From a virus, in the IMG/VR virus record IMGVR_UViG_3300042906_001392, positions 1-58,803 of that record: DNA of 58,803 nt, one strand, 5' to 3'. Every line of letters begins with the position of its first letter. Position 1 is the stretch's first letter. Both the position numbers and the translations under genes were made by a program. Shown one piece after another: positions 1 through 58,803 of this stretch. The notes beneath the pieces were generated by a model that worked only from the letters and a program-made list of their open reading frames with translations, did no database searches and was not told the DNA's origin.

Positions 1-375
1 GGCAAGAAAGCGCTCTATGTGCTCTGAGTCGCGCAGGATGAGTTCTATCTCGTTATACACACGGTTGTTCTTGTTACGCCCCATATGGAAGTCTGAGAGG
101 GAACAGCCAGTGATTGCGTCCCTACAGGCGTCTAGTCCATAGTCGTGTATTGCAGCTCCTATAGCTTGCCGGCGTTTCTCATCTAGGGCTACGCGCTTCT
201 TATTGAACGTTAGGACCCAGAAGTCAAATACTTCTTTTATTTGGTTCTGGTCTACAAGTAAGGATTTCTTGTTCTTACTGATTGTTGCAGCACGGGGGCG
301 TTTCTGAGGTCCCCTTTTCTTAGCTGGTTCGGTCATTTCAAAAAGCCTTTCCACCACCGATATTTGTGAAGACAT
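1..375 (-). CDS. Replication-organiser-like phage protein (C-terminus cut by window)
   Basis: 125 residues are visible and the frame is still open at the window edge. The start ATG at 375 follows a strong GGGGGAG ribosome site. After a basic linker (KKRGPQKRPR) comes the stretch VFDFWV...IHDYGLDACRDAITGC, then SDFHMGRN and IELILRDSEHIERF. This combination recurs in phage proteins placed with replication genes, probably replisome organisers or helicase loaders. The function is inferred from that pattern. A TTGACG-N17-TAACTT promoter lies about 310 bases upstream with a hairpin in the leader. Confidence 0.7.
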   Translation of the reverse strand, partial: MSSQISVVERLFEMTEPAKKRGPQKRPRAATISKNKKSLLVDQNQIKEVFDFWVLTFNKKRVALDEKRRQAIGAAIHDYGLDACRDAITGCSLSDFHMGRNKNNRVYNEIELILRDSEHIERFLA

Positions 376-962
376 AGTTCTCCCCCTTGAAAGTTGAGTT
401 TATAAGATTCGTAGGTGAATCTCTAACTTCTCTAAACCAAATTGTTTTTTCTTGGAAGAATGTTGCGACTCATAGTGAGTATGAGTTAACAACTAATTCC
501 AAGGATAAAACTAATTGAATATAGAAAGACCTAATGACCCACTTTGGAAGGGGTCTGGGGAAACCTTTTTCTTCCGCAGACCCTATCGAGTACGTCGCCA
601 TGTAAGCCTTCTGAATATTTCAGAAAGTTAATCTAGGTGATTTAGTTGTAGGCCTACGTATTTCACTGGGAGCTACCCAGCGGCATTCAAGTTAGCAGAG
701 TCTTCCACCACCGTCAACCTCGAAACAGATATTTTTAAGATTTTTTTTTCGGCTGTCTGGTTTGATTTATCCAGACCTGCGCACAGCTTGTGCACGGTTC
801 CACAGCGGGGCTTTAACCTGTGATATATTTTACCCTCGATGCCGGAAGGTCCCCCCTTTCTCCTTTCGGTGTCACTCGACCCCGGGGTTGAGATAAAGCG
901 GGTTAGTAGGTGGCGCGCTTGGTCTCCTCCGGGGTCACTTTCTTTTGCCGGCCGGCAGCAAA
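376..962. other. Gene-poor stretch with promoter and hairpin
   Basis: No convincing gene is seen. It holds a minus-strand promoter at 689-717, an inverted repeat GGGTCTG/CAGACCC at 551-583 that would fold in the leader of the gene ending at 375, and a T-rich segment near 737-747. Short frames here have no ribosome site and no coherent product. Confidence 0.6.
689..717 (-). promoter_or_regulatory. Promoter with the GGTGGTGGAAGA element
   Basis: TTGACG, a 17-base spacer and TAACTT, read on the minus strand. The -35 is fused to the recurrent element TTGACGGTGGTGGAAGA. It would give a leader of about 300 bases for the gene starting at 375. Confidence 0.55.
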
Positions 963-1307
963 CTATTGTTCTTTTTGTCTTTGTCGTTCTGCGTTTATGC
1001 GGTAAAGCTCGATGCTTTCTTCAAACTTTTGAATCCAAACATCCCGGTCTTCGTAGAAGCTCCAATTTTCAAACAGCATCAACTCCGCTAGGACGACTTC
1101 CGAATTTAATGGGTATCCACTTAGCGCGCTAAACCATTCAACCTCGTATGCATTTGGTGTTCCGTATTGGTCCCTGCTAAAAACAGATTTAATGAATCCC
1201 TGGGTATTCACGTATCGGTGCTTTGGGTAGTATTCCAGGTATCCAGCTTCCAGGTGTTTGTGGACAAACCTGCCGACTAGACCTTCTGATGATTTTGTTT
1301 CTGTCAT
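963..1307 (-). CDS. Hypothetical protein
   Basis: 114 residues with no recognised domain. It is aromatic-rich (GYLEYYPKHRY, EVEWFSALSGYP) with a charged helical C-terminus ending RINAERQRQKEQ. The start is supported by GAAGAG seven bases upstream. The GGTGGTGGAAGA element lies 31-46 bases upstream of the start with a TTATTA hexamer behind it, so the gene probably has its own promoter. Confidence 0.7.
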   Translation of the reverse strand: MTETKSSEGLVGRFVHKHLEAGYLEYYPKHRYVNTQGFIKSVFSRDQYGTPNAYEVEWFSALSGYPLNSEVVLAELMLFENWSFYEDRDVWIQKFEESIELYRINAERQRQKEQ

Positions 1308-1337
1308 GTTTCTCTTCTTTCGTTTAATAACGGATGG

Positions 1338-1353
1338 TCTTCCACCACCGTCA
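1338..1353 (-). promoter_or_regulatory. GGTGGTGGAAGA element, probable promoter
   Basis: Reads TGACGGTGGTGGAAGA on the minus strand, followed about 18 bases later by TTATTA. It lies just upstream of the gene starting at 1307. Same element as at 701-717 and 8015-8031. Confidence 0.45.
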
Positions 1354-1364
1354 TGTAAGTGGGG

Positions 1365-1913
1365 TTATTTTTTCTTCTTTTTCTTCCGGCGCGCAGCTTC
1401 CACCTCGTGTGCTGCCTCGTGCGCGAGTGCGTTTTTGGATTTGCTGCTCAGGTCGATATTCAGAAGAACTCTTTCGTATTCGTTGTTGAGGTCGGTACTC
1501 AGGAGAGCTTTCTGAATCTTTTTGATTCTTTTCCGGCGTCTTCTGGATGGCTTCTTCTTCGATATCTGGACCAGGGAGTACTTCCCGAATTCATTATCAA
1601 TCAGCAGAGCGTCTGATTCGTTTACGTCCCAGACGGGTGGATAATTATCTAAATTTTGTGAGAGGAGGACATCGAGCGGGAAAGCTGCAGCGCCATCCAT
1701 ATTCTGGAATAATACGTACGGCCGCACGGTCTTCGAGTATTCGTCGTGCGCGCCGGCAACACCCCAGCCAATAATCTGAAATTTATGATATGTGCATTTA
1801 ATCTTCAGCTTGCCATCTTTAACCACATCACCCATAACCAGGATTAGGTAAGCATAAAGCGGAGTTAATTGTGGGGTGAGCTGGAGCTCAGAAGATTCGA
1901 AGTGGGAGGCCAT
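1365..1913 (-). CDS. Hypothetical protein with basic C-terminus
   Basis: 182 residues. The first 115 look globular (YLILVMGDVVKDGKLKIKC, YHKFQIIGWGVAGAHDEYS); the rest is very basic, with KKKPSRRRRKRIKKIQK and a terminal lysine run, suggesting nucleic-acid or membrane contact. No family is recognised. The start has a weak AAGGAAAA site 8-12 bases upstream. An 11-bp inverted repeat (CTCGAGCTCAG) lies between it and the upstream gene. Confidence 0.7.
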   Translation of the reverse strand: MASHFESSELQLTPQLTPLYAYLILVMGDVVKDGKLKIKCTYHKFQIIGWGVAGAHDEYSKTVRPYVLFQNMDGAAAFPLDVLLSQNLDNYPPVWDVNESDALLIDNEFGKYSLVQISKKKPSRRRRKRIKKIQKALLSTDLNNEYERVLLNIDLSSKSKNALAHEAAHEVEAARRKKKKKK

Positions 1914-1942
1914 AGTAAATTTTCCTTTTTTAGTGTTTTCCC

Positions 1943-1978
1943 CTCGAGCTCAGAACGTTAGCTGAAGCTGAGCTCGAG
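1943..1978. terminator. Hairpin CTCGAGCTCAG / CTGAGCTCGAG
   Basis: 11-bp perfect stem with a 14-base loop in the gap between two minus-strand genes, followed on the plus side by the T-rich run TTTTTTGATTTTTTTG. Probable terminator of the gene ending at 2009. Confidence 0.5.
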
Positions 1979-2008
1979 AGAAATCTGTTAATTTTTTGAT
2001 TTTTTTGA

Positions 2009-2632
2009 CTACTCAGCGGCCGGCGCCAGGGGAAGTAAAAACCAATTTCTTTCCCACATAATGCCGATTGACGCGTAACCGATGACATCGATGAAGTTAT
2101 CCACCACCGATTCGTTTTCTGGGTTGGTTTCGTTCTGGAGGAGGTTCTCGAGTCGCGCAACTTTGTCATGCATTCTCACGAGTAGACCGGCGCGTCCGAA
2201 TCGAGCAATGTTATGGTGCCCGTAATCGCGCTGCTTTCTAACCAAAATCTTCGAAATATCTTCTACGTGGCCGGCAAGCTCTTCGTCGATTTCTTTAAAA
2301 ATTTCTTTCTTTTCTGCAACAACGGCGGCCGTCCGCCCAAGGATTGCCCAGTACTCAGCCGCCACATCTCCAGAAATATTCTTTTTTGACTCTGGTCCAA
2401 TCTCGTCAATCAGGTAATCGAGATACTCCCTGACGTCTGACAGCCGGTCCCACGTGTTGAAAGAATGATTAAAAATCTGAAAAACTGCACGGCGTGCCGC
2501 GTCGTCCCAGGTAGTGGGCGGCTTCTTTTTACCGTAGACCCAGTCGACCATTTTGACCAGGTCAAGCTGACCATCAGTCATGGTTTCCACCACCGTCGAA
2601 TTAATAGGGACATCGAACTTCGTTTGTTGCAT
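2009..2632 (-). CDS. Nucleotide-modification-associated (DUF1599-like) protein
   Basis: 207 residues. The C-terminal half carries KQRDYGHHNIARFGRAGLL, RMHDKVARLENLL and DNFIDVIGYASIGI. This is the pattern of the DUF1599 / nucleotide modification associated domain 1 family, an all-alpha MazG-like group found in phages and thought to act on nucleotides. The start at 2632 is preferred over an upstream ATG at 2647: AAGGA sits six bases before it and its ATG shares an A with the stop of the gene above (TAATG). Expression is thus coupled to that gene. Confidence 0.7.
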   Translation of the reverse strand: MQQTKFDVPINSTVVETMTDGQLDLVKMVDWVYGKKKPPTTWDDAARRAVFQIFNHSFNTWDRLSDVREYLDYLIDEIGPESKKNISGDVAAEYWAILGRTAAVVAEKKEIFKEIDEELAGHVEDISKILVRKQRDYGHHNIARFGRAGLLVRMHDKVARLENLLQNETNPENESVVDNFIDVIGYASIGIMWERNWFLLPLAPAAE

Positions 2633-3072
2633 TACAGGTCCTTCCATGTGGGTGGGTGTGCTTCACACTCTAGCGTAATTTTGTCATTCAGCAACTCCAG
2701 GAACTCAATCCATGCATCATCGCGCAGCCCCGCTTCTAGTTCCTCGATGTAATCTATTTGAGCTTGGATGTACTCCTTGGAAAAAGCAGCGAGTATTACG
2801 TTTGGATTCGAGCACGGAAACAACACCGGTCCATTCACATTGCCGATTGATGACTCTGGCACGTGGATTGCTTTGATGGCATAATGACCATCAGTCGCGA
2901 CGAACATAACGTTGTGTTCCCGCTGTTCAGTTTCTTTAAGTTCCTCGAGCATGGCTGCGGCTACATCATCATTTATTCCGGACGCCGCGAGCGCTGCAGT
3001 TAACTCTTCTTTTCTTTCGAATGGGACCGATTTCTCGAAGTCATCAAATGGATTTTTCAATTGCACCTCCAT
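2632..3072 (-). CDS. Hypothetical acidic protein
   Basis: 146 residues, acidic and helical, with no family recognised. The N-terminus (FERKEELTAALAASGINDDVAAAMLEELKE) resembles a small UBA-like helical fold; this is only a guess. The 3' end overlaps the DUF1599-like gene by one base, so the two form an operon. It is transcribed away from the divergent gene at 3185. Confidence 0.65.
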   Translation of the reverse strand: MEVQLKNPFDDFEKSVPFERKEELTAALAASGINDDVAAAMLEELKETEQREHNVMFVATDGHYAIKAIHVPESSIGNVNGPVLFPCSNPNVILAAFSKEYIQAQIDYIEELEAGLRDDAWIEFLELLNDKITLECEAHPPTWKDL

Positions 3073-3184
3073 GGGCTGAGCTAATTGTACACGCGCGCAT
3101 CCCAGATGTTAAGTTTTGTTGTAATAAATAATTAAATGTCAACTGTTTCCGTGAGGCAGCGAATGCCGTACTAGTCTCTGGTTT

Positions 3185-3556
3185 ATGGATAACACGACAA
3201 GATTCAATACCTACATTAAAGCCCTTTCTCAGTTCGCCGCGCGCGAAGGACATTGCAATGTTCCAGCCATCCATACTGAAATTGTTGGAAATAATGATGT
3301 CACACTGGGAGCTTGGGTTGGCTATGTTCGCCAGAGACGCAGAAAAAATCAACTTTCTGAAGAGCGCGCATCGGCTATCCAGGCTGTTTCGGGTTGGCAA
3401 TGGGGTCCACTGAAGCCTGGTCCTGCTACAGACGCTGACAGAAATTCTGAAATTTTGCAAATGCGCGCGGCGGGTTCTTCGCTCCGCCAAATTGCAGATA
3501 AGTTTGATTTGAGCCGGCAGCGCGTTCATCAAATAGTTAAAAATATTTCTATTTAG
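3185..3556 (+). CDS. Helicase-associated (HA) domain plus sigma-4-like HTH protein
   Basis: 123 residues in two parts. Residues 1-75 match the helicase-associated domain pattern (FAAREGHCNVPA, LGAWVGYVRQRRR, LSEERASAIQAVSGWQW). Residues 85-123 form a helix-turn-helix like sigma-70 region 4 (SLRQIADKFDLSRQRVHQI). A DNA-binding regulator is likely. It is divergent from the gene at 3072. No Shine-Dalgarno sequence is visible, so the transcript may begin at or close to the ATG. Confidence 0.75.
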   Translation: MDNTTRFNTYIKALSQFAAREGHCNVPAIHTEIVGNNDVTLGAWVGYVRQRRRKNQLSEERASAIQAVSGWQWGPLKPGPATDADRNSEILQMRAAGSSLRQIADKFDLSRQRVHQIVKNISI

Positions 3557-3693
3557 CTCAGCACCGGGTCGATAGAAATAGTTTAAAAAAATCGTTTTTT
3601 TGCTCTGACTCTGGGGCCGGCGCGGGAAGAAAAAAACTTTAAAAATTATCATTTTTTATCCCTGGCTGCGGCCGGCTTTGATTGCAAAAAAAG

Positions 3694-3723
3694 TTGTAAA
3701 TTTGATATCGGTATACCTGCACT
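3694..3723 (+). promoter_or_regulatory. Repeat-promoter variant (plus strand)
   Basis: TTGTAAATTTGATATCGG with a weak TGCACT hexamer at the family's 18-base spacing. It is one of only three plus-strand copies and faces the gene starting at 3809. Confidence 0.5.
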
Positions 3724-3808
3724 TGAGCTTCGACGGATGGTTGCAAAAAAATCATTTTTTTGAGCCATACCAGAACGTGCTTTGGTCTTCTGGATAGGAT
3801 TAGGAATC

Positions 3809-4111
3809 ATGAAAAAGAAATCCTTTCCACCACCGTCATATAACGAACGACACGGGTACGACCTGTACGACGACACGGAAGACGATGACGACGAATCAAA
3901 AAAGAACATTGCTGGCGCGCTAGCCGTTGGGCTCATCGGGCACGCAGCGACAATCCTTTTGTACTCTGTCATCATCAACGGATTACTTTCAATAGCCCGA
4001 GAGTCCCGGGTATTCGATTGGCAAATTTCATTTCGCAATTTAGTGACTGCAGTATTTCTAGTGCAGGCGTTGCGAATTTGGGACAGGGCTATTCGCTCTC
4101 GTCAACGATAG
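3809..4111 (+). CDS. Small membrane protein
   Basis: 100 residues. An acidic N-terminal cytoplasmic stretch (DDTEDDDDESKK) is followed by a hydrophobic segment (IAGALAVGLIGHAATILLYSVIINGLL) and a second moderately hydrophobic one (LVTAVFLVQALRIW). The start ATG follows AGGA by four bases; an upstream TTG frame is less likely. Codons 5-10 contain the CCACCACCG element in reverse orientation. The gene overlaps the convergent gene at 4089 by 23 bases. Confidence 0.65.
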   Translation: MKKKSFPPPSYNERHGYDLYDDTEDDDDESKKNIAGALAVGLIGHAATILLYSVIINGLLSIARESRVFDWQISFRNLVTAVFLVQALRIWDRAIRSRQR

Positions 4112-4394
4112 TTAAGCGAGGCTGTCTGAACCCACTGGTTGGGTGATTGGACTTGGACATCTCTATGGAGTGAACCATCTCTGTGAGGCTCACCCATATG
4201 CCGTCCAGCGGTAAAGAGAATTTAATTCTTTCTTCCTCTGTAAAGCGCGTTGCGTGGCTGAGTCTCGTCCATCCAAGTTCGTTATTCCAGTACATGTCAG
4301 GAGAGTCGTCATCGTGCTCGCTGACACTAAGAATTACGAATTCAAGAGGCTTGTCAATCGCCTTGTTCTGAATGAGGGTGAATTTATTCTGCAT
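4089..4394 (-). CDS. Hypothetical protein
   Basis: 101 residues, no family recognised (MQNKFTLIQNKAIDKPLEFV... DGIWVSLTEMVHSIEM). The start at 4394 follows GGAG and overlaps the end of the next gene by 11 bases, indicating coupling. Its 3' end overlaps the convergent membrane gene. Confidence 0.65.
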   Translation of the reverse strand: MQNKFTLIQNKAIDKPLEFVILSVSEHDDDSPDMYWNNELGWTRLSHATRFTEEERIKFSLPLDGIWVSLTEMVHSIEMSKSNHPTSGFRQPRLTIVDESE

Positions 4395-4572
4395 TGAAAA
4401 CTCCGTCGTTGTAATCCTGTACGAGTTCTGCCAGTAGACCATCAACAAAGTTTTCTACTCTTCCCTCAATCTCACTTCCGACGTTCTTCCATTCTTCATC
4501 GGTGAGCGGACCTTCAATCCAGTGTTCAAAATCTTCTCTAGTAACTGGTTCAAACTTTACTTCTTTTTCCAT
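4384..4572 (-). CDS. Small acidic hypothetical protein
   Basis: 62 residues, strongly acidic (TREDFEHWIEGPLTDEEWKNVG). It is preceded by the leader CAACTACTAACAAGGAG that recurs before many genes of the array from 7 to 18 kb, so this gene belongs to the same expression system. Confidence 0.65.
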   Translation of the reverse strand: MEKEVKFEPVTREDFEHWIEGPLTDEEWKNVGSEIEGRVENFVDGLLAELVQDYNDGVFNAE

Positions 4573-4623
4573 GACTGCTCCTTGTTAGTAGTTGTTAGTA
4601 ATTCTATATCGAATTTAGTGAAT

Positions 4624-4664
4624 CCCCCCAGCGTTGAAAGGAGGGTAAGGACGCTGAGGGGATT
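4624..4664. terminator. Hairpin AATCCCC...GGGGATT
   Basis: AATCCCC and CAGCGT pair with ACGCTG and GGGGATT around a purine-rich loop. With a second hairpin (TGCCGTGG/CCACGGCA, about 4688-4720) it separates the gene ending at 4727 from the gene starting at 4572. Confidence 0.6.
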
Positions 4665-4726
4665 ACACCTGCGCTGATTAAAGCGCATGCCGTGGAGCGC
4701 AAGTCCGCACCCCACGGCACACCTCG

Positions 4727-6259
4727 TTAGATAAGTTCAGTTCCGTTCAGTTCCTTGTATGTTCGCTTAAACATTTCAGGATAGATACTCACTGCCTTAT
4801 CGCCAGCCTTTAGTTTTTTCAGTTGGTCAATCGCTTCGTCAACATGAGGCACAACAACGATGTTGTTTTTCTTGCAGAAGTTAATGCACTGCATAGCAAG
4901 CACTGCTTCATAGTTGCCACCCGCACCGCACACTCCACCGTCAGTTACCCAAATAATTGGTGACTTAGAAGTTTGCTTCTGCTTCACGCCCCACTCAATC
5001 GCAGGGAAGTCAACTCCGTTGCCGTATCCAACGCTCGGAAGTTCATTAACCATTTTGCCTTTATGAGAAACAACCCAAAGGTTCGTTATGTTTGGGTCAC
5101 CTTTATCGGTGTACACAGCCACAGTTGCACCCGGAGCATGCTCAATGATTCTCGTAAGTTGTTCTCTGCTGAATGACATTGAACCACTTCCGTCAATGAT
5201 TACAACTCCACCAGTGCCACGAATTACCTTGTCAAAGATTCTCATCTGTGGGTCGGTAATCATTCGGTGCATTCGGCGTGGACGCATTCCCATATTGGAA
5301 GCAACACGTTTCTTGCCCAAGTTGCCTTTTGACAACACTGGCATTGGCAGAAACTCAATGTTCAGTTTTTGCCATGAAGCAACTCGGTATGTCGCATTGG
5401 AACTGGTGATTCCCTTGTATGGGTTTCCGTCCTCTTTGCCTTGGTCAGTTGGCTTGATTCCCTTGTTGGAGTGTTTGCCACTACCTTCACTGGTTTCGTC
5501 ACCTTCCTCGCCCTCTGATTCCTCACCGTCTTGACCAAGAGCCTTGCGGAGTTTTGCTTCCTCACGCTCTCTGCGAGCCTTTTCTTTTTCCTCTGCTATC
5601 TGCTCGGGTGACTTTGCGCAAAGACGGTCAACCCATTCAGCCAGTCGTTCTGTGTGAACGAATCCCAAAGGGAATAGACCGCTAGTTGGGTCAACTTTTG
5701 TGGAAGCAAGGTTTGAATACTTGTCAGCCTTTTTCATTTCCTTGACTGCTCGCTTGGAGATATCAAGAAGTATCGCACCCCACTCTCGCTTGTGTCTGCG
5801 GATTCCGTTTAGCAATAGTTTGTTGGACGCAGTGCCAGCAGTAGCAACTGCCATTTGCACAGCACCAGCCCAATCCTCTGTCGCACCAAGTCGTTCACCG
5901 TCAGCCGTTTCTCCACCGTCTGCAAGGTCGTTCTTAACATCAAAGCCAGCCTTTTGGCAAAGATAGTTAACACGCAATTCCTCAACCACAGTCATTGATT
6001 CTTGGGTTGCAATCTTGCGTTCAATCCATTTCGACCAATCATCAGCAGGCGATACTTTTGCGTGAACCATTTCATGCGCACGAATTGCCCGAGCGAGTGA
6101 ATCATCATCAGTAGGAACTTTCATTTCCCTTGTAACGATGTTGGTGCAAGGTTCGCCACGAATTGCACGAACCTCGCCCACCGTCCACACGCCACCTTCC
6201 ACATCGTTGCGTGAAAGAAACTCGGGTTCAGCCGAGATACGTTTTTTCACAGTTTTCAT
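4727..6259 (-). CDS. VWA-domain protein with HExxH motif, MoxR partner
   Basis: 510 residues. An N-terminal helical part carries HEMVH at 62-66 (zinc-peptidase type) with EELRVNYL about 28 residues later. A basic/acidic linker spans roughly 221-275. The C-terminal von Willebrand A domain has a MIDAS motif DGSGSMS at 356-362 and a later TDGG near 440. This layout fits the putative metallopeptidase plus VWA (DUF2201-like) family that pairs with MoxR ATPases, and also resembles phage CobT-like proteins. It overlaps the ATPase gene by ATGA, so the two are coupled and probably form one complex. Confidence 0.75.
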   Translation of the reverse strand: MKTVKKRISAEPEFLSRNDVEGGVWTVGEVRAIRGEPCTNIVTREMKVPTDDDSLARAIRAHEMVHAKVSPADDWSKWIERKIATQESMTVVEELRVNYLCQKAGFDVKNDLADGGETADGERLGATEDWAGAVQMAVATAGTASNKLLLNGIRRHKREWGAILLDISKRAVKEMKKADKYSNLASTKVDPTSGLFPLGFVHTERLAEWVDRLCAKSPEQIAEEKEKARREREEAKLRKALGQDGEESEGEEGDETSEGSGKHSNKGIKPTDQGKEDGNPYKGITSSNATYRVASWQKLNIEFLPMPVLSKGNLGKKRVASNMGMRPRRMHRMITDPQMRIFDKVIRGTGGVVIIDGSGSMSFSREQLTRIIEHAPGATVAVYTDKGDPNITNLWVVSHKGKMVNELPSVGYGNGVDFPAIEWGVKQKQTSKSPIIWVTDGGVCGAGGNYEAVLAMQCINFCKKNNIVVVPHVDEAIDQLKKLKAGDKAVSIYPEMFKRTYKELNGTELI

Positions 6260-6981
6260 CGTGCCAACTTCTCAATCGCAATAGCGTCAAGAATTGACTG
6301 CGCCCTGTCACCGAATGTCAACTGGCTTGCTCGCTCGTCACCAAGACCCTTGCGGAGACTGTCGTAAGCGATGAATGCTCGCAGTGAGATACGGCGTTCG
6401 CCAGCGTCAGCCATACGAACTGCGAACTGGCGCAATTCAGGTGAGAGACGAAGCAAAGCGTCAGGGTGTGGTTCGTTGATACGAATCTTGATAGGGAATC
6501 GGTCAGTGAGAGCAGTTGGCAATTCGCCCATGTTCTCAACATTGGTGGTCATAATTGCAGAGAAGCCTGCTTTTGGACGGTGGACACGGGCAGTGTCAGG
6601 GTGTTCAAACGAAGCCGATTCAGGTGAATCCAACATCGCCAAGAGCGTTGCATAAACATCGCCCGAAGCCTTGTCAATTTCGTCCACGATGAGACGACCA
6701 CCTTTAATGCCGTTGCCTTCCCAAGCCTTTAAAGCCGACCCGTCAAGCCACTTAGTGCCACCCTTACCGTCAGGTAGGAATGTTCCAGTAACATCCATAT
6801 TGGTCATGTCCTCGGTGCATACCAATCGGAATGCGCCTGCTTCAACATCGCCGATAGTCATACCAGCGTATGTCTTGCCGATACCCGAAGGTCCGAAAAG
6901 GATTACTCGGTCAACACCGTTGTTGAGAGCGTCCTCTAGGTCTTGCCAGCACTGTGGCAATTTGGTTTGTGTAGTAGTCAT
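6256..6981 (-). CDS. AAA+ ATPase, MoxR/CobS-like
   Basis: 241 residues with Walker A GPSGIGKT at 30-37, Walker B LIVDEID near 95-101, sensor-1 TTN and an arginine-finger region (ALTDRFPIKI). MoxR-type ATPases remodel partner proteins with a VWA subunit, and CobS is the chelatase relative. The adjacent VWA gene supports this role. The start has AAGGAGGG upstream. Two tandem copies of the shared repeat promoter lie upstream at 7022 and 7080. Confidence 0.8.
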   Translation of the reverse strand: MTTTQTKLPQCWQDLEDALNNGVDRVILFGPSGIGKTYAGMTIGDVEAGAFRLVCTEDMTNMDVTGTFLPDGKGGTKWLDGSALKAWEGNGIKGGRLIVDEIDKASGDVYATLLAMLDSPESASFEHPDTARVHRPKAGFSAIMTTNVENMGELPTALTDRFPIKIRINEPHPDALLRLSPELRQFAVRMADAGERRISLRAFIAYDSLRKGLGDERASQLTFGDRAQSILDAIAIEKLAR

Positions 6982-7021
6982 TTCTGTTTCCCTCCTTAAG
7001 GGTGTTTGGTTAGTTGTAGTT

Positions 7022-7051
7022 ACCTTACAGCAGGCGATATCAGATTTACAA
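7022..7051 (-). promoter_or_regulatory. Repeat promoter (TTGTAA-N18-TAAGGT)
   Basis: Consensus copy, proximal of two in tandem before the MoxR-VWA operon. Minus-strand reading is TTGTAAATCTGATATC, eight bases, TAAGGT. Confidence 0.75.
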
Positions 7052-7079
7052 AATCGCTTTACACCGTGAGGCAGTACCT

Positions 7080-7109
7080 ACCCTAGGGCATGCGATATCA
7101 GATTTACAA
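7080..7109 (-). promoter_or_regulatory. Repeat promoter (TTGTAA-N18-TAGGGT)
   Basis: Distal tandem copy 58 bases upstream of the previous one. The duplication may strengthen expression of the MoxR-VWA pair. Confidence 0.7.
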
Positions 7110-7180
7110 AATCGATTTATCCCCACATTACCTATAGAGCAATTTTTTGATTTTTTTGCAGGGGTGTAACAGGGTTTCCC

Positions 7181-7228
7181 CGGGGCTATCAGCTCTTATT
7201 GTTAGGCATACCTAACAGGTTCGGCCGG
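7181..7228. terminator. GC-rich hairpin region
   Basis: CCCCGG and CCGGGG flank an inner palindrome TGTTAGG-CATA-CCTAACA. It lies between the zinc-protein gene and the MoxR promoters, a likely terminator of the operon ending at 7266. Confidence 0.45.
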
Positions 7229-7265
7229 GGCTCTAGGGTCGAGCGGCCGGCAAATGACCGGTGGG

Positions 7266-7448
7266 TTAGTTACAACCGCAACAGGCAGAGCAGAAAACTA
7301 CTTCGCCATGTTCACCGCAGTCAGCGCGGCGCGACTCACAAATAATGCAATTTTCTGCAGACATGGCAGCCTGCGCACGACGCTCCGCCTTTTTCTCTCC
7401 ACGGTTCTTGCCTATCTTGTAGACAACATAACCACCGAGTAGACCCAC
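7266..7448 (-). CDS. Small protein with hydrophobic N-terminus and cysteine cluster
   Basis: 60 residues: a hydrophobic start (LLGGYVVYKIG), a basic stretch, then CIIC, C, CSACCGC. This suggests a membrane-associated zinc ribbon. The start is GTG at 7448, sharing a base with the TAG stop of the upstream gene. No strong ribosome site is seen, so translation is probably coupled. Confidence 0.55.
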   Translation of the reverse strand: MGLLGGYVVYKIGKNRGEKKAERRAQAAMSAENCIICESRRADCGEHGEVVFCSACCGCN

Positions 7449-7954
7449 TAGATACCAGCCTGTCTGTCAGCCTTAGCGTCCCTGACTTCCCAAAGACCTT
7501 TCTTGACCTTACGGAAGGTTGGACTCTCTTGGACGTATTTCAGAGTGGTCGGGTAGGAGAAGCCACACTGCTCCATAAGTTGCTCTGTGGTGAACTGCTC
7601 AAAATGGTGCTGGTTCGCCCACTTCAGGAACGAGTCCCACTTGTCAGCCCGCTTCTCGGTCTTGACCTCATCTACGACAGACTCCTCATCTACCTGAATA
7701 CCGCAGTACTCACTAGATACCTCTGCGATTACAGCGTCAGGAAGCGAATAGGAGAGCATGGCACGGATAGGACTGCCCTTTGCTCCGTCACGATTCCACA
7801 CTTGGAGAACATGTAATGCCCTTGTGTAGTCACTGATACCTTGGGCGACTTCCCGTGGCACGGCGAACTTATCCCCGAACTCGTCAATGGCTTCAGCCCA
7901 ACGAGAGGTGTGGATATCGGTAATGGTTGATTCGGTTATTGACTTTTTCAACAT
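7448..7954 (-). CDS. Hypothetical protein, possible winged helix
   Basis: 168 residues. The C-terminal part (FTTEQLMEQCGFSYPTTLKYVQESPTFRKVKKGLWEVRD) reads like a winged helix: helix, recognition helix, then a hairpin. A DNA-binding role is possible but unproved. AAAGGAAG precedes the ATG, and a repeat promoter with the GGTGGTGGAAGA element lies upstream at 7979-8031. Confidence 0.65.
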   Translation of the reverse strand: MLKKSITESTITDIHTSRWAEAIDEFGDKFAVPREVAQGISDYTRALHVLQVWNRDGAKGSPIRAMLSYSLPDAVIAEVSSEYCGIQVDEESVVDEVKTEKRADKWDSFLKWANQHHFEQFTTEQLMEQCGFSYPTTLKYVQESPTFRKVKKGLWEVRDAKADRQAGI

Positions 7955-7978
7955 AGTAGATACTTCCTTTCACCACCC

Positions 7979-8008
7979 ACCTTACAGGAGGCGATATCAG
8001 ATTTACAA
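7979..8008 (-). promoter_or_regulatory. Repeat promoter (TTGTAA-N18-TAAGGT)
   Basis: Drives the gene starting at 7954. The GGTGGTGGAAGA element sits immediately upstream, placing its TTGACG 17 bases from TTGTAA. Confidence 0.75.
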
Positions 8009-8014
8009 ACAGAC

Positions 8015-8031
8015 TCTTCCACCACCGTCAA
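8015..8031 (-). promoter_or_regulatory. TTGACGGTGGTGGAAGA element
   Basis: Full 17-base element directly upstream of a repeat promoter. Its TTGACG could act as a second -35, with TGTAAA of the repeat promoter as its -10. Confidence 0.5.
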
Positions 8032-8141
8032 GATAAGGCGGCCCCCGGAGGTCATCACATTTTTTGATTTTTTTGAAAATAAAGCTCCAGGCTCTTCGGC
8101 CGAACAGTGCTACTACCCACTATCCGGCCCGAGCCCCGGTC

Positions 8142-8420
8142 TTACCCTTTTGTTTTTTCGAAAGATTTGTTCCACGTGTGCGTGTAGTAGAAACTTGCAG
8201 TCGTCTTAAGCTTTCCCTCGATGTGGAATTTAACTCGAAGGTATTCAATAGCCGCCGCTACCTCTTCATCCGTGAAGTCGTTGTCCGTGTCGTTCTCCCA
8301 GTAGCCGTTTAAAAAATCGCTTTTTGCTGTCTCCACCGCATCTTCACCGGTGGTGGACAGTGTGTAGTAATTCTCCTCAAGAATCTCTGCAATTTGGGCG
8401 AGCACATCCATGTCAATCAT
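8142..8420 (-). CDS. Hypothetical protein
   Basis: 92 residues, acidic, no family recognised (IAEILEENYYTLSTTGEDAVETAK...). It overlaps the gene above by ATGA and belongs to the operon 8142-9446. Confidence 0.65.
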   Translation of the reverse strand: MIDMDVLAQIAEILEENYYTLSTTGEDAVETAKSDFLNGYWENDTDNDFTDEEVAAAIEYLRVKFHIEGKLKTTASFYYTHTWNKSFEKTKG

Positions 8421-8827
8421 TTCGCTTCGCCTTTCAACATCGTGTAGAGGTCGTCTATGACGCCACTAATACTTTCTTCAACAGTTTCGTTGATGTTGTT
8501 TTCAATTTTCTCTTCAATCTTTCCCAAGCCGGCAACGAATACATTCCACAGTTCCTCTAGTGATTCCTGCTCTTCATCCGTGAATTGGTCGCCCATGGGT
8601 ATGAACCTGATTTCTACAATGCCATCAGAAAGTAAATCCATAAGTTCTTCAGGGGTAATAGATTCACGGCGTTTAGCGGAATACATCCGTCCATCCTTGG
8701 TAAAAATACCAGTGGTCATTCGACGATTTGCGTCTCTGTAGATAGAGAGGGCTTCAACAATCAGGTTTATTTCATCGAGGGTGAAACGTTTGCTGATTTG
8801 TCCAGTTACTGCTTTTTTCTTAGCCAT
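8417..8827 (-). CDS. Hypothetical protein
   Basis: 136 residues. Basic N-terminus (AKKKAVTGQISKRF), then helical with an acidic middle (QFTDEEQESLEELW) and a long charged C-terminal helix (KIEEKIENNINETVEES). No family recognised. Its ATG shares a base with the preceding stop (TAATG). Confidence 0.65.
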   Translation of the reverse strand: MAKKKAVTGQISKRFTLDEINLIVEALSIYRDANRRMTTGIFTKDGRMYSAKRRESITPEELMDLLSDGIVEIRFIPMGDQFTDEEQESLEELWNVFVAGLGKIEEKIENNINETVEESISGVIDDLYTMLKGEAK

Positions 8828-9045
8828 TACAAGGTCCTTCCTGAGAATTCAAACCATTCATCATAGGTCATACCAATAGTTCCAACAAATTCTGCATTCT
8901 CATAGAAGTCCATGATAAAGCCCTCATGGGTGATTCCAATGTTTATGAACTTGGCGTTGACCTCGTCATAGCCACTAGTAAAGACGGTTACATCCTTGCG
9001 TGAATGCTGATTGACATCAAATGTCATCTTCTCATTGTCGCTCAC
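8827..9045 (-). CDS. Hypothetical protein
   Basis: 72 residues, mixed alpha/beta composition (VTVFTSGYDEVNAKFINIGITHEGFIMDFYENAEFVGTIGM), no family recognised. It overlaps both neighbours by 1-4 bases, as expected within one translationally coupled operon. Confidence 0.65.
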   Translation of the reverse strand: MSDNEKMTFDVNQHSRKDVTVFTSGYDEVNAKFINIGITHEGFIMDFYENAEFVGTIGMTYDEWFEFSGRTL

Positions 9046-9446
9046 TTGTCACCTGCCTCGTCTAGGTGTCGCTTGATTGAAGCCATTTCAGCCAAGTACT
9101 CATCAAACGACATTGCGAACGGGAACTCAATCATGTTGATGTTGTTCAGGAACAGCGAGTCCCTGAGGTCTAGTTGTTGCCAAAGGTCCAGCAGTTTGTA
9201 TCCAGCACTCAGGTACTGGTCAAACGCAGTCATCCATTCCTCGGCAATGCCTACAGACACCCAAGAGTCCTCACCTTCCACCAAGGAGAGCGAACTGCCG
9301 TTGTCCCAATCAACACCGATACACATAGCGCCAGCATTATCGTATGGCTCACGCGTAACGGTCCCTAGGTCACCCTTGCGAATCCGTGTATACGGGTCGC
9401 TAGTGCCGACTAGTTTGATTCTTTCTCCGACAAGTGTCTTTGTCAT
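9042..9446 (-). CDS. Hypothetical protein, possible SH3-like N-terminus
   Basis: 134 residues. VGERIKLVGTSDPYTRIRKGDLGTVTREPYDNAGAMCIGVDWDNG looks like a small beta-barrel (KOW/SH3-like) repeat. The rest is helical. The start at 9446 follows CTACTACTAAGGAG; an upstream in-frame ATG lies between the promoter and the leader and is rejected. First gene of the operon driven from 9475-9504. Confidence 0.65.
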   Translation of the reverse strand: MTKTLVGERIKLVGTSDPYTRIRKGDLGTVTREPYDNAGAMCIGVDWDNGSSLSLVEGEDSWVSVGIAEEWMTAFDQYLSAGYKLLDLWQQLDLRDSLFLNNINMIEFPFAMSFDEYLAEMASIKRHLDEAGDK

Positions 9447-9474
9447 GATTTTCTCCTTAGTAGTAGTTGAGGAC

Positions 9475-9504
9475 ATCTTAGGGTATCCGATATCAGATTT
9501 ACAA
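9475..9504 (-). promoter_or_regulatory. Repeat promoter (TTGTAA-N18-TAAGAT)
   Basis: Drives the four-gene operon 9446-8142. The TAA stop of the upstream gene (9499-9501) is part of the TTGTAA hexamer, so there is no spacer between cassettes. Confidence 0.75.
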
Positions 9505-9780
9505 TTTTTTAGGCATCGGGTTGCTCTGACTCACATTGTAGAGCCAGTCATCTGATGTTGGTGCTGTTTCTTCCTTTAGCCTGCGTCCACTACTTTGTCC
9601 TTCAATGATTGTGATGCCGAGAGAATCTAGGTAGTCTCCAGCTTTCATGTGAATTTCGGTCATGAGGTTGTGAACCCCATCCTTTTCAACATCGTCGCTT
9701 TCAAACAGTTCTTTATCCAAAGCGAATGTAAAATTGACTTCGTAAAAAGGTGTATCTGCATCTATTTCTTTGCGTGTCAT
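9499..9780 (-). CDS. Hypothetical protein
   Basis: 93 residues, no family recognised (FYEVNFTFALDKELFESDDVEKDG... YLDSLGITIIEGQSSGRRL). Its stop lies inside the next promoter. It follows the XRE gene by one base and is probably co-transcribed with it. Confidence 0.6.
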   Translation of the reverse strand: MTRKEIDADTPFYEVNFTFALDKELFESDDVEKDGVHNLMTEIHMKAGDYLDSLGITIIEGQSSGRRLKEETAPTSDDWLYNVSQSNPMPKKL

Positions 9781-9781
9781 T

Positions 9782-10000
9782 TCAGATGCCTTCTAGAACA
9801 TCTGATGGCTTCACCTTGAGCGCTCCGCAGAGCAAGATGAGTGACTGAAGGCTAGGTGAGAAGTGTCCGTTCTCAATCCGGTTGATGGTCTTGCGCTCGA
9901 GCCCCGCCTTCTTTGCCAACGCATCTTGCGAGAGTTCTCGCTCAATACGCAAATCACGAAGTCTTGCACTAACCCGTGCTTCTTTCTTTTCGGTATTCAT
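9782..10000 (-). CDS. XRE/Cro-CI family HTH regulator
   Basis: 72 residues with the whole length used by a Cro/CI helix-turn-helix: LRDLRIERELSQDALAKKAG, ERKTINRIENGHFSPSL, LCGALKVKPSDVLEGI. It binds DNA, probably as a dimer. CTAACAAGGAG precedes the ATG. It is the middle gene of an operon started by a repeat promoter at 10732, which makes it a candidate regulator of the promoter family, though nothing in the sequence proves this. Confidence 0.85.
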   Translation of the reverse strand: MNTEKKEARVSARLRDLRIERELSQDALAKKAGLERKTINRIENGHFSPSLQSLILLCGALKVKPSDVLEGI

Positions 10001-10033
10001 GTTTCTCCTTGTTAGGTGTTTATTTGGTTTATT

Positions 10034-10699
10034 TCAGTTTGCACTGAAAATCTGTTGTGAGGTCATGGCTGTATCCATGCCTTCTGCAATCTCAAATGTG
10101 AGAGCGTCTTTCCATTCCGAATACTTTTCGTCAAAGTTCTCGTCGTCGTCGTCGTATTCAGGTTGTCCCTGCATTTCGTGTTCACCTTCTGCAACAATCT
10201 CTCCTTTGTGAAAGACCATGTAGCCAGCAAAGAAATCTGCTTCCTCTGTGAAGTGCATTCCGAATACAAGTTCAGGGAACTGTTCGGAGATGTTCCTCAT
10301 AAGACCAACCGCAGGGCTCCAAGCACTTTCCCAGTACAGCGTTATTGAGTTGCTGTTCTCGTCAAATGTGTCCTCGTCAAAATCAACACGGCAAGCACCC
10401 CATTTAGTGTCCCAGTTAGCATTCGCCCAGTCGTACCAGTCCTTGTGACCGTACTTAGCGAGATTTGACTCTTGTTGCTTGCGGTGTTCTTCTGCCTTCT
10501 CTTCACCAACATATCCTGAAACTGTTTCGTGCAGTTCTGTTGGAATTGGGAATAGTTGGTTCATGTCCCATTCTGTTCTGTTCCATTCAGGAATTGCTTT
10601 CCACTCTTCAGTCTGCTCAATGCGAATAGCCTCAATGAACCGCTTCAGTTCTTTGTTGCTTCCACGAACTTCTCCGTATTGGTTGCACCAGTTAGGCAT
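10034..10699 (-). CDS. Api92-like protein with ferredoxin-like fold
   Basis: 221 residues. It starts MPNWCNQYGEVRGSNKELKR, then LFPIPTEL and WYDWANANWDTKWGA, the signature of the YubB/Api92-like ferredoxin-fold family (DUF1281-type) found in phages and plasmids. The role is unknown. The C-terminus is acidic (PEYDDDDENFDE). AAAAGGAG follows a CACCTACTACTAC leader. First gene of the operon that includes the XRE regulator. Confidence 0.75.
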   Translation of the reverse strand: MPNWCNQYGEVRGSNKELKRFIEAIRIEQTEEWKAIPEWNRTEWDMNQLFPIPTELHETVSGYVGEEKAEEHRKQQESNLAKYGHKDWYDWANANWDTKWGACRVDFDEDTFDENSNSITLYWESAWSPAVGLMRNISEQFPELVFGMHFTEEADFFAGYMVFHKGEIVAEGEHEMQGQPEYDDDDENFDEKYSEWKDALTFEIAEGMDTAMTSQQIFSAN

Positions 10700-10731
10700 T
10701 TCATTCTCCTTTTGTAGTAGTAGGTGATGTA

Positions 10732-10761
10732 ACTATACAGGTACAAATATCAGATTTACAA
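10732..10761 (-). promoter_or_regulatory. Repeat promoter (TTGTAA-N18-TATAGT)
   Basis: One of the best -10 hexamers in the family. Drives the Api92-like, XRE and 9499 genes. The core has GATATT in place of GATATC. Confidence 0.75.
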
Positions 10762-10762
10762 A

Positions 10763-11260
10763 TTAGTACCATGCGTCAGACCCGTTACATTCATTGGCAA
10801 CCCAGCGCAACCACCAAATGGCGTACTTGACTTCCTTGTCCAAGTTCTCACCGTCTTTGGTTACGGTTCCCATTTCGGTCATGCGGTTTTCCATGTCGTC
10901 TGCCAAAGCGAGGCATGATGATGGTGACTTGTATGTGCCATCTTCGTTGTCGCCATAGAACGAATACTCAAAATCAGGAAGTTCCAGTGCTTCTATGAGG
11001 AAGTTGCCGTACTTACCCCTATACCAGCAGTCTGTTCCGAACATGCCAGTAACACTTCCTTCTTGCAAATCAGTCTTTGATACAGAGATGAGGTAAGGGC
11101 ATTTGCCTTGTGCCTGCGTTTCTCTGCAGTCAATTCGCTTTTCAGATAATCCTGTTTCTTCGTCAACAATGGCTACGCCGTCTTTGTCAAGAATGTCAAC
11201 TTTTACAGCAGTGCCAAGACGCTCGCAGGCGTATCGGTGTGGGATGTTGTCTAAGCCCAT
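10763..11260 (-). CDS. Conserved phage protein (MGLDNIP family)
   Basis: 165 residues beginning MGLDNIPHRYAC, a start shared by a family of actinophage proteins of unknown role. Cysteines in ERLG...DCRETQAQGKCPY and FGTDCWYRGKYGNF may bind metal. CTACTACTAAGGAG precedes the ATG. It is a single-gene cassette with its own repeat promoter and an upstream hairpin. Confidence 0.7.
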   Translation of the reverse strand: MGLDNIPHRYACERLGTAVKVDILDKDGVAIVDEETGLSEKRIDCRETQAQGKCPYLISVSKTDLQEGSVTGMFGTDCWYRGKYGNFLIEALELPDFEYSFYGDNEDGTYKSPSSCLALADDMENRMTEMGTVTKDGENLDKEVKYAIWWLRWVANECNGSDAWY

Positions 11261-11291
11261 GTGGGAATCTCCTTAGTAGTAGGTGAGTACC

Positions 11292-11321
11292 ACTGTAGCG
11301 ACCCTGATATCAGATTTACAA
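11292..11321 (-). promoter_or_regulatory. Repeat promoter (TTGTAA-N18-TACAGT)
   Basis: Drives the gene starting at 11260. The GGTGGCGGAAGA element lies directly upstream (11325-11340), and a LexA-type box 87 bases upstream. Confidence 0.75.
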
Positions 11322-11324
11322 CTC

Positions 11325-11340
11325 TCTTCCGCCACCGTCA
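11325..11340 (-). promoter_or_regulatory. TGACGGTGGCGGAAGA element
   Basis: Variant with GGTGGCGG. It directly abuts a repeat promoter, as at 8015, 14380 and 17369. Confidence 0.45.
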
Positions 11341-11407
11341 TGATAATAGAGGCGTATATGACCTACGGTTTTCCGGTGCGCAGGTCAGGCATCATGCCGG
11401 CATGAAA

Positions 11408-11423
11408 GCGAACACCTGTTCGC
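11408..11423. promoter_or_regulatory. LexA/SOS-box-like palindrome
   Basis: GCGAACACCTGTTCGC, a perfect 6-4-6 palindrome arm pair. Its GAACACCTGTTC core is the reverse complement of GAACAGGTGTTC, the form known at the mycobacterial recA promoter. It lies next to the 11426 hairpin and upstream of a repeat promoter. Confidence 0.6.
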
Positions 11424-11425
11424 AT

Positions 11426-11464
11426 AGCCCCGGTGACTCAGTGGCCGCCTTGTACACCGGGGCT
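11426..11464. terminator. AGCCCCGGTG / CACCGGGGCT hairpin
   Basis: 10-bp perfect stem just past the 3' end of the gene ending at 11476. One of the family of cassette-separating hairpins. Confidence 0.65.
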
Positions 11465-11475
11465 TTACGAGATGA

Positions 11476-11787
11476 TTATTCGCTTTGAGCTATAACCAAA
11501 CTTCCATCGAGAATTTGCCATCCGTCTTCATGGTCATTCCAAATGATGGAGACTACCTCTTTGATTCCGTCTAGGTAATAGAAGACATCATCATCCTGAA
11601 CTCCGAAGTCATCCCACTGCAGGTAGACAGGGTCTTTACTGAATGAGAGGTAGTAACTCCTTGTGTCAGAGTCATCATCCCATTGAACTAGTGCGTCCAT
11701 GCCAACCAGGATTCCCTCTTTAGCAATTACATTTTTCAGGTATTCCTTCAGTAATCGGAGCGTGAGTAGTGCTTTTCTAATCATCAT
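11476..11787 (-). CDS. Hypothetical protein
   Basis: 103 residues, no family recognised. Basic N-terminus (IRKALLTLRLLKEYLKNVI), then an acidic, beta-rich remainder (MDALVQWDDDSDTRSYYLSF). It overlaps the gene above by ATGA. Confidence 0.65.
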   Translation of the reverse strand: MMIRKALLTLRLLKEYLKNVIAKEGILVGMDALVQWDDDSDTRSYYLSFSKDPVYLQWDDFGVQDDDVFYYLDGIKEVVSIIWNDHEDGWQILDGSLVIAQSE

Positions 11788-12101
11788 GCGCTCACTACAT
11801 CTATAAGTTGTACGAATGAATCCAGTGGCTCGCTTGCGTCAGGGTACGCCCTCATTGCGTCATCAAGGAACAATTGGTAAGCACCCAAGTTGTCATGAAA
11901 GTAGCGATTCGCTCCGCCATCTCCATAATTTTCGACTCGGCAAACAGTAATCCCTTTTCTTTGAATTTCTGCAGTCCATACGATTCCTTTAGACGTTTCC
12001 ATCTCGTGGATTATCTTGAAGTCGTACTGGCTAGCAATGTCGTCCACTGCTGGCTCTGTCACGAAGAGTTTTAGTGACGGTGGAAGTGTTGAATAAAGCA
12101 T
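11784..12101 (-). CDS. Hypothetical protein
   Basis: 105 residues, alpha/beta-like (YDFKIIHEMETSKGIVWTAEIQRKGITVCRVENYGDGGANRYF), no family recognised. CAACTACTAACAAGGAG precedes the ATG. No promoter repeat lies between it and the gene at 12139, so both are probably transcribed from 12693. Confidence 0.65.
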   Translation of the reverse strand: MLYSTLPPSLKLFVTEPAVDDIASQYDFKIIHEMETSKGIVWTAEIQRKGITVCRVENYGDGGANRYFHDNLGAYQLFLDDAMRAYPDASEPLDSFVQLIDVVSA

Positions 12102-12138
12102 GATTTCTCCTTGTTAGTAGTTGTTTGAATTCTAGTCG

Positions 12139-12657
12139 TCAGCAGATTTGAAATCCACCGCAGTTCTCTAGGAACTCTGCGAACCGCTTGACATTCTCCA
12201 CATCAAACGGGTAGGAAGTGAGCCACGATTCTTTAGTGCCGATTCCATCACAGGCATTACACCAGCCATAAGTGCGTCCAGTAAGAATCTGATTTTCAGG
12301 AGAGAGTTCTTTAGTGGGCATTCCCATTTCCACGCCTACCTCGTCATTGCGAATGCCAGTGCATTCACAGAGTTGGCACGCTTCACGGGGAAGTGAGGAA
12401 CGCCACTCATTGTAAGTCTTTGCGTACTTCTCAACCGTGCCATTTTCAAGGTCTATCTTGAGTGACCAAGCCAATGATTCAGCCAATGCTTCATCTAGCC
12501 CGTCACCGTCGTTTGAGTGCCAGTACTCGCAACCGCTAGCAATGTCGTCATAGTTGTTGCAGATAAAGTCTGCCAGTGGACGCCAGTACCACACATTGTT
12601 GCGGAAGTAACTGCCCGTTTCATTCTTTGGATTTACTCCAATGACATCCATTCCCAT
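12139..12657 (-). CDS. Conserved phage protein (MGMDVIG family)
   Basis: 172 residues beginning MGMDVIGVNPKNETGSYFRN with NVWYWRPLADFI, a signature shared by phage proteins of unknown role. CQLCECTG and CNACDGIG form a zinc-binding insertion. ACAAGGAG precedes the ATG after a CTACTACTACTA leader. Confidence 0.7.
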   Translation of the reverse strand: MGMDVIGVNPKNETGSYFRNNVWYWRPLADFICNNYDDIASGCEYWHSNDGDGLDEALAESLAWSLKIDLENGTVEKYAKTYNEWRSSLPREACQLCECTGIRNDEVGVEMGMPTKELSPENQILTGRTYGWCNACDGIGTKESWLTSYPFDVENVKRFAEFLENCGGFQIC

Positions 12658-12692
12658 TTTCTTGCTCCTTGTTAGTAGTAGTAGGTAATGAA

Positions 12693-12722
12693 ATCTTACA
12701 GTATCAAATATCAGATTTACAA
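12693..12722 (-). promoter_or_regulatory. Repeat promoter (TTGTAA-N18-TAAGAT)
   Basis: Drives the three-gene unit 12657-11476. Core carries GATATT. Confidence 0.75.
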
Positions 12723-12745
12723 AATCGAGCTAGAGCCCCGGGCTT

Positions 12746-13096
12746 CTAGTCGCTGTTCGCTTCTATGTACTGACGCACCGCTTCCCGTAGGGCAAAACTT
12801 CGTTCAATACATTTTGACATTGCTATTCGGTTCAGTTGTTCCAAGTCATTCTGCGATATCCTAAACACGCAAATTGGGTTTATTTTTCCTTGCTCTAAGT
12901 GCTCGTCGTGCGGCGGTAACAGATTGGCTTTTCGTGACGCCATTATCCGCTTGTTAGACGTAGATATAGAAACATTCATTCTCTGCGCAACATAGCGCTG
13001 TACTGGAATGCGCTTGCTTAGTGCTTCTCTATAAAGGTCTGCAACAACCTCTAGTTCTTCGTGTGTTGTTTTTCTACCTTTATGCGTTCCTATCAT
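12746..13096 (-). CDS. DNA-binding protein (HTH plus RHH-like)
   Basis: 116 residues. The N-terminus (HEELEVVADLYREALSKRIPVQRYVAQRMNVSISTSNKRIM) resembles the actinobacterial HTH pattern in which a serine-rich recognition helix precedes a basic wing. The C-terminus (VFRISQNDLEQLNRIA, RSFALREAVRQYI) looks like a ribbon-helix-helix. A regulator is likely. It overlaps the gene above by ATGA. Confidence 0.6.
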   Translation of the reverse strand: MIGTHKGRKTTHEELEVVADLYREALSKRIPVQRYVAQRMNVSISTSNKRIMASRKANLLPPHDEHLEQGKINPICVFRISQNDLEQLNRIAMSKCIERSFALREAVRQYIEANSD

Positions 13097-13560
13097 ACGC
13101 TTGCTCCATCAAATGGACATTGAGCAACTTCACCGAATACAGCCTCGTACAAGTTACGCCCGTCTTGCCACTCACTCCAGTCACCATCTGACGAGATAGA
13201 GACACAAGAGCCGTAGATTTCTTTCGCCCGAATAAGTATCGCCGTAACTACAGCGTCATACGGTTTCATAGCAGTCTTGCAAAAATCAAAGATTTCAGGC
13301 TCATTTTTTCTCCACTCAACTTGAGTTGGCATTGCTTTCCAAGTAAAGGTTTCGTGAGACATATCATCTATGCCATTGAGACTGAACTCGCCTTCCGTGA
13401 ATTGAGGTGAAGTTCCATTCTCTCCACTCCAGTCGCCTAGTTTTATGCCAATGGTGTATGCGTGTTCGCAAATAGCCTTAGCGTCTAGTGCAAGTTTGCC
13501 GTACATATAGGCAGACCCAGCGTTGTTTCGTGGTCGGTAGTTGTAATGCGTGTAACCCAT
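13093..13560 (-). CDS. Conserved phage protein (MGYTHY family)
   Basis: 155 residues beginning MGYTHYNYRPRN, a start found in many phage proteins of unknown function, followed by a conserved-looking WSGENGTSPQF and ETFTWKAMP. GAAAGG precedes the ATG after a CACCTACTAAC leader. First gene after the promoter at 13591. Confidence 0.7.
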   Translation of the reverse strand: MGYTHYNYRPRNNAGSAYMYGKLALDAKAICEHAYTIGIKLGDWSGENGTSPQFTEGEFSLNGIDDMSHETFTWKAMPTQVEWRKNEPEIFDFCKTAMKPYDAVVTAILIRAKEIYGSCVSISSDGDWSEWQDGRNLYEAVFGEVAQCPFDGASV

Positions 13561-13590
13561 AGTTATTGCCTTTCGTTAGTAGGTGGTAGT

Positions 13591-13620
13591 ACCTTATCAG
13601 ACCCGATATCAGATTTACAA
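13591..13620 (-). promoter_or_regulatory. Repeat promoter (TTGTAA-N18-TAAGGT)
   Basis: Consensus copy. The stop codon of the gene ending at 13615 forms part of its TTGTAA. Confidence 0.75.
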
Positions 13621-13821
13621 TTGCTCATAAATCATCAGTTCTTCTTCATCAGAGAATGGATTTGAGTGCCGACCAATTCCAGTTACCCACATTTTTCGAC
13701 CTTGCTGACCGCTGTCACCAATTGCGTCTTGCACCTGTGCTATCGCAAGCCCCGCTGCCGCTCCATCATCAACGCCTGTTACATCAAGCGTGACCATTAC
13801 TGTCACTCGGTATGTATTCAT
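13615..13821 (-). CDS. Small hypothetical protein
   Basis: 68 residues (MNTYRVTVMVTLDVTGVDDG... GRKMWVTGIGRHSN), beta-rich, possibly a ferredoxin-like small fold. The start at 13821 uses TAATG overlap with the gene above; a longer upstream frame lies inside that gene and is rejected. The stop is inside the next promoter. Confidence 0.65.
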   Translation of the reverse strand: MNTYRVTVMVTLDVTGVDDGAAAGLAIAQVQDAIGDSGQQGRKMWVTGIGRHSNPFSDEEELMIYEQL

Positions 13822-14090
13822 TAGTAAGTACTCCAATCGTAGTTGTCGTTTTTGTGTGCGATTTCCTCTGAACAAACTCCGATTACCTTTAGAGTTTCGC
13901 CGTCAATGATACGGCTACATTTCTCGCAAAGATAAACCTGCCCGTCCCAATCTCCATAGATAGTTGGCGAGACAATCTCTCCAGTCCTTAGGCAAGAGTA
14001 AAAGCCCTCGTAGTTTGGTTGGTTGCCACATAGGCACTGGAACCAATCAGTAGTGCCACCTATGAACTCCTCAAATAGTCGGTTGCTCAT
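13821..14090 (-). CDS. Small zinc-finger-like protein
   Basis: 89 residues with CLCG, C (FYSCLRTG) and CEKC, consistent with a zinc site. The rest is unknown. ATGA overlap with the gene above. The operon 14335-13615 runs from one repeat promoter. Confidence 0.65.
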   Translation of the reverse strand: MSNRLFEEFIGGTTDWFQCLCGNQPNYEGFYSCLRTGEIVSPTIYGDWDGQVYLCEKCSRIIDGETLKVIGVCSEEIAHKNDNYDWSTY

Positions 14091-14335
14091 TTGTCCACTC
14101 TCCCGTCCATAATCATTGCGTAGCGGATTAGTTCCTCAACCAATTCCACACACTCCCAATCGTTCGCCTCTTGCCCGTCAATATCTTTCACGGCGAGAAT
14201 ACCGTCAAGGACAAACCCTGCATAGCCGTCCTGCATTTCGCTGGTTGGTTCCGCATTTGGGTCACTGGCGAGATTATAGAAAGGTTGTAGGTATCTGTCG
14301 TGCCACTCTTGCGCTGTTATCTTGTCTGTTTCCAT
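14087..14335 (-). CDS. Hypothetical protein with probable leaderless start
   Basis: 82 residues (METDKITAQEWHDRYLQPFY...), no family recognised. The start at 14335 is chosen because the promoter's -10 TATGAT ends seven bases before this ATG, so transcription would begin at its A. Earlier in-frame ATGs lie inside the -10 itself. No ribosome site is present or needed. Confidence 0.65.
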   Translation of the reverse strand: METDKITAQEWHDRYLQPFYNLASDPNAEPTSEMQDGYAGFVLDGILAVKDIDGQEANDWECVELVEELIRYAMIMDGRVDK

Positions 14336-14343
14336 AAGTACCA

Positions 14344-14373
14344 TCATAGGGAACCCGATATCAGATTTACAAA
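14344..14373 (-). promoter_or_regulatory. Repeat promoter (TTGTAA-N18-TATGAT)
   Basis: Strong -10. Predicted start is the A of the ATG at 14335, a leaderless transcript. GGTGGCGGAAGA element directly upstream. Confidence 0.75.
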
Positions 14374-14379
14374 CCACCT

Positions 14380-14396
14380 CTTCCGCCACCGTCAAG
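14380..14396 (-). promoter_or_regulatory. TTGACGGTGGCGGAAGA element
   Basis: TTGACG is 17 bases from the TTGTAA of the repeat promoter, the same arrangement as at 8015. Confidence 0.5.
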
Positions 14397-14474
14397 ATAA
14401 TAAGGGTGGGTAGGTAGTCGTTTTTTTGCAGAGCGATTTATTTATTTTTTGCGATTTTTTTTATTTTTCTGGAT

Positions 14475-14514
14475 AGCCCCGCAGCACATTCTGGGCCGTA
14501 CTGAGGCCGGGGCT
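14475..14514. terminator. AGCCCCG / CGGGGCT hairpin
   Basis: 7-bp stem after the gene ending at 14531, preceded on the plus side by T-rich DNA. Confidence 0.6.
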
Positions 14515-14530
14515 CCTGGTGGAAAATAGC

Positions 14531-14752
14531 TCACTCCCTCACCAATGGAGTTGCCCATCGGTCTTCGCTGTCGTAAAAACATGTATTGCAGACGAGACTA
14601 TCTATGTCGTCATCCCAGACTGGCTCACTCCCGAAGGAACGCACGGACATCTCCATTCCGCATGAGTCGCAATTACCACCGTCACCACGAATATGCACCG
14701 CTCCATGCACTAGTGGTAGTGCGTTTATTTTTGCGATATATGCCTCGCTCAT
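14531..14752 (-). CDS. Small zinc-ribbon-like protein
   Basis: 73 residues with CDSCGMEM and CNTCFY, a CxxC...CxxC pair spaced as in zinc ribbons. The start at 14752 follows GGGAG by eight bases; the first in-frame codons upstream lie in the neighbouring gene. Confidence 0.65.
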   Translation of the reverse strand: MSEAYIAKINALPLVHGAVHIRGDGGNCDSCGMEMSVRSFGSEPVWDDDIDSLVCNTCFYDSEDRWATPLVRE

Positions 14753-14757
14753 GTCGT

Positions 14758-15027
14758 TCACTCCCACGCCCTATTGAGCAGTATGCCTGCGAACGGATTG
14801 GGATATCGCACTTCGTCATTGAGCCAACGCTCGCTATCGGAGTGTTGAGTCTCGCAGTCACGGAATGTCTTAGTAGCGAACGCCTTACCGTCCTTCATGA
14901 GGCGAACTAGCAACTTGCCAGTGCCGTCTTCCCATAGGTCCAGTTGGTAGGTAGCGTCAATGCCGCCGAACGGGTCAGTTTGTTCACCGAATACGGAGAG
15001 TTTGTGAGTCATTACTGCAGTGCTCAT
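14758..15027 (-). CDS. Hypothetical protein
   Basis: 89 residues (MSTAVMTHKLSVFGEQTDPFGGIDATYQLDLWEDGTGKLL), beta-rich, no family recognised. The start at 15027 has AGGTGG upstream and shares a base with the stop above (TAATG). Confidence 0.65.
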   Translation of the reverse strand: MSTAVMTHKLSVFGEQTDPFGGIDATYQLDLWEDGTGKLLVRLMKDGKAFATKTFRDCETQHSDSERWLNDEVRYPNPFAGILLNRAWE

Positions 15028-15317
15028 TACTTGCCACCTCTTTCGGAGTAGCAAGCAACGGCTTCGGTCAGTGTGGTGCAGTAGTCACCGCTATAACGCT
15101 CCCAGCCACTAGGGCGAGCCACAACGGTCCATACGGCGAACTTGTGGAATGGGTTGCTTGGGTTATAGCAGACGGTAATCCACGAGGCGTATGAGTCGTC
15201 AATTTCACGGTCATTCTTTTTCGTAAGTGCCAAAACAATTATGTCATTGGCAATTACTTCACCAAGTTTTAGTTCAGCGAATGTCAGGTCCACTGAATTG
15301 TCGGTTAGTAGGTACAA
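15027..15317 (-). CDS. Hypothetical protein, TTG start
   Basis: 96 residues (LYLLTDNSVDLTFAELKLGEVIANDIIVLALTKK...). The open frame continues upstream through the promoter repeat (read as FVNLIS), so the true start must lie below it. TTG at 15317 follows AAAGGA by six bases after a CAACTACTAC leader. No family recognised. Confidence 0.65.
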   Translation of the reverse strand: MYLLTDNSVDLTFAELKLGEVIANDIIVLALTKKNDREIDDSYASWITVCYNPSNPFHKFAVWTVVARPSGWERYSGDYCTTLTEAVACYSERGGK

Positions 15318-15346
15318 GGTATTTCCTTTCGTAGTAGTTGAGATAG

Positions 15347-15376
15347 ACACTACACGAGCCGATATCAGATTTACAA
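15347..15376 (-). promoter_or_regulatory. Repeat promoter (TTGTAA-N18-TAGTGT)
   Basis: Drives the three-gene unit 15317-14531. Confidence 0.7.
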
Positions 15377-15386
15377 AATTGTTAGG

Positions 15387-15425
15387 AGCCCCGCTGGGTA
15401 GGTAGTCAGGCATCGAGGCGGGGCT
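15387..15425. terminator. AGCCCCGC / GCGGGGCT hairpin
   Basis: 8-bp stem followed by TTTT on the plus strand. Confidence 0.65.
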
Positions 15426-15440
15426 TTTCACGCGCATAAG

Positions 15441-15476
15441 GAAGCCCTGCCCACCAGTTACGGCAGGCAGGGCTTC
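15441..15476. terminator. GAAGCCCTGCC / GGCAGGGCTTC hairpin
   Basis: 11-bp perfect stem directly downstream of the gene ending at 15508. Gene-specific terminator paired with the generic hairpin at 15387. Confidence 0.7.
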
Positions 15477-15507
15477 GGTTGTTCGTAGGGGTGAAAGGGG
15501 TAAAGCC

Positions 15508-15945
15508 CTAGAACAAGCCCATTATTGCGTCAGCGAGTGCGCCACGAGCATTACCGTCATCGGTAATCGTTTCGTCAGGTGTGTCCGAGAAGCGCATAAC
15601 GCTAGCCCAACCGTCTTTGCCAGCAAACACCATTAGGCGTACACGCCTGCGCTGTGGGTGCTGTGAAGGTGCTACCTCGTTTTCAGGGTCATCGCTTTCG
15701 GTGATAGGTGAAGCCCAACCACAAGTGACGAGGGCAACATAATCGCTCACCTTCGCTACTGCTCGGCTGTCATCGCTGTCAAGTAGGTCGTACACATCGC
15801 CGTGTTCGCCTGCCAAGACCATAGCCACGCCTTCATCGGTTTCGTTGATAGCAAAGAACAATGCCGTTTTCAGGTCAAAGCCCCCCTCTAATTGCTCGGA
15901 GATAAGCCTCTCGGCAAACTCCGCTTTATCCAGTACATCGCTCAT
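15508..15945 (-). CDS. Hypothetical protein
   Basis: 145 residues (MSDVLDKAEFAERLISEQLEGG... VAMVLAGEHGDVYDLLDSDD). No family recognised, but the middle part HPQRRRVRLMVFAGKDGWASVMRF looks like a beta-rich globular domain. CGAAAGGA precedes the ATG at 15945. The longer frame through the promoter repeat (FCKSDIG) is rejected. Confidence 0.65.
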   Translation of the reverse strand: MSDVLDKAEFAERLISEQLEGGFDLKTALFFAINETDEGVAMVLAGEHGDVYDLLDSDDSRAVAKVSDYVALVTCGWASPITESDDPENEVAPSQHPQRRRVRLMVFAGKDGWASVMRFSDTPDETITDDGNARGALADAIMGLF

Positions 15946-15988
15946 CGGTAGTTCCTTTCGGTAGTAGTTGATTAGATAAGCACTACTC

Positions 15989-16018
15989 ACCTTAGCCAGC
16001 CCGATATCAGATTTACAA
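15989..16018 (-). promoter_or_regulatory. Repeat promoter (TTGTAA-N18-TAAGGT)
   Basis: Drives the single gene 15945-15508. Confidence 0.75.
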
Positions 16019-16064
16019 AACACGGGTAGCCGATATGAGAGCCCCGCTGGGCTAATCTCTTTGG

Positions 16065-16235
16065 GTGAACGAACTAGAGCAAGCAAGAAGCCGGGGCTTA
16101 TCAAAAAGAATTGCCGAGTTCGATATCGAGTTGTACAACCTTTGGATACAGATAAGAGCCGTAGAGGAAAGTAACGCCGAGTTCACTGCCGACAATTTGC
16201 GCAAAAGTTTCAGGGTAATAACAAAAGAGGGCTAG
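16065..16235 (+). CDS. Small plus-strand protein inside the minus-strand array
   Basis: 56 residues from GTG (MNELEQARSRGLSKRIAEF... FTADNLRKSFRVITKEG), well-formed and charged, no family recognised. It is oriented against all its neighbours. TAATCT ends six bases before the GTG, suggesting a leaderless transcript. The TAG stop lies in the left arm of a strong hairpin at 16226-16254 that can terminate from both sides. Confidence 0.5.
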   Translation: MNELEQARSRGLSKRIAEFDIELYNLWIQIRAVEESNAEFTADNLRKSFRVITKEG

Positions 16236-16254
16236 AGATTTCTCTCTAACCCTC
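16226..16254. terminator. Bidirectional hairpin AGAGGG...CCCTCT
   Basis: 13-base arms with one mismatch between the convergent genes ending at 16235 and 16274. Confidence 0.65.
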
Positions 16255-16273
16255 TTTCGGTAGGTGGATAGGA

Positions 16274-16672
16274 CTAGACCGCTTCGGCGGTTTCGGTTAC
16301 TGCGCCTTTAGCAAGGTCACGGACAACGATACGAGTGTAAGCCGATGGCTTCACACACGCAGTTTCCACTTCCTCACTGATATCGCCAGCCTTACGAGCC
16401 TTATCAAACTCCTTGACCTCAACGGCAGTCTTGGTGACTGCGCTGAAAATCTTGGCATTGACAAGTTCCGAAAGTGTTGCGACATCAAAGTTGCGACGAA
16501 TTGCCTCAACAAGTTGTACGCACTTGTCGTTCACTTCCCAAGAGTTCACGCCTGCTTCGGCGTACGCTTCTGAAAGCAATTCCTTCGCAACTGCGACGGC
16601 TTTCTCGGCAGAGGCGAGAGCCTCAACGGCACTCACATACTGACGAGCAACGGCAGAAAGTTGCTTGGACAT
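16274..16672 (-). CDS. Hypothetical helical protein
   Basis: 132 residues, alanine-rich and helical (YVSAVEALASAEKAVAVAKELLSEAYAEAG), resembling a coiled coil, no family recognised. GGGGGTG precedes the ATG at 16672. The long upstream frame that crosses the promoter repeat is rejected. Confidence 0.65.
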   Translation of the reverse strand: MSKQLSAVARQYVSAVEALASAEKAVAVAKELLSEAYAEAGVNSWEVNDKCVQLVEAIRRNFDVATLSELVNAKIFSAVTKTAVEVKEFDKARKAGDISEEVETACVKPSAYTRIVVRDLAKGAVTETAEAV

Positions 16673-16712
16673 ATTTTGTTCACCCCCTTCGGTGTCTGTA
16701 GTAGGTAGTACC

Positions 16713-16742
16713 ACTATATACCACCCGATATCAGATTTACAA
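16713..16742 (-). promoter_or_regulatory. Repeat promoter (TTGTAA-N18-TATAGT)
   Basis: Strong -10. Drives 16672-16274. Confidence 0.75.
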
Positions 16743-16762
16743 AATCGCTTGACGAAGTACAG

Positions 16763-16801
16763 AGCCCCGTCTTTGCCTTTGTTTGGTTGGTTTGCGGGGC
16801 T
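16763..16801. terminator. AGCCCCG / CGGGGCT hairpin
   Basis: 7-bp stem followed by TTTT. A second stem AGAGGGG/CCCCTCT follows at 16821-16846. Confidence 0.65.
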
Positions 16802-16870
16802 TTTGGGCGCACGAAAAAAAAGAGGGGCAGGTTTCCCCACCCCTCTCTCCTTTTCGGTAGCCAGTTGTGA

Positions 16871-17293
16871 CTAGAGGTACTCCGACACCGACTTGAGAGT
16901 AGATGCGCTCACATACTCTTGGTCAGTCATCTTGAGGACACGGATTGCCTGCTTGATTTCGTCAGTCTCGCGCTCGTACCTGTGTTCAGGGTATGTATCA
17001 ACCTGTGTAGGTTCGGTTGGGAGTGCTGACTTTGGCAACTCCATAGTGACGCTGAACTCCACCGTCTTGCTCTTGGAGTTGCTGGAATACCAACGCTGAC
17101 GGCTTGCGTCAGTTATCACGCCCTTGCTCTTGACGAGTTTGAGGATAGCCAAGTTGTAGGCTTCCTTTTCCTTCTCAAAACGGGCTTCCTCTTTTTCTTG
17201 ATTGGCGAAACGCTGTTGGCGCTCTACCAATGCTTTCTCTAGTGATGAGATGAGAGTACCCACCTTCACCTTGACGGATATTGACTTACTCAT
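16871..17293 (-). CDS. Hypothetical protein with coiled coil
   Basis: 140 residues. A predicted coiled coil (LISSLEKALVERQQRFANQEKEEARFEKEKEAY) is followed by SNSKSKTVEFSVTMELPKSALP. No family recognised. The start is supported by a CAACTACTACGAAAGG leader. Confidence 0.65.
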   Translation of the reverse strand: MSKSISVKVKVGTLISSLEKALVERQQRFANQEKEEARFEKEKEAYNLAILKLVKSKGVITDASRQRWYSSNSKSKTVEFSVTMELPKSALPTEPTQVDTYPEHRYERETDEIKQAIRVLKMTDQEYVSASTLKSVSEYL

Positions 17294-17333
17294 TATGCCC
17301 TGCCTTTCGTAGTAGTTGATTGGGGCAGTAACG

Positions 17334-17363
17334 ACATTACAACACCCGATATCAGATTTACAA
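17334..17363 (-). promoter_or_regulatory. Repeat promoter (TTGTAA-N18-TAATGT)
   Basis: Drives 17293-16871. GGTGGCGGAAAG element upstream at 17369-17383. Confidence 0.75.
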
Positions 17364-17368
17364 AGTGC

Positions 17369-17383
17369 TTTCCGCCACCGTCA
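17369..17383 (-). promoter_or_regulatory. TGACGGTGGCGGAAAG element
   Basis: Fourth element found directly upstream of a repeat promoter. Spacing to TTGTAA differs by one or two bases from the copies at 8015 and 14380. Confidence 0.4.
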
Positions 17384-17450
17384 TCTAAACACCGATACTT
17401 GACAAGCCCTCTCACACCTGCTAGCGCACCAACTTTTTTCGGCTGGTTGG

Positions 17451-17466
17451 GCGAACATATGTTCGG
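17451..17466. promoter_or_regulatory. LexA/SOS-box-like palindrome
   Basis: GCGAACATATGTTCGG with the 14-base palindrome CGAACATATGTTCG. It abuts the hairpin at 17469. Confidence 0.6.
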
Positions 17467-17468
17467 TG

Positions 17469-17500
17469 AGCCCCGGTGGGTCAGCCCGCACGGCGGGGCT
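17469..17500. terminator. AGCCCCG / CGGGGCT hairpin
   Basis: 7-bp stem downstream of the gene ending at 17556. Confidence 0.6.
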
Positions 17501-17555
17501 TATTCATAAAAAATGGCAGAGAGCTCGAAGCCCCCTGCCTAATTTTTATCGAGTG

Positions 17556-17960
17556 TCAGTCTCTCCACTCCGTGACCACTGGCGTCAAGTCCATGCTCTC
17601 TCTGCTGTTGTTTATCATGGTGCCCAACTCCAAGTCATGTGAAGCCTCTAGAGCCATGTTGGCAAAGTGTTCTGTCATGAAGTCGCTCGGAACGTCAGTG
17701 TCATAGCCTTCATCGTCAGCGATACCGACCAGCACAGCGTCACCAGCGAGAACCCTGCGGAACAACAAAGACGTGATGTTGTTTGTCGGCAGGTCAATGA
17801 GCAAGCCTTCGTCATGTACGTAGGCAGTAACGCCCATTTCCCAATCGTTCACACAGTCAAACCAGCCACCAACTAATTCGTGAATGACGGTATGCGCACC
17901 GTCACGTGGAATGTCAATAGCGGTTACTTCACCGCTTGTTTTCACGAGTACTGCTTTCAT
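17556..17960 (-). CDS. DUF3846-like protein
   Basis: 134 residues. MKAVLVKTSGEVTAIDIP, then VIHELVGGWFDCV, AYVHDEGLLIDLPTNNITS and VLAGDAVLVGIADDEG match the DUF3846 pattern, a small phage and plasmid family of unknown role related to antirestriction-like accessory genes. Only the family is recognised. A single-gene cassette with CTACGAAAGAGGG before the ATG. Confidence 0.75.
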   Translation of the reverse strand: MKAVLVKTSGEVTAIDIPRDGAHTVIHELVGGWFDCVNDWEMGVTAYVHDEGLLIDLPTNNITSLLFRRVLAGDAVLVGIADDEGYDTDVPSDFMTEHFANMALEASHDLELGTMINNSRESMDLTPVVTEWRD

Positions 17961-17989
17961 TTTTTCCCTCTTTCGTAGTAGTTGATTAG

Positions 17990-18019
17990 AGATTACAGGA
18001 ATAGATATCAGATTTACAA
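17990..18019 (-). promoter_or_regulatory. Repeat promoter (TTGTAA-N18-TAATCT)
   Basis: Drives the DUF3846-like gene. Confidence 0.75.
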
Positions 18020-18029
18020 AACAATTTGA

Positions 18030-18194
18030 TTAGTGAACTAAATTACTTTCGGGAACGATTGCGAGTGGGTCAAACTTTCCTGAACCACTTACACGAACCA
18101 AGTAACGCAGGTGATTGTCGTAACCAACAACCACTCCACTGATGATGTTCCCGTGATTGTCACGGTACGCCACCTGCGAACCCTCGTCTTTCAT
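18030..18194 (-). CDS. Small hypothetical protein, SH3-like
   Basis: 54 residues (MKDEGSQVAYRDNHGNIISGVVVGYDNHLRYLVRV). The beta-rich pattern with VAYRDNHGN and GVVVGYDNH resembles a small SH3-like barrel. AAAGGGGTG precedes the ATG at 18194. The longer frame upstream reads through the promoter. Confidence 0.6.
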   Translation of the reverse strand: MKDEGSQVAYRDNHGNIISGVVVGYDNHLRYLVRVSGSGKFDPLAIVPESNLVH

Positions 18195-18220
18195 AAGCAC
18201 CCCTTTCGTTGAGTAGTAGT

Positions 18221-18250
18221 ACCTTACAGGAACCGATATCAGATTTACAA
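18221..18250 (-). promoter_or_regulatory. Repeat promoter (TTGTAA-N18-TAAGGT)
   Basis: Consensus copy driving 18194-18030. Confidence 0.75.
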
Positions 18251-18258
18251 AAATACAT

Positions 18259-18296
18259 AGCCCCGCTAGCTTTGCGACAGGTTGTACAGCGGGGCT
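18259..18296. terminator. AGCCCCGCT / AGCGGGGCT hairpin
   Basis: 9-bp perfect stem nine bases from the repeat promoter. Confidence 0.65.
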
Positions 18297-18376
18297 TTCA
18301 TAGCGGCAAATAGATTGCGCTGCGCACCCATTACTAGAAGTGGGTTCTGTTGCCAAGCCCCACTCGGCTCCGTTTG

Positions 18377-18613
18377 TTAGACAGTGATGGTTCCACCTTC
18401 CCAAATGCCTCGGGTGCGGTGTCCTACCAGTGGATACTCATAGTTGAGGTATCCAAGTGGGTAGTCCGCAGCGAAGCGATTTGTTGCGATGACGGTCGCC
18501 ATGTCAATGCCACAGCGCTCCAAGTCACGCACAAAGGACAGAATCAGGTGTGTGTAAACCACACGCTGACGAATCATCTGTCCATCGTGGAACTGAAGAA
18601 TGCTCTTTTTCAT
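18377..18613 (-). CDS. Hypothetical protein
   Basis: 78 residues (MKKSILQFHDGQMIRQRVVYTHLILSFVRDLERCGID...), no family recognised. GGGGGTG lies four bases before ATG at 18613, preferred over the GTG two codons earlier. Its leader holds an inverted repeat GTTCGAG/CTCGAAC at 18639-18657. Confidence 0.6.
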   Translation of the reverse strand: MKKSILQFHDGQMIRQRVVYTHLILSFVRDLERCGIDMATVIATNRFAADYPLGYLNYEYPLVGHRTRGIWEGGTITV

Positions 18614-18638
18614 ATTCACCCCCTTTCAAAGAAGTGTG

Positions 18639-18657
18639 GTTCGAGCGGTTCTCGAAC
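18639..18657. promoter_or_regulatory. Inverted repeat GTTCGAG-CGGTT-CTCGAAC
   Basis: 7-bp arms just downstream of the predicted transcription start of the gene at 18613. It could be an operator or a leader hairpin. Confidence 0.45.
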
Positions 18658-18665
18658 GCAGTAGC

Positions 18666-18695
18666 ACCTTAGTAAACCCGATATCAGATTTACAA
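18666..18695 (-). promoter_or_regulatory. Repeat promoter (TTGTAA-N18-TAAGGT)
   Basis: Drives 18613-18377. Confidence 0.75.
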
Positions 18696-18730
18696 AACAG
18701 CAAGGGCGCAAATAAGCCCCGGCACAACTC

Positions 18731-18901
18731 CTACCGCATGCTCCCTGAATACATTCTGTCCTGAAGGTCTGCGAAGTGATAATCGCACAATGAAACGGTA
18801 ATAACGCCACTCTCATACTGGCGCACAGTGCCACCGCACATATCTGCGCTATCGGCATTGGTGTCGTATTCTCGGCATTGTTGGTGTGTTTGGTTATTCA
18901 T
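18731..18901 (-). CDS. Small cysteine-containing protein, near-leaderless
   Basis: 56 residues (MNNQTHQQCREYDTNADSAD... MCGGTVRQYESGVITVSLCDYH) with three cysteines and histidines that could bind metal. No ribosome site is present. The promoter's TAAGGT ends nine bases before the ATG, so the leader would be 2-3 bases. Confidence 0.55.
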   Translation of the reverse strand: MNNQTHQQCREYDTNADSADMCGGTVRQYESGVITVSLCDYHFADLQDRMYSGSMR

Positions 18902-18910
18902 AGTGATATG

Positions 18911-18940
18911 ACCTTATCAAACTAGATATCAGATTTCCAA
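18911..18940 (-). promoter_or_regulatory. Repeat-promoter variant (TTGGAA-N18-TAAGGT)
   Basis: TTGGAAATCTGATATC, a single change in the -35. Drives the leaderless gene at 18901. Confidence 0.7.
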
Positions 18941-18951
18941 ATTGAACAATA

Positions 18952-18996
18952 AGCCCCGGCATTAGGAGAAAGCAATACCTCTAATGAGGCGGGGCT
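18952..18996. terminator. AGCCCCG / CGGGGCT hairpin with ATTAG inner pairing
   Basis: Stem of 7 bp plus an inner ATTAG/CTAAT pairing. Confidence 0.6.
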
Positions 18997-19059
18997 CCTG
19001 GCCAAATAAGTGACGCAGGTTTCCCCACGCCACCTAATCGGTTGAACTTGCTTCGCTGA

Positions 19060-19362
19060 TTATTCCTCGTAGCGAAGGTCGTAATCCTCAATGTCGTCAC
19101 ACCATGCGCCAAGGTGGTGAGATTCAATGATTGCCCATGCAGGCGCACTCGTCTTACCCTTCCACGACACACCTTCAGGCAATTCAATGAGTTCATCCCC
19201 ACTGAAGTCTGCGTTGTAACTGTCAATTGCTTGAATGCACACTGGCACCATTGACAATGGCACTGGCGGGTAGTGATTACTCCGCAGGTGGATTGCTAGG
19301 GCTGTATCCAGTGATAGGCCCATGTCGTTGTCGGCTAGTTCGCTTGCTAACTGATTACCCAT
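19060..19362 (-). CDS. Conserved phage protein (HLRSNHYPPVP family)
   Basis: 100 residues. The central ALAIHLRSNHYPPVPLSMVP followed by VCIQAIDSYN is a pattern seen in actinophage proteins of unknown role. GGGGGC precedes the ATG. Its leader is unusually long and structured (19396-19466). Confidence 0.65.
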   Translation of the reverse strand: MGNQLASELADNDMGLSLDTALAIHLRSNHYPPVPLSMVPVCIQAIDSYNADFSGDELIELPEGVSWKGKTSAPAWAIIESHHLGAWCDDIEDYDLRYEE

Positions 19363-19395
19363 TATTTGCCCCCTTCAGGACTAGTAGTAGTGAAG

Positions 19396-19466
19396 TTGGT
19401 GGGAGCCTGTCGGGGGACATTTCCATCCCCCGATTAGCGTTATAGGACACTCTTCAGTCCCACCAA
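19396..19466 (-). ncRNA. Structured leader with nested hairpins
   Basis: TTGGTGGGA pairs with TCCCACCAA (9 bp), enclosing CGGGGGA/TCCCCCG (7 bp). It lies between the promoter at 19475 and the gene starting at 19362, in the transcribed leader. It could be a cis-regulatory RNA. An overlapping short frame (CPITLIGGWKCPPTGSHQ) is also possible. Candidate only. Confidence 0.4.
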
Positions 19467-19474
19467 CAGTAAAC

Positions 19475-19504
19475 ACTTTACGGTATGCGATATCAAATTT
19501 ACAA
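19475..19504 (-). promoter_or_regulatory. Repeat-promoter variant (TTGTAA-N18-TAAAGT)
   Basis: Core reads ATTTGATATC instead of ATCTGATATC. Drives the structured leader and gene at 19362. Confidence 0.7.
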
Positions 19505-19545
19505 TTCACGACTGGCCACCCCTGCGCCTTCAGGAGCGTGGTTTG

Positions 19546-19588
19546 AGCCCCGCATACCAACTGTCTTGGGTGTTGGAGTGGCGGGGCT
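19546..19588. terminator. AGCCCCGC / GCGGGGCT hairpin
   Basis: 8-bp stem downstream of the gene ending at 19652. A further hairpin follows at about 19600-19635. Confidence 0.65.
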
Positions 19589-19651
19589 ATAAAGCCAAAA
19601 AAGTCGAGCAACCTACTGGCTGCCCGACTTCTCGGAGGGTTTTACTGGCGC

Positions 19652-19891
19652 TTACTGGCGCTGGAGTTTGTACAACTCGTAAATCCAGCCAGTGCCACCG
19701 CCGTAGTGATACTTCTCACCAACAGTGTTCTTCATTTCGTACAGCGCGTCATCCAACATGTAGATGGCTCCCTCTCCTTCTTCGCTCTCGAGATTCCTGA
19801 GCATTTCAGTCATCTCATCGAGCAAGGTCCTAAGTTCTTGGGCGATTTCCCCAACACTCTTTACCTTTTCTTCTTCCAGTATTTCGTCTAT
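19652..19891 (-). CDS. Small acidic protein, unusual start
   Basis: 79 residues (DEILEEEKVKSVGEIAQELR... GWIYELYKLQRQ), helical. AAAGGGG lies six bases before ATA at 19891, with no ATG, GTG or TTG in frame near it; the next good starts are TTG and ATG about 22-28 codons later. The start is therefore uncertain. A parS-like palindrome lies in its leader. Confidence 0.5.
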   Translation of the reverse strand: MDEILEEEKVKSVGEIAQELRTLLDEMTEMLRNLESEEGEGAIYMLDDALYEMKNTVGEKYHYGGGTGWIYELYKLQRQ

Positions 19892-19911
19892 GTCTTTCCC
19901 CTTTGTTCGAA

Positions 19912-19927
19912 TGTTCCACGTGGAACA
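19912..19927. promoter_or_regulatory. parS-like palindrome TGTTCCACGTGGAACA
   Basis: 16-bp perfect palindrome (20 bp with flanks). It differs from the general ParB site TGTTTCACGTGAAACA only at two mirrored positions. It sits about 17 bases downstream of the -10 TAGAGT, an operator-like position. Confidence 0.6.
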
Positions 19928-19943
19928 TTTCCTTACAAGACCA

Positions 19944-19973
19944 ACTCTAGTACACCTGATATCAGATTTACAA
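19944..19973 (-). promoter_or_regulatory. Repeat promoter (TTGTAA-N18-TAGAGT)
   Basis: Drives 19891-19652. The segment between -10 and palindrome is almost identical to that at 20534-20561, so the region is duplicated. Confidence 0.7.
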
Positions 19974-19984
19974 CTTCACTTTTT

Positions 19985-20030
19985 AGCCCCGTCTTGGGGC
20001 GAACATATGTTTGCAGCCGTAGGCGGGGCT
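19985..20030. terminator. AGCCCCG / CGGGGCT hairpin holding a LexA-type box
   Basis: 7-bp stem whose loop contains GCGAACATATGTTTGC at 19999-20014. Confidence 0.6.
19999..20014. promoter_or_regulatory. LexA/SOS-box-like palindrome
   Basis: GCGAACATATGTTTGC, one mismatch from symmetry, in a hairpin loop. Confidence 0.5.
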
Positions 20031-20042
20031 ATAAAACTAAAA

Positions 20043-20071
20043 TGTCGGGCAACCGATTTGGCTACCCGACA
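20043..20071. terminator. TGTCGGG / CCCGACA hairpin
   Basis: 7-bp stem three bases past the stop of the gene ending at 20075. Confidence 0.65.
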
Positions 20072-20074
20072 CTT

Positions 20075-20251
20075 TCAGTCGATTTGGATTTTGTCAAACA
20101 CTTCGGCTCGAGCATTGAGCATCGCCCAATGAAAAGCGTCCATGAAAATCTGCTGCTTCTCTGCCGACCTGAACTCTCGCTCGGCGTGGGCTCGAGCCTC
20201 GGCGGTCTTAACCGCCAAGAGCCCGACCCACCACTCGACCTTCTCGTTCAC
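20075..20251 (-). CDS. Small helical protein, GTG start
   Basis: 58 residues (MNEKVEWWVGLLAVKTAEAR... FMDAFHWAMLNARAEVFDKIQID). GTGA overlap with the stop of the gene above, so translation is coupled. Helical throughout, no family recognised. Confidence 0.55.
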   Translation of the reverse strand: MNEKVEWWVGLLAVKTAEARAHAEREFRSAEKQQIFMDAFHWAMLNARAEVFDKIQID

Positions 20252-20496
20252 CAGTTAGCCGAGTTAAACGGCTCTTTGTTTGGTTCTTTGAGCGCTCGCT
20301 CCCAGCCGTCGGCACTGCCGTACCAGTAACTTCCCTTGTAATCACTGACGATGTAGCCGAGTTTCCCTAGCACTGCTTCCTCGATTGTCTCGTCCTCGGG
20401 TTGGCTGTCGAGTATCTCGAGTAGTTCGAGTACCGCTTCCCTGATTTCATCAAGAGCCTTCGCTCCTGCTTTCCGCACCTCTACTTGACCTTCCAT
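20248..20496 (-). CDS. Hypothetical protein
   Basis: 82 residues (VEVRKAGAKALDEIREAVLELLEILDSQPEDETIEEAVLGKLGYI), helical, no family recognised. It follows the second parS-like palindrome and shares its promoter region design with the gene at 19891. Confidence 0.65.
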   Translation of the reverse strand: MEGQVEVRKAGAKALDEIREAVLELLEILDSQPEDETIEEAVLGKLGYIVSDYKGSYWYGSADGWERALKEPNKEPFNSANW

Positions 20497-20517
20497 TACT
20501 TTCCCCTTTTCTCGGAA

Positions 20518-20533
20518 TGTTCCACGTGGAACA
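20518..20533. promoter_or_regulatory. parS-like palindrome TGTTCCACGTGGAACA
   Basis: Second identical 16-bp palindrome, 606 bases from the first. Again just downstream of a -10 TAGAGT, in the leader of the gene at 20496. Confidence 0.6.
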
Positions 20534-20555
20534 TTCGGTTTTTCTTACAAGACCA

Positions 20556-20584
20556 ACTCTAGTACACCCGAAAGAGAATTGCAA
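20556..20584 (-). promoter_or_regulatory. Promoter without the repeat core (TTGCAA-N17-TAGAGT)
   Basis: Same -10 and downstream sequence as the promoter at 19944, but the ATCTGATATC core is absent and the spacer is 17. A natural core-less control for the repeat family. Confidence 0.6.
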
Positions 20585-20595
20585 CTTTTATTTAT

Positions 20596-20681
20596 AGCCC
20601 CGCAGAAGTTTTTTTCATTTAACATACAGATGACATACAGGTAACATACAAATTTTCGTCAGCAGAAGGGCAGGCGGGGCT
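20596..20681. terminator. Long AGCCCCGC / GCGGGGCT hairpin
   Basis: 8-bp stem with a 70-base loop that contains three 11-bp direct repeats at 20621-20653. Confidence 0.5.
20621..20653. repeat. Three 11-bp direct repeats (RACATACARRT)
   Basis: AACATACAGAT, GACATACAGGT and AACATACAAAT in tandem, phased at about one helical turn. Possible protein-binding array. Confidence 0.5.
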
Positions 20682-20698
20682 GTTTTGAGAAAAAAATA

Positions 20699-20757
20699 AG
20701 CCACACCAAAACTCAACGCAGGTTGAAAGGGGTAAAACGCGGAGTAATGGTGTGGCT
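20699..20757. terminator. AGCCACACCA / TGGTGTGGCT hairpin
   Basis: 10-bp perfect stem downstream of the gene ending at 20789. Confidence 0.65.
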
Positions 20758-20788
20758 ATTTATTAGTAGGTATTGCTACCCACTAAAC

Positions 20789-21043
20789 CTAGTTTGACAT
20801 TTCGTGAGTTTGCTCGTCAAACCTTCCAACTAAGTGAGGCTGTAATACCTCGTTGTATCCGTCTGCAATACTGCAAGCCTGCGAGTGAGAAACACAGGGC
20901 ATTGAGTATTGTAGGAAGTCGCTACTGTCTCCAGTAGGTGACTGAATATGAAGCATTACTGCCCAAGTAGTAGAAACCCCATAAACCTGCATTGGGTCGT
21001 GGACTACTTGTGCGCTAACGATAGAACCTTTACCTGATTTCAT
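20789..21043 (-). CDS. Hypothetical protein
   Basis: 84 residues (MKSGKGSIVSAQVVHDPMQVYGVSTTWAVMLHIQ... DGYNEVLQPHLVGRF), alpha/beta-like, no family recognised. The start at 21043 uses TAATG overlap with the gene above. Confidence 0.65.
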   Translation of the reverse strand: MKSGKGSIVSAQVVHDPMQVYGVSTTWAVMLHIQSPTGDSSDFLQYSMPCVSHSQACSIADGYNEVLQPHLVGRFDEQTHEMSN

Positions 21044-21291
21044 TACTTGCCTACCTTTCCAGTAGTGAGTGTTTGCTCTAGGACTAGCCACGAGTGACCA
21101 GAACTTGTGTTTGCGTGGATTTGGAAACTGTAAGTGTTGTAGTCGCCTACACTCTCCCAGTATTCCGAAGCCTCGTCAGTTGCCAACCAAGCCTCACACT
21201 CTTTACGAGTGTCTGCCTCAAAGGCTGGCGTGTCGCTATCTGGGAGACAGCCTGCGCTTGCCCACCAAACCTGATAAACGGTATGTTTCAT
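21043..21291 (-). CDS. Hypothetical protein
   Basis: 82 residues (MKHTVYQVWWASAGCLPDSDTPAFEADTRKECEAWL...), resembling phage proteins with a Y-x-V-W start, role unknown. AAAGGGGAAA precedes the ATG. Confidence 0.65.
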   Translation of the reverse strand: MKHTVYQVWWASAGCLPDSDTPAFEADTRKECEAWLATDEASEYWESVGDYNTYSFQIHANTSSGHSWLVLEQTLTTGKVGK

Positions 21292-21340
21292 AATTTCCCC
21301 TTTCCGAGAAACTTACGGGGATACTTTCCCCGTTGAGATA

Positions 21341-21370
21341 ACAGTACAGGACTAGATATCAGATTTACAA
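21341..21370 (-). promoter_or_regulatory. Repeat promoter (TTGTAA-N18-TACTGT)
   Basis: Drives 21291-20789. Confidence 0.7.
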
Positions 21371-21372
21371 AA

Positions 21373-21468
21373 TTACTTATTGCGCTTTATTACTGCGTAG
21401 ATATAGGTAAAGATAACGCCACTAAGAAACCCAATAATTAGCCCTTGTGTGTACATAACTGCTTGCAC
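21373..21468 (-). CDS. 31-residue single-pass membrane peptide
   Basis: From GTG at 21468: short start MQAVMYTQG, a hydrophobic helix LIIGFLSGVIFTYIYAVI, then KRNK. GGAAAG lies upstream, and a canonical promoter (TTGACA-N17-TAATTT) at 21498-21526. Such small phage membrane peptides often act on host envelope functions; here the role is unknown. Confidence 0.5.
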   Translation of the reverse strand: MQAVMYTQGLIIGFLSGVIFTYIYAVIKRNK

Positions 21469-21497
21469 GATTTTTTCTTTCCGTTGTAGGTGATACT

Positions 21498-21526
21498 AAA
21501 TTACAGGCTTGTAGTGATTATGTCAA
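21498..21526 (-). promoter_or_regulatory. Canonical sigma-70-type promoter (TTGACA-N17-TAATTT)
   Basis: Consensus -35 with 17-base spacer and no ATCTGATATC core. Serves the 31-residue membrane peptide. Confidence 0.65.
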
Positions 21527-21539
21527 GGATTTCGATATA

Positions 21540-21580
21540 GCCCCGCATATCGGGCTGAGCCCGTCTAATAGCCGGGGCTC
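21540..21580. terminator. AGCCCCG / CGGGGCT hairpin
   Basis: 7-bp stem, followed by a second stem TTTCAGCC/GGCTGAAA at 21591-21614 next to the gene ending at 21624. Confidence 0.65.
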
Positions 21581-21623
21581 CGGGAAAAATTTCAGCCGGG
21601 TGAACAGGCTGAAACTGGTGGGC

Positions 21624-21878
21624 TCACCAAGTCGAAAGGTCGACGCCCCCGTGTGGGAAGTTCTCGGCGAAGCCTGTCGTCCAAATCGAGTTGCCTGTTG
21701 GGCACCTGTAAGTGTCGTGCTCCCCGAGCTTGTCCAGTATGTCCACGATGACTTCGTCACCAGCGACTGTCACCAGTATCACATGGCCCTCGTAGACCTT
21801 GTATGAGCTGTCGCCAGCGTTGATGTATGTACCAATGCGCAGCTTCTCTGCGTCTACGAGCTGTGGCGTGTAGTTCAT
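21624..21878 (-). CDS. Hypothetical protein
   Basis: 84 residues (MNYTPQLVDAEKLRIGTYINAGDSSYKVYEGHVILVTVAGDEVIV), beta-rich and hedgehog/KOW-like in look, no family recognised. The start at 21878 overlaps the stop above by ATGA. Confidence 0.6.
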   Translation of the reverse strand: MNYTPQLVDAEKLRIGTYINAGDSSYKVYEGHVILVTVAGDEVIVDILDKLGEHDTYRCPTGNSIWTTGFAENFPHGGVDLSTW

Positions 21879-22000
21879 TCCCAATCCAACCCGTCTGTGA
21901 AGGCCTCGTTCTCTGCGTACCACGCAAGGTCGTCCTCTTGTACGAGGTGCCCGTCCAGTGTGTACTCCCCGTCATCCCACGGGTTGAATTCTGCTTTCAT
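21875..22000 (-). CDS. 41-residue acidic protein
   Basis: MKAEFNPWDDGEYTLDGHLV, then QEDDLAWYAENEAFTDGLDWE. GAAAGGGG lies six bases before the ATG. First gene after the promoter at 22040, so translation and position both support it. Confidence 0.6.
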   Translation of the reverse strand: MKAEFNPWDDGEYTLDGHLVQEDDLAWYAENEAFTDGLDWE

Positions 22001-22039
22001 TTTGTGCCCCTTTCAGTTGGCCTTGCTTCCGTGCTCCAA

Positions 22040-22069
22040 ACATTACAACACGCGATATCAGATTTACAA
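22040..22069 (-). promoter_or_regulatory. Repeat promoter (TTGTAA-N18-TAATGT)
   Basis: Drives 22000-21624. LexA-type box 24 bases upstream. Confidence 0.75.
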
Positions 22070-22092
22070 AACGGGCGAACAGGCCAGCCCGG

Positions 22093-22108
22093 GCGAACAT
22101 GTGTTCGT
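22093..22108. promoter_or_regulatory. LexA/SOS-box-like palindrome
   Basis: GCGAACATGTGTTCGT; the inner CGAACATGTGTTCG has arms CGAAC/GTTCG. Upstream of the promoter at 22040. Confidence 0.55.
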
Positions 22109-22164
22109 GCGCGACCCGGAGTCCCGGCTATCAGGCGCGAGCGCCGGGGCTCATGGAAAATTTT

Positions 22165-22202
22165 GGGGGTGTAACAAGGTTTTTATTCCCTGTCACACCC
22201 CC
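22165..22202. terminator. GGGGGTGT / ACACCCCC hairpin
   Basis: 8-bp stem just past the stop of the gene ending at 22209. Confidence 0.65.
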
Positions 22203-22208
22203 TCGGGT

Positions 22209-22526
22209 TTAGAACTCGTAGGAGTAGTAGTACCTGCGACCGCTCAGGTGAAGCACAGCCCAACTATCCAACGAATCACCAATCTGAACCCACCTTCCGT
22301 TTTTGCGGAGTGTAAAGCAAGCGGTTGGGTTGTTTGGGTTTGGTGTAATTTCCCAGTCGTTGCTGTAAGGCTTCGCACCTTCGGCTGGCTTGACATCGTC
22401 TTGCTGAACGATAATCTTCTTGCCGTTTTCACTGACGAAAACAATCGTTACTGAGTGAGTGTCCACTCCGTTGCTTACGTGTGCGCCGTTTCCGACTACT
22501 GGCTTTATTCTTTCCTTGGTTTCCAT
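22209..22526 (-). CDS. Hypothetical protein
   Basis: 105 residues (VTIVFVSENGKKIIVQQDDVKPAEGAKPYSNDWEITPNPNNP), beta-rich, no family recognised. AAAGGGG precedes the ATG. Confidence 0.65.
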   Translation of the reverse strand: METKERIKPVVGNGAHVSNGVDTHSVTIVFVSENGKKIIVQQDDVKPAEGAKPYSNDWEITPNPNNPTACFTLRKNGRWVQIGDSLDSWAVLHLSGRRYYYSYEF

Positions 22527-22561
22527 TGTGTCCCCTTTCGTGGAACTCGTTTACAAAATAA

Positions 22562-22591
22562 ACTTTACAGTACGCGATATCAGATTTACAA
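22562..22591 (-). promoter_or_regulatory. Repeat promoter (TTGTAA-N18-TAAAGT)
   Basis: Drives 22526-22209. Confidence 0.75.
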
Positions 22592-22610
22592 AAATTGGAA
22601 TTTTTTACAT

Positions 22611-22648
22611 AGCCCCGCTGCCGGATTTTTTATTACTATGCCGGGGCT
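22611..22648. terminator. AGCCCCG / CGGGGCT hairpin
   Basis: 7-bp stem with a T-rich loop between cassettes. Confidence 0.6.
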
Positions 22649-22693
22649 AGCTAAGAAAAAAGAGCAGGCGCTTTCGCACCCACTCTCTCTCCG

Positions 22694-22885
22694 TTATCGG
22701 GTTGCGGACTGCACTCGGTCAGCGAGGTTCTTGATGGCGATTTGCAGACTAATCGTTACCATGTAGAGGTAATGATTTTCAATTTTGTCCTTTTTGTAAA
22801 TCTCTAGGATTTCTTCCCGTGTCTTGATGAGTGACAGGATTTCGTCTGCGCATTCTGTAAGACTGAGTGTGTTGTCTGTTTCCAT
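22694..22885 (-). CDS. Small helical protein
   Basis: 63 residues (METDNTLSLTECADEILSLIKTREEILEIYKKDKI...), helical, no family recognised. AAAGGGG precedes the ATG. Confidence 0.65.
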   Translation of the reverse strand: METDNTLSLTECADEILSLIKTREEILEIYKKDKIENHYLYMVTISLQIAIKNLADRVQSATR

Positions 22886-22924
22886 TTCGTGCCCCTTTCG
22901 TAAGGCTTGTTGTTGTTACTGATT

Positions 22925-22954
22925 ACATTACAGCAAGCGATATCAGATTTACAA
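22925..22954 (-). promoter_or_regulatory. Repeat promoter (TTGTAA-N18-TAATGT)
   Basis: Drives 22885-22694. A LexA-type box begins three bases upstream of the -35. Confidence 0.75.
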
Positions 22955-22956
22955 AA

Positions 22957-22972
22957 GCGAACATGTGTTTGC
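22957..22972. promoter_or_regulatory. LexA/SOS-box-like palindrome
   Basis: GCGAACATGTGTTTGC, immediately upstream of the TTGTAA of the promoter at 22925, close enough to affect RNA polymerase binding. Confidence 0.55.
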
Positions 22973-22974
22973 CC

Positions 22975-23015
22975 AGCCCCGCTGCACCTTCGTGTAAAGA
23001 ATTTATGCCGGGGCT
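22975..23015. terminator. AGCCCCG / CGGGGCT hairpin
   Basis: 7-bp stem between cassettes. Confidence 0.6.
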
Positions 23016-23063
23016 TTCAGCAATGAATATCGTTGACTGAATAATTCATAAAGTGAAAACGCA

Positions 23064-23096
23064 ACCGGGGAGACTCGGTGGTGAAGTCTCCCCGGT
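23064..23096. terminator. ACCGGGGAGACT / AGTCTCCCCGGT hairpin
   Basis: 12-bp perfect stem next to the stop at 23103, one of the strongest in the array. Confidence 0.75.
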
Positions 23097-23102
23097 CAGG
23101 AT

Positions 23103-23390
23103 TTAGTAGACGACTACCGAGGCCTTCGTCCACTTGGTGAATGAGTGAGTGCTAGGCACTCCGTCAATGGTGAGCACTAGGAACTTTCCTGCGTTGCTCC
23201 ACTTTTTATTCTCAGGTGCAATCTTTGAAATTGTTCCCGTTGCGTATCCCCACGCCTGTCGCTCACGGCGTGTGGTGTTCTTTCCGAACAGGCGAGCTTC
23301 AGTCTCGCCAGTCACCGTGTTGGTGATATAGCCAACCAGTATTTGGTCGCCGACTTCTAGGTCGCTTACTTTTACCCTTGTTGTTTCCAT
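23103..23390 (-). CDS. Hypothetical beta-barrel-like protein
   Basis: 95 residues (TTRVKVSDLEVGDQILVGYIT, GYATGTISKI, FLVLTIDGVPSTHSF). The short strands and LEVGDQI resemble small SH3/OB-like barrels. Function unknown. Confidence 0.65.
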   Translation of the reverse strand: METTRVKVSDLEVGDQILVGYITNTVTGETEARLFGKNTTRRERQAWGYATGTISKIAPENKKWSNAGKFLVLTIDGVPSTHSFTKWTKASVVVY

Positions 23391-23418
23391 TGCTATCCCC
23401 TTTCAGTTGGATAAATAA

Positions 23419-23448
23419 ATCGTACAACAAGCGATATCAGATTTACAA
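23419..23448 (-). promoter_or_regulatory. Repeat promoter (TTGTAA-N18-TACGAT)
   Basis: Drives 23390-23103. TTGTAA supplies the stop codon of the upstream gene (23443-23445). Confidence 0.7.
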
Positions 23449-23616
23449 AATACCCTCGAGCCCCGCAGTCGCGGTTACAGACGCGCTCTCTGCTGTCATC
23501 AAGTGAAGTCGTATGTCAAGAAGCAAGTCCTGCATTTCGCTTGAGGCTACGAGTTCACGGCTAGAGATATTGACTAGCGCCTTATCAAGAAGTGTGATTA
23601 TTTCTTTTTCGTTCAT
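23443..23616 (-). CDS. 57-residue helical protein
   Basis: MNEKEIITLLDKALVNISSR, then ELVASSEMQDLLLDIRLHLM and TAESASVTATAGLEGIL. ATGA overlap with the gene above. The C-terminal 10 residues are encoded by the cassette junction, and the stop lies in the promoter repeat. Confidence 0.5.
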   Translation of the reverse strand: MNEKEIITLLDKALVNISSRELVASSEMQDLLLDIRLHLMTAESASVTATAGLEGIL

Positions 23617-23795
23617 TGTGGGCAGTCCTCGTATGGGTTGGGGTTTCCTTCATTGTCCTCGCAAGAACAGAAGCCGAATAATTCTACTTGAGTTTCGTGA
23701 GTGAGTTCAGTCAAGTCCTCGTATGACGGGGAGCCCCGTAGTTCCTCTATCACTAAACTCCAAAAATCCACAAAAAGTTTCTCTTGTGAGTTCAC
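23613..23795 (-). CDS. Small acidic protein
   Basis: 60 residues from GTG (MNSQEKLFVDFWSLVIEELR... FCSCEDNEGNPNPYEDCPQ), with a cysteine-containing acidic tail. GAGGGG precedes the GTG, and GTGA overlaps the stop above. Confidence 0.55.
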   Translation of the reverse strand: MNSQEKLFVDFWSLVIEELRGSPSYEDLTELTHETQVELFGFCSCEDNEGNPNPYEDCPQ

Positions 23796-23989
23796 TTCTT
23801 GCCCCTCATCTCCAAGCCGATTAGTACTACGGCAACTCCGACTAACACTTGACTTACTCCTACCCACTGAAGGATAGAGGCGAGTTCGTTACCCGTGAGA
23901 GAGGCGTAGGCGTTCTCTTTCTGCCAGAACCAAGCACCGATTAGTGCGCTTACTGAACCAAGTCCAATAATCCAGTCGGGCTTATTCAT
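23792..23989 (-). CDS. Two-helix membrane protein
   Basis: 65 residues: WIIGLGSVSALIGAWFW and LQWVGVSQVLVGVAVVLIGL are hydrophobic helices joined by a short polar loop. Holin-like in size, but no lysis gene adjoins it. GAGGAG precedes the ATG; TAATG overlap with the lipoprotein gene. Confidence 0.6.
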   Translation of the reverse strand: MNKPDWIIGLGSVSALIGAWFWQKENAYASLTGNELASILQWVGVSQVLVGVAVVLIGLEMRGKK

Positions 23990-24465
23990 TACGCACTCCT
24001 CATTGGGCATACTTCCCAAAAAGCACGATAGAAATCACTTGCCGCGTCATTCACATCGGTTATGTAATTGTTCACCGATAGGTCACGCCTTTCTGATTCC
24101 CAATAAGCGTTGTAAGCGTCTAGATATTCATCTATGACATTTACAAAAACACTTTGCTCAAAAGACACGGTTGGTATGTCAAGTGTTCTCACATACGAGC
24201 GAAGGTCTCGTAAGGCACTCACCTTCGCCTCATATTCAGACCGACTTGGTATTCCTCCGTTGTCTGTTGCGTTTTCCCACGACGCTTCTACATCGTCTGC
24301 GAGTAGTGAGATTTTTTCAGCAACAACCTTATTGCAGTCTTTGCCATAACTAATTGTTGTAGTTGTCGCAATGGTTGTTTCCACTGCTACGGGCTCACTG
24401 TTGCCACAAGACGAAATACTCATTACGAGTATCGCCCCTAGTAATACTGTCTTTACTGCTTTCAT
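23989..24465 (-). CDS. Secreted lipoprotein
   Basis: 158 residues. Signal peptide MKAVKTVLLGAILVMSISSC with lipobox ISSC (Cys at 20), then NSEPVAVETTIATTTT and a helical acidic domain. It should be lipid-anchored at the cell surface. Phage lipoproteins often block superinfection or DNA entry; that role is inference. GGGGGC precedes the ATG. Confidence 0.7.
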   Translation of the reverse strand: MKAVKTVLLGAILVMSISSCGNSEPVAVETTIATTTTISYGKDCNKVVAEKISLLADDVEASWENATDNGGIPSRSEYEAKVSALRDLRSYVRTLDIPTVSFEQSVFVNVIDEYLDAYNAYWESERRDLSVNNYITDVNDAASDFYRAFWEVCPMRSA

Positions 24466-24653
24466 TACTTCGCCCCCTTGACTTTGATAATGAGCGAGCA
24501 AACTCCATAAACCATTCCGAACCATAACGCTCCACCAATCGCCATATCCAAAAAGACATATGGTGATGTTGTGTTTATGCTCCCAGCCGAAGCCGCTAAC
24601 GCTCCGACTACTGCTCCAATGTTTGACGCTTTCTTTCGTGTTTCGTGTTTCAT
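24465..24653 (-). CDS. Two-helix membrane protein
   Basis: 62 residues with hydrophobic segments IGAVVGALAASAGSI and FLDMAIGGALWFGMVYGVCSLII. It opens the envelope operon 24653-23443 (membrane protein, lipoprotein, membrane protein, two soluble proteins). AAAGGGG upstream of the ATG. Confidence 0.6.
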   Translation of the reverse strand: MKHETRKKASNIGAVVGALAASAGSINTTSPYVFLDMAIGGALWFGMVYGVCSLIIKVKGAK

Positions 24654-24692
24654 TACTTATCCCCTTTCTAAGGGCTTGTTGTTGTTAGTAAT

Positions 24693-24722
24693 AACTTAGG
24701 GCAACGGATATCAGATTTACAA
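24693..24722 (-). promoter_or_regulatory. Repeat promoter (TTGTAA-N18-TAAGTT)
   Basis: Drives the envelope operon 24653-23443. Confidence 0.7.
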
Positions 24723-24746
24723 ATCCACTTATAGCCCCGGTGGATG

Positions 24747-25079
24747 TTATGCGCACTCTTCCATAACTTGACCACCATCAGTTATGCGCAACTCACAAGT
24801 GTTGTGTGTTGGTAGGTAAATTGTGTCGCCGATAGCGAGGTTTGTTCCGTACAACTTCACGAGCCTGTCCACTACTTCCATAGTGTTGCCCTCGCAGTTT
24901 GTTCGGGCTATCCAGTAAAGCGTGTCGCCCTCTTTGATAGTGACTGGTGTTCCGTCACAAAAGAACTCGCTGTCTTTTGTATTCAGTCTGTCCAAGTATC
25001 CAAATGCGAATACTGACGCAAGTGTTATTGCGATAGTGATAAGCACTGTCTTTGCTGTTCGGTAGGTTTGTTCGTTCAT
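24747..25079 (-). CDS. Membrane-anchored LysM-domain protein
   Basis: 110 residues. N-terminal anchor TAKTVLITIAITLASVFAFGYL, then a LysM-like module (VTIKEGDTLYWIARTNC... LVKLYGTNLAIGDTIYLP) expected to bind peptidoglycan, and a short tail with two cysteines. It is the larger paralog of the gene at 31566, which shares the anchor-plus-LysM layout and EGDTL motif. Confidence 0.75.
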   Translation of the reverse strand: MNEQTYRTAKTVLITIAITLASVFAFGYLDRLNTKDSEFFCDGTPVTIKEGDTLYWIARTNCEGNTMEVVDRLVKLYGTNLAIGDTIYLPTHNTCELRITDGGQVMEECA

Positions 25080-25105
25080 TGCTCTCCCTTTCAGTAGGTA
25101 ACTAA

Positions 25106-25135
25106 ATCATATCCGAGCCGATATCAGAATTACAG
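25106..25135 (-). promoter_or_regulatory. Repeat-promoter variant (CTGTAA-N18-TATGAT)
   Basis: TTCTGATATC core, strong -10. Drives the LysM gene. Faces away from the plus-strand copy at 25172. Confidence 0.65.
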
Positions 25136-25171
25136 GATACCCGTGCGGGGCTATTTCGAGCCTTTATGGAT

Positions 25172-25201
25172 TTGTAAATCTGATATTGGGGACTATATGC
25201 T
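25172..25201 (+). promoter_or_regulatory. Repeat promoter on the plus strand (TTGTAA-N18-TATGCT)
   Basis: TTGTAAATCTGATATT with TATGCT at the usual 18 bases. It drives the plus-strand operon from 25231 and forms a divergent pair with 25106. Confidence 0.75.
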
Positions 25202-25230
25202 TTACTTATCCACGAGAAAAGGGGAAAGAA

Positions 25231-25347
25231 ATGAAAGTATCATCACACACAAAAGCCAAGTGCCAAGAGTGCGAGCGAGTATTTGACTTGCTTGACGAGG
25301 AACAGGCAAATGAGTTTTTTCACGGTCACGATTGCGAGGGACAATGA
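25231..25347 (+). CDS. 38-residue zinc-finger peptide
   Basis: MKVSSHTKAKCQECERVFDL with a later HGHDC: one CxxC and HxHxC set, a likely zinc finger. AAAAGGGGAAAG precedes the ATG. First gene of the plus-strand operon; overlaps the next by ATGA. Confidence 0.6.
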   Translation: MKVSSHTKAKCQECERVFDLLDEEQANEFFHGHDCEGQ

Positions 25348-25511
25348 GCAAGAACATTATCTGCCCTACTTGTAGTGGCTTTATTCCTAACGGGCACACG
25401 CCAGGTTTATATCCAGGTGCTATCTCACGGAAAGACAACAAAACAGAAATTTGTTCGCAATGCGGTGAAGACGAGGCAATGGAAGATTTCTTCCGTATGA
25501 TGAAGAAATGA
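25344..25511 (+). CDS. 55-residue zinc-ribbon protein
   Basis: CPTC near residue 7 and CSQCGEDEAM at 37, with SRKDNKTEI between. This is a common phage zinc-ribbon type of unknown partner. Overlaps both neighbours by ATGA. Confidence 0.65.
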   Translation: MSKNIICPTCSGFIPNGHTPGLYPGAISRKDNKTEICSQCGEDEAMEDFFRMMKK

Positions 25512-25882
25512 GCGACACACCGAAAAAGCCATTCAATGATGTATTTGTTGGAAAAGAATACGAAGATTGGAAAGCAATTGGCGAACAGCGAGGCTGGGAG
25601 AGCGGGGCTAAAGCGCCCACTCGGCAAGAAATACAGGAAGCACTTGAGGCAGGTGACGAAACTACCTTGCTTATGGACGGGTTTGACGAAGCCTTTATCG
25701 GTTGGTCACGCCGTATCAACGAACCACTACTTGCCGTCTACGACTATGACGCAATAATCAAGGTTTGTGTTGAGCGAGACGGTATGGATTTTGAGGAAGC
25801 CGTTGAGTATGTGGACTACAATGTCATAGGTGCTTGGGTTGGCGAACAGACACCAATAATCGTTATGCCGTTTATCCACTAA
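25508..25882 (+). CDS. Conserved phage protein (DGFDEAFIGW family)
   Basis: 124 residues. MDGFDEAFIGWSRRINEPLL, then AVYDYDAIIKVC and AVEYVDYNVIGAWVGEQTPI form a pattern shared by many phage proteins of unknown role. It is the third gene of the plus-strand operon before WhiB. Confidence 0.7.
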   Translation: MSDTPKKPFNDVFVGKEYEDWKAIGEQRGWESGAKAPTRQEIQEALEAGDETTLLMDGFDEAFIGWSRRINEPLLAVYDYDAIIKVCVERDGMDFEEAVEYVDYNVIGAWVGEQTPIIVMPFIH

Positions 25883-25899
25883 TTTACTATCGGAGAAAA

Positions 25900-26217
25900 A
25901 TGACAGCAGTAGCAGTAAGAGTGAGCGCACCACCGAGTGGCGATTTGCCTTGTACTGGCAGGCAGGATTTGTTTTATGGCAAGTACGCCGAAAGACCTGA
26001 AGCACGATTGCGCCGTGAAGAAAAAGCCAAAAAAGTTTGCGCTACTTGTTCACAGGCGACTATTTGCCGTGATTACGCCCGTAGTAATGGCGAAGTGTTT
26101 GGTATTTGGGGCGGAGAAACAGAAATGGAAAGATACAGCGCAGGATTTATGTTGTCAGTACCACCTCACTTGTCACGGAGAGTTGTTACTATGAAAGAAA
26201 GATATGGGAACTTATAA
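25900..26217 (+). CDS. WhiB-family iron-sulfur regulator
   Basis: 105 residues. Cysteines at LPC (about 17) and in VCATCSQATIC supply the [4Fe-4S] ligands, and GIWGGETEMER is the WhiB turn. WhiB proteins occur in actinobacteria and their phages, bind sigma factor region 4 and redirect transcription. CGGAGAAAA precedes the ATG at 25900; an upstream frame start is less likely. The phage could use it to modulate host or its own promoters. Confidence 0.85.
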   Translation: MTAVAVRVSAPPSGDLPCTGRQDLFYGKYAERPEARLRREEKAKKVCATCSQATICRDYARSNGEVFGIWGGETEMERYSAGFMLSVPPHLSRRVVTMKERYGNL

Positions 26218-26428
26218 CGATTTCCTCGCCACGATTTCTATTTACTACGAGCGACAACTTGTAGCAGGTGGAGACTTGCGATACGGGCAAATGTATATGA
26301 ACCACCTTTGGGAGATAAAGCCCCGCATAGCAGAGAAACTAAATGGTTCGTTGCTTGACCCGTTTCATAGGGATAATTGCCCACCTAAAGTCCACGAGTT
26401 TGTAGAAAGACTTTGGTCTAGCGAATAG
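26204..26428 (+). CDS. Hypothetical protein
   Basis: 74 residues (NDFLATISIYYERQLVAGGDLRYGQMYMNHLWEI... DPFHRDNCPPKVHEFVERLW). LRYGQMYMN and DPFHRD recur in actinophage proteins of unknown function. Overlaps the WhiB gene by 14 bases. Confidence 0.65.
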   Translation: MGTYNDFLATISIYYERQLVAGGDLRYGQMYMNHLWEIKPRIAEKLNGSLLDPFHRDNCPPKVHEFVERLWSSE

Positions 26429-26513
26429 GACAGCAAGACGAACGGCGAGGTTTCTGAATAACCCGTGAAGGCTTTGGTTCAGCCTCTTTTTTCTTCTTTT
26501 TTTCTTCGTCTGC
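26418..26513 (-). CDS. 32-residue basic peptide (uncertain)
   Basis: MADEEKKKKKEAEPKPSRVI... SSCCPIR on the minus strand, convergent with the plus operon. No ribosome site. Listed as possible only. Confidence 0.3.
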   Translation of the reverse strand, partial: ADEEKKKKKEAEPKPSRVIQKPRRSSCCPIR

Positions 26514-26532
26514 CATACAACAAGAATACACC

Positions 26533-26561
26533 TTGCGTTTCGAGCTGAGCCCCGCTAACAT
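26533..26561 (+). promoter_or_regulatory. Promoter TTGCGT-N17-TAACAT, leaderless
   Basis: The -10 ends six bases before the ATG at 26568, predicting a leaderless transcript. Confidence 0.5.
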
Positions 26562-26567
26562 CTCGGT

Positions 26568-26765
26568 ATGAGTATGCCCCCGCTTTATACCTGTATTGTT
26601 TGCCAAAATGGAATTGACCCAAGCGCAGCGAGTTCTCTTAGGTTGGCAACCGTTTGGCTAAAGAGTAGCGGTAAGACAGTTCACGCCGTTGAGACCGAAC
26701 TGTATCGCTATCGTCACAGTTTTTGTAGTCTTGACCCGAACTTCCAGCAGGACAGTTTGTTCTAG
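26568..26765 (+). CDS. Small zinc-binding protein
   Basis: 65 residues. CIVCQNGIDP near the start and YRYRHSFCSLDP at the end could form one metal site. The layout resembles small actinophage zinc proteins. No ribosome site; the ATG lies where transcription should begin. Confidence 0.6.
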   Translation: MSMPPLYTCIVCQNGIDPSAASSLRLATVWLKSSGKTVHAVETELYRYRHSFCSLDPNFQQDSLF

Positions 26766-26953
26766 CCAAGCCTCATTGCGCCAATTGTTGGGTTCATTTC
26801 TCCAAGCGTCTTGCCAGCCGTATTGTTCGTGACGGCAACCCGAGCGTCAAGGTTGTTGAGTGCCACCTGAACTGCGTCAAGTTTCTTGTTTATTTCCTCA
26901 ACCGAATTCATTACCGACTTCATTGCTTGTTCTAACGAGGCTTCTATTTCCAT
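26762..26953 (-). CDS. Coiled-coil protein
   Basis: 63 residues (MEIEASLEQAMKSVMNSVEEINKKLDAV... LDARVAVTNNT), strongly heptad-like, no family recognised. TATGCT ends seven bases before this ATG, predicting a leaderless start that is divergent from the helicase gene. Longer frames upstream are rejected. Confidence 0.55.
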   Translation of the reverse strand: MEIEASLEQAMKSVMNSVEEINKKLDAVQVALNNLDARVAVTNNTAGKTLGEMNPTIGAMRLG

Positions 26954-26983
26954 AACGCCAAGCATAGCAAGTATGATGAGCCA

Positions 26984-28906
26984 GTGAGACTTTATCTTGA
27001 CCACGATTTACTAGCCCTTGACTTCCCGTATGACCCAGCACAAGTTGCCGAAGTCAAGTCAATAGCCGGGGCTAGCTGGGACAAGGTGGACAAACTGTGG
27101 AAAGCACCCGTAGCCTCAATTGACGAGGTGCGAGCCTTTGCGATAAAGCACGATTTTGAGATAACAGACGAAGTACTTAGGTTCACTGCCCCAAAGAGAG
27201 CGTCACGAAAAGGTGTGTATCTCAAAGGTGACTGGACTTATATCCAATTCCCCTATGACAAGGTTGTACTCAAAGCAGTAAAGCAAATAGCAGGGGTAAC
27301 TTGGGATAACAAAGAGATGGCGTGGAGAGCGCCACTTACCTCAACAGCCGAAGCAATAGCGTGGGCTAACTCATTTGGAGTACTTGTGTCGCCCGAAGTA
27401 CACGGAGTATCTGCCTCAATGACTAAGAAGTTAGATGAACTAAAGGAAGCCTCACGCTCAACCGACGCTGATATAGAAGTGCCTTCACTACAAGGAACGC
27501 TACTGCCTTACCAAAGAGCAGGCGTGGAGTATGCGTCTAAAGCCCGTAGAAGTTTTATCGCAGACGAAATGGGACTTGGAAAGACGATACAAGCGATAGC
27601 GACACTGGAATATTCGTCAAAAGATAGCGAAGTGTACCCAGCAGTAATCGTCTGCCCCCCTTCACTTGTACTGAACTGGAAGTCGGAGTGGAATAGGTGG
27701 TTGCCTGATAGACGAGTTGCCGTTGTAACCAACCGTAGAGAGATACCAGAGCCCCGTTCATATGATGTGCTCGTTGTCGGATACTCAAATATTTCTCACT
27801 GGGAAAAGCAACTACTTGCGCATAACTCTTATGTGTTTGACGAGAGCCACTACGCCAAAAGCCCAACGGCACAGCGAACTAAGTCGGCTATAAAAATGGC
27901 AAAGAGTGCCCCTAAACACGGGATAGTCCTATGTCTTACTGGAACACCCGTAACCAATAGACCAGCGGAGTACGCCAGCCAATTAGACATAATCGGAAAA
28001 CTAAAAGAGTTTGGTGGCTTGTGGGGATTTTATAGACGGTATTGTTCAGCCTTCCAAGACAGGTTTGGTCAATGGAATATCAGCGGTCACTCGCACCTTG
28101 ACGAACTCAACGACAGGCTTCGTGGTACTTGCTATATCAGACGAACCAAGTCGCAAGTGCTTACTGAACTGCCACCCGTGATACACAGCACCCTTGTAGT
28201 AGAGGGGACTGATGCGGGGCTCAAGGAGTATCGGAAGGCAGAAAAAGACATAATAAAGTACATAACCGATAGAGCAAAAGAGATAGCGATAGAACTCGGG
28301 GAAAGCCCGTACTCGGCTTCGGTTATTGCGAGAATAAAAGCAGAAAGCAACGAACATCTAGTAAAACTCTCGGTACTTAGACGGCTCGCTGCGAAAGCCA
28401 AAATGCCAATGGTTGAGGAGTGGGTACAGTCCCGCATTGACGACGGAAAGAAAGTGGTAATCGCAGCGCACCATAGAGACGTGGTAGATGAACTCGCACG
28501 AAAGTTCGGCAACCTTCGTATTCAGGGTGGTATGTCGGTTGAGGAAGTGGAAGCACAAAAAGCACGATTTCAGAACGAACCCGTAGAGACTGCGCCAGTT
28601 ATTGTGTTATCTATTCAGGCAGCGAAAACTGGTCACACGCTTACAGCCTCGCAAGACATACTCTTTGTAGAACTGCCATACACGCCAGCAGACCTAGACC
28701 AAACTTACTCACGCCTTCACCGAATTGGGCAGACAGGAAGCGTTACGACTACTTATATGCTCGTTGACGGGACTATTGACGAGGAAATCTATGCGCTCAT
28801 AGAAAAGAAGCGCAAGGTAGTGAACGCTTCAGTTGAGGGTGGAGAGTTCGCTGAAGGTGGCAACGCTACGCAGTTGGTACTTGACTTACTCAACCGATAT
28901 CGATAA
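26984..28906 (+). CDS. SMARCAL1-like SNF2 helicase with N-terminal repeats
   Basis: 640 residues. Two N-terminal repeats (about 16-42 and 90-117) share YDxxxxxxVKxIAG, a tryptophan and W(K/R)AP, a HARP-like pattern. The ATPase core has DEMGLGKT at about 194-201, DESH and a C-terminal helicase part with HRIGQTG. SMARCAL1-type enzymes anneal or remodel DNA at forks. The GTG start has TATGAT ending six bases before it (leaderless), divergent from the coiled-coil gene. Confidence 0.85.
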   Translation: MRLYLDHDLLALDFPYDPAQVAEVKSIAGASWDKVDKLWKAPVASIDEVRAFAIKHDFEITDEVLRFTAPKRASRKGVYLKGDWTYIQFPYDKVVLKAVKQIAGVTWDNKEMAWRAPLTSTAEAIAWANSFGVLVSPEVHGVSASMTKKLDELKEASRSTDADIEVPSLQGTLLPYQRAGVEYASKARRSFIADEMGLGKTIQAIATLEYSSKDSEVYPAVIVCPPSLVLNWKSEWNRWLPDRRVAVVTNRREIPEPRSYDVLVVGYSNISHWEKQLLAHNSYVFDESHYAKSPTAQRTKSAIKMAKSAPKHGIVLCLTGTPVTNRPAEYASQLDIIGKLKEFGGLWGFYRRYCSAFQDRFGQWNISGHSHLDELNDRLRGTCYIRRTKSQVLTELPPVIHSTLVVEGTDAGLKEYRKAEKDIIKYITDRAKEIAIELGESPYSASVIARIKAESNEHLVKLSVLRRLAAKAKMPMVEEWVQSRIDDGKKVVIAAHHRDVVDELARKFGNLRIQGGMSVEEVEAQKARFQNEPVETAPVIVLSIQAAKTGHTLTASQDILFVELPYTPADLDQTYSRLHRIGQTGSVTTTYMLVDGTIDEEIYALIEKKRKVVNASVEGGEFAEGGNATQLVLDLLNRYR

Positions 28907-28926
28907 GCCCCGCACTCGCTTCCGTT

Positions 28927-28956
28927 CTGTAAATCTGATATCGGGCTTACTAGGCT
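28927..28956 (+). promoter_or_regulatory. Repeat-promoter variant on the plus strand (CTGTAA-N18-TAGGCT)
   Basis: Third plus-strand copy, between the helicase gene and the gene at 29003. Confidence 0.65.
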
Positions 28957-29002
28957 TACGTTGCCGTAAGGCAAACGAGCCCAATGAAAGGGGGTGAGCA
29001 AA

Positions 29003-29179
29003 ATGGAACAGTGGCAAGAGGAGGGTTTCGCTTCAGAGGAGGAATTCTTTGAGTTACAGCGAAGCCTTTGCGAGGAGGAACAGCGGGCGGAATTCATTAT
29101 GAGTTACGTCGCTGGTGGTGGCTTGTCAAGCGAGGCGCAAATCGCTTGGTTTCACCACAACCACTCGTGGGGCGAGTAA
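29003..29179 (+). CDS. Small acidic protein
   Basis: 58 residues (MEQWQEEGFASEEEFFELQR... GGGLSSEAQIAWFHHNHSWGE), acidic helical N-terminus, histidine-rich end. AAAGGGGGTG precedes the ATG. Single-gene unit driven from 28927. Confidence 0.6.
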   Translation: MEQWQEEGFASEEEFFELQRSLCEEEQRAEFIMSYVAGGGLSSEAQIAWFHHNHSWGE

Positions 29180-29240
29180 CCCACAGAGGCAGGGGCTGGG
29201 GCTGGCAACCCTTGTCCCTCGCCTGCGCGTGTGGCGGGGC

Positions 29241-29663
29241 TTACTCGGTTTCTTTGGTTGGAACTCTGCCCATAAGTTCGTCAGCAATTAGTTTTGCGTA
29301 CTTTCTGCGCAGTTTCCATACTTTTTGGTTCATTTCAGCCATTGCGTCAGTGTTTCGTGCTTTCTTTATGCTGTCGCTGTCAAACACGCCGTACTTTCTG
29401 AACAAGATGTCGTCAATATCGTTGTTTTCTATCATTATGTCGGTAATCCAATGGCCCCGCTTGTCAATGCTAAGCAACAGTTCGCAAAGACCCTCAAATC
29501 CAAACTCGTTATAGACACGATTAGTCACTAAGTCACAAAAATGCGCACGATACATAGTCTCGGCTTCGGCAGTGTGCGTCATAAACTCACTCAGCCATAC
29601 GGCGAGTTCTTCTTTTGACGGAATATCACCGTCTTCACTGTCAAACTCAAAGTCGTCTTCCAT
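29241..29663 (-). CDS. Hypothetical protein
   Basis: 140 residues (ELAVWLSEFMTHTAEAETMYRAHF... NNDIDDILFRKYGVF), helical, acidic, no family recognised. GGAAGGC precedes the ATG. Its context beside the DUF932 gene does not clarify the role. Confidence 0.65.
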   Translation of the reverse strand: MEDDFEFDSEDGDIPSKEELAVWLSEFMTHTAEAETMYRAHFCDLVTNRVYNEFGFEGLCELLLSIDKRGHWITDIMIENNDIDDILFRKYGVFDSDSIKKARNTDAMAEMNQKVWKLRRKYAKLIADELMGRVPTKETE

Positions 29664-29719
29664 TAGCCTGCCTTCCGTTGCGCCGGGGCTCTAGTAATCA
29701 ATGATACTTGTGGCAACTG

Positions 29720-30745
29720 TCAAGCCAAAGACAGAATAACTTCTTGCGCTAACACTTTCTTTTGTGTCACCCACGAGTTGTTGTTCATTGAGGCAAGCGC
29801 CCGTTCATCTGCTTTTGCGTCACGATAATGGTCAAGGTATTCAGCAATAGCGTTGTAAGCACTCCACCCGTTATACCCGTAGCCACCTGCGTTGCGTTCG
29901 TTGTCATACACGCCACGAACTAATGCCACTACCCCGTCACGGTTTTTCTTTTGTCTCTCCGTACCGTTCATTTCGTTCGGGAATACCTTGTCAAGTATCG
30001 TTGCGAGTTGCGCACTTCGTGGTGGAACGTTGATAGCAAGCAAGCGATTAGCCGTAAGTTGGAATGACTTCGCCCACTCCGTTGATATTTCTAGGACTTT
30101 TTGCGCTTCCTCAATAGCATTATCAGCGTTACGAGTGTGTCGTGCCGTGAATACCCGACGAGCCGACGACTGCCCTGCGATTACCGTGTTTTTACACACC
30201 GCACGAATTGAGGTATTGGCAAAGGTGATAGCCGTCTTACCGTCGTGTCCGTTGCGAACTAGCAAGTAACGGTCTATCTTGTCGTTGATACCCGTAGGGT
30301 CTATGACGAGTTGCCCCAAGTCAAGCGAACTAAAGAACTCTCTACCTTCGTCAAGTACGCCACAAGTATCTACTACTGCGTCGCCCTTAGAAGCCCCGAC
30401 TATTGCGAGGGCATACTCCAAGCACTCACGGTTTTGCTGTACGACATAGCGAGTGCCAACCGTAGCAAGTCCGTCAAAAGTGCCGTCGGGGTTCACTCTC
30501 ACGGTTGCCCGACTGTCCTCAATAACGACTGGCGTATTATCAGGATTTCTGATTAGGTTGCCCTCTGCGTCTACGACTGCGACTTTAGTAGTGACGACAT
30601 CAAAGTCTGCTTGCGCCGCCTGAAGCATTGCCTCTGCTGTTTGTAGCCCCTTCATAGGCACTCCAAGCCTATGCCACGGGACTTCACGGTCTGCGTAAGC
30701 CATTTTCGCTACGCCCTTAGTGTCTACTTCTAGCATATGCGCCAT
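29720..30745 (-). CDS. DUF932 protein (phage/plasmid-like)
   Basis: 341 residues. It begins MAHMLEVDTKGVAKMAYADR, then VPWHRLGVPM, GTRYVVQQNRECLEYA and HDGKTAITFANTSIRAVCKNT, matching the DUF932/phage-plasmid-like (TIGR03299) family common in actinophages. The biochemical role is unknown. Typical length, complete. GAGAGGC precedes the ATG. Confidence 0.85.
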   Translation of the reverse strand: MAHMLEVDTKGVAKMAYADREVPWHRLGVPMKGLQTAEAMLQAAQADFDVVTTKVAVVDAEGNLIRNPDNTPVVIEDSRATVRVNPDGTFDGLATVGTRYVVQQNRECLEYALAIVGASKGDAVVDTCGVLDEGREFFSSLDLGQLVIDPTGINDKIDRYLLVRNGHDGKTAITFANTSIRAVCKNTVIAGQSSARRVFTARHTRNADNAIEEAQKVLEISTEWAKSFQLTANRLLAINVPPRSAQLATILDKVFPNEMNGTERQKKNRDGVVALVRGVYDNERNAGGYGYNGWSAYNAIAEYLDHYRDAKADERALASMNNNSWVTQKKVLAQEVILSLA

Positions 30746-30894
30746 AACTTCGTGCCTCTCGCTGTTACTTCTAGTTAGATTTATCTAAAGGCAAGCATAC
30801 ACTCGCCCCCTGCCTCACAGTGTATGCCGGGGCTATCTCGACATAACAAAAAGGGGGGCAGGCTGTGACACCTACCCCCTTCGCTTTCGTTTTG

Positions 30895-31119
30895 TTAGTT
30901 GTATTCGTTGGTTAGCCAGTCATCACTTGACTTAGTGACTGGCGTAGCGAACTGACCAAATAACTGGCGAGCATATGGTGCGACAATTTCAGCGCCTCGC
31001 TTGACGGTCTGAAACTGCGTCACCTTTCTACCTGCCTTGTATCCAACGGCACTACCTAAGCCGAACGATACGACTGCTGTCATTGTTAGTAGTACGAGTA
31101 CTGCGATTATTTCTATCAC
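30895..31119 (-). CDS. Membrane-anchored small protein, GTG start
   Basis: 74 residues. N-terminal anchor MIEIIAVLVLLTMTAVVSFGLGSAVGY, then a basic linker (KAGRKVTQFQTVKRG) and a soluble tail. AAAGGGG six bases before GTG at 31119. Strong promoter at 31156 and the paired ACCCGTA element directly upstream. Confidence 0.65.
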   Translation of the reverse strand: MIEIIAVLVLLTMTAVVSFGLGSAVGYKAGRKVTQFQTVKRGAEIVAPYARQLFGQFATPVTKSSDDWLTNEYN

Positions 31120-31155
31120 TTGCTTCCCCTTTGTTAGTAGTAACTTACCTACCTA

Positions 31156-31184
31156 AGTATAGGGATAGTCATAGTACTTGTCAA
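31156..31184 (-). promoter_or_regulatory. Canonical promoter (TTGACA-N17-TATACT)
   Basis: Near-consensus sigma-70-type promoter of the gene at 31119, abutted by the paired ACCCGTA element. Confidence 0.7.
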
Positions 31185-31187
31185 GTC

Positions 31188-31213
31188 ACCCGTACGACAC
31201 CCGTAGGCACTTG
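31188..31213. promoter_or_regulatory. Paired ACCCGTA element
   Basis: ACCCGTA at 31188 and 31199, 11 bases apart, ending GGCACTTG. It starts four bases from the -35 of the promoter at 31156, an activator-like position. Confidence 0.5.
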
Positions 31214-31290
31214 CGAACTTCACAGAAATACGACTTGTGCCGTGTTTGTGTGGTTGTATAGGTGGCGTGGTGGCTATAAGCCCCGGCTTT

Positions 31291-31569
31291 TCACTGCCTC
31301 TTGTCGTCTACGAACTCTGCGTATGCTTTCAGTGCTTCATCAGGTGCGCCGTCTACTAGATATTGGTGCATAACGCCTGCGAGGTCACGCCACTTGCCGT
31401 CACTTAGTACCTTCTCGGTAATCGTGTAGCCTTCGTGTTCGGTTGCCCAACTTATTGAGTGGGGCTGTGCCTTGTGTAGATAAGCAACGGCTTCGTAGTA
31501 AGTGCCGAAACTCTCAAGCACTGCGCCGTCTCTCGCTACTTCGTAACTAATCTGCGCTTCTGTGTTCAC
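31291..31569 (-). CDS. Hypothetical protein
   Basis: 92 residues (NTEAQISYEVARDGAVLESFGTYYEAVAYLHK... AGVMHQYLVDGAPDEALKA), alpha/beta-like, no family recognised. The start GTG at 31569 overlaps the stop of the LysM gene (GTGA). Confidence 0.6.
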   Translation of the reverse strand: MNTEAQISYEVARDGAVLESFGTYYEAVAYLHKAQPHSISWATEHEGYTITEKVLSDGKWRDLAGVMHQYLVDGAPDEALKAYAEFVDDKRQ

Positions 31570-31838
31570 TTGTCAAACCTCACTTCTTGAGACACTCGGA
31601 TTACTTGTCCGTACTTCGCCACTAGGTCATCAGTCGCTTTCAGTGTGTTGCCGTGACACCACTTGACTGCTAAGCCACTTAGGGTATCGCCTTCCTGAAC
31701 GATTACTCGGTCAATATCGCAACGATAATTTTCGTCGCCTCGCATTGAGATAATCATTGCGATAATCGTCACGAGGAATACGAGTGGGAGTGTAATCAGG
31801 TCACGCTTGCTTGGTCGGTTTGTGTAGTGGTTGTTCAT
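31566..31838 (-). CDS. Membrane-anchored LysM-like protein
   Basis: 90 residues. Anchor LITLPLVFLVTIIAMIISM, then a LysM-like module (VIVQEGDTLSGLAVKWC... DLVAKYGQVIRVSQEVRF). Paralog of the gene at 24747. AAAGGGG precedes the ATG. Promoter at 31867 of TTGACC-N17-TAGTGT type. Confidence 0.7.
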   Translation of the reverse strand: MNNHYTNRPSKRDLITLPLVFLVTIIAMIISMRGDENYRCDIDRVIVQEGDTLSGLAVKWCHGNTLKATDDLVAKYGQVIRVSQEVRFDK

Positions 31839-31866
31839 TGTCTGCCCCTTTCAGTAGGTACTAATT

Positions 31867-31895
31867 ACACTAGGGTAGTTTGTGACAAAGGTCAA
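31867..31895 (-). promoter_or_regulatory. Promoter (TTGACC-N17-TAGTGT)
   Basis: Drives the LysM-like gene at 31838. Paired ACCCGTA element 32 bases upstream. Confidence 0.6.
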
Positions 31896-31926
31896 GGATT
31901 TCCGAGCCTTATGGGCATTGGGTTAT

Positions 31927-31952
31927 ACCCGTAGGGCTACCCGTAGGCACTG
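31927..31952. promoter_or_regulatory. Paired ACCCGTA element
   Basis: ACCCGTA at 31927 and 31939, 12 bases apart, followed by GGCACTG. Confidence 0.5.
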
Positions 31953-32047
31953 CGCCAACCTCATAGGGATTAGTAGGTGGCAGGGTGAGTGTGTTGCCAC
32001 TACCTATGCCGGGGCTTCGAGCTTGCTGTTCGGTAATGGCAGGTGGA

Positions 32048-32830
32048 TTACTTAGTGACGGTGCGCTTCTTTGGTGACTTCTTAGTGACTTGCTTCTTTG
32101 GGGCGGTGCGCTTGCTCACTGTCACTGATTTGTTTGGCGTGGGTAGCACTGTCACGGTAATCGCTCTAGCACTCTCAACCACTAGCACTGTCGTTGTTGT
32201 CGTTGTCGTAGGTGCTTCGGTAATCACTGGCTCACTCTCAACCACTGTCACTGGCTCACTGTCTGCTACTGCTTCGGCTGTCTCGGATACAGGGACTGTC
32301 GTAGTCGTGGGTGCGATAGTCGTTGTCGTAGTCGTAGGGGCGAGGGTAGTCGTAGTCGTAGTCGTGGTCGTAGGTGCTTCGCTCACGGCTTCATTACAAC
32401 TAACTGAACAGTCGCCATTGGTGACTACTGGATTACTACTAGCACCAACCAACTGATAGACGGCACTACGAGCGAGGGCGGTATCTATTCCGTCACGCCA
32501 TAGGGCGAGCATAAAGTTAGGGCGATAGCCGTTGCCACCTGAACCGTGACCAATACCAACTCCGACATATTCGCACACTGCGAACCATTGGTGCGCTTTC
32601 GCTATCGCCTTACCTAGTGCGCTATGACCACCATTGGAATAGGTAACTAATCTCTCAAATGCTTCAGTGCCTATCTCGGTGTCAATAATCGTTATGACTG
32701 TCGGTTGCTGTGACGAGGGTGCTTCTCTCGGCTCACTACACTCACTTGCTCTCGCTTCGGTGATAGTGACAAGGGGTAGCGATAGCGATAGGGCTAGGGC
32801 TAATGCGATAAAGGTTCGTGCTTGCTTCAT
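32048..32830 (-). CDS. Secreted protein with Thr-rich linkers
   Basis: 260 residues. Sec signal MKQARTFIALALALSLSLP to about ARAS, then a globular part with HSALGKAIAKAHQWFAVCEYVG and RPNFMLALW near 80-120, two cysteine pairs, three poly-Thr runs and a basic tail. It is a secreted or surface-exposed protein. The globular domain resembles resuscitation/lysozyme-like secreted proteins loosely. Start at 32830 follows GAGAGAG. Confidence 0.65.
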   Translation of the reverse strand: MKQARTFIALALALSLSLPLVTITEARASECSEPREAPSSQQPTVITIIDTEIGTEAFERLVTYSNGGHSALGKAIAKAHQWFAVCEYVGVGIGHGSGGNGYRPNFMLALWRDGIDTALARSAVYQLVGASSNPVVTNGDCSVSCNEAVSEAPTTTTTTTTTLAPTTTTTTIAPTTTTVPVSETAEAVADSEPVTVVESEPVITEAPTTTTTTTVLVVESARAITVTVLPTPNKSVTVSKRTAPKKQVTKKSPKKRTVTK

Positions 32831-32854
32831 AGTAACTCTCTCTCGGTATGGGCT

Positions 32855-32880
32855 ACCCGTAAGGCTACCCGTAGGCATTG
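32855..32880. promoter_or_regulatory. Paired ACCCGTA element
   Basis: ACCCGTA at 32855 and 32867, 12 bases apart, ending GGCATTG, 25-50 bases upstream of the secreted protein's start. Confidence 0.5.
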
Positions 32881-32888
32881 GAATTTTT

Positions 32889-33245
32889 TCACTTTTTTTC
32901 GCTTATCCACTCACCACCACTGGCGAACACTGTCTCTCCCTCATTGGTGAAACTCCAAGCGTAATCGCAACAAGGCTTTTGCTCATAGGGGCTAGGGTGT
33001 GCGCCTTTCTCTAGCGACTTCGCTAGTAGTGGGAATGTCTCTAGTAACTTGACGATACAAGCGTGGCAGATATTCCACGACTTAGGTTCACTATCAGACA
33101 TTAGAAACTCAAGGTTGTCGGTGAAACCACCATAGAAACCAAATGCTTCATAGGGTAAGCACCAACCACTGTCTAGTGTTGTTGCTGTCGGGTGACTTAC
33201 GAGCTTGACTTCATCACAAGCGTCACACTTCACTGCGTTGCTCAT
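32889..33245 (-). CDS. Hypothetical zinc-binding protein
   Basis: 118 residues with CDAC, CHAC and PCCDYAW, which could form zinc sites. No family recognised. ATGA overlap with the gene above. Confidence 0.6.
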   Translation of the reverse strand: MSNAVKCDACDEVKLVSHPTATTLDSGWCLPYEAFGFYGGFTDNLEFLMSDSEPKSWNICHACIVKLLETFPLLAKSLEKGAHPSPYEQKPCCDYAWSFTNEGETVFASGGEWISEKK

Positions 33246-33535
33246 AGTGCGTACTCTCCACGCTTACGGCGATAGTGCGATACAAAGTCATCACTGTCGT
33301 AGTCACAAGGCGTCCACACTATGTCGGCTTCGCTAAAGGTATCGTCAAGGTGTAAGCGAACTACTACATAGTCAAATGCGTCATAGGCGTTGTATGCGAT
33401 AAACCTCATACAGCCTACGAGGGTAGAACGGTGTTCGTAGTGACTAGGTAAGTCATAGCGACACATACTCCAAGCGTCACCATAAGAGGGACACTCAACC
33501 ACTGCGTACCTGCGTCTATCTTTCTCAATAGTCAT
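33242..33535 (-). CDS. Hypothetical protein, leaderless start
   Basis: 97 residues (YAVVECPSYGDAWSMCRYDLPSHYEHR...), no family recognised. The promoter's -10 TACGCT ends six bases before the ATG, predicting a leaderless transcript. It heads a two-gene unit. Confidence 0.6.
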   Translation of the reverse strand: MTIEKDRRRYAVVECPSYGDAWSMCRYDLPSHYEHRSTLVGCMRFIAYNAYDAFDYVVVRLHLDDTFSEADIVWTPCDYDSDDFVSHYRRKRGEYAL

Positions 33536-33541
33536 AGTGTA

Positions 33542-33571
33542 AGCGTAGGGTAGGTGATATCAGAATTACTA
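33542..33571 (-). promoter_or_regulatory. Repeat-promoter variant (TAGTAA-N18-TACGCT)
   Basis: TTCTGATATC core, diverged -35. Drives the leaderless gene at 33535. Confidence 0.6.
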
Positions 33572-33573
33572 AA

Positions 33574-33661
33574 TGGGGTAAGCAAGTAGGTAAGAGTAAG
33601 CAACGAGGTAAGCGAGTAGGTAGGTAAGCGAGTAAGTAAGTAGGTAGGTAAGTAGGTAGGT
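33574..33661. repeat. Low-complexity GTAAG/GTAGGTA tandem repeat
   Basis: About 88 bases built of imperfect 4-base units (GTAA, GTAG, GGTA), such as GTAAGCGAGTAGGTAG repeated. No gene crosses it. It separates the promoter at 33542 from an ACCCGTA element. Confidence 0.6.
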
Positions 33662-33664
33662 GTT

Positions 33665-33690
33665 ACCCGTATGCTACCCGTGTGCCTTGC
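33665..33690. promoter_or_regulatory. Paired ACCCGTA element
   Basis: ACCCGTA at 33665 and ACCCGTG at 33676, 11 bases apart. Confidence 0.45.
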
Positions 33691-33691
33691 G

Positions 33692-33778
33692 TTAGTCATA
33701 CTCTCTCAACTTCAGTGCGAAATAGATAAGGGCGATACTTGCTAGGCAGAATAACTCAAGCACTGTCTCACCACTCAT
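33692..33778 (-). CDS. 28-residue membrane peptide
   Basis: MSGETVLELFCLASIALIYFA then LKLREYD: one hydrophobic helix. TAATG overlap with the stop above. A small membrane peptide, role unknown. Confidence 0.5.
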   Translation of the reverse strand: MSGETVLELFCLASIALIYFALKLREYD

Positions 33779-33978
33779 TAGTCATTGCCTTGCGTATCGT
33801 TGCTATCCACTGCGTAGTCACTGCTGTCAAGCGTGAACTTAGGCATAACGAATAGCGTGTTGCCTATGCTGTATGCGTTACGGCTTGCGTTGTAAATTGC
33901 GTCAGGGAATAAGCGAACTAAGTCAATTGCTTTCAGTGGCGTATCGCTTAGGTGAACTATGTTGCGTATTCGTGCCAT
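33778..33978 (-). CDS. Hypothetical protein
   Basis: 66 residues (MARIRNIVHLSDTPLKAIDLVRLFPD...), no family recognised. The start at 33978 is uncertain: the ribosome site is weak, and a GTG at 34035 gives a longer frame overlapping the gene above. Confidence 0.5.
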   Translation of the reverse strand: MARIRNIVHLSDTPLKAIDLVRLFPDAIYNASRNAYSIGNTLFVMPKFTLDSSDYAVDSNDTQGND

Positions 33979-33991
33979 TGTCGTTGTCGCT

Positions 33992-34216
33992 TTACTTCGT
34001 ACTAGCGACTGCGTGTGCGTAATAAATATCGTCACACCACTCTGCCAACTTCACTAAGTCGGCGACTAACGAACCTTGCGAGTTGAGCAACCCACGCAAC
34101 CCATCAGGCAATGTTTGTGAATTGCTGTCACCACTGCGTGTTGTGTTGTGTATCGCCGTGATTAGGTCGCTAGCAATTTTTGCTATGTCACCAAAGTCGT
34201 TTGCGTTGTATACCAT
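33992..34216 (-). CDS. Small hypothetical protein
   Basis: 74 residues (MVYNANDFGDIAKIASDLITAIHNTTR... LVADLVKLAEWCDDIYYAHAV), helical. GGGGGC precedes the ATG at 34216; the longer frame reads through the promoter. Confidence 0.6.
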   Translation of the reverse strand: MVYNANDFGDIAKIASDLITAIHNTTRSGDSNSQTLPDGLRGLLNSQGSLVADLVKLAEWCDDIYYAHAVASTK

Positions 34217-34244
34217 AATGCCCCCTTGTGTAGTAGTTACGGTA

Positions 34245-34274
34245 AGCATAGCGTATGCGATATCAGATTTACAA
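34245..34274 (-). promoter_or_regulatory. Repeat promoter (TTGTAA-N18-TATGCT)
   Basis: Rightmost copy of the family. Drives 34216-33692. LexA-type box 30 bases upstream. Confidence 0.75.
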
Positions 34275-34304
34275 AACGCCTTCCAGAGTGGTAGGCGGGG
34301 CTCT

Positions 34305-34320
34305 TCGAACACCTGTTCGC
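34305..34320. promoter_or_regulatory. LexA/SOS-box-like palindrome
   Basis: TCGAACACCTGTTCGC; its GAACACCTGTTC core matches the box at 11408. Confidence 0.6.
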
Positions 34321-34374
34321 CCTTGGTGGGCACCCGTATTCCAAATTTTTCACTTCACCGTATTTCAACTAGAT

Positions 34375-35007
34375 TTATCTAAAGCGGCTCTTAGAGGTCT
34401 TCTTCTTGCCTTTTGCTGCCTGGTAGGCCTCCATGTCGTCTATCGGCGTCACAAGCTCTCCTATGTTCGTCCAGTCCGCCTTCTCGCCTAAGTGCATGAC
34501 CGCTGTCTTGACTTCCCAGCGCATCTCAGCATCGAATGCAATGTCTAATAGTTTGATATGCAGCTTGTTGAGGTCGTATATGGTCATCGGTGATGAGTCG
34601 CCATACCTGAAGTGTTCTCTGAGTGCTGCAGATAGCTCTGCGTAGTTTCCGTCAACATGAATGATGTCTTCAGGCTTTGTGATGTTTGTAGCTATGTAGC
34701 CATATGGCTCTTCCATCAAATTGAGAAACGTCCGCATGAGTTCTCTCATTTTTTGAGTCCCAAAACCGGCTTCTTCTAACTGTCCAAGGAGTAGAACAAT
34801 GAAGCATCCTTCATAGGTGAAGCTTCTGTCATAGCCTGAGACACCTGTCTGTATGTAGGCGGGGGGGATAAACCCTTCTTTAATCCAGTTATCGAAAGTC
34901 TTGTACTGAGTTTCGGTGTAAAAGGAGAGCTCTTGCAGTGTGAGTGTAAGAGTTTGTTTCTTTTGTAGATGGAGAGCTTTGATTCTCTCTGTGTCCATAA
35001 GTGCCAT
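34375..35007 (-). CDS. MerR-like regulator
   Basis: 210 residues. LTLTLQELSFYTETQYKTFD, then NWIKEGFIPPAYIQTGVSGY and DRSFTYEGCFIVLLLGQLEE form a MerR-type winged HTH. The C-terminal part is helical, ending KGKKKTSKSRFR. AGAGGA precedes the ATG. Inverted GGATAAATTTAA sequences flank its upstream region, suggesting autoregulation. Confidence 0.65.
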   Translation of the reverse strand: MALMDTERIKALHLQKKQTLTLTLQELSFYTETQYKTFDNWIKEGFIPPAYIQTGVSGYDRSFTYEGCFIVLLLGQLEEAGFGTQKMRELMRTFLNLMEEPYGYIATNITKPEDIIHVDGNYAELSAALREHFRYGDSSPMTIYDLNKLHIKLLDIAFDAEMRWEVKTAVMHLGEKADWTNIGELVTPIDDMEAYQAAKGKKKTSKSRFR

Positions 35008-35054
35008 TGTGTTGTTCCTCTAGGTGTAAATATAACAGAAGACGTGGCAAACCA

Positions 35055-35156
35055 GGATAAATTTAACTGAAAGTTGGCGCGCCGTTTTTCTCAGTTTCGT
35101 TATGCGTGGTAGCTACAAAATATATAACAGCTTGCTATTGCTGTTTAAATTTATCC
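35055..35156. promoter_or_regulatory. Inverted GGATAAATTTAA pair
   Basis: GGATAAATTTAA at 35055-35066 and its exact inverse at 35145-35156, upstream of the MerR-like gene. Related AATTTATCC words occur near 35228, 760 and 40788, and TAGATTTATCTA at 30770 and 34370. Confidence 0.45.
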
Positions 35157-35204
35157 AATAGAGGGCCAAAAATAAAAAAATCGCGGGGAAACCCGTCGCC
35201 TAGA

Positions 35205-35594
35205 TTACAAGTCCCCGCCGTTTCGTTTTAATTTATCCAGAACTCTGAACTCAGCAAGCGATTTTGACTTGTATCCATTTGCTGTCATTCTGGCGTTCAT
35301 GGCGTCGTGTTCTTGTTTCTTTCTTGTTTGTCCTGTGAGCTGGAGAACGTGCTGTCCATAGAGCGTGATTCTGTATTTCTCTTGTCCTTTTGACCCTGTC
35401 TCTTCCAGACAGCCGCTTCTTGCCAGATGCTTGAAAGACTCCTCAACATGATTGATGTAGTCCTTCCTGTTGAGTTGGAAGCTCCGGTAATCAGCACGAG
35501 TGAACCAGCCTTTTTTCATCTTTGCATAACACATGACAACATAGGCCTGGCTGCCCTGTTTGATTGGCTTTCTATTTGGGATTTGATTTGTCAT
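35205..35594 (-). CDS. Hypothetical protein, possible winged helix
   Basis: 129 residues (GWFTRADYRSFQLNRKDYINHVEESFKHLARSGCLEETGSKG... YRITLYGQHVL) reads like a winged helix with a recognition helix and hairpin. No family recognised. It follows the gene at 35597 by two bases. Confidence 0.6.
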   Translation of the reverse strand: MTNQIPNRKPIKQGSQAYVVMCYAKMKKGWFTRADYRSFQLNRKDYINHVEESFKHLARSGCLEETGSKGQEKYRITLYGQHVLQLTGQTRKKQEHDAMNARMTANGYKSKSLAEFRVLDKLKRNGGDL

Positions 35595-35596
35595 AT

Positions 35597-35908
35597 TTAG
35601 TCTTTTTTGGTTCCTTGCCAGCTCAGTGAGTTGATGATTCTCGACTCCTCATGCAGTGCCATTGCGTACTCCCCAATGACGGTGCCCGTAGAATCGTCCA
35701 CAATCGCATTGTGGAGCCTTGTAGCGAGCCCTTTCCATAGTTCTATTAGTTCTGCCGCATTTGTGGCGTCATCATGCATTACGCACTTGCTCACAGGGTT
35801 TCGTATCTTCTCCAAAAACTCTGGGTAATCAACTTTTGCCTTTGGTTTTACCTTTTTTGCCATTCCGATTGACTTTCCGGTGGCTGTAACTACTTTTGGT
35901 TCCGTCAT
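35597..35908 (-). CDS. Hypothetical protein
   Basis: 103 residues, basic N-terminus (GMAKKVKPKAKVDYPEF) then helical. No family recognised. Co-transcribed with 35205. Confidence 0.6.
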   Translation of the reverse strand: MTEPKVVTATGKSIGMAKKVKPKAKVDYPEFLEKIRNPVSKCVMHDDATNAAELIELWKGLATRLHNAIVDDSTGTVIGEYAMALHEESRIINSLSWQGTKKD

Positions 35909-35955
35909 GGACCAGAGCGTATCTATTTTTTGGTTTTTAACAACCTAAATTTGAA

Positions 35956-36801
35956 TTAATCATACTTTGAGCCAGATTTCCGGTGCGCCCATAGGCCGTG
36001 GAAAAAGCGTTGTTCAGGCCTGAATCCGCCAAGTACGGCGTGTGCCATGAGGAACAGGTCAACAACGATTACATCGCCCTCATTCCACTCGTGAACCTGT
36101 CGAATATCCTCGTTGTTGTGTATTTGTTTTGTAAAGAACAATGACAACTCAAGAAATCGTGCATCTTCGTAATCTGAAGGCCGCCTTCCATCAAAGCTGT
36201 GCAAGTAATAGGTCTCTCTATCGTATTTAAAAAGGGCGCTGAGTCTTAGGGCGTTTCTGCCAGACGGTTCGTACATCTCAACGGCATCATGGAGTGCCGG
36301 AATCTGTTGGCGCCCTGGCTCATCGAGCGCCCAACCGTAAAACGCTGCCACTTTGCATTTTTTGAGAAAATCGGCATCTTCTTCACTGAGCATGTCGTAT
36401 ACATCAGAGATGTTCACAAACAAGGTATTCCCAACACCGGTTTCGCACTTGAACTTCTCCATATTCCAAGTCGCCCCGACTGCAGGGTTGTGGTGACCCA
36501 TATGCTCAAGGTGCCAGGACAAAAGTATTTCATCTTTTTTAATGTTGTGCCTGTTGTGCATATTCATTGAGTGTGAGTGGTTTTCTTCATATGACCAAAT
36601 TTGCTCACCAAATTCTGACGAGTTTGGATACCAGCCCATTCTGTCGCCGAATATCTTTGTTAAAAGCAGCTGTTCGGAGCGAGAGATACTAGTGCCACGA
36701 AAAACAATCAGTGCGTTCCTCTTGAAAGCATCTACGTAGCCATCAATGTTCTGAATGATTGACTCAAATGAATCAACAATGACTGGTTCAACAATTTTCA
36801 T
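35956..36801 (-). CDS. Fe(II)/2-oxoglutarate-dependent oxygenase (TauD/TfdA-like)
   Basis: 281 residues. The facial triad is suggested by SWHLEH (H97, E99) and a distal HAVLGG with arginine (FRPEQR) near the end of a GDVIVVDLFLMAH block. These are TauD/TfdA-family features. Substrate unknown; the adjoining carbamoyltransferase and SGNH-like genes suggest it works on a glycan, lipid, nucleoside or DNA base in one modification pathway. Confidence 0.7.
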   Translation of the reverse strand: MKIVEPVIVDSFESIIQNIDGYVDAFKRNALIVFRGTSISRSEQLLLTKIFGDRMGWYPNSSEFGEQIWSYEENHSHSMNMHNRHNIKKDEILLSWHLEHMGHHNPAVGATWNMEKFKCETGVGNTLFVNISDVYDMLSEEDADFLKKCKVAAFYGWALDEPGRQQIPALHDAVEMYEPSGRNALRLSALFKYDRETYYLHSFDGRRPSDYEDARFLELSLFFTKQIHNNEDIRQVHEWNEGDVIVVDLFLMAHAVLGGFRPEQRFFHGLWAHRKSGSKYD

Positions 36802-36830
36802 ACTCGCAATAATCCTATTCCTTCTGTCAG

Positions 36831-37811
36831 CTACAACGATTCAACCAAATTCTTAGCCCAGTGCCAATGAGCATGTGAGCCAAAGTGACCCATGGGTCTG
36901 TTGTCCTCAAAATGAAGGGTTGACTTCTTTAATCTATCCAGTTCGACCTCTTCGATAATCAGGTCAAACTTTCTATGCTTCTTGGGTACCAAATATCTGT
37001 CATAACCATAATTGAAGCATCCATTAGACCTGTTTTTTAGGTCAACACAGCACTCCCCCGACCACATGTTATGTGAGTAATTTCCAAGGATTTCATTTGT
37101 CTCATAATCGACATAGGGGTTATACAGCTGAAGATAGTTCACTGTGTATTTGTTCTTTACGTAAGATTTAAAGTTCTCTAAAAATTTGTACTCTAAATAC
37201 TCACTTGTGTCTGTCCACATTTGCCAGCGCAGCACAATGTCGTTCGCCGCACACATTGCCTCCAACTCGCTCAGCGCTACTACCGACTGTGTCGATGCTT
37301 GTTCATTCGTGTAGGAGTTGTCGGTCATTCCCACATGGGTATGGCCATCGACTATCTCACCAGATTCCGTCGTATGTTGGTATCTGGTAATTTCTGGGAA
37401 ATTGCAGAGAACTATTTCAGGGGCACCGTAGGTTCGGATGTATGTGGCCAGCATCCTTACCTGAAGGGCAATTGACGAACCAGGTTTTCCGAGGTTCACC
37501 ACGTCGTCAATTCCAGTTAATTCTCCAACCACCGAAGGCCATATGAAGTTTTCCGGGACACCAACACCGAGAGTGTGCGAACATCCAAGGGCTATAATCC
37601 CCGTATCTTCATGAAAATCTTTTGACCTAAAATTGTTTATGTTAAAAGAGTAACTAAGAAGTTCCGGAGAAGCATATTCGCTCTTTAGGTTTGATGTATA
37701 CGATGTATACGGAGAATAGCATTTCTCAAAAGATACGTGTTTGAACCCGGCACTCTCCCATGTCATTAACGGCTGTGGCGGTTCATGTTCTGCTTTGCTA
37801 TTTATCATCAT
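36831..37811 (-). CDS. SGNH-hydrolase-like protein, paralog 2
   Basis: 326 residues, block I GCSHTLG with serine, then DVVNLGKPGSS, and near the C-terminus FGSHAHWHWAKN, which could supply the catalytic histidine. These resemble SGNH/GDSL esterases or acyltransferases. Nearly 60-70 % identical by eye to 37808-38833, so a tandem duplication. Start overlaps the previous stop by ATGA. Confidence 0.65.
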   Translation of the reverse strand: MMINSKAEHEPPQPLMTWESAGFKHVSFEKCYSPYTSYTSNLKSEYASPELLSYSFNINNFRSKDFHEDTGIIALGCSHTLGVGVPENFIWPSVVGELTGIDDVVNLGKPGSSIALQVRMLATYIRTYGAPEIVLCNFPEITRYQHTTESGEIVDGHTHVGMTDNSYTNEQASTQSVVALSELEAMCAANDIVLRWQMWTDTSEYLEYKFLENFKSYVKNKYTVNYLQLYNPYVDYETNEILGNYSHNMWSGECCVDLKNRSNGCFNYGYDRYLVPKKHRKFDLIIEEVELDRLKKSTLHFEDNRPMGHFGSHAHWHWAKNLVESL

Positions 37812-38833
37812 AGTGAGTCGACTAGGTTTTTTGCCCAATGAAAATGGGCATGCGAGCCAAAATGAGCCACTGGTATAGTGCCCCTAGTATTCAAGGTCGA
37901 TTTTTTTAATTTCTCTAGTTCATTTTTTTCAATAATTAAGTCGTGTTTTTGGTATTTTTTAGGGACCGAATACCTATCGTAACCATAATTGAAGCATCCG
38001 TTTGACCTCTTTCTCAAGTCACTACAGCACTCTTCTGGCCATGAATCATGCGAGTAATCTCCGCAAATTTCATTTGTCTCGTAGTCAGTATACAAGTTGT
38101 GCATATGGAGATAATTTGCGGTGTACTTATTCTTTACGTAGGAGGTAAAGTTATTCAACAATTTATCTTCAAAATTTTCACCTGTGCCCGCCCACATTTG
38201 CCAGCGGAGTAAAATCCCGTTTGCATTACAGATTGCTTCTAAATCTCCAAGCGCCAATATGGATTGTGTCGATGCTTGCTCATTCGTATAAGAATTATCT
38301 GCCATACCCATGTAGGTGTTACCATCAACTATTTCTCCAGATTCGGTTATATGTTGATACCTGACAATTTCTGGGAAATTGCAAAGAACCATTTTGGGAG
38401 CACCATAGGTTCTGACGTAAGTGGCCAACATTCTTACCTGAAGGGCAATTGACGAACCAGGTTTTCCGAGGTTCACCACGTCGTCAATTCCAGTTAGTTC
38501 TTTAACAAACGATGGCCATATGAGGTTTTCTGGAACACCGACTCCGAATGTGTGCGAACACCCAAGTGTCACCGTGTTTGTGTTTTCATGGAAGTCTTTT
38601 GACCTAAAATTATGTATATTAAAAGAGTAACTAAGCAGTTCTGGCGACGCATATTCAGACTGGAAGTTTAACGTATAAGAGGTGCGCGGTGAGTCACGCT
38701 CCTCAAATGAAATATGCTTGAAACCGATGGTGTCCCATTTCGGTGAAGAAAATGGAGCGTTTTTGTCAAAATGCGATGGTTTCAATGGCGCACTAGACAC
38801 CAAATTTTTTTTGTACTCCTGCCATGGGCTCAT
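37808..38833 (-). CDS. SGNH-hydrolase-like protein, paralog 1
   Basis: 341 residues with the same blocks (GCSHTFG, FGSHAHFHWAKN). The shared central text (LGKPGSSIALQVRMLAT, SYTNEQASTQS) shows duplication. Both copies keep the putative serine and histidine, so neither is obviously dead. AAAGAG lies before ATG at 38833. Confidence 0.65.
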   Translation of the reverse strand: MSPWQEYKKNLVSSAPLKPSHFDKNAPFSSPKWDTIGFKHISFEERDSPRTSYTLNFQSEYASPELLSYSFNIHNFRSKDFHENTNTVTLGCSHTFGVGVPENLIWPSFVKELTGIDDVVNLGKPGSSIALQVRMLATYVRTYGAPKMVLCNFPEIVRYQHITESGEIVDGNTYMGMADNSYTNEQASTQSILALGDLEAICNANGILLRWQMWAGTGENFEDKLLNNFTSYVKNKYTANYLHMHNLYTDYETNEICGDYSHDSWPEECCSDLRKRSNGCFNYGYDRYSVPKKYQKHDLIIEKNELEKLKKSTLNTRGTIPVAHFGSHAHFHWAKNLVDSL

Positions 38834-38841
38834 GATGCTCT

Positions 38842-38922
38842 TTAGTATGTGAATCTGGATTTTTTTCCAAATGCACGTCTCCAGAGAATCCGGATTATTT
38901 TACGGAATTTTCTAACTTTCAT
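38842..38922 (-). CDS. 26-residue basic peptide
   Basis: MKVRKFRKIIRILWRRAFGK then KSRFTY. Highly basic and amphipathic. TAGGATAGC precedes the ATG. It lies between the carbamoyltransferase and SGNH genes in the same direction. Function unknown. Confidence 0.45.
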   Translation of the reverse strand: MKVRKFRKIIRILWRRAFGKKSRFTY

Positions 38923-38931
38923 ACCGCTATC

Positions 38932-40365
38932 CTACATGCAGATATTTATAGTGGAATGTAACGAATTCCACTTTTTGATGTCTTCCACATCGTTTAGTAA
39001 CGGCTGACCCTTTATATTTAGGCTTGTATTGAGAAGAACTGGAATGCCTGAGTATTTCTTCCATTTTTTTAGCAGCTCGTATAAACCAGGATGCTGTTCC
39101 TTGTTGACGGTTTGAACCCGTGATGTTCCGTCCTTATGGACAACCGATGGGATTAGCTCTGGTTTCTTGCATTTAAATGCGTACTGCATATACGGGCTTG
39201 GCTGACTCATTTCAAACCACTCCGATGCATGTTCCTCCATAATCACGGGGGCAAACGGGCGAAACAGTTCCCTTTCTTTTACGGTATTAACCAAGTCTTT
39301 GCACGAAGGGTCTCTTGGGTCGGCAAGAATGCTCCTGTTTCCTAGCGCACGTGGGCCATACTCGGCTCTTCCATTTGCGACTGCCGCAATCTTGTTGTTC
39401 ACAAGCTGACTGAATATTGAATCAACCGGGTATTCTCCGGGGACTGTTTCCCCAAGATAGGGGCTCTTCCAATCAAGGTGTTTGCCGTATATTGCGGCCG
39501 CCGCACCAAGACTGCTTCCGGCATCACCTGGATTTGGCATTATCCATACCTGATTGTAGATATCGAATAATTTCGTATTTGCCGAGCAGTTGAGTGCGCA
39601 CCCACCCATGAATACCAAATTCTCTTTGCCTGTTTTTTTCTTTGCGAAGACCATGAATTCAATTAGTCTTTTTTCGTAGACGGCCTGAACGGCTGCTGCG
39701 ATATGAAATTTATTCTGCTCTGTAGGAACTACAGAGAATCCCCCAACCCCGTAATGGAATATTTCTGTCTGCTCTTCGATTGTTGGGAATAACTCATTGA
39801 TTTCAGAGAAGTAAATCTCGGGGTCCCCATATGCGGCCATTCCCATCATTATGTACTCTTCTTCATTGGGTTTTAGTCCTATGTATTCAGTAAAGGCCGA
39901 GTAGAACAGGCCGAAGCTAAATGGGTAATTTCTGGAGTAAACCTTTTTAATTGTTTTTCCATTCCCCGACCAGATACTGGTTGTTTCAAATTCCCCAATG
40001 GCATCAAGAACGACAATCACGGCATCTTCAAACGGGCTTGTGTAATACCCGGCACAAGCATGGGAGTAATGGTGTTTAAAGTTGGTAATTTTCGAGTCGG
40101 GGAAGTATTTTTTTACAGCAGAATAAGAAGAACCGTAGCCACCAAACAGATTCATTCGCAATTTCTTTAGCCGTGGCTTTTCGTAGTATCCGATTGCGTC
40201 TGGCTTGCCGTACTTAAACGCCTCTTTTACTATCTCGTCGTTTAAGTGCCAATCATTTTTTATTTTGCTATATCTCTCAGAGTGTGAAGCAAAAAGAATC
40301 TCACCATTCTCGATAACGGAAATTGATGCATCGTGAGAGCAGGCGTTCACGCCAAATATAATCAC
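38932..40365 (-). CDS. NodU/CmcH-family carbamoyltransferase
   Basis: 477 residues. HDASISVIENGEI and HHYSHACAGYYTS in the N-terminal (YrdC-like/actin-like) half, GGCALNCSANTKLF, and the family signature GRAEYGPRALGNRSILADPR. These enzymes transfer a carbamoyl group from carbamoyl phosphate to a hydroxyl. The usual C-terminal tail is short here: the last 20 residues (DIKKWNSLHSTINICM) are encoded by a hairpin AGTGGAAT/ATTCCACT and do not match the family, perhaps a natural end or an erosion. Confidence 0.85.
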   Translation of the reverse strand: MIIFGVNACSHDASISVIENGEILFASHSERYSKIKNDWHLNDEIVKEAFKYGKPDAIGYYEKPRLKKLRMNLFGGYGSSYSAVKKYFPDSKITNFKHHYSHACAGYYTSPFEDAVIVVLDAIGEFETTSIWSGNGKTIKKVYSRNYPFSFGLFYSAFTEYIGLKPNEEEYIMMGMAAYGDPEIYFSEINELFPTIEEQTEIFHYGVGGFSVVPTEQNKFHIAAAVQAVYEKRLIEFMVFAKKKTGKENLVFMGGCALNCSANTKLFDIYNQVWIMPNPGDAGSSLGAAAAIYGKHLDWKSPYLGETVPGEYPVDSIFSQLVNNKIAAVANGRAEYGPRALGNRSILADPRDPSCKDLVNTVKERELFRPFAPVIMEEHASEWFEMSQPSPYMQYAFKCKKPELIPSVVHKDGTSRVQTVNKEQHPGLYELLKKWKKYSGIPVLLNTSLNIKGQPLLNDVEDIKKWNSLHSTINICM

Positions 40366-40772
40366 TGGTTATCAGTATTTATTCCGACGACCGAGTACTT
40401 TCCGTGGCGCAGTGTCTCTGCGGCATACTCTGGGTTGAGGGTTTTTCGCCATCCGCCGATTGATTTCATGAGGACTCCAGGTCCACCGGTGGCACTGCAC
40501 GTTTTAGATGCAATATCTTCGTATTTGGAGATGATATTACCGATTTGTATCAGGGTGTGCTTGTCATCCATGTTTGATGGCTTTATGTAGAAGCGAAGGC
40601 CGCCAAACTTTTCCTTGACTTGGTAAATCTGGTAGTTCGGGTCCACTCTGGTCAGTTCTTTGTCGCAATCCAGGACAAGCTGATACCAGCCTTCATCGAC
40701 GTCTATCGATTTCCAGTATTCAGGAACTATCTTCTTCTTGAGCTCCTCTATCTGTAGTTGCAGCTCATTCAT
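40362..40772 (-). CDS. Conserved phage protein (KEKFGGLRFY family)
   Basis: 136 residues. A coiled N-terminus, then GWYQLVLDCDKELTR, QVKEKFGGLRFYI, TCSATGGPGVL and GGWRKTLNPEYA match a phage family often carrying a CxxCG zinc site; here one cysteine pair is replaced. Function unknown. Overlaps the carbamoyltransferase by ATGA. Confidence 0.65.
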   Translation of the reverse strand: MNELQLQIEELKKKIVPEYWKSIDVDEGWYQLVLDCDKELTRVDPNYQIYQVKEKFGGLRFYIKPSNMDDKHTLIQIGNIISKYEDIASKTCSATGGPGVLMKSIGGWRKTLNPEYAAETLRHGKYSVVGINTDNQ

Positions 40773-40799
40773 TTCTTCTCCTTTTTTGATTTATCCTAG

Positions 40800-40872
<73 letters not shown>

Positions 40873-40877
40873 TTTTC

Positions 40878-41093
40878 TTATCTGATTGCCTGCCACCAAG
40901 CATCTTCTTCGTCAGCGGAATAATTATTTTTTATTCTCTCGCGGACCCTGTCATACAACCCATCCTTGATGTCCTCGTAGACTTCTGTTGCAATCTGCAC
41001 ATCACCAAGGTCCATGGCGAGCATCTCTGCTGTTTGTTGCCAGTCAGTAGCAATCTTTTTCCAGTTCTTTATCTCTGCAACCATGTCTTGCAT
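40878..41093 (-). CDS. Hypothetical helical protein
   Basis: 71 residues (MQDMVAEIKNWKKIATDWQQ... VRERIKNNYSADEEDAWWQAIR), helical. Lies between two RNA genes. GAAAGGGTG precedes the ATG at 41093. Confidence 0.6.
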   Translation of the reverse strand: MQDMVAEIKNWKKIATDWQQTAEMLAMDLGDVQIATEVYEDIKDGLYDRVRERIKNNYSADEEDAWWQAIR

Positions 41094-41106
41094 ATACACC
41101 CTTTCG

Positions 41107-41181
41107 TGCCCCTGGTTGGAATTGAACCAACGTGGACCATTACGGTTTCTACACCTTATAAGAGTGAGCCGATACAGGGGC
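41107..41181 (-). tRNA. tRNA-like gene with non-canonical D and anticodon arms
   Basis: Acceptor stem GCCCCTG/CAGGGGC (7 bp), discriminator A and a perfect T-arm (GTTGG-TTCAATT-CCAAC). Total length 75 is normal, but no standard D-stem and anticodon stem can be folded. CTTATAA could be a 7-base loop with anticodon TAT only if the D-arm is absent. Decayed, exotic or decoy. Confidence 0.4.
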
Positions 41182-41271
41182 GAGCATTACTCTGCCAACC
41201 TTTGTATTCGACCAGTTAGAAACATTAGTAACGAAAGCCCACCCCTACCATCTGTTTATGCAATTTTAATT

Positions 41272-41424
41272 TCATTTTGCATCTTCTTCCGGTGTTTGCT
41301 TGTCTTCGGTTTCTTCTAAATCTTCGTATGTTTCGTAAACTTCAATAAGCGCATCGGTTCCATTTGTCATCCCAGGTTTTTCGAGGCTAATAAACCTGCG
41401 TACAAATTTACGCTTCTCATCCAC
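41272..41424 (-). CDS. 50-residue acidic protein
   Basis: MDEKRKFVRRFISLEKPGMT then acidic ETYEDLEETEDKQTPEED. Start GTG at 41424, overlapping the gene above by eight bases. No ribosome site is clear. Confidence 0.45.
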   Translation of the reverse strand: MDEKRKFVRRFISLEKPGMTNGTDALIEVYETYEDLEETEDKQTPEEDAK

Positions 41425-41689
41425 GTCGTCGTGCTCTGTGGTTCGTTACGGCGGAGGCGTATTTTTCTGCATAACTTTGGTCTGTATATTCCATTCTTAC
41501 AACATCATAAAGCTCATCTGCTAGGTCGCGCTCTTTTTGGTAATCGTTTCTCCAGTTGTCCCTGTCTAGGCGAAGCAAGACATTGTGGTCGCGCAGCGCT
41601 TTTATTTCATTTATAACTGTCTGCGCAAATGGACTTGGGCTCTTTCTGAGCTCTTCAATGATGTCTATTTGGTCTTCTTCTGCTGACAC
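41417..41689 (-). CDS. Hypothetical protein
   Basis: 90 residues, helical with a charged centre (ALRDHNVLLRLDRDNWRNDY), resembling phage coiled coils. GTG start at 41689 follows AAGGATAGAAAA. Confidence 0.6.
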   Translation of the reverse strand: MSAEEDQIDIIEELRKSPSPFAQTVINEIKALRDHNVLLRLDRDNWRNDYQKERDLADELYDVVRMEYTDQSYAEKYASAVTNHRARRRG

Positions 41690-41693
41690 TTTT

Positions 41694-42152
41694 CTATCCT
41701 TGTTCGTCGTATCTCTGGTTAATCATCATGTCTTGGACATCTTCAGGCATAAGAAGAAAACCTTTTGCCGGATTGTCCGCGCCACCAAGATTTATCTTAT
41801 TAGAGCTGTTGAACCTTTCCGGGAATGCTCGTAGGTATCTTTTTAGCCTCGCTACAGAGACAACAATAAATGCTCCCTCAGGTGAAAAGATATAAACCCA
41901 CCATTTAGCGGTAGTTATGTTTATGCCGCTTTTGTTCCAGACCTGAACGCCGTTAACGTCCTTGTATCCGCGTGGGTTTTGGTCTGTTTCAACAACCATC
42001 CTCCCATTGCGATACCTGTCGCTCTTCACTTCAAACGAACCGTCTGAAAGGTCGTCGAGGAATATTGACACAAGGGATTCACCTTGTTGCCCGTAGGCCA
42101 GGTCTTTTTTAAAATCAAATTTTCGTGCTGGAATATCAAACTCTGCGGCCAT
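41694..42152 (-). CDS. PD-(D/E)XK nuclease-like protein
   Basis: 152 residues. FEVKSDRYRNGRMVVETD with an E-x-K core and the preceding LDDLSDGS are the pattern of PD-(D/E)XK or Holliday-junction-type nucleases, with WWVYIFSPEGAFIVV beta-strands after. Likely in recombination or DNA ends processing. Catalytic residues are read from the motif only. Confidence 0.55.
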   Translation of the reverse strand: MAAEFDIPARKFDFKKDLAYGQQGESLVSIFLDDLSDGSFEVKSDRYRNGRMVVETDQNPRGYKDVNGVQVWNKSGINITTAKWWVYIFSPEGAFIVVSVARLKRYLRAFPERFNSSNKINLGGADNPAKGFLLMPEDVQDMMINQRYDEQG

Positions 42153-42189
42153 TAACCAATCATGCCAGCATTAAAACTTAATTGCAACC

Positions 42190-42903
42190 CTAGTTTTTGT
42201 ATACTCGCCAGTTTCCTAGCTTGCCCTGAGAGTTGTCCATAATCCATTTTGCAAATTTTACGTTGCAGTTAACGTCTTTGAGACCGCTCATTCGATTTTC
42301 TACGGCATCTTCTCCGCAGACATCAGCAACTCGCGACCTCCAGGAAGAATTAATCTGAAGTAAGCCAGTGTCGTATGACTTATCCTTGTTCAGAGCGTAG
42401 GTCATGTTGCCATTGGCATCCCATCTAGCGTTTTGAGCAGCTGGATTGCATCCACTTTCACGCCATGCAATATACGAAAACACCTCAACCGGCTCAAGCC
42501 CCACCTGTTTGAATAGCGGCTCCCACATCGGACAGCGCTTTGACTGGTCCGCTGGGATGTTGTATACGGCGCTCATTGGCGGAGTTGGAACGTTGCTTAC
42601 GGGAAGATTGAGTGATTGGAGCTTCTCTATATGCTCTCGGCGAGTTATCGGACCGTAAGTTCCATCTATTCGCACTGTGCCTATCGCCTGTTGTAGGCTT
42701 TTGACTCTTTCACTCTTCTCTCCGAATGAGTAATTGTCCAATAAAACATGCCTATTTTTGGCCTCTTCCATTCTGTCTGGAGAAACAACAGAGACAGCTG
42801 GTTGAGGCGCCAGCATGGCTACCTCCGCCTTTGTCCCACCCGGGATTGAAATCCCTAGGGCTCCAAAAAGTATAGAAATAGACCATCCTGTGATTTGCTT
42901 CAA
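42190..42903 (-). CDS. Secreted lysozyme-like (SLT) protein
   Basis: 237 residues from TTG (AGGAG eight bases before). Signal peptide to about GTKA, a peptidoglycan-binding-like repeat (FGEKSERVKSLQQAIGTVRIDGTYGP), then a lysozyme-like catalytic domain with AWRESGCNPAAQNARW and DTGLLQINSSW. The glutamate in RESGC is the likely catalytic acid. Endolysin or wall-degrading enzyme with a signal. Confidence 0.75.
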   Translation of the reverse strand: MKQITGWSISILFGALGISIPGGTKAEVAMLAPQPAVSVVSPDRMEEAKNRHVLLDNYSFGEKSERVKSLQQAIGTVRIDGTYGPITRREHIEKLQSLNLPVSNVPTPPMSAVYNIPADQSKRCPMWEPLFKQVGLEPVEVFSYIAWRESGCNPAAQNARWDANGNMTYALNKDKSYDTGLLQINSSWRSRVADVCGEDAVENRMSGLKDVNCNVKFAKWIMDNSQGKLGNWRVYKN

Positions 42904-43041
42904 TGTTGTTCTCCTGAACTCGGCGGATAGGGCAACAAGCTTTAGTAAATAGCTTGCCTATGTCAGTATCGGGTACTTCAATATTACCAAATTATTGCGC
43001 AATAGCAACTTCAACGATAGCTTAACTCTTGACGAGTGGCC

Positions 43042-43311
43042 CTAATCCCCAATAACCGTACGGTCTTGAAGGCTTGTCATAAATTTCTCAAAATCTTTCA
43101 GATTTACTGAGGTTTTGAATGAATTTTCGGACTCAACATCATGAATATCGAGATTCATTGATTGAACAAGAACGCTGGCAATGTCGCCGCAGTTATTTGA
43201 TGCATCATCAATTTCTTCTTCGCTCATATCTTCATCTATATAAAAGTACAAAAGCACCCCTGCAATATGCTCAACGAGATTTAGGCGGGCTTCATCATTT
43301 GTTGCTGTCAT
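43042..43311 (-). CDS. Small acidic protein
   Basis: 89 residues (MTATNDEARLNLVEHIAGVLLYFYIDEDMSEEEI...), helical. AGGA lies nine bases before the ATG at 43311. Divergent from SSB with a perfect palindrome in between. Confidence 0.6.
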   Translation of the reverse strand: MTATNDEARLNLVEHIAGVLLYFYIDEDMSEEEIDDASNNCGDIASVLVQSMNLDIHDVESENSFKTSVNLKDFEKFMTSLQDRTVIGD

Positions 43312-43322
43312 GTGTTGCATCC

Positions 43323-43339
43323 TATCACCCGTGGTGATA
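43323..43339. promoter_or_regulatory. Palindrome TATCACC-CGT-GGTGATA
   Basis: 7-bp arms, between the divergent genes starting at 43311 and 43395. Likely operator for one or both. Confidence 0.55.
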
Positions 43340-43394
43340 AAGTTGCACTCGCCGAAGTCATCCGACCTCGGCATACGTAAACCAAGGAGAAGAA

Positions 43395-43871
43395 ATGAAC
43401 CCGGCACCAACGGTGATTATCGGTAACGTTACGGCGGAACCAGAACTCACCTTCACATCAAACGGACAGGCACGCCTGTCATTTTCAGTAGCCGCAAACT
43501 ATGTTTGGTACGACCAGGCAGGCGAAAAGCAGGAAAAGGTTTCCTTTTTCAACATCGTCGCATGGCGCTACACAGCCGAGAATGCTGCAAAGACACTGGA
43601 AAAGGGAATTGGTGTAATCGTAACAGGACGCCTTGAACAGCGTTCATGGGACGACAAAGAGACAGGTCAAAAGCGTTCAACAGTCGAAGTTATTGCAGAC
43701 GAAATTGCAATTAACACTCGCAGTGTTGAAACTGTTGTCCGTCGCACCAAGCAGGACGGTGGTCAAGCGCAGGGCGGTTCATCCGCTCCGGCACAGCGCC
43801 GCTCAAAGCCAGCAGCATCAAACCGCCAGCCAGTAGGCGTCGGCGTAGATGGTGAATCAGAACCATTCTGA
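43395..43871 (+). CDS. ssb: Single-stranded DNA-binding protein
   Basis: 158 residues. OB fold: TVIIGNVTAEPELTF, RLSFSVAANYVWYD, FFNIVAWRYTAENA, VIVTGRLEQRSWDD, and a Gln/Ala-rich linker to the acidic tip ESEPF that recruits partners. AAGGAG precedes the ATG. Followed by a strong rho-independent terminator. Confidence 0.9.
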   Translation: MNPAPTVIIGNVTAEPELTFTSNGQARLSFSVAANYVWYDQAGEKQEKVSFFNIVAWRYTAENAAKTLEKGIGVIVTGRLEQRSWDDKETGQKRSTVEVIADEIAINTRSVETVVRRTKQDGGQAQGGSSAPAQRRSKPAASNRQPVGVGVDGESEPF

Positions 43872-43892
43872 TTCCTGCTATTTAAATAAACA

Positions 43893-43937
43893 AAACCCTC
43901 GTTAATTTCGTGCAGAGACGCGAAGACGAGGGTTTTT
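43893..43937 (+). terminator. Rho-independent terminator after ssb
   Basis: AACCCTCGT pairs with ACGAGGGTT (9 bp), followed by seven T. Confidence 0.85.
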
Positions 43938-44123
43938 TTATGCTCTTTTTAAGCCATGCAATATTTTCGTAAGTTCATCGCCGTCAAACGGAATGGCATA
44001 AGCATCGACATAGTTCTTAGCATCCAAAAGCATGTCTATGACCTCCGCCACTGGGACTGAAGACCTAGGGTCTTTGACTAATTGCTTTGAAAGCCGCTGT
44101 AAGTGAGTATCTATGGAATCCAT
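43938..44123 (-). CDS. Small helical protein, leaderless
   Basis: 61 residues (MDSIDTHLQRLSKQLVKDPR... YVDAYAIPFDGDELTKILHGL). TATACT ends six bases before the ATG and no ribosome site is present, so probably leaderless. Confidence 0.6.
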   Translation of the reverse strand: MDSIDTHLQRLSKQLVKDPRSSVPVAEVIDMLLDAKNYVDAYAIPFDGDELTKILHGLKRA

Positions 44124-44233
44124 GGGTTAAGTATAAACATAAAAAATATCTGCTTTGGGGTTGCCAATGTATTTTTTAGTTATTAATATCTAAGTCAACC
44201 TACAAATAGACGGACATAAAGGAGTTATTACTA

Positions 44234-44443
44234 ATGTCTGAATACAATAAACTAAAGAACAGCGGACTTGGTCGCGGTCGACCGAAACTCAAAGAGGAAG
44301 AGCGTGTTCTGCGCAAGCAGATGAATTCTGTTCGCCAGGAAGCCCGCAGGCGTGCTCATCTCGTTCTTCAGCATCGCCATCAAGTTGAGTATGACGAGAT
44401 TTTCCAAGAAGAACTTAAATCCCTTTTCAAAAAGGGACGCTAG
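44234..44443 (+). CDS. Basic protein
   Basis: 69 residues (LKNSGLGRGRPKLKEEERVL... RRRAHLVLQHRHQVEYDEIF), basic, a GRP motif like AT-hook DNA binders. AAAGGAG precedes the ATG. Confidence 0.6.
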   Translation: MSEYNKLKNSGLGRGRPKLKEEERVLRKQMNSVRQEARRRAHLVLQHRHQVEYDEIFQEELKSLFKKGR

Positions 44444-44556
44444 TCAGATTCTTGTTCCCTGGTGGCTTCATATGCCTCCAGGGACTTTGCATCATGAACT
44501 AATTCTCCAGTTTTAAATCTAAGAACAAGGGGCGGAGGTTCTTCAGGGGTAGTCAA
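44440..44556 (-). CDS. 38-residue acidic protein, TTG start
   Basis: MTTPEEPPPLVLRFKTGELV, then HDAKSLEAYEATREQESD. Start TTG overlapping the upstream gene by 14 bases; AAGTGGGA precedes it. Convergent with the plus gene ending at 44443. Confidence 0.45.
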   Translation of the reverse strand: MTTPEEPPPLVLRFKTGELVHDAKSLEAYEATREQESD

Positions 44557-44743
44557 TGTTCCCACTTTTCATTGAGCCTCTACCCTTTTTTGAGGGCTTC
44601 ATGACTTTTGACTTTGATTTTCCATACTGAGATTCTAGCCATTCGTCGAAGTCTTCTACTTCTCCGGGCTTAGAAATAACGTATTTTTCGTATTGCTTTA
44701 TTAAGCCAATAAGCTCATCGTCTTCTTCATCAAATCGTGGCAT
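44543..44743 (-). CDS. Small charged protein
   Basis: 66 residues (MPRFDEEDDELIGLIKQYEK... KSKSKVMKPSKKGRG), acidic N-half and basic C-half. Start chosen at 44743 next to the upstream stop; a longer frame overlaps the DUF5872-like gene and is rejected. Confidence 0.55.
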   Translation of the reverse strand: MPRFDEEDDELIGLIKQYEKYVISKPGEVEDFDEWLESQYGKSKSKVMKPSKKGRGSMKSGNIDYP

Positions 44744-44745
44744 TT

Positions 44746-45255
44746 CTATCTGGACCTTCGCGCTCTTCTTCCAGCTTTTGCCGCTCTCATCGTATTTGGA
44801 ACGAATTGTTTTCCTTTTTTGCTTCCGGCAATCTTTTTCCTGTTTGTTGCATTTTTTTGTGCTGGTGTTAGTTTTTCCCATGCCGCTGCAGGAAGATATC
44901 TACGCATTCCGTCTGGTCGGTTTGCTGGCTTACCATCGCTGGTAGTCCATTTTTCTTTCGTCCACTTCTTTAGAGACCTCTGAGTCTTGCTTAATCCGCC
45001 GCGATAACCGCCACCAGCTTTTCTGTACTGCACAGCAAGCAATTGAGCTTTTCTGGCAGACCACTGGCCAGGTTTGCCGCCATCAGAGCCGGCAAGAATG
45101 CGAGATTTAATTCTTTCTCGTAGCTCCGGTTTTGTGTATGAGTTTTTTGCTGATTTTTCCATTAACTCGGAATCAACACCAGCTAAAAATTCGCCAACAG
45201 CCTGCTCAACCCACTCCGGGCCGTAATCTTCTGATTTATCTTGTCTGCTGGCCAT
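44746..45255 (-). CDS. DUF5872-like basic protein
   Basis: 169 residues. LAGSDGGKPGQWSARKAQLL, then YRKAGGGYRGGL, ANRPDGMRRYLPAAAWEKL and GKQFVPNT match the DUF5872 domain pattern found in viruses and plasmids, with a very basic C-terminus. Likely nucleic-acid-associated. Confidence 0.75.
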   Translation of the reverse strand: MASRQDKSEDYGPEWVEQAVGEFLAGVDSELMEKSAKNSYTKPELRERIKSRILAGSDGGKPGQWSARKAQLLAVQYRKAGGGYRGGLSKTQRSLKKWTKEKWTTSDGKPANRPDGMRRYLPAAAWEKLTPAQKNATNRKKIAGSKKGKQFVPNTMRAAKAGRRARRSR

Positions 45256-45309
45256 TTGTTTCTCCGCTTAAAATAATACGCGATATAGAAGCGGATTCGT
45301 GTTAAGTGT

Positions 45310-45609
45310 TTATTGCAGTCTTTGACCGCATTTTAAGCAGGTAACAGACCATGGGTAGCGCCTGACCGAAGGGTGCTCACATTCAAGTAGCGTCTTTGCC
45401 TTCGCATTTAGCACGTCTCGTATCCACGCCGACATGGTTTTACCATCGACGGCCGCAGCCTGCCTCCAGCGCTCCCTGACCTCGTCCGTGGTTCTGATTA
45501 GGACCGATGTGTTGGTTGGTCCTTCGTCTTCTTTTTCTAGTGGTCTTACCGACAAATCTGTCGAATCAGCGACGGCCTTCATTGCAGCTTCAAGGTTGCT
45601 GTCACTCAT
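45310..45609 (-). CDS. Ribbon-helix-helix-like protein
   Basis: 99 residues. VLIRTTDEVRERWRQAAAVDGKTMSAWIRDVL looks like an RHH DNA-binding unit; the tail has CEH and CLKCGQRL suited to zinc. A repressor-like or partitioning role is possible. Confidence 0.6.
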   Translation of the reverse strand: MSDSNLEAAMKAVADSTDLSVRPLEKEDEGPTNTSVLIRTTDEVRERWRQAAAVDGKTMSAWIRDVLNAKAKTLLECEHPSVRRYPWSVTCLKCGQRLQ

Positions 45610-46243
45610 CTGTTTCCTCTTCGTTTGGTTCTTCTTCTACGGATACTATCTCAGCATCAACGATGTCTGCTTCACCCAACATTTGTCTCACAGCGCTTTC
45701 TGGGAGAACTCCAGACATCCCCATTAGTTGAAGAAGTTGCCTTGCTTCTGATTCTGGGTCAAATGTATTTCCAATTTGCTTGAGCTGTTCAGAGCCAGCA
45801 AGTGTTGCCTTTATCGTTTCGCTCGTCTTATTCCCAACATCCATCTGAACGCTGATGTTGGTTTGGTCCATGCCTAGAAGTTTTGTGCGCCTATCCATGA
45901 TGGAAAGAACCTGCTGTATCGCCTTCAAGTCCGGCTCAACGGCAACTTCTGTTCCATCATCCATCACCTGTCTTCTGTGTTGGGTTAATGGCCAAATTGC
46001 CTGCTGAAGACTGTCCAGTCTTTCAAGTTCAAGCCGAAGAACTTCCGGGTAAGCCATCAAGGTCTCGCGGTTCATTTTCTCTAACTGACGAGAAATTGCT
46101 TTAGACACAGCGCTCGTTGTCATTCCAAAACGTCTTGCTATTTCGGATGTCGAAGTGCCAGCTTGGCGAAGCTTAAATATTCGCATGTCTCTTTCACCAA
46201 GAAACTCACGCGTAGCAATTTTATTGCTTTTGTCTTCGCTCAT
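45602..46243 (-). CDS. HTH protein, possible small terminase subunit
   Basis: 213 residues. N-terminal HTH (FKLRQAGTSTSEIARRFGMTTSAVSKAISRQLEK), then a helical region (LERLDSLQQAIWPLTQ) and LKAIQQVLSIMDRRTKLLGMD, a layout seen in phage small terminase-like proteins. The call is tentative because the large subunit is not in view. Overlaps 45310 by eight bases. Confidence 0.5.
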   Translation of the reverse strand: MSEDKSNKIATREFLGERDMRIFKLRQAGTSTSEIARRFGMTTSAVSKAISRQLEKMNRETLMAYPEVLRLELERLDSLQQAIWPLTQHRRQVMDDGTEVAVEPDLKAIQQVLSIMDRRTKLLGMDQTNISVQMDVGNKTSETIKATLAGSEQLKQIGNTFDPESEARQLLQLMGMSGVLPESAVRQMLGEADIVDAEIVSVEEEPNEEETDE

Positions 46244-46260
46244 TACCCTATCTTAGTGAC

Positions 46261-48087
46261 TTATTTGTCAACTTTCATGAACTCAATCACTTCGAACGGG
46301 AATACCTTGCCTCGTTTGATTTTCAAAGGCCACTGACGTTGGTCGCGAGCTCCTCTGAAGTGCCGAACGTCGTAAACGTATGGCTCGTTGGCTGTCGGGT
46401 CCGGTTGAAGAGAAATACCAAACTCCGGCCAGCGCGACCAAACAGCAGAACCAAAAGGACGCAATTCTCTTGTATTAAGAGTTGTTCCAAGTGGTGCGTG
46501 GTGCTCGAGCCAAAGAGCGCATCCATAAACTGTTCTAATTGTGTCTAGGTACTTGGCAACCTCAACAGCAATGGCCTCTGAGGTTCGTCCGCCTGGGTCG
46601 ACGAATGCCTTATACAAAGGACCCATCACCAAAATGTCTGGCTTGACTCGCTCAATCGCTTCTTCAAGAATCAATCTGTCTTCTGGCTTCAATAGGTCCA
46701 TTCCAGACGGTTTGGTTAAAACCTCTCCATAAACCCTGGCGACATGTCCGCGACGCATTGCTTGCGTAAGGATTGCAGAAGATGCTCTTCGAATAATTCG
46801 CTCAGGGTTTTCAAGGTCAACGGTCAAAGTTACGACGGGCTTCATCTGCCCGTACGTGAAAGGGTGAATACCAGCAGCAGCACAAAGCGCAACTTGCCGC
46901 GCGAGCATAGTCTTGCCAACGCCTTCGGCAGCAACAACGATTACTCTTTCGCCACGTTCAAGAAGACCAGGAATAACCCAGTCGTAAGATTCATCAACCT
47001 GCTCCGCAATAAAGTCGTTCCATTGAACCAGTCTGCCTGGGTCCGTGATTTGCTTCGATGTAGTTGCAGAAAGAATCATCGACATTTTTGAAACCATTTG
47101 ACCAGGACTTAAGTCCTCCCTACCAAATAGTTCTTGAATCTTTACGAGCGCCGAATCAAAAACAGATTCTTTCTTTTCTTCGATTGGCTCGCTATCTTCT
47201 TGAAATTCATTTTCGACATTTTCAACATGCTCTGATTCATTTTCTTCAGATGGCGAAAATGCGACAAGTGTCTCAAATGTCCCACCTGAAGATAGGTGGT
47301 CAGTAATGTCTTTTACATCTGGGCAAACCCATGCCTGCGCATCGCACCCTGCATCTGTTAAGACTTTCAGCAGTTTTGAAGCATGCTCTCTTCCAGGGGC
47401 ATCGTTATCTGCGACGATGTCTACAACTGCGCCTTTAAGCGCTTCTGTGTGGATGTCGAGCCAGTGTCCAGCTCCACCGGGCATTGTTGTTGCAACATAC
47501 CCCAACGCAATAAGTGTGTCTGCGTCTTTCTCTCCCTCAACTACCCAAATTGGCGTTCCAGAATCTTTTGCAGCAAGAACAGCTGGAAGATTGTAGAGAA
47601 TTTTTGGAACTTCTGAAAGCGAATATGACCATCCGCCATTCTCAACCGGTTTTCTCTGTCGAAAAGTCTTAACACCATCCTGATTTGTATATCGAACTTT
47701 TTGAAACAGCAATTCACCAGATTCGTCGATGTAGTCATAAGAGCAAACAAATTTAAGCTCCTCTTTAATGATGGGCTTTGGCGCCTGCGTTGACGTTTGT
47801 TGTTTTTCTTTTTTAACAATTGGCTTTTCGTAAATTGTGCTCGTGCCGTTTTGGGGCATTATGTCGGAAATCGCTAAACCAACCGAAGCACATATCTCTG
47901 CGACATCGCACCCATTGCCTCTATGGCAATGAACCAAAACGCGACCATCTGTTCCCTCACTTACAGAAAGAGATGGGTTGTTATCGTCATTCCTGCAAGG
48001 GCAGCGTGCCATAAAGTTCCCGCCACTTTGCCTGACCCCATCAAGTCTGTCAAGGAAGTTCTGGACGATTGGTCCGGGCGTTGTCAC
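46261..48087 (-). CDS. Primase-helicase (zinc-binding, TOPRIM and RecA-like domains)
   Basis: 608 residues. N-terminal zinc-binding CPC...VHCHRGNGC (about 29-60), TOPRIM with WVVEGEKDADTL and VADNDAPGREHA (about 180-235), then a RecA-like ATPase with AAEGVGKTML (about 390) and LEHHAPLG. This is the architecture of bifunctional phage primase-helicases. It overlaps the WhiB gene by ATGA. Confidence 0.85.
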   Translation of the reverse strand: MTTPGPIVQNFLDRLDGVRQSGGNFMARCPCRNDDNNPSLSVSEGTDGRVLVHCHRGNGCDVAEICASVGLAISDIMPQNGTSTIYEKPIVKKEKQQTSTQAPKPIIKEELKFVCSYDYIDESGELLFQKVRYTNQDGVKTFRQRKPVENGGWSYSLSEVPKILYNLPAVLAAKDSGTPIWVVEGEKDADTLIALGYVATTMPGGAGHWLDIHTEALKGAVVDIVADNDAPGREHASKLLKVLTDAGCDAQAWVCPDVKDITDHLSSGGTFETLVAFSPSEENESEHVENVENEFQEDSEPIEEKKESVFDSALVKIQELFGREDLSPGQMVSKMSMILSATTSKQITDPGRLVQWNDFIAEQVDESYDWVIPGLLERGERVIVVAAEGVGKTMLARQVALCAAAGIHPFTYGQMKPVVTLTVDLENPERIIRRASSAILTQAMRRGHVARVYGEVLTKPSGMDLLKPEDRLILEEAIERVKPDILVMGPLYKAFVDPGGRTSEAIAVEVAKYLDTIRTVYGCALWLEHHAPLGTTLNTRELRPFGSAVWSRWPEFGISLQPDPTANEPYVYDVRHFRGARDQRQWPLKIKRGKVFPFEVIEFMKVDK

Positions 48088-48476
48088 TGTGCTTCCCGCA
48101 GGGCTTTCTTTATTGCCGCATCCTTAAGGCGATAGTTGCCCTTATATGCAAACCCATTGGCGTTTCGCCTTCCGATTCCAGGAAGGAAAATTCTTGCTTC
48201 TCGAGATAGGAGAATCCCTTTGTCACTTCTCATCATTGCGCGTTCAGCTTCTGTTTTCCCTCCCCAAATACCAATTGGTTCATGACGAAGTGAATACTCA
48301 AGACAGTGCTCCATTGATGGGCATGAGTTGCAAAGCTCAATTGCTTCTTTTGTATCTGCCCTAAATTTAAGCCACTGTTCCCTTGGCAAACCTTTTTCGA
48401 TTACTGGGAACCACTTGTCAACATCGTGTCCTTTGCAGTTTCCCTCTGCTGGCGGCGCATCGTAGTTTGGCAACAA
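48084..48476 (-). CDS. WhiB-family iron-sulfur regulator
   Basis: 130 residues. Cysteines at NCKG (13), ELCNSCPSMEHC (48, 51, 57) and the turn GIWGGKTEAER give the WhiB signature. It starts at TTG after AAGGAG. Upstream of and coupled to the primase-helicase. It differs from the WhiB at 25900 by a longer basic C-terminus. Confidence 0.85.
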   Translation of the reverse strand: MLPNYDAPPAEGNCKGHDVDKWFPVIEKGLPREQWLKFRADTKEAIELCNSCPSMEHCLEYSLRHEPIGIWGGKTEAERAMMRSDKGILLSREARIFLPGIGRRNANGFAYKGNYRLKDAAIKKALREAQ

Positions 48477-48485
48477 TTCAACTCC

Positions 48486-48908
48486 TTACGTCGGATTAGG
48501 TTTGGTTATCCTAGCGACGTCGGATGAAGAAAGAAATACCAGAGCGTGTTTTACTACAAGATTTCCGGAGATGTCTGTTGCGACAATATCTATTGCTTCT
48601 AATGGTATTTTAAACTTTGAAGCAATTGCAGCTTTCATTTTGCTTATATCAATTTCTTCTTCAACAAATTTTACATTGTCATCAATGTCTGTTGGAATGG
48701 CTCCGGCGGTAAGAGCTTTCATTTCGCCATCTTTTTCCACAGCACGAAGACACCATGCACAAGCTAATTTTGGCGTCGAAGCAGCGCGCGCACGTGTTTC
48801 AGTGTGCCCACAAGAAAGCAAGTGTCGGTATTCGACTTTTCCCCAAGCACCCTCACGGGTAATTTGAACCACATCTTGGCGTGGCGCTTTGCGATGTTCA
48901 GTTGTCAC
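48486..48908 (-). CDS. Conserved phage protein with zinc motif
   Basis: 140 residues, GTG start. LSCGHTETRARAASTPKLAC plus AWCLRAVEKDGEMKAL gives a C...H...CxxC set typical of a phage protein family of unknown role. A perfect palindrome CCACCATTATGGTGG lies upstream at 48911-48925. Confidence 0.6.
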   Translation of the reverse strand: MTTEHRKAPRQDVVQITREGAWGKVEYRHLLSCGHTETRARAASTPKLACAWCLRAVEKDGEMKALTAGAIPTDIDDNVKFVEEEIDISKMKAAIASKFKIPLEAIDIVATDISGNLVVKHALVFLSSSDVARITKPNPT

Positions 48909-48910
48909 AG

Positions 48911-48925
48911 CCCACCATTATGGTG
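48911..48925. promoter_or_regulatory. Palindrome CCACCATTATGGTGG
   Basis: 15-base perfect palindrome in the gap after the KA-rich gene and before the GTG of the gene at 48908. Possible operator. Confidence 0.45.
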
Positions 48926-48935
48926 GAAGAGGAAG

Positions 48936-49199
48936 TTATTTTGCGATACCCTTAAACAACTTTCGCAACCACTTCTTCAAGCCGCGAGCATCAACTGATA
49001 CTTGCGCTGGAATGCTGTCGATAAGTTGTTCAATTTTGTCTGCATGCTCAGCCACTTGCTTTGCTGCTACTGCTTCTACGAAGTCTTCTGCTTTTGCAAA
49101 AGTGCTTTTTGGAGCAGCCTTCTTTGCAGGAGCCTTCTTTGCGGCAGCCTTCTTTGCAGGGGCCTTTTTTGCTGTTGTCTTTTTCTTTGATGTTGCCAT
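48936..49199 (-). CDS. Lysine/alanine-rich histone-tail-like protein
   Basis: 87 residues. MATSKKKTTAKKAPAKKAAA followed by similar KA repeats (H1/HU-tail-like), then a helical domain ending in basic KKWLRKLFKGIAK. Likely DNA-binding or compacting. AAGGTC precedes ATG at 49199. Confidence 0.65.
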   Translation of the reverse strand: MATSKKKTTAKKAPAKKAAAKKAPAKKAAPKSTFAKAEDFVEAVAAKQVAEHADKIEQLIDSIPAQVSVDARGLKKWLRKLFKGIAK

Positions 49200-49280
49200 G
49201 ACCTTGACTTTATCAAACCATTTACCACCGTGGCGGAACCACCTCCCCTGTAGAAGCGCGGTCCGACCTAGGCTGTTGCC

Positions 49281-49928
49281 GTGGAAGGCTCTTATGACAA
49301 TGATTATAGTAAAATAGCTCTTGCTATAACTGCCGCCCAACTAGCAAAGTCGACCAGCGTAAAAGAATTCGGAATCGGCGAAGACCTGGCTATCAATTTT
49401 TTTGGCTGGGATGAAGAGCGACTAGCCATTGTCTGCCAGATAAGGCAGGATTTGATGAAGATTGACCCAGAAGAGCGTTTAGCACGCTGTACGGAGCTCT
49501 GTGCGGTTCTCAGGCGATACTGGGGGGTGTCTTCGATAACAATGGTGGCCGAGGGTTACTGTTCTGCAGATATGGCCGAGACAGAGGGTTTATCGCTAGC
49601 AGATGCATTTCTGGACGCATCAAAACCAGTGAAAGAGTGCATTACGGTAACAAACGTCACTTTAGACCAGAAGGCCGTAGAGGATGGCGGTTTTGTGACT
49701 ACAATTCTTGCCGTTCCTTATGCATACGAGCTGGGACGGACACTGAAGTGGTTTGACACCCTCATCTACACCAATGGTGGAGGCAAGAATTTTAGGAATT
49801 CAAAGTATCCACAGTCAATGAGGCGAGCCTTGAAAAACAAGGTTGTTGACGACCTCCCGGACGAGGCATACGAGGAGCTGGTAAGCCTGATTAATTCAAA
49901 TGGATTTCATATACAAGAATTTTATTAA
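49281..49928 (+). CDS. Hypothetical protein
   Basis: 215 residues (KIALAITAAQLAKSTSVKEFGIGEDLAINFFGW... ITVTNVTLDQKAV), no family recognised. GTG start with TAGGCT six bases before, possibly leaderless. Divergent from the KA-rich gene. Confidence 0.6.
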   Translation: MEGSYDNDYSKIALAITAAQLAKSTSVKEFGIGEDLAINFFGWDEERLAIVCQIRQDLMKIDPEERLARCTELCAVLRRYWGVSSITMVAEGYCSADMAETEGLSLADAFLDASKPVKECITVTNVTLDQKAVEDGGFVTTILAVPYAYELGRTLKWFDTLIYTNGGGKNFRNSKYPQSMRRALKNKVVDDLPDEAYEELVSLINSNGFHIQEFY

Positions 49929-49943
49929 AGTATAATAATTCAA

Positions 49944-50282
49944 ATGCCATTTTATGACAACTCATACGACGACTTGTATGGTCGTTCGCGCAATCTATTC
50001 GACAACGTCACAATTCTGCCAGCTGATAGGACTCCGTGCCTCGTGTGTGGGCATCCAACTGGGGACTGTGCTGGGGATAACTCATCCCATACGAGGATAG
50101 CTGGGTTCGGAATGATTGAATCACTTAAAGTTGTTCAAACTTTTTTGGTAGAAGAAGACATACACGAAGAGAGACAAATAACACCTTCGATAAAAACAAA
50201 AGTTCTGTTGCACAAGAAGGGTAAACAGATACCATATGCCGAAGCCGAGCGACTTGGGTTAATAAAAAAATGGACAAACTAA
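49944..50282 (+). CDS. Hypothetical protein with CxxC
   Basis: 112 residues. CLVCGHPTGDC may bind zinc, the remainder unknown. A perfect TATAAT ends seven bases before the ATG, so a leaderless start is likely. Confidence 0.65.
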   Translation: MPFYDNSYDDLYGRSRNLFDNVTILPADRTPCLVCGHPTGDCAGDNSSHTRIAGFGMIESLKVVQTFLVEEDIHEERQITPSIKTKVLLHKKGKQIPYAEAERLGLIKKWTN

Positions 50283-50374
50283 GAGCAAAGTTACTACGAC
50301 TTTAGACCCTTTCAGTATTCTCGGCTAAGTTAAAATCGATACCTACTCAAATCACTATCACAACAGGACAAATC

Positions 50375-52300
50375 ATGACTTCGCTTGACCAATCATTCGT
50401 GGATTCGTATTCTCTAAAACAAGCTCCTTGGGGCTTCAACGGTATGGGGGAAATTGTATTTCTTCGTACTTACAGCCGCAAGAAAGAAGATGGAAACAAC
50501 GAAACTTGGCCAGAAACCCTTCAGCGCGTAATCAATGGAGCAATGGAAGTTGGAGTTGAGTACACAAAAGAAGAAGCAGAGGCACTGTTTGACCACTGCT
50601 TTAATCTTCGTTGCTCATTCTCTGGTCGTTCGCTTTGGCAGCTTGGAACGCCTCTTGTTCAGAAGTTCAATGCAACATCACTTAACAACTGCTACTTCAC
50701 CAACATCGAAAAGATTGAAGACTTTGAATTGTTGTTCGAATACTTGATGCTTGGTGGTGGCGTTGGCTTCTCCGTTGAGCGCTCAAAGATTCACGACTTG
50801 CCAAAGGTTAAAGCAGGAGTCACAATCACGCACGAACGTTCCAACGATGCAGACATCATTGTCCCTGACTCACGTCAAGGTTGGAAGCGTCTCTTGCATG
50901 CAGTGTTGAAGTCATATTTCGACACGGGTAAGTCTTTCTCATACTCAACAGTTCTTATCCGTGAATACGGTGCGCCATTGAAGACATTTGGTGGCACTGC
51001 ATCTGGCCCAGGAGCACTGATTGATGGTATTGCCGACATTTGCAAAGTGATGCAGAATCGTGAGGGCAAGAAGCTCCGTTCAATTGATGTCCTAGACATC
51101 TGTAACATCATTGGCCGCATTGTGGTTTCAGGCTCATCACGTCGTTCAGCACAGATTGCGATGGGTGACCCGGACGACGTTCTTTTCCTCCGTGCAAAAA
51201 ATTGGGCATCTGGGAATATTCCTGCGTGGAGAGCGAACTCCAACAACTCCATATACGCCGACCACTACGACGAAATCATGTCGGAACTGTGGAAGGGGTA
51301 CGACGGAACCGGCGAGCCTTACGGCTTGTTGAATCGTCGACTTGCTCGTAAGTTCGGAAGACTTGGTGAAGCAAAGCCTGACAACTCAATTGAGGGCTTT
51401 AACCCTTGTGCTGAAATCGCACTTGCTGATGGAGAGTCGTGCAACTTGGCAACAATATTCCTGCCAAACGTTGAGTCCCTTGAGCAATTTAAAGAAATCT
51501 CAAGCTTGCTCTACAAGACACAAAAGCAAATCACTCGCATGGCTTATCCATACGAAAAGACAACAAACATCGTGAGCAAGAATGCACGACTTGGTCAGTC
51601 TGTTACTGGAATCCTCCAGTGTTCAGAGGAACAAGTTTCGTGGTTGTCCCCTGCTTACGAGTATTTGCAGGAATTTGATAAGCAATACTCCGCAGAGCGT
51701 GGATGGCCAGCATCAGTTCGTTTGACGACCGTTCAGCCATCAGGAACGCTTTCATTACTTCCTGGAGTGACTCCTGGAATTCACCCTGCATTTGCTCCTT
51801 TCTATGTGAGACGTGTTCGCTTTGGTTCTTCAGACCCACTCGTTGAGGCTTGTCGCAAGCGTGGATACAAGATTCAGTGGGATATTGGAATCGACGGCAG
51901 AGAAGACCACACTCGCTATGTTGTGGACTTCCCATGCATGTCACCAGAGGGTTCGACACTTGCTGCGGCAATGACTGCTGTGCAACAGCTTGAATGGGTA
52001 AAGAAGATGCAAACTGAATGGGCAGATAACGCCGTGTCGGTTACTGTCTACTACCGCAAGGAAGAGCTTGGAGAAATCCAGGAATGGCTTTCAAAGAACT
52101 ACGACAAGAGCGTTAAGTCAGTTTCGTTCCTGCTCCACGTAGACCACAACTTCTCTCTTCCTCCATATGAAGAAATCACCAAGGAGGAGTACAACAAGAT
52201 GCTCGCCAAGGTTGACTTCTCTGCGCCATTGCAAGATGTAACTTTTATGGGTGATTTGGACCTCGACAATTGCGCAACAGGTGCTTGCCCGATAAAGTAG
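50375..52300 (+). CDS. nrdJ: Adenosylcobalamin-dependent ribonucleotide reductase (class II)
   Basis: 641 residues. SLNNCYFTNIE, LGGGVGFSVE, NPCAEIAL, ESCNLATI and the terminal NCATGACPIK follow the monomeric class II RTPR layout, including the cysteine pair of the C-terminal tail. It converts NTPs to dNTPs using B12 without oxygen. CAGGAC lies before the ATG. The MoxR/VWA pair at 4727-6981 may be relevant if it acts as a CobS/CobT-like chelatase. Confidence 0.9.
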   Translation: MTSLDQSFVDSYSLKQAPWGFNGMGEIVFLRTYSRKKEDGNNETWPETLQRVINGAMEVGVEYTKEEAEALFDHCFNLRCSFSGRSLWQLGTPLVQKFNATSLNNCYFTNIEKIEDFELLFEYLMLGGGVGFSVERSKIHDLPKVKAGVTITHERSNDADIIVPDSRQGWKRLLHAVLKSYFDTGKSFSYSTVLIREYGAPLKTFGGTASGPGALIDGIADICKVMQNREGKKLRSIDVLDICNIIGRIVVSGSSRRSAQIAMGDPDDVLFLRAKNWASGNIPAWRANSNNSIYADHYDEIMSELWKGYDGTGEPYGLLNRRLARKFGRLGEAKPDNSIEGFNPCAEIALADGESCNLATIFLPNVESLEQFKEISSLLYKTQKQITRMAYPYEKTTNIVSKNARLGQSVTGILQCSEEQVSWLSPAYEYLQEFDKQYSAERGWPASVRLTTVQPSGTLSLLPGVTPGIHPAFAPFYVRRVRFGSSDPLVEACRKRGYKIQWDIGIDGREDHTRYVVDFPCMSPEGSTLAAAMTAVQQLEWVKKMQTEWADNAVSVTVYYRKEELGEIQEWLSKNYDKSVKSVSFLLHVDHNFSLPPYEEITKEEYNKMLAKVDFSAPLQDVTFMGDLDLDNCATGACPIK

Positions 52301-52304
52301 AGGC

Positions 52305-52937
52305 ATGGCAGGAAGAAAACCAATACCAGAAGAAGAACGTTTTTGGGAAAAAGTGGACAAGTCTGGACCAAATCCAAATTATCCAGATTGCTGGGAATGG
52401 ACTGCGCATAAGGTAAAAAAATACGGTCATTTTGTATGCAAGCAAGATGGAGTCAATAAAAAACTTGGCGCCCACGTATACAGCTGGCAAAAAGCAAATG
52501 GTAAGCGGGTGCCGAAAGGGCTTGAAGTCTGCCATACCTGCAATAACCCACCATGCGTTCGCCCTGACCACCTAGAGGCCGAGACTCGTTCCCATAATCA
52601 GCGTTATTCTGTTACGAACGGCAACAACACGCAGAGAAAAAAAACACACTGCCCATATGGACATCCATACGATGAAGCGAACACAATCAAAAAAATAAGC
52701 AAACATACCGGTCTTGATACACGAGATTGCAGGACTTGTCAAAAGAGATGGAAGAAAGAACGCGTTGCACGCAGACAGAAGGAAAAGGGAATAGAACCCA
52801 AAAAACCAAATCACTGCAGAAAGGGTCACGACTTCAGCGTTTACGGGGAGAAGTGGTACGTAAAAAAAAGCGGACGCCCATACCGAACGTGCGTAGAGTG
52901 TATGCGGATTAGAGAGAGAAAGAGGAGAAATGGCTAA
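52305..52937 (+). CDS. HNH endonuclease with zinc repeats
   Basis: 210 residues. WEKVDKSGP then EVCHTCNNPPCVRPDHLE is an HNH core. Two downstream HC..GH plus C..C units (THCPYGHPYD, DCRTC; NHCRKGHDFS, RTCVEC) bind zinc. A probable free-standing homing endonuclease. Paralog directly follows. Confidence 0.8.
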   Translation: MAGRKPIPEEERFWEKVDKSGPNPNYPDCWEWTAHKVKKYGHFVCKQDGVNKKLGAHVYSWQKANGKRVPKGLEVCHTCNNPPCVRPDHLEAETRSHNQRYSVTNGNNTQRKKTHCPYGHPYDEANTIKKISKHTGLDTRDCRTCQKRWKKERVARRQKEKGIEPKKPNHCRKGHDFSVYGEKWYVKKSGRPYRTCVECMRIRERKRRNG

Positions 52938-53388
52938 GCACATGCCACATATTGAAAGATTTTTCCAGAAAGTTGATAAGTCTGGTAATGAAAAGTTTCC
53001 GGATTGTTGGATTTGGACTGGTGCGCCAACAAGCAGGAATTATGGTTCTTTTTCCTTCTACACCAAGAAGCCCGCGATTGGGGCGCATGTATCAAGCTAT
53101 CTTTTCCACAAGGGCGATGTCCCAAAAGGAATGCTTGTGTGTCATCATTGCGACAACCCACCGTGTGTTAATCCAGAGCATTTATTCCTTGATACAAACT
53201 CCGGGAACATGAGAGACATGATGAAAAAAGGTAGACATGGCTGGACGAACAGGGAGAGAACCCACTGTAGGCGTGGTCATGAATTCGAAGTTTTTGGAGT
53301 GATAAAGCGCACAAAAAAAGATGGGACAAGCTACCGTACATGCAAAGAATGCATAAAAATAAATAGAAAGAACAACAAGAATAAGTAA
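52930..53388 (+). CDS. HNH endonuclease, paralog
   Basis: 152 residues. LVCHHCDNPPCVNPEHLFL is the HNH core and THCRRGHEFE with RTCKEC the single zinc unit. A shorter copy of the previous gene, overlapping it by eight bases. Its end adjoins the tRNA cluster. Confidence 0.75.
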   Translation: MAKHMPHIERFFQKVDKSGNEKFPDCWIWTGAPTSRNYGSFSFYTKKPAIGAHVSSYLFHKGDVPKGMLVCHHCDNPPCVNPEHLFLDTNSGNMRDMMKKGRHGWTNRERTHCRRGHEFEVFGVIKRTKKDGTSYRTCKECIKINRKNNKNK

Positions 53389-53392
53389 ATAT

Positions 53393-53465
53393 GCGTCGGT
53401 GGCCAAATGGATAAGGCAACAGACTTCTAATCTGTAGACTGTAGGTTCGAGTCCTACCCGACGCG
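53393..53465 (+). tRNA. tRNA-Arg (TCT)
   Basis: Acceptor GCGTCGG/CCGACGC, anticodon loop CTTCTAA, T-loop TTCGAGT. Full cloverleaf. No CCA encoded. Confidence 0.85.
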
Positions 53466-53470
53466 CACAG

Positions 53471-53546
53471 TGGCAAGTAGCTCAGTTGGCAGAGCAAGGG
53501 ACTGTTAATCCCTGGGTCGTAGGTTCGAGCCCTACCTTGCCAGCCA
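53471..53546 (+). tRNA. tRNA-Asn (GTT)
   Basis: Acceptor TGGCAAG/CTTGCCA, anticodon loop CTGTTAA, encoded CCA after the discriminator G. Confidence 0.85.
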
Positions 53547-53574
53547 CTATACTGACGATGGCCTCTTGCTAGAG

Positions 53575-53621
53575 GGCGTCATTAATATTTCTGTCGGTGC
53601 GCAGTTAGAGCGTCTAGCAAG
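53575..53621. repeat. Inverted repeat CTTGCTAGA / TCTAGCAAG
   Basis: 9-bp arms in the spacer between tRNA-Asn and tRNA-Ser. Possible processing structure or remains of a tRNA. Confidence 0.4.
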
Positions 53622-53629
53622 CACTATTT

Positions 53630-53719
53630 GGAGCGATGGCAGAGAGGCTTATTGCACCTGTCTTGAAAACAGGAGTCCGTTTGCGCGGACCGGGGGTTCA
53701 AATCCCTCTCGCTCCTCCA
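53630..53719 (+). tRNA. tRNA-Ser (TGA)
   Basis: Acceptor GGAGCGA/TCGCTCC, anticodon loop CTTGAAA, long variable arm (GTCCGTTTGCGCGGAC) and encoded CCA. Confidence 0.85.
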
Positions 53720-53739
53720 CTTATGTTACGCTTTTACGC

Positions 53740-53813
53740 ACGCAGTAGCATCAGGGGTAGAGCACCCGTGGAATCTAACGGGAGGTCTCTGGGTTCAATT
53801 CCCAGACTGCGTG
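53740..53813 (+). tRNA. tRNA with unusual 8-base anticodon loop
   Basis: Acceptor ACGCAGT/ACTGCGT perfect and T-arm CTGGG/CCCAG perfect. Anticodon stem CCCGT/ACGGG encloses GGAATCTA: eight bases, no U33 in place. D-stem is also weak. Not assignable to an amino acid. Confidence 0.6.
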
Positions 53814-53818
53814 TCTAA

Positions 53819-53890
53819 GCCCGTTTAGCTCAGTGGTAGAGCTCTTCACTTGTAATGAAGCGGTCCTCGGTTCAATCCCGAGAGCGGGCT
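53819..53890 (+). tRNA. tRNA-Thr (TGT)
   Basis: Acceptor GCCCGTT/AGCGGGC, anticodon loop CTTGTAA. Full cloverleaf, no CCA encoded. Confidence 0.85.
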
Positions 53891-53915
53891 CTAACTGGGG
53901 TAGAATTTAGCCCCT

Positions 53916-54716
53916 ATGGGCATAACGATTTACAGAAACCAGAGAATTGGCGTAATACCGCCAACCCCAGCTACCTCTGTTATTGAAGACTCGGTCACCC
54001 CTGAGAGCGTAAAGGCACTAATTGAGTACGGCTCCATGCTGGGTCATCCTGTTTCGTACGCCCAGGAACAAAATGGAAGATTAATCCAAAATCTTGTTCC
54101 AGTTCATAAGACTGAATACCAGCAGATATCAACATCATCGAAAGTTGAGCTGGAGATGCATACCGAGTCATCATTCCATCCATACAGGCCTTCATACGTC
54201 CTTCTTCTTTGCTTGCGCGGTGATGATGCGGTGGCAACCACTTACGCTGATGATTTCGACATCGTTCCAAGATTAAGTCAAGAGGCAATTTCTGTGCTTC
54301 AAAAAGAATGGTTTACAACTCAGATTGACCAGAGTTTTAGGTCAGATGGACAGCCAGATATCGATGTTAGGACGGCGATACTTGAAGAAACAAATAGGGA
54401 CGCTAATCCAGGATGGAAGATAACTTACGACTCTTGGTTCATGAAAGCCGTTGGAGATGGGACTGAAGAATCTCGCATGCAGGCTCAAAGAGCACTCAAG
54501 GAAATGCGTGATGCGGTTAATGATTCAACAAAAGAGGTTGTCTTGAAGACCGGTGACTTACTTGTTATAAATAACGATTGCACCGTCCATGGACGAAAGC
54601 CATTTCAACCACGATATGACGGAACGGATAGATGGGTTCAGAGGATGCTTGTGGTGCGTGAAATGCCACCGCCAGAGCACGTTAATGGCCATATGATTAC
54701 CACCGAGTTCAACTAA
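53916..54716 (+). CDS. Fe(II)/2OG oxygenase, clavaminate synthase-like
   Basis: 266 residues. H82-T-E84 (MHTESSFHPY) and a distal HGRKPFQPRYDG with arginine in RWVQRM give the facial triad and 2OG anchor. The HxE form and INNDCTVHGRKPF match clavaminate synthase/asparagine oxygenase relatives that hydroxylate amino acids. A phage role is unknown. Confidence 0.8.
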   Translation: MGITIYRNQRIGVIPPTPATSVIEDSVTPESVKALIEYGSMLGHPVSYAQEQNGRLIQNLVPVHKTEYQQISTSSKVELEMHTESSFHPYRPSYVLLLCLRGDDAVATTYADDFDIVPRLSQEAISVLQKEWFTTQIDQSFRSDGQPDIDVRTAILEETNRDANPGWKITYDSWFMKAVGDGTEESRMQAQRALKEMRDAVNDSTKEVVLKTGDLLVINNDCTVHGRKPFQPRYDGTDRWVQRMLVVREMPPPEHVNGHMITTEFN

Positions 54717-55015
54717 TGATGGATTTTGACGTGATGTTCGAACCAAGATACGACCTTTATCAGGTCGCAATTTTTCAATCCAGATATAGCGGGATATATG
54801 AAGGTGGGGAATGGTTCGCAATTGCTAATTTTAAGAGTTTTGACGAAACTGGAATTTCGGAATATGTATTCGGCGATGATTGTGATGCCGTAGATTTTTG
54901 GATGTCTGAAAAATCAGAAATGATTGGAGTTGGGAGTACGCCAGATGCTGCTGTAGCGAATCTCTATGAGCGGTACGAGAAAAAGGGTGGACCTACTCAA
55001 ACATCTCAGAGTTGA
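54716..55015 (+). CDS. Hypothetical protein
   Basis: 99 residues (YQVAIFQSRYSGIYEGGEWFAIANFKSFDETG... DFWMSEKSEMIGVG), alpha/beta-like, no family recognised. It shares a base with the oxygenase stop (TAATG). Convergent with the 48-residue gene at 54993. Confidence 0.6.
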   Translation: MMDFDVMFEPRYDLYQVAIFQSRYSGIYEGGEWFAIANFKSFDETGISEYVFGDDCDAVDFWMSEKSEMIGVGSTPDAAVANLYERYEKKGGPTQTSQS

Positions 55016-55139
55016 TAAAGCTCATTTTATTCCATAGTTTTTTTACCAATGGAATTGAAGTTACAGCAACAAATAGAGCAATAGCAACAGTAAGTATCAA
55101 TGAGTTCTTTTTACCAATTTTTAGCTTATTTACATTCAT
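54993..55139 (-). CDS. 48-residue membrane peptide
   Basis: MNVNKLKIGKKNSLILTVAI then ALFVAVTSIPLVKKLW: one hydrophobic helix. GGGACC precedes the ATG. Overlaps the convergent plus gene by 23 bases. Confidence 0.5.
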   Translation of the reverse strand: MNVNKLKIGKKNSLILTVAIALFVAVTSIPLVKKLWNKMSFINSEMFE

Positions 55140-55214
55140 GATTGGTCCCATCTATTCTAGAGATACTATCTATAGGTTCATCTTATAACAAGATTGCACG
55201 CCATAATGTACGTT

Positions 55215-55361
55215 ATGTTCTACATCGTCTTAATTTTAACAGCAACAGCAGTAGTGTCCATTCATAGATTCGTTATGAACTCGGTTGAGTCATACGATGG
55301 CTACGGTGCAGGTTCGTTCCGTGAATGGAAAGAATTCGAGAGGCAGAAGCTAGGCTTCTAG
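55215..55361 (+). CDS. Small membrane protein, leaderless
   Basis: 48 residues from ATG at 55215 (MFYIVLILTATAVVSIHRFV... FREWKEFERQKLGF): a membrane helix and a soluble tail. CATAAT ends seven bases before this ATG. An earlier ATG at 55206 overlaps the -10. Confidence 0.5.
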   Translation: MFYIVLILTATAVVSIHRFVMNSVESYDGYGAGSFREWKEFERQKLGF

Positions 55362-55362
55362 G

Positions 55363-55971
55363 CTACTTAACGTATATTCCTATACGTTCTAACTCGGTCC
55401 CCTCGTCGCTGATAAACCTATAACCCTCTGGCTTTGGGTCTGGCTCGTCTTTCCATACTGGAATCATCGAATCATTGCCATAGGCAAAGTCCGAATTTTC
55501 TCTTAGGTGAATTTCGATTAGTTTGCCACCAATAAACTCGCAGTTGATTGTCCTGTACTGAAGCGGGATTAACCCTATGAACTGTGGCAGAGGGTGCCAT
55601 TTATCTGTTTTTTCCCATTTAGTGAATCTTTGATAGGGGCGCTCTAAATGCTTTGTCCCAACTGTTTTAAGGATTGGCTGATACCCCTTGTAGTCAATGC
55701 TTAGGTGTTCTCCCTCGAAAACCTCACACCAGAACTCGCCTGGGTGCAGAAGTTCTGTTGTGTCTTCTTCTATGTATATTTTTCTTGCTTTTTCTCCCAT
55801 GCCCTCGATATTCATTACTGGTTTCACGAAGTACTCACCCGGCTTCGGAACGGGGGTTCCACGTGGTCCACAGATATGTCCGGAGAGCCTGGAAACAATT
55901 AACTTGTCAAATAACCAGAGGTGTTTTGGGTCGCAGTTAAGCCATGCTTTTGCTTCTAGTGATTGCTCCAC
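55363..55971 (-). CDS. Hypothetical protein
   Basis: 202 residues (VSRLSGHICGPRGTPVPKPGEYFVKPVMNIEGMGEKARKIYI... HPGEFWCEVFEGEHLSIDYKG). GEYFVKPVMNIEGMG loosely recalls an ATP-grasp core. No family recognised. GTG start, adjoining the ferredoxin gene. Confidence 0.6.
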   Translation of the reverse strand: MEQSLEAKAWLNCDPKHLWLFDKLIVSRLSGHICGPRGTPVPKPGEYFVKPVMNIEGMGEKARKIYIEEDTTELLHPGEFWCEVFEGEHLSIDYKGYQPILKTVGTKHLERPYQRFTKWEKTDKWHPLPQFIGLIPLQYRTINCEFIGGKLIEIHLRENSDFAYGNDSMIPVWKDEPDPKPEGYRFISDEGTELERIGIYVK

Positions 55972-55973
55972 AT

Positions 55974-56219
55974 TTACGGCTCAATGAAGATGCACTCGCC
56001 AGGGCACTCTTCGGCGGCTTCTACTACGTCAGATAGTCTTTCGTCTGCGAAAGATGCCATTCCTTGTGCGCCCTCTGGATTCCCCACAGCGGCCGCATAA
56101 ATCTTGTCCCCTTCGCGCACATACGCAAGACCGTCTGGCATCATGTGAAAAACATCTGGGGCTATCTCTGCACATAGTCCGTCTCCAGTGCATAAGTCTT
56201 GGTCAATCCACACTCTCAT
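55974..56219 (-). CDS. Ferredoxin
   Basis: 81 residues. CTGDGLCAEIAP and a C-terminal ECPGECIF give three or four cysteine ligands of a single [3Fe-4S] or [4Fe-4S] cluster, as in small bacterial ferredoxins. It could feed electrons to an oxygenase or reductase. Coupled to the SNase gene by one base. Confidence 0.75.
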   Translation of the reverse strand: MRVWIDQDLCTGDGLCAEIAPDVFHMMPDGLAYVREGDKIYAAAVGNPEGAQGMASFADERLSDVVEAAEECPGECIFIEP

Positions 56220-56614
56220 TACTTAAATTCGGTCCAGGTTTTATCGCCGACGCCGAAATATTCTCTTGCGTAACCAGACTGAATGATGTCCTTGTTGAGA
56301 CATGCTGTCGTTGGGTCGTCTATCTTGTCTGAGCTGTAGATTCGTGCAAGAACACGCCCATATTTGTCATTCTTGTCTGGAATGGTGTTAACAAATACCC
56401 ATTTATGGCTTGTCAACCAGTCCTTGGTGAACGACTTAGCCTTAAGACCCATCTCTTTTTCTGCAAGGTCTTTGGTTCTTGATTCAGGAGTATTTACTCC
56501 ATACAAGCGAACACGAATTTTGTGATGGATGCTAAAACCAAGGTCTATCATCAAATCAATCGTGTCACCATCAACGACGTTGAGGACTGTAGCCCCATAC
56601 CAAAATCGCTGCAT
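56219..56614 (-). CDS. Staphylococcal-nuclease-like (SNase) protein
   Basis: 131 residues. VVDGDTIDLMIDLGF, VRLYGVNTPESR and KYGRVLARIY match the thermonuclease family, with the D/E/R active-site positions retained by eye. No signal peptide. Degrades DNA or RNA. Confidence 0.8.
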   Translation of the reverse strand: MQRFWYGATVLNVVDGDTIDLMIDLGFSIHHKIRVRLYGVNTPESRTKDLAEKEMGLKAKSFTKDWLTSHKWVFVNTIPDKNDKYGRVLARIYSSDKIDDPTTACLNKDIIQSGYAREYFGVGDKTWTEFK

Positions 56615-58569
56615 CAGAAATTTCTTATGTTGCGATTTTGGCCAGATGTTCTTTTGTACTGATTGCCCGGCAATCGAGGACGGTCTATTGTTGGTCCTTG
56701 GCTGCCGCGTGATTCACCAATTCTTGGACGGTCTATGGTTGGTTTGCCAACAGGGCGAATATCGTCCCGTCTACGGTTACCCGGTTTAATCTTGTTTGGA
56801 TTGGAGCGGTCGATGTTGTCAGGACGACGTTTATCATTTGCTCCTGTTCTTTTGTCAGGACCATACAGCTGGAGTGTTCCATCACGCTGTTCTTTGATGT
56901 ATTCCCTGTCTTTTGGGTCCTTTCCGTCGTATTGCTGCAACTGTCCATCAGCGTCTTCCAGAATGTATCCCGGCTTATACTCGGACCGACTGGCTCTATC
57001 AGCCGAATCTGGTTTTCTATTTGGGGCTGAACGGTCTGTTCTGTCGGCGCCTCTGCGGTCATCTGCGCTCGTTGGTCTGCGCGAATCCGTCTGACCACGA
57101 CGTGTTGCAGCATCTCTTGTTCCTTGAGCTTCTTGACGGCCGACACGAACTGGTTGGTCTCCTGCTACTCGGTTTCCAGTTCCTCTGTCAACGCTGTCTG
57201 GGCGTCTCCTATCGTCGGCGCTTGTAGGGCGGCGTGAGTCTGTTTGACCGCGGCGAGTTGCGGCGTCTCTTGTTCCCTGTGCTTCTTGACGACCCACACG
57301 AACCGGCTGGTCACCAGCAACTCTGTTGCCAGTTCCCTTGTCAATCGAGTCAGGACGACGTCTATCATCGGCGCTTGTTGGTCTACGTGAGTCGGTTTGA
57401 CCGCGACGTGTAGCAGCGTCAGAAACTCCAGTTGTTTTTCCACGATTCGCCTGAACTCGCTCTGCCGAATCGATTCGACGAGCTGGCGGAGAATTATCGA
57501 TTCTGTCCGCTGGTTTTCTATCTGCAGCAGATGAGCGCTGTGCCTGACCGGTAAGTCTGTCACTTTGCGCTTGATTTCTTCTATCTCTTGCTGCATCCGT
57601 GTTTGCTCTACCGATTTGTGCTTGCGCTTCAGCCCCAGCTCGCACCGTCTGCTTGTCAAAAGCAGCTCTTGCTCTAGCTCTTGCGTCTCTTTCTTTCTTT
57701 GAACGGTCTGCTACGTCCCTGTTCGGCTTGATGCCTTGAGATGCAAGCTGTCCACGTACAAATTTTCTACGTCGCTTTTCATAGTCAGTGTTGCTTTGAC
57801 GCTTGTACGGAACTCGCTGTTCATCTGGCGTGCCATCAAAAATCATTCCGTCGCCGTCAGCATCAACCATGTCGAGCGAACCCTGGGCTGTTGCGCCAAT
57901 TGTTCCACCGCGCTGCTGACCTATGGTCTGTCCTTGAAGTTGCTTTTCTTCTACTGATTCAGAATCATCTTTTTTCTTTGTGTTCTGGTATCTCTCAAGA
58001 AGTCTCTTGCCCTTAGCGGCGAGCTTCGCTGCATCTTCTGCATTCTTTGGAACTCTTTCACCCCAAGCTGCAGCAGAAAGAGCCAAACGTGTTGCTCTAC
58101 CTTTTTCATCGACCATTGGGCCTGATGGATTCGTAAAAAATCTTGTTAGGAATGAACCCTTGCGACGCATCTTCTCTGGCGTATCAGCAGCACCCTTCAC
58201 TCCAGGCTTTAGGTTTGAGCCTTCTGTTCTGTTGAAGTGCGCTCTCCCAGCTGCTGTCAAACCACCCTTTGGGTCTTTTAGTTTTTGCTTTGCTGATTTC
58301 TCATCTACCGGAACGCAGTTTGGAACCATCTTTCCGGCCTTGCTTCTCTTCATCCCGATTTGCTTATAACCGTCCCAGCACGGACTGTCTGATGCTTTTG
58401 TTTCGTTGTCCTCGAAAGAGTCAAAATCATCCGAGTAATTATCAAACACTTTTGACGAGAAGTACTCGTCGTATATAGGCATTAATTCTTCGTCATCTAC
58501 TTCTGATACCACTTCAACCTTGAGATTGAGCAATTCTTCGAAAAGTTGGTCGTCATCTATTTCGTTCAT
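56614..58569 (-). CDS. DUF6321-like protein with 51-residue repeats
   Basis: 651 residues. N-terminal acidic part, then the phage WDGYKQIGMKRSKAGKMVPN, LTAAGRAHFNRTEGSNLKPG and TRLALSAAAWGERVPKNA (DUF6321-like). DADGDGMIFDGT is an EF-hand-like loop. The C-terminal half is disordered and Arg-rich with two full and one partial copies of a 51-residue repeat beginning DAATRRGQTDSRRPTSADDR. Possibly a structural or scaffold protein. Start at 58569 follows GGGAG. Confidence 0.65.
   Translation of the reverse strand: MNEIDDDQLFEELLNLKVEVVSEVDDEELMPIYDEYFSSKVFDNYSDDFDSFEDNETKASDSPCWDGYKQIGMKRSKAGKMVPNCVPVDEKSAKQKLKDPKGGLTAAGRAHFNRTEGSNLKPGVKGAADTPEKMRRKGSFLTRFFTNPSGPMVDEKGRATRLALSAAAWGERVPKNAEDAAKLAAKGKRLLERYQNTKKKDDSESVEEKQLQGQTIGQQRGGTIGATAQGSLDMVDADGDGMIFDGTPDEQRVPYKRQSNTDYEKRRRKFVRGQLASQGIKPNRDVADRSKKERDARARARAAFDKQTVRAGAEAQAQIGRANTDAARDRRNQAQSDRLTGQAQRSSAADRKPADRIDNSPPARRIDSAERVQANRGKTTGVSDAATRRGQTDSRRPTSADDRRRPDSIDKGTGNRVAGDQPVRVGRQEAQGTRDAATRRGQTDSRRPTSADDRRRPDSVDRGTGNRVAGDQPVRVGRQEAQGTRDAATRRGQTDSRRPTSADDRRGADRTDRSAPNRKPDSADRASRSEYKPGYILEDADGQLQQYDGKDPKDREYIKEQRDGTLQLYGPDKRTGANDKRRPDNIDRSNPNKIKPGNRRRDDIRPVGKPTIDRPRIGESRGSQGPTIDRPRLPGNQYKRTSGQNRNIRNF
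57055..57420 (-). repeat. 153-bp tandem repeat inside the DUF6321-like gene
   Basis: Two complete 51-codon units and part of a third, spaced 153 bases. Silent differences between units mean the repeat is old enough to have diverged but keeps the protein sequence. Confidence 0.65.
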
Positions 58570-58620
58570 TTCACAATTCTCCCATATTTTTATTGGTTTG
58601 AAGGACAATAAATGATAACA

Positions 58621-58803
58621 CTAGCCAGCGTCAACAATCATGTGAATCCTATGAGTGGAGCCATTGTTGTCGACTCTGTGAACCCTGTTGGTGTTGTCTA
58701 TCACCCAAATCTCCCCTGGTTTTAAATTCTTAGAAATACCACCAACCGTGAATGTGCAGGAGCTATTTGTGACAATAGGTATGTGTATTCTGTGAGTGTT
58801 TCT
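58621..58803 (-). CDS. Aspartyl/asparaginyl beta-hydroxylase-like protein (5' end cut)
   Basis: 60 C-terminal residues are visible. RNTHRIHIPIVTNSSCTFTV, then GGISKNLKPGEIWVIDNTNR and HRVDNNGSTHRIHMIVDAG carry the HRxHIPI and PGEIWxIDNTxxHxV pattern of the 2OG aspartyl/asparaginyl hydroxylase domain. The upstream part lies outside the window. Confidence 0.75.
   Translation of the reverse strand, partial: RNTHRIHIPIVTNSSCTFTVGGISKNLKPGEIWVIDNTNRVHRVDNNGSTHRIHMIVDAG

Follow-up and report, generated by a model that had tools for sequence, protein, structure and literature searches.

The core of a promoter-like element that recurs about 30 times in one actinophage differs between this phage and its near relatives, and the change is concerted and occurs at orthologous sites. 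The same layout with a rewritten core in each relative suggests, on sequence comparison, that a putative viral regulator and all of its binding sites change together. This change of the core as a set is the main point of the analysis and lies beyond the reach of a single-sequence reading. It has long been asked how a global regulator acquires a new specificity while dozens of its targets keep working, mostly through small numbers of sites in distant species. Here, phages that are 95% alike, each with about 30 orthologous sites, are seen before, after and apparently during a switch, with about 18 different cores in all by our own grouping. Within the literature searched (a limited library and set of terms) we found no description of phage promoters that form set-wide dialects.

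The window carries 31 core copies, 30 of them locked to a -10 hexamer

A motif scan of both strands of the window, the whole 58,803-nucleotide stretch analysed, identified 31 copies of the core TTGTAAATCTGATATC at up to 2 mismatches. At up to 3 mismatches there are 33 matches compared with 0.48 expected (100 shuffles; largest shuffle count 2), including 18670 + and 19948 + (3 mismatches each), imperfect reverse images overlapping copies 18695 - and 19973 -. In 30 of the 31 copies a TANNNT hexamer follows after an 18-base spacer from TTGTAA, the exception being 3694 +; hexamer position 1 is T in 31/31, position 2 A in 30/31 and position 6 T in 31/31. The preliminary description had counted 32 copies, 31 with the core, which the scan revises to 31 at up to 2 mismatches and 30 with TANNNT. 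Its account of strands is accurate (28 minus and 3 plus, at 3694, 25172 and 28927), and its promoter-like family with fixed spacing is borne out by the shared spacer and by the siting of copies before genes. A generic sigma-70 scan of positions 7000-26000 yielded 21 sites, three of them family copies, against 21.9 in shuffles and is therefore blind to these promoters. No named phage matched 25 kb of the sequence in a megablast search. Core copies and promoter elements (core, 8 nt and TANNNT), located by the core scan and reading of the -10, are listed here together with the protein genes discussed below.

3694..3709, plus, core copy with 1 mismatch, without TANNNT at the usual spacing
7022..7051, minus, promoter element
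7080..7109, minus, promoter element in tandem with 7051
7979..8008, minus, promoter element
9475..9504, minus, promoter element
10732..10761, minus, promoter element of the operon with the Cro/CI-type gene
11292..11321, minus, promoter element
12693..12722, minus, promoter element
13591..13620, minus, promoter element
14343..14372, minus, promoter element
15347..15376, minus, promoter element
15989..16018, minus, promoter element
16713..16742, minus, promoter element
17334..17363, minus, promoter element
17990..18019, minus, promoter element
18221..18250, minus, promoter element
18666..18695, minus, promoter element
18911..18940, minus, promoter element, TTGGAA variant
19475..19504, minus, promoter element
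19944..19973, minus, promoter element
21341..21370, minus, promoter element
22040..22069, minus, promoter element
22562..22591, minus, promoter element
22925..22954, minus, promoter element
23419..23448, minus, promoter element
24693..24722, minus, promoter element
25106..25135, minus, promoter element, 2 mismatches, back to back with 25172 +
25172..25201, plus, promoter element
28927..28956, plus, promoter element
33542..33571, minus, promoter element, 2 mismatches
34245..34274, minus, promoter element
9782..10000, minus, 72-aa Cro/CI-type HTH protein (PF01381, HTH_3), candidate reader
10034..10699, minus, DUF1281_C protein, gene preceding the HTH gene
3185..3556, plus, HA-domain and HTH protein, helix nearly invariant across dialects
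7448..7954, minus, 168-aa conserved protein with a modelled C-terminal winged helix, first gene after promoter 8008
25900..26217, plus, WhiB protein within the block
48084..48476, minus, WhiB protein outside the block

The copies stand before genes in one 31-kb block

The phage contig G001 (172,519 b) contains the whole window with one mismatch and, at up to 2 mismatches, carries exactly these 31 copies, all within a single 31-kb block of small genes. The array is thus confined to this block and is not phage-wide as had been described; the block of small genes itself stands, with about 57 genes by a home-made gene caller instead of about 45. By a crude criterion, a Shine-Dalgarno-like stretch with its start codon lies within 260 nt of 28 of the 30 TANNNT copies, at a median of 29 nt from the predicted transcription start; one such match precedes that start by 1 nt. 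On the minus strand such a start codon is found 12-51 nt after the predicted start in 23/28 copies compared with 15.25% of 2000 random positions. For most copies these positions fit the proposal that each opens a small operon. Promoters 7109 and 7051 stand in tandem ahead of one gene. WhiB (PF02467) is present in 20/20 relatives and twice in the window, in agreement with the assignment to an actinophage.

Core change between relatives is set-wide

Of the 55 stretches examined, 31 have a -10-locked repeat that exceeds both controls, an AT...A mock anchor and Markov shuffles, in G009 and L125 only just; many of the 24 stretches lacking it do not cover the block. A motif search in related phages had been proposed as a check; what the relatives retain is the layout with its -10 spacing and not the core sequence. 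The -10 is TANNNT in all dialects found, in a search anchored on TANNNT that would miss other -10s. Several dialects lack TTG at -35 and nevertheless keep the spacing, as expected if the element replaces the -35.

With A denoting the window's phage and its dialect, and B and C near relatives compared at orthologous promoters, core columns 3, 8 and 11 are changed in 24, 20 and 23 of 24 A-B pairs and in 19, 19 and 19 of 19 A-C pairs, compared with 0, 2 and 2 of 20 B-C pairs. Spacer likeness at orthologous sites is 0.62-0.76 versus 0.36-0.41 for other pairs, with drift proceeding site by site; whole copies were therefore not swapped in. One relative, G021, is mixed, its 10 sites showing 6 states of columns 3, 8, 11 and 15. 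A related box (TAGATAAGT/TAGATAACT) in G009, G010 and L125 has the usual offset in only 5/46 and 12/68 cases and is mostly not promoter-locked. The 40-kb Microbacterium phage Zooman has no array. A scan of genome contigs also returned one contig from an archaeal MAG, presumably a binning error, that carries another -10-locked 8-mer in 3 copies.

Gene gain and loss near promoters equals that at other junctions

The comparison with relative B shows 16 gaps longer than 100 nt, of which 9 begin or end no more than 35 nt from a promoter (circular-shift mean 2.5; 0/5000 as high). Gap edges per base are however equal at gene junctions with and without a promoter (14 gaps in 8014 bases versus 9 in 5420), so promoters are not shown as swap points. 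Upstream folding energy is -10.0 for promoters versus -9.8 at random positions, and hairpins are no stronger. A GGGGCT arm is enriched upstream (13/28 versus 7.2%), and terminator-like sites number 31 versus 16.9 in shuffles (sd 5.4). On these observations the suggested likeness to PeSL cassettes is tentative.

Candidate readers of the core

For the clade with TCTG in its core, the Cro/CI-type protein (9782-10000) is a tentative candidate reader, and more doubtful than not. Its gene belongs to the block, where promoter copy 10732..10761 precedes its operon, and adjoins DUF1281 in 10/10 TCTG-class phages with the slot seen and in 0/11 others. Counting against it, this match represents one event on the tree, and A, B, C and L120 share one HTH_3 recognition helix despite differences in the core. 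No helix residue tells {B,C,L120} apart from {A,L119}, and the residues that distinguish {B,C,L120} from {A,L116,L119,L149} are scattered across many proteins, with none in the HTH_3 protein.

Other proteins were considered and rejected. The MarR-like protein left of the window (G001 86179-86637) is found in relatives but has a nearly invariant recognition helix. Among the matches listed, the helix of the HA-HTH protein (3185-3556) is nearly invariant across dialects, that of a 213-aa HTH protein (45602-46243; top PHROG match annotated Rnase E) is conserved across dialects, and the WhiB inside the block has the same C-terminus in A and B. A 136-aa protein (8417-8827) evolves fast (A-B 67%, A-C 62%, B-C 83%, L133-G015 69%), yet in L120, which has a C-type core, it is 52% like A's; its low-confidence model (mean pLDDT 74.8) is predicted to be helical with no clear HTH. 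The 168-aa protein (7448-7954) is modelled with a winged helix (mean pLDDT 85.9, pTM 0.58) that has no PDB match at E <= 0.001, the top hit being the Rok DNA-binding domain at 0.071, and its C-terminal domain is conserved across dialects.

A phage reader acting with host polymerase is the favored explanation

For the copies, spacing, position before genes, dialects and concerted change observed, the best explanation, with a probability of roughly 0.55, is a phage-specific, MotA-like DNA-binding protein that reads the -35/spacer region of promoters served by the host sigma factor, with reader and sites changing together. Judged by their layout, the sites are probably active promoters, and the approximately 30 of them would form one phage regulon timing the block of small genes. 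Host RNA polymerase with its main sigma factor would read the TANNNT -10, while the 16-base core (about -36 to -21) would bind a phage-specific protein working with polymerase at a fixed distance. This protein presumably reads the core and activates, much like MotA at T4 middle promoters. Its specificity may shift repeatedly in the lineage, with selection then rewriting the whole site set into a private promoter dialect.

The core could instead be an operator through which strong host-sigma early promoters are jointly shut off by the Cro/CI-type repressor covering -36 to -21, by analogy with cluster A mycobacteriophage repressor sites but placed at promoters. We regard this as unlikely, if worth serious consideration. 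The protein is encoded in the block behind a promoter copy, and those of its relatives with solved structures are repressors and controller proteins. The window has the half-dyad A.C.GATATC.G.T, L139 has the perfect palindrome CAGAATATTCTG, copy 3694 + lacks a -10, and boxes in G009/G010 are decoupled. Cluster A phages are known to change their repressor sites as a set, according to the excerpt available (PMC6550527). An operator needs no exact distance from the -10, yet 30/30 share it; several dialects have no TTG at -35, and the Cro/CI-type protein is absent from half of the array-bearing phages.

It is quite improbable that a strong host promoter was simply copied round the genome, with uniformity maintained by recombination and no special reader. 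Copies within a genome are near identical and gene gain or loss often ends near them, but the core changed in place with orthologous spacers and downstream DNA retained, so that converted tracts would need to be 16 bases or shorter, and the host main sigma does not change between phages 95% alike. Reading by a phage sigma factor or phage RNA polymerase appears very improbable. In T7-like phages promoters and polymerase change together, but here Sigma70_r2 (sigma-70 region 2) was matched in 0/12 records compared with 10/14 control genomes, and all dialects found by the TANNNT-anchored search keep that -10. RNA_pol PF00940 was matched in 0/12 records and in no control genome, so it says little.

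A bolder extension of the phage-reader explanation, plausible but with the balance somewhat against it, is that each species in a widespread lineage of large actinophages runs its small-gene block on a private code. With the -10 held constant, a 16-20-base phage portion and its reader would be replaced time after time, dozens of promoters switching together; the code would insulate against co-infecting relatives or their repressors, and G021 would be caught mid-switch. If the reader is found, sequence comparison could reveal the order of switch steps and reporters could test it. A collection of promoter cores for use in actinobacteria, each distinct from the others, would also result.

Comparison with known systems

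The T4-type PeSL cassettes of Arbiol et al. 2010 reportedly place recurring promoters between small genes whose content varies. The array shares these features, but its promoters are not shown as swap points beyond other junctions and its stem-loops are not above control.

T4 middle promoters, present in dozens of copies, carry a MotA box over the -35 region, 12 +/- 1 bp from the host -10, according to the excerpt available (PMC2988021). The phage box at a fixed distance upstream of a host -10 is similar (30/31 copies). In contrast, the core here is 16 bases long, ends 8 bases before the -10 and often keeps TTG, the host is actinobacterial, and the core sequence differs between near relatives. 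MotA and AsiA homologues were matched in 0/12 records and likewise in no control genome.

Cluster A operators and stoperators, in the portions of the reports available, number 20-30 sites per genome, mostly on one strand, with a motif varying by subcluster together with the repressor (PMC6550527, PMC9283540). Site number, strand bias and a motif differing between groups are shared; most stoperators, as described there, lie away from promoters, whereas 30/31 copies here are locked to a -10. Phage_integrase, looked for as a trait of temperate phages, was matched in 0/12 records, which are fragments, and in 14/14 controls.

Excerpts on Microbacterium clusters EC, EG and EI describe repeated intergenic motifs in 5-12 copies, the EC motif lying 22-30 bp before start codons (PMC7302621), and those on cluster K SAS/ESAS (PMC3203893) and cluster O 17-bp repeats (PMC4351075) describe elements that are start-associated or largely not promoter-linked. 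All are, like the present array, short repeats before small actinophage genes with no assigned function. The copies here exceed the 5-12 given for EC, EG and EI, and the array differs from all of these repeats, as described in those excerpts, in the set-wide change of a core locked to the -10.

Promoter copies and their place in the phage genome

A pattern search of the window for the 16-base core at up to 3 mismatches returned 33 sites against 0.48 expected by chance; 2 of these are imperfect reverse images of adjacent copies, leaving 31. TANNNT, the usual actinobacterial main-sigma −10, lies exactly 18 bases past TTGTAA in 30 of the 31 core-aligned copies. Aligned positions 16-19 also favour G, G/C, G and T in turn, and the base before the core is skewed as well, being T in 24 of the 31 copies. 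Among 28 minus-strand copies, 23 have a start codon and ribosome-site-like stretch 12-51 nt past the predicted start (15.25% of 2000 random positions), 14 have CTACTA-rich 5' leaders between predicted start and ribosome site (5.2% in controls) and 13 have GGGGCT within 60 nt upstream (7.2% in controls).

The 172,519-base contig G001 covers all 58,803 bases of the window with one mismatch, making the window part of a longer phage. At up to 2 mismatches it holds the identical 31 copies and none elsewhere; the array, previously described as phage-wide, is confined to one block (95.5 to 126 kb of G001). Surrounding genes include an AAA protein, helicase, primase/helicase, SSB, ribonucleotide reductase and WhiB. 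WhiB was found in 20/20 relatives searched and points to a predicted actinobacterial host; a domain search found Phage_integrase in 0/12 records. L362, a phage-like contig on which a 64% relative of this AAA protein is encoded, lies in an archaeal (Poseidoniaceae) MAG, where it is presumably misbinned.

Other genes of the window include:
24747-25079, LysM-like protein
32048-32878, 276-aa protein whose start is signal-like and which contains long runs of threonine; many relatives have similar tails
36984-37679 and 37962-38656, neighbours 78% alike, seemingly tandem duplicates
38932-40365, carbamoyltransferase
53916-54716, TauD-type dioxygenase

Promoter cores are rewritten in place

Promoters of the window's phage (A) and two near relatives (B, C) were matched as reciprocal best hits of their downstream 120 nt. 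Core columns 3, 8 and 11 changed in 24, 20 and 23 of 24 A-B pairs, in all 19 A-C pairs (column 15 in 16) and in 0, 2 and 2 of 20 B-C pairs (column 15 in 13). Flanking spacers remain orthologue-specific (identity 0.62, 0.76 and 0.61 versus 0.36, 0.41 and 0.36 in non-orthologous pairs), so the core sites are, on this sequence comparison, rewritten in place. The window's own set contains one G-type and one T-at-8 copy, and G021, a relative's contig, is mixed, with six states over 10 sites. In a tree of 24 phages A and B are weakly sister (63/90); B, C and L120 have a common core not found in A, L116 or L119, with weak forks (41/24, 79/58).

Relatives were collected with four query proteins, for one of which the best 80 of 354 matches were used. 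When 8-mers standing a fixed distance upstream of TANNNT were counted without bias and compared with a mock anchor and Markov shuffles, 31 of 55 stretches showed a −10-locked repeat (G009 and L125 barely passing). The stretches are hand-picked loci and contigs, in some cases from a single phage, and many of the 24 negative ones do not extend over the block. By our own grouping the 31 profiled stretches hold about 18 cores, L125 being excluded as a GC-rich stretch. The −10 is present in core profiles by construction, and locking rests on the window alignment and the 55-stretch test.

Examples of core versions among relatives
TTGTAAATCTGATATC, window
TTGGAAATTTGGTATC/T, G008, L117/L151
TTGGAAATCTGAAGCACC, L119
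TT.GTATCTGTCCTG, G016/G017
TTGTCGGttagGGGTGGG, G011/G013, 48 sites each
ACTTGTTAgtCGtcCGTAACG, L133
CAGAATATTCTGTCTGTCG, L139

In the tree of 24 phages, a branch with support 100/99 separates the TCTG-containing cores from the others.

Other repeats were also seen. GACGGTGGYGGA occurs in 8 minus-strand copies (17382, 14393, 11339, 8029, 3837, 2597, 1352, 715), four immediately upstream of promoter copies, and is also repeated in relatives with other core versions. TAGATAAGT (68 copies in G010, 46 in G009) and TAGATAACT (31 in L125) are clustered 17-60 nt apart and mostly not −10-locked.

Gene cassettes and hairpins

Aligned to B, the block shows 16 gaps >100 nt, with B-only segments carrying their own promoter copies just upstream of 18250 and 18695. 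A gap edge lies within 35 nt of a promoter in 9/16 gaps (circular-shift mean 2.5; 0/5000 shifts as high). Per base, gap edges are as frequent at gene junctions without promoters, and hairpins upstream of promoters match random positions in folding energy. The likeness to T4-type promoter/stem-loop (PeSL) cassettes drawn in the preliminary description is thus fair as a picture, and a shared mechanism is at most a possibility.

A candidate reader of the core

Because about 20 sites gained identical substitutions while their surroundings drifted, we infer that a trans-acting factor acts on the core. Exact spacing to the −10, together with several cores lacking TTG, would favour joint action with polymerase, as by the T4 activator MotA (PMC2988021), over a plain operator.

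Among the proteins considered, the strongest candidate is one of 72 aa and Cro/CI type (9782-10000, minus strand), which matches PF01381 (E 2.4e-14, profile search) and has C.AhdI, P22 C2 and 434 repressor as solved relatives. Its gene directly follows DUF1281 in 10/10 TCTG-class phages with the slot seen and is absent there in 11/11 others (a small open frame may intervene in L139 and L125); searching 12 records for HTH_3 gave a consistent result (present in 6, absent from 6). Against such a role, the HTH_3/TCTG match amounts to one phylogenetic event, the recognition helix is identical in A, B, C and L120, and no residue of the protein sets B-type apart from A-type cores. The protein may therefore read the constant TCTG part, another protein or partner reading the remainder, or else be unrelated.

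Comparison with known systems

Repeated intergenic motifs are already described in actinophages (PMC7302621, PMC3203893, PMC4351075, PMC6550527). Our literature search returned no report of a −10-locked family with 30-48 promoters per genome and about 18 cores in one lineage. In cluster A, set-wide change is known in repressor sites.
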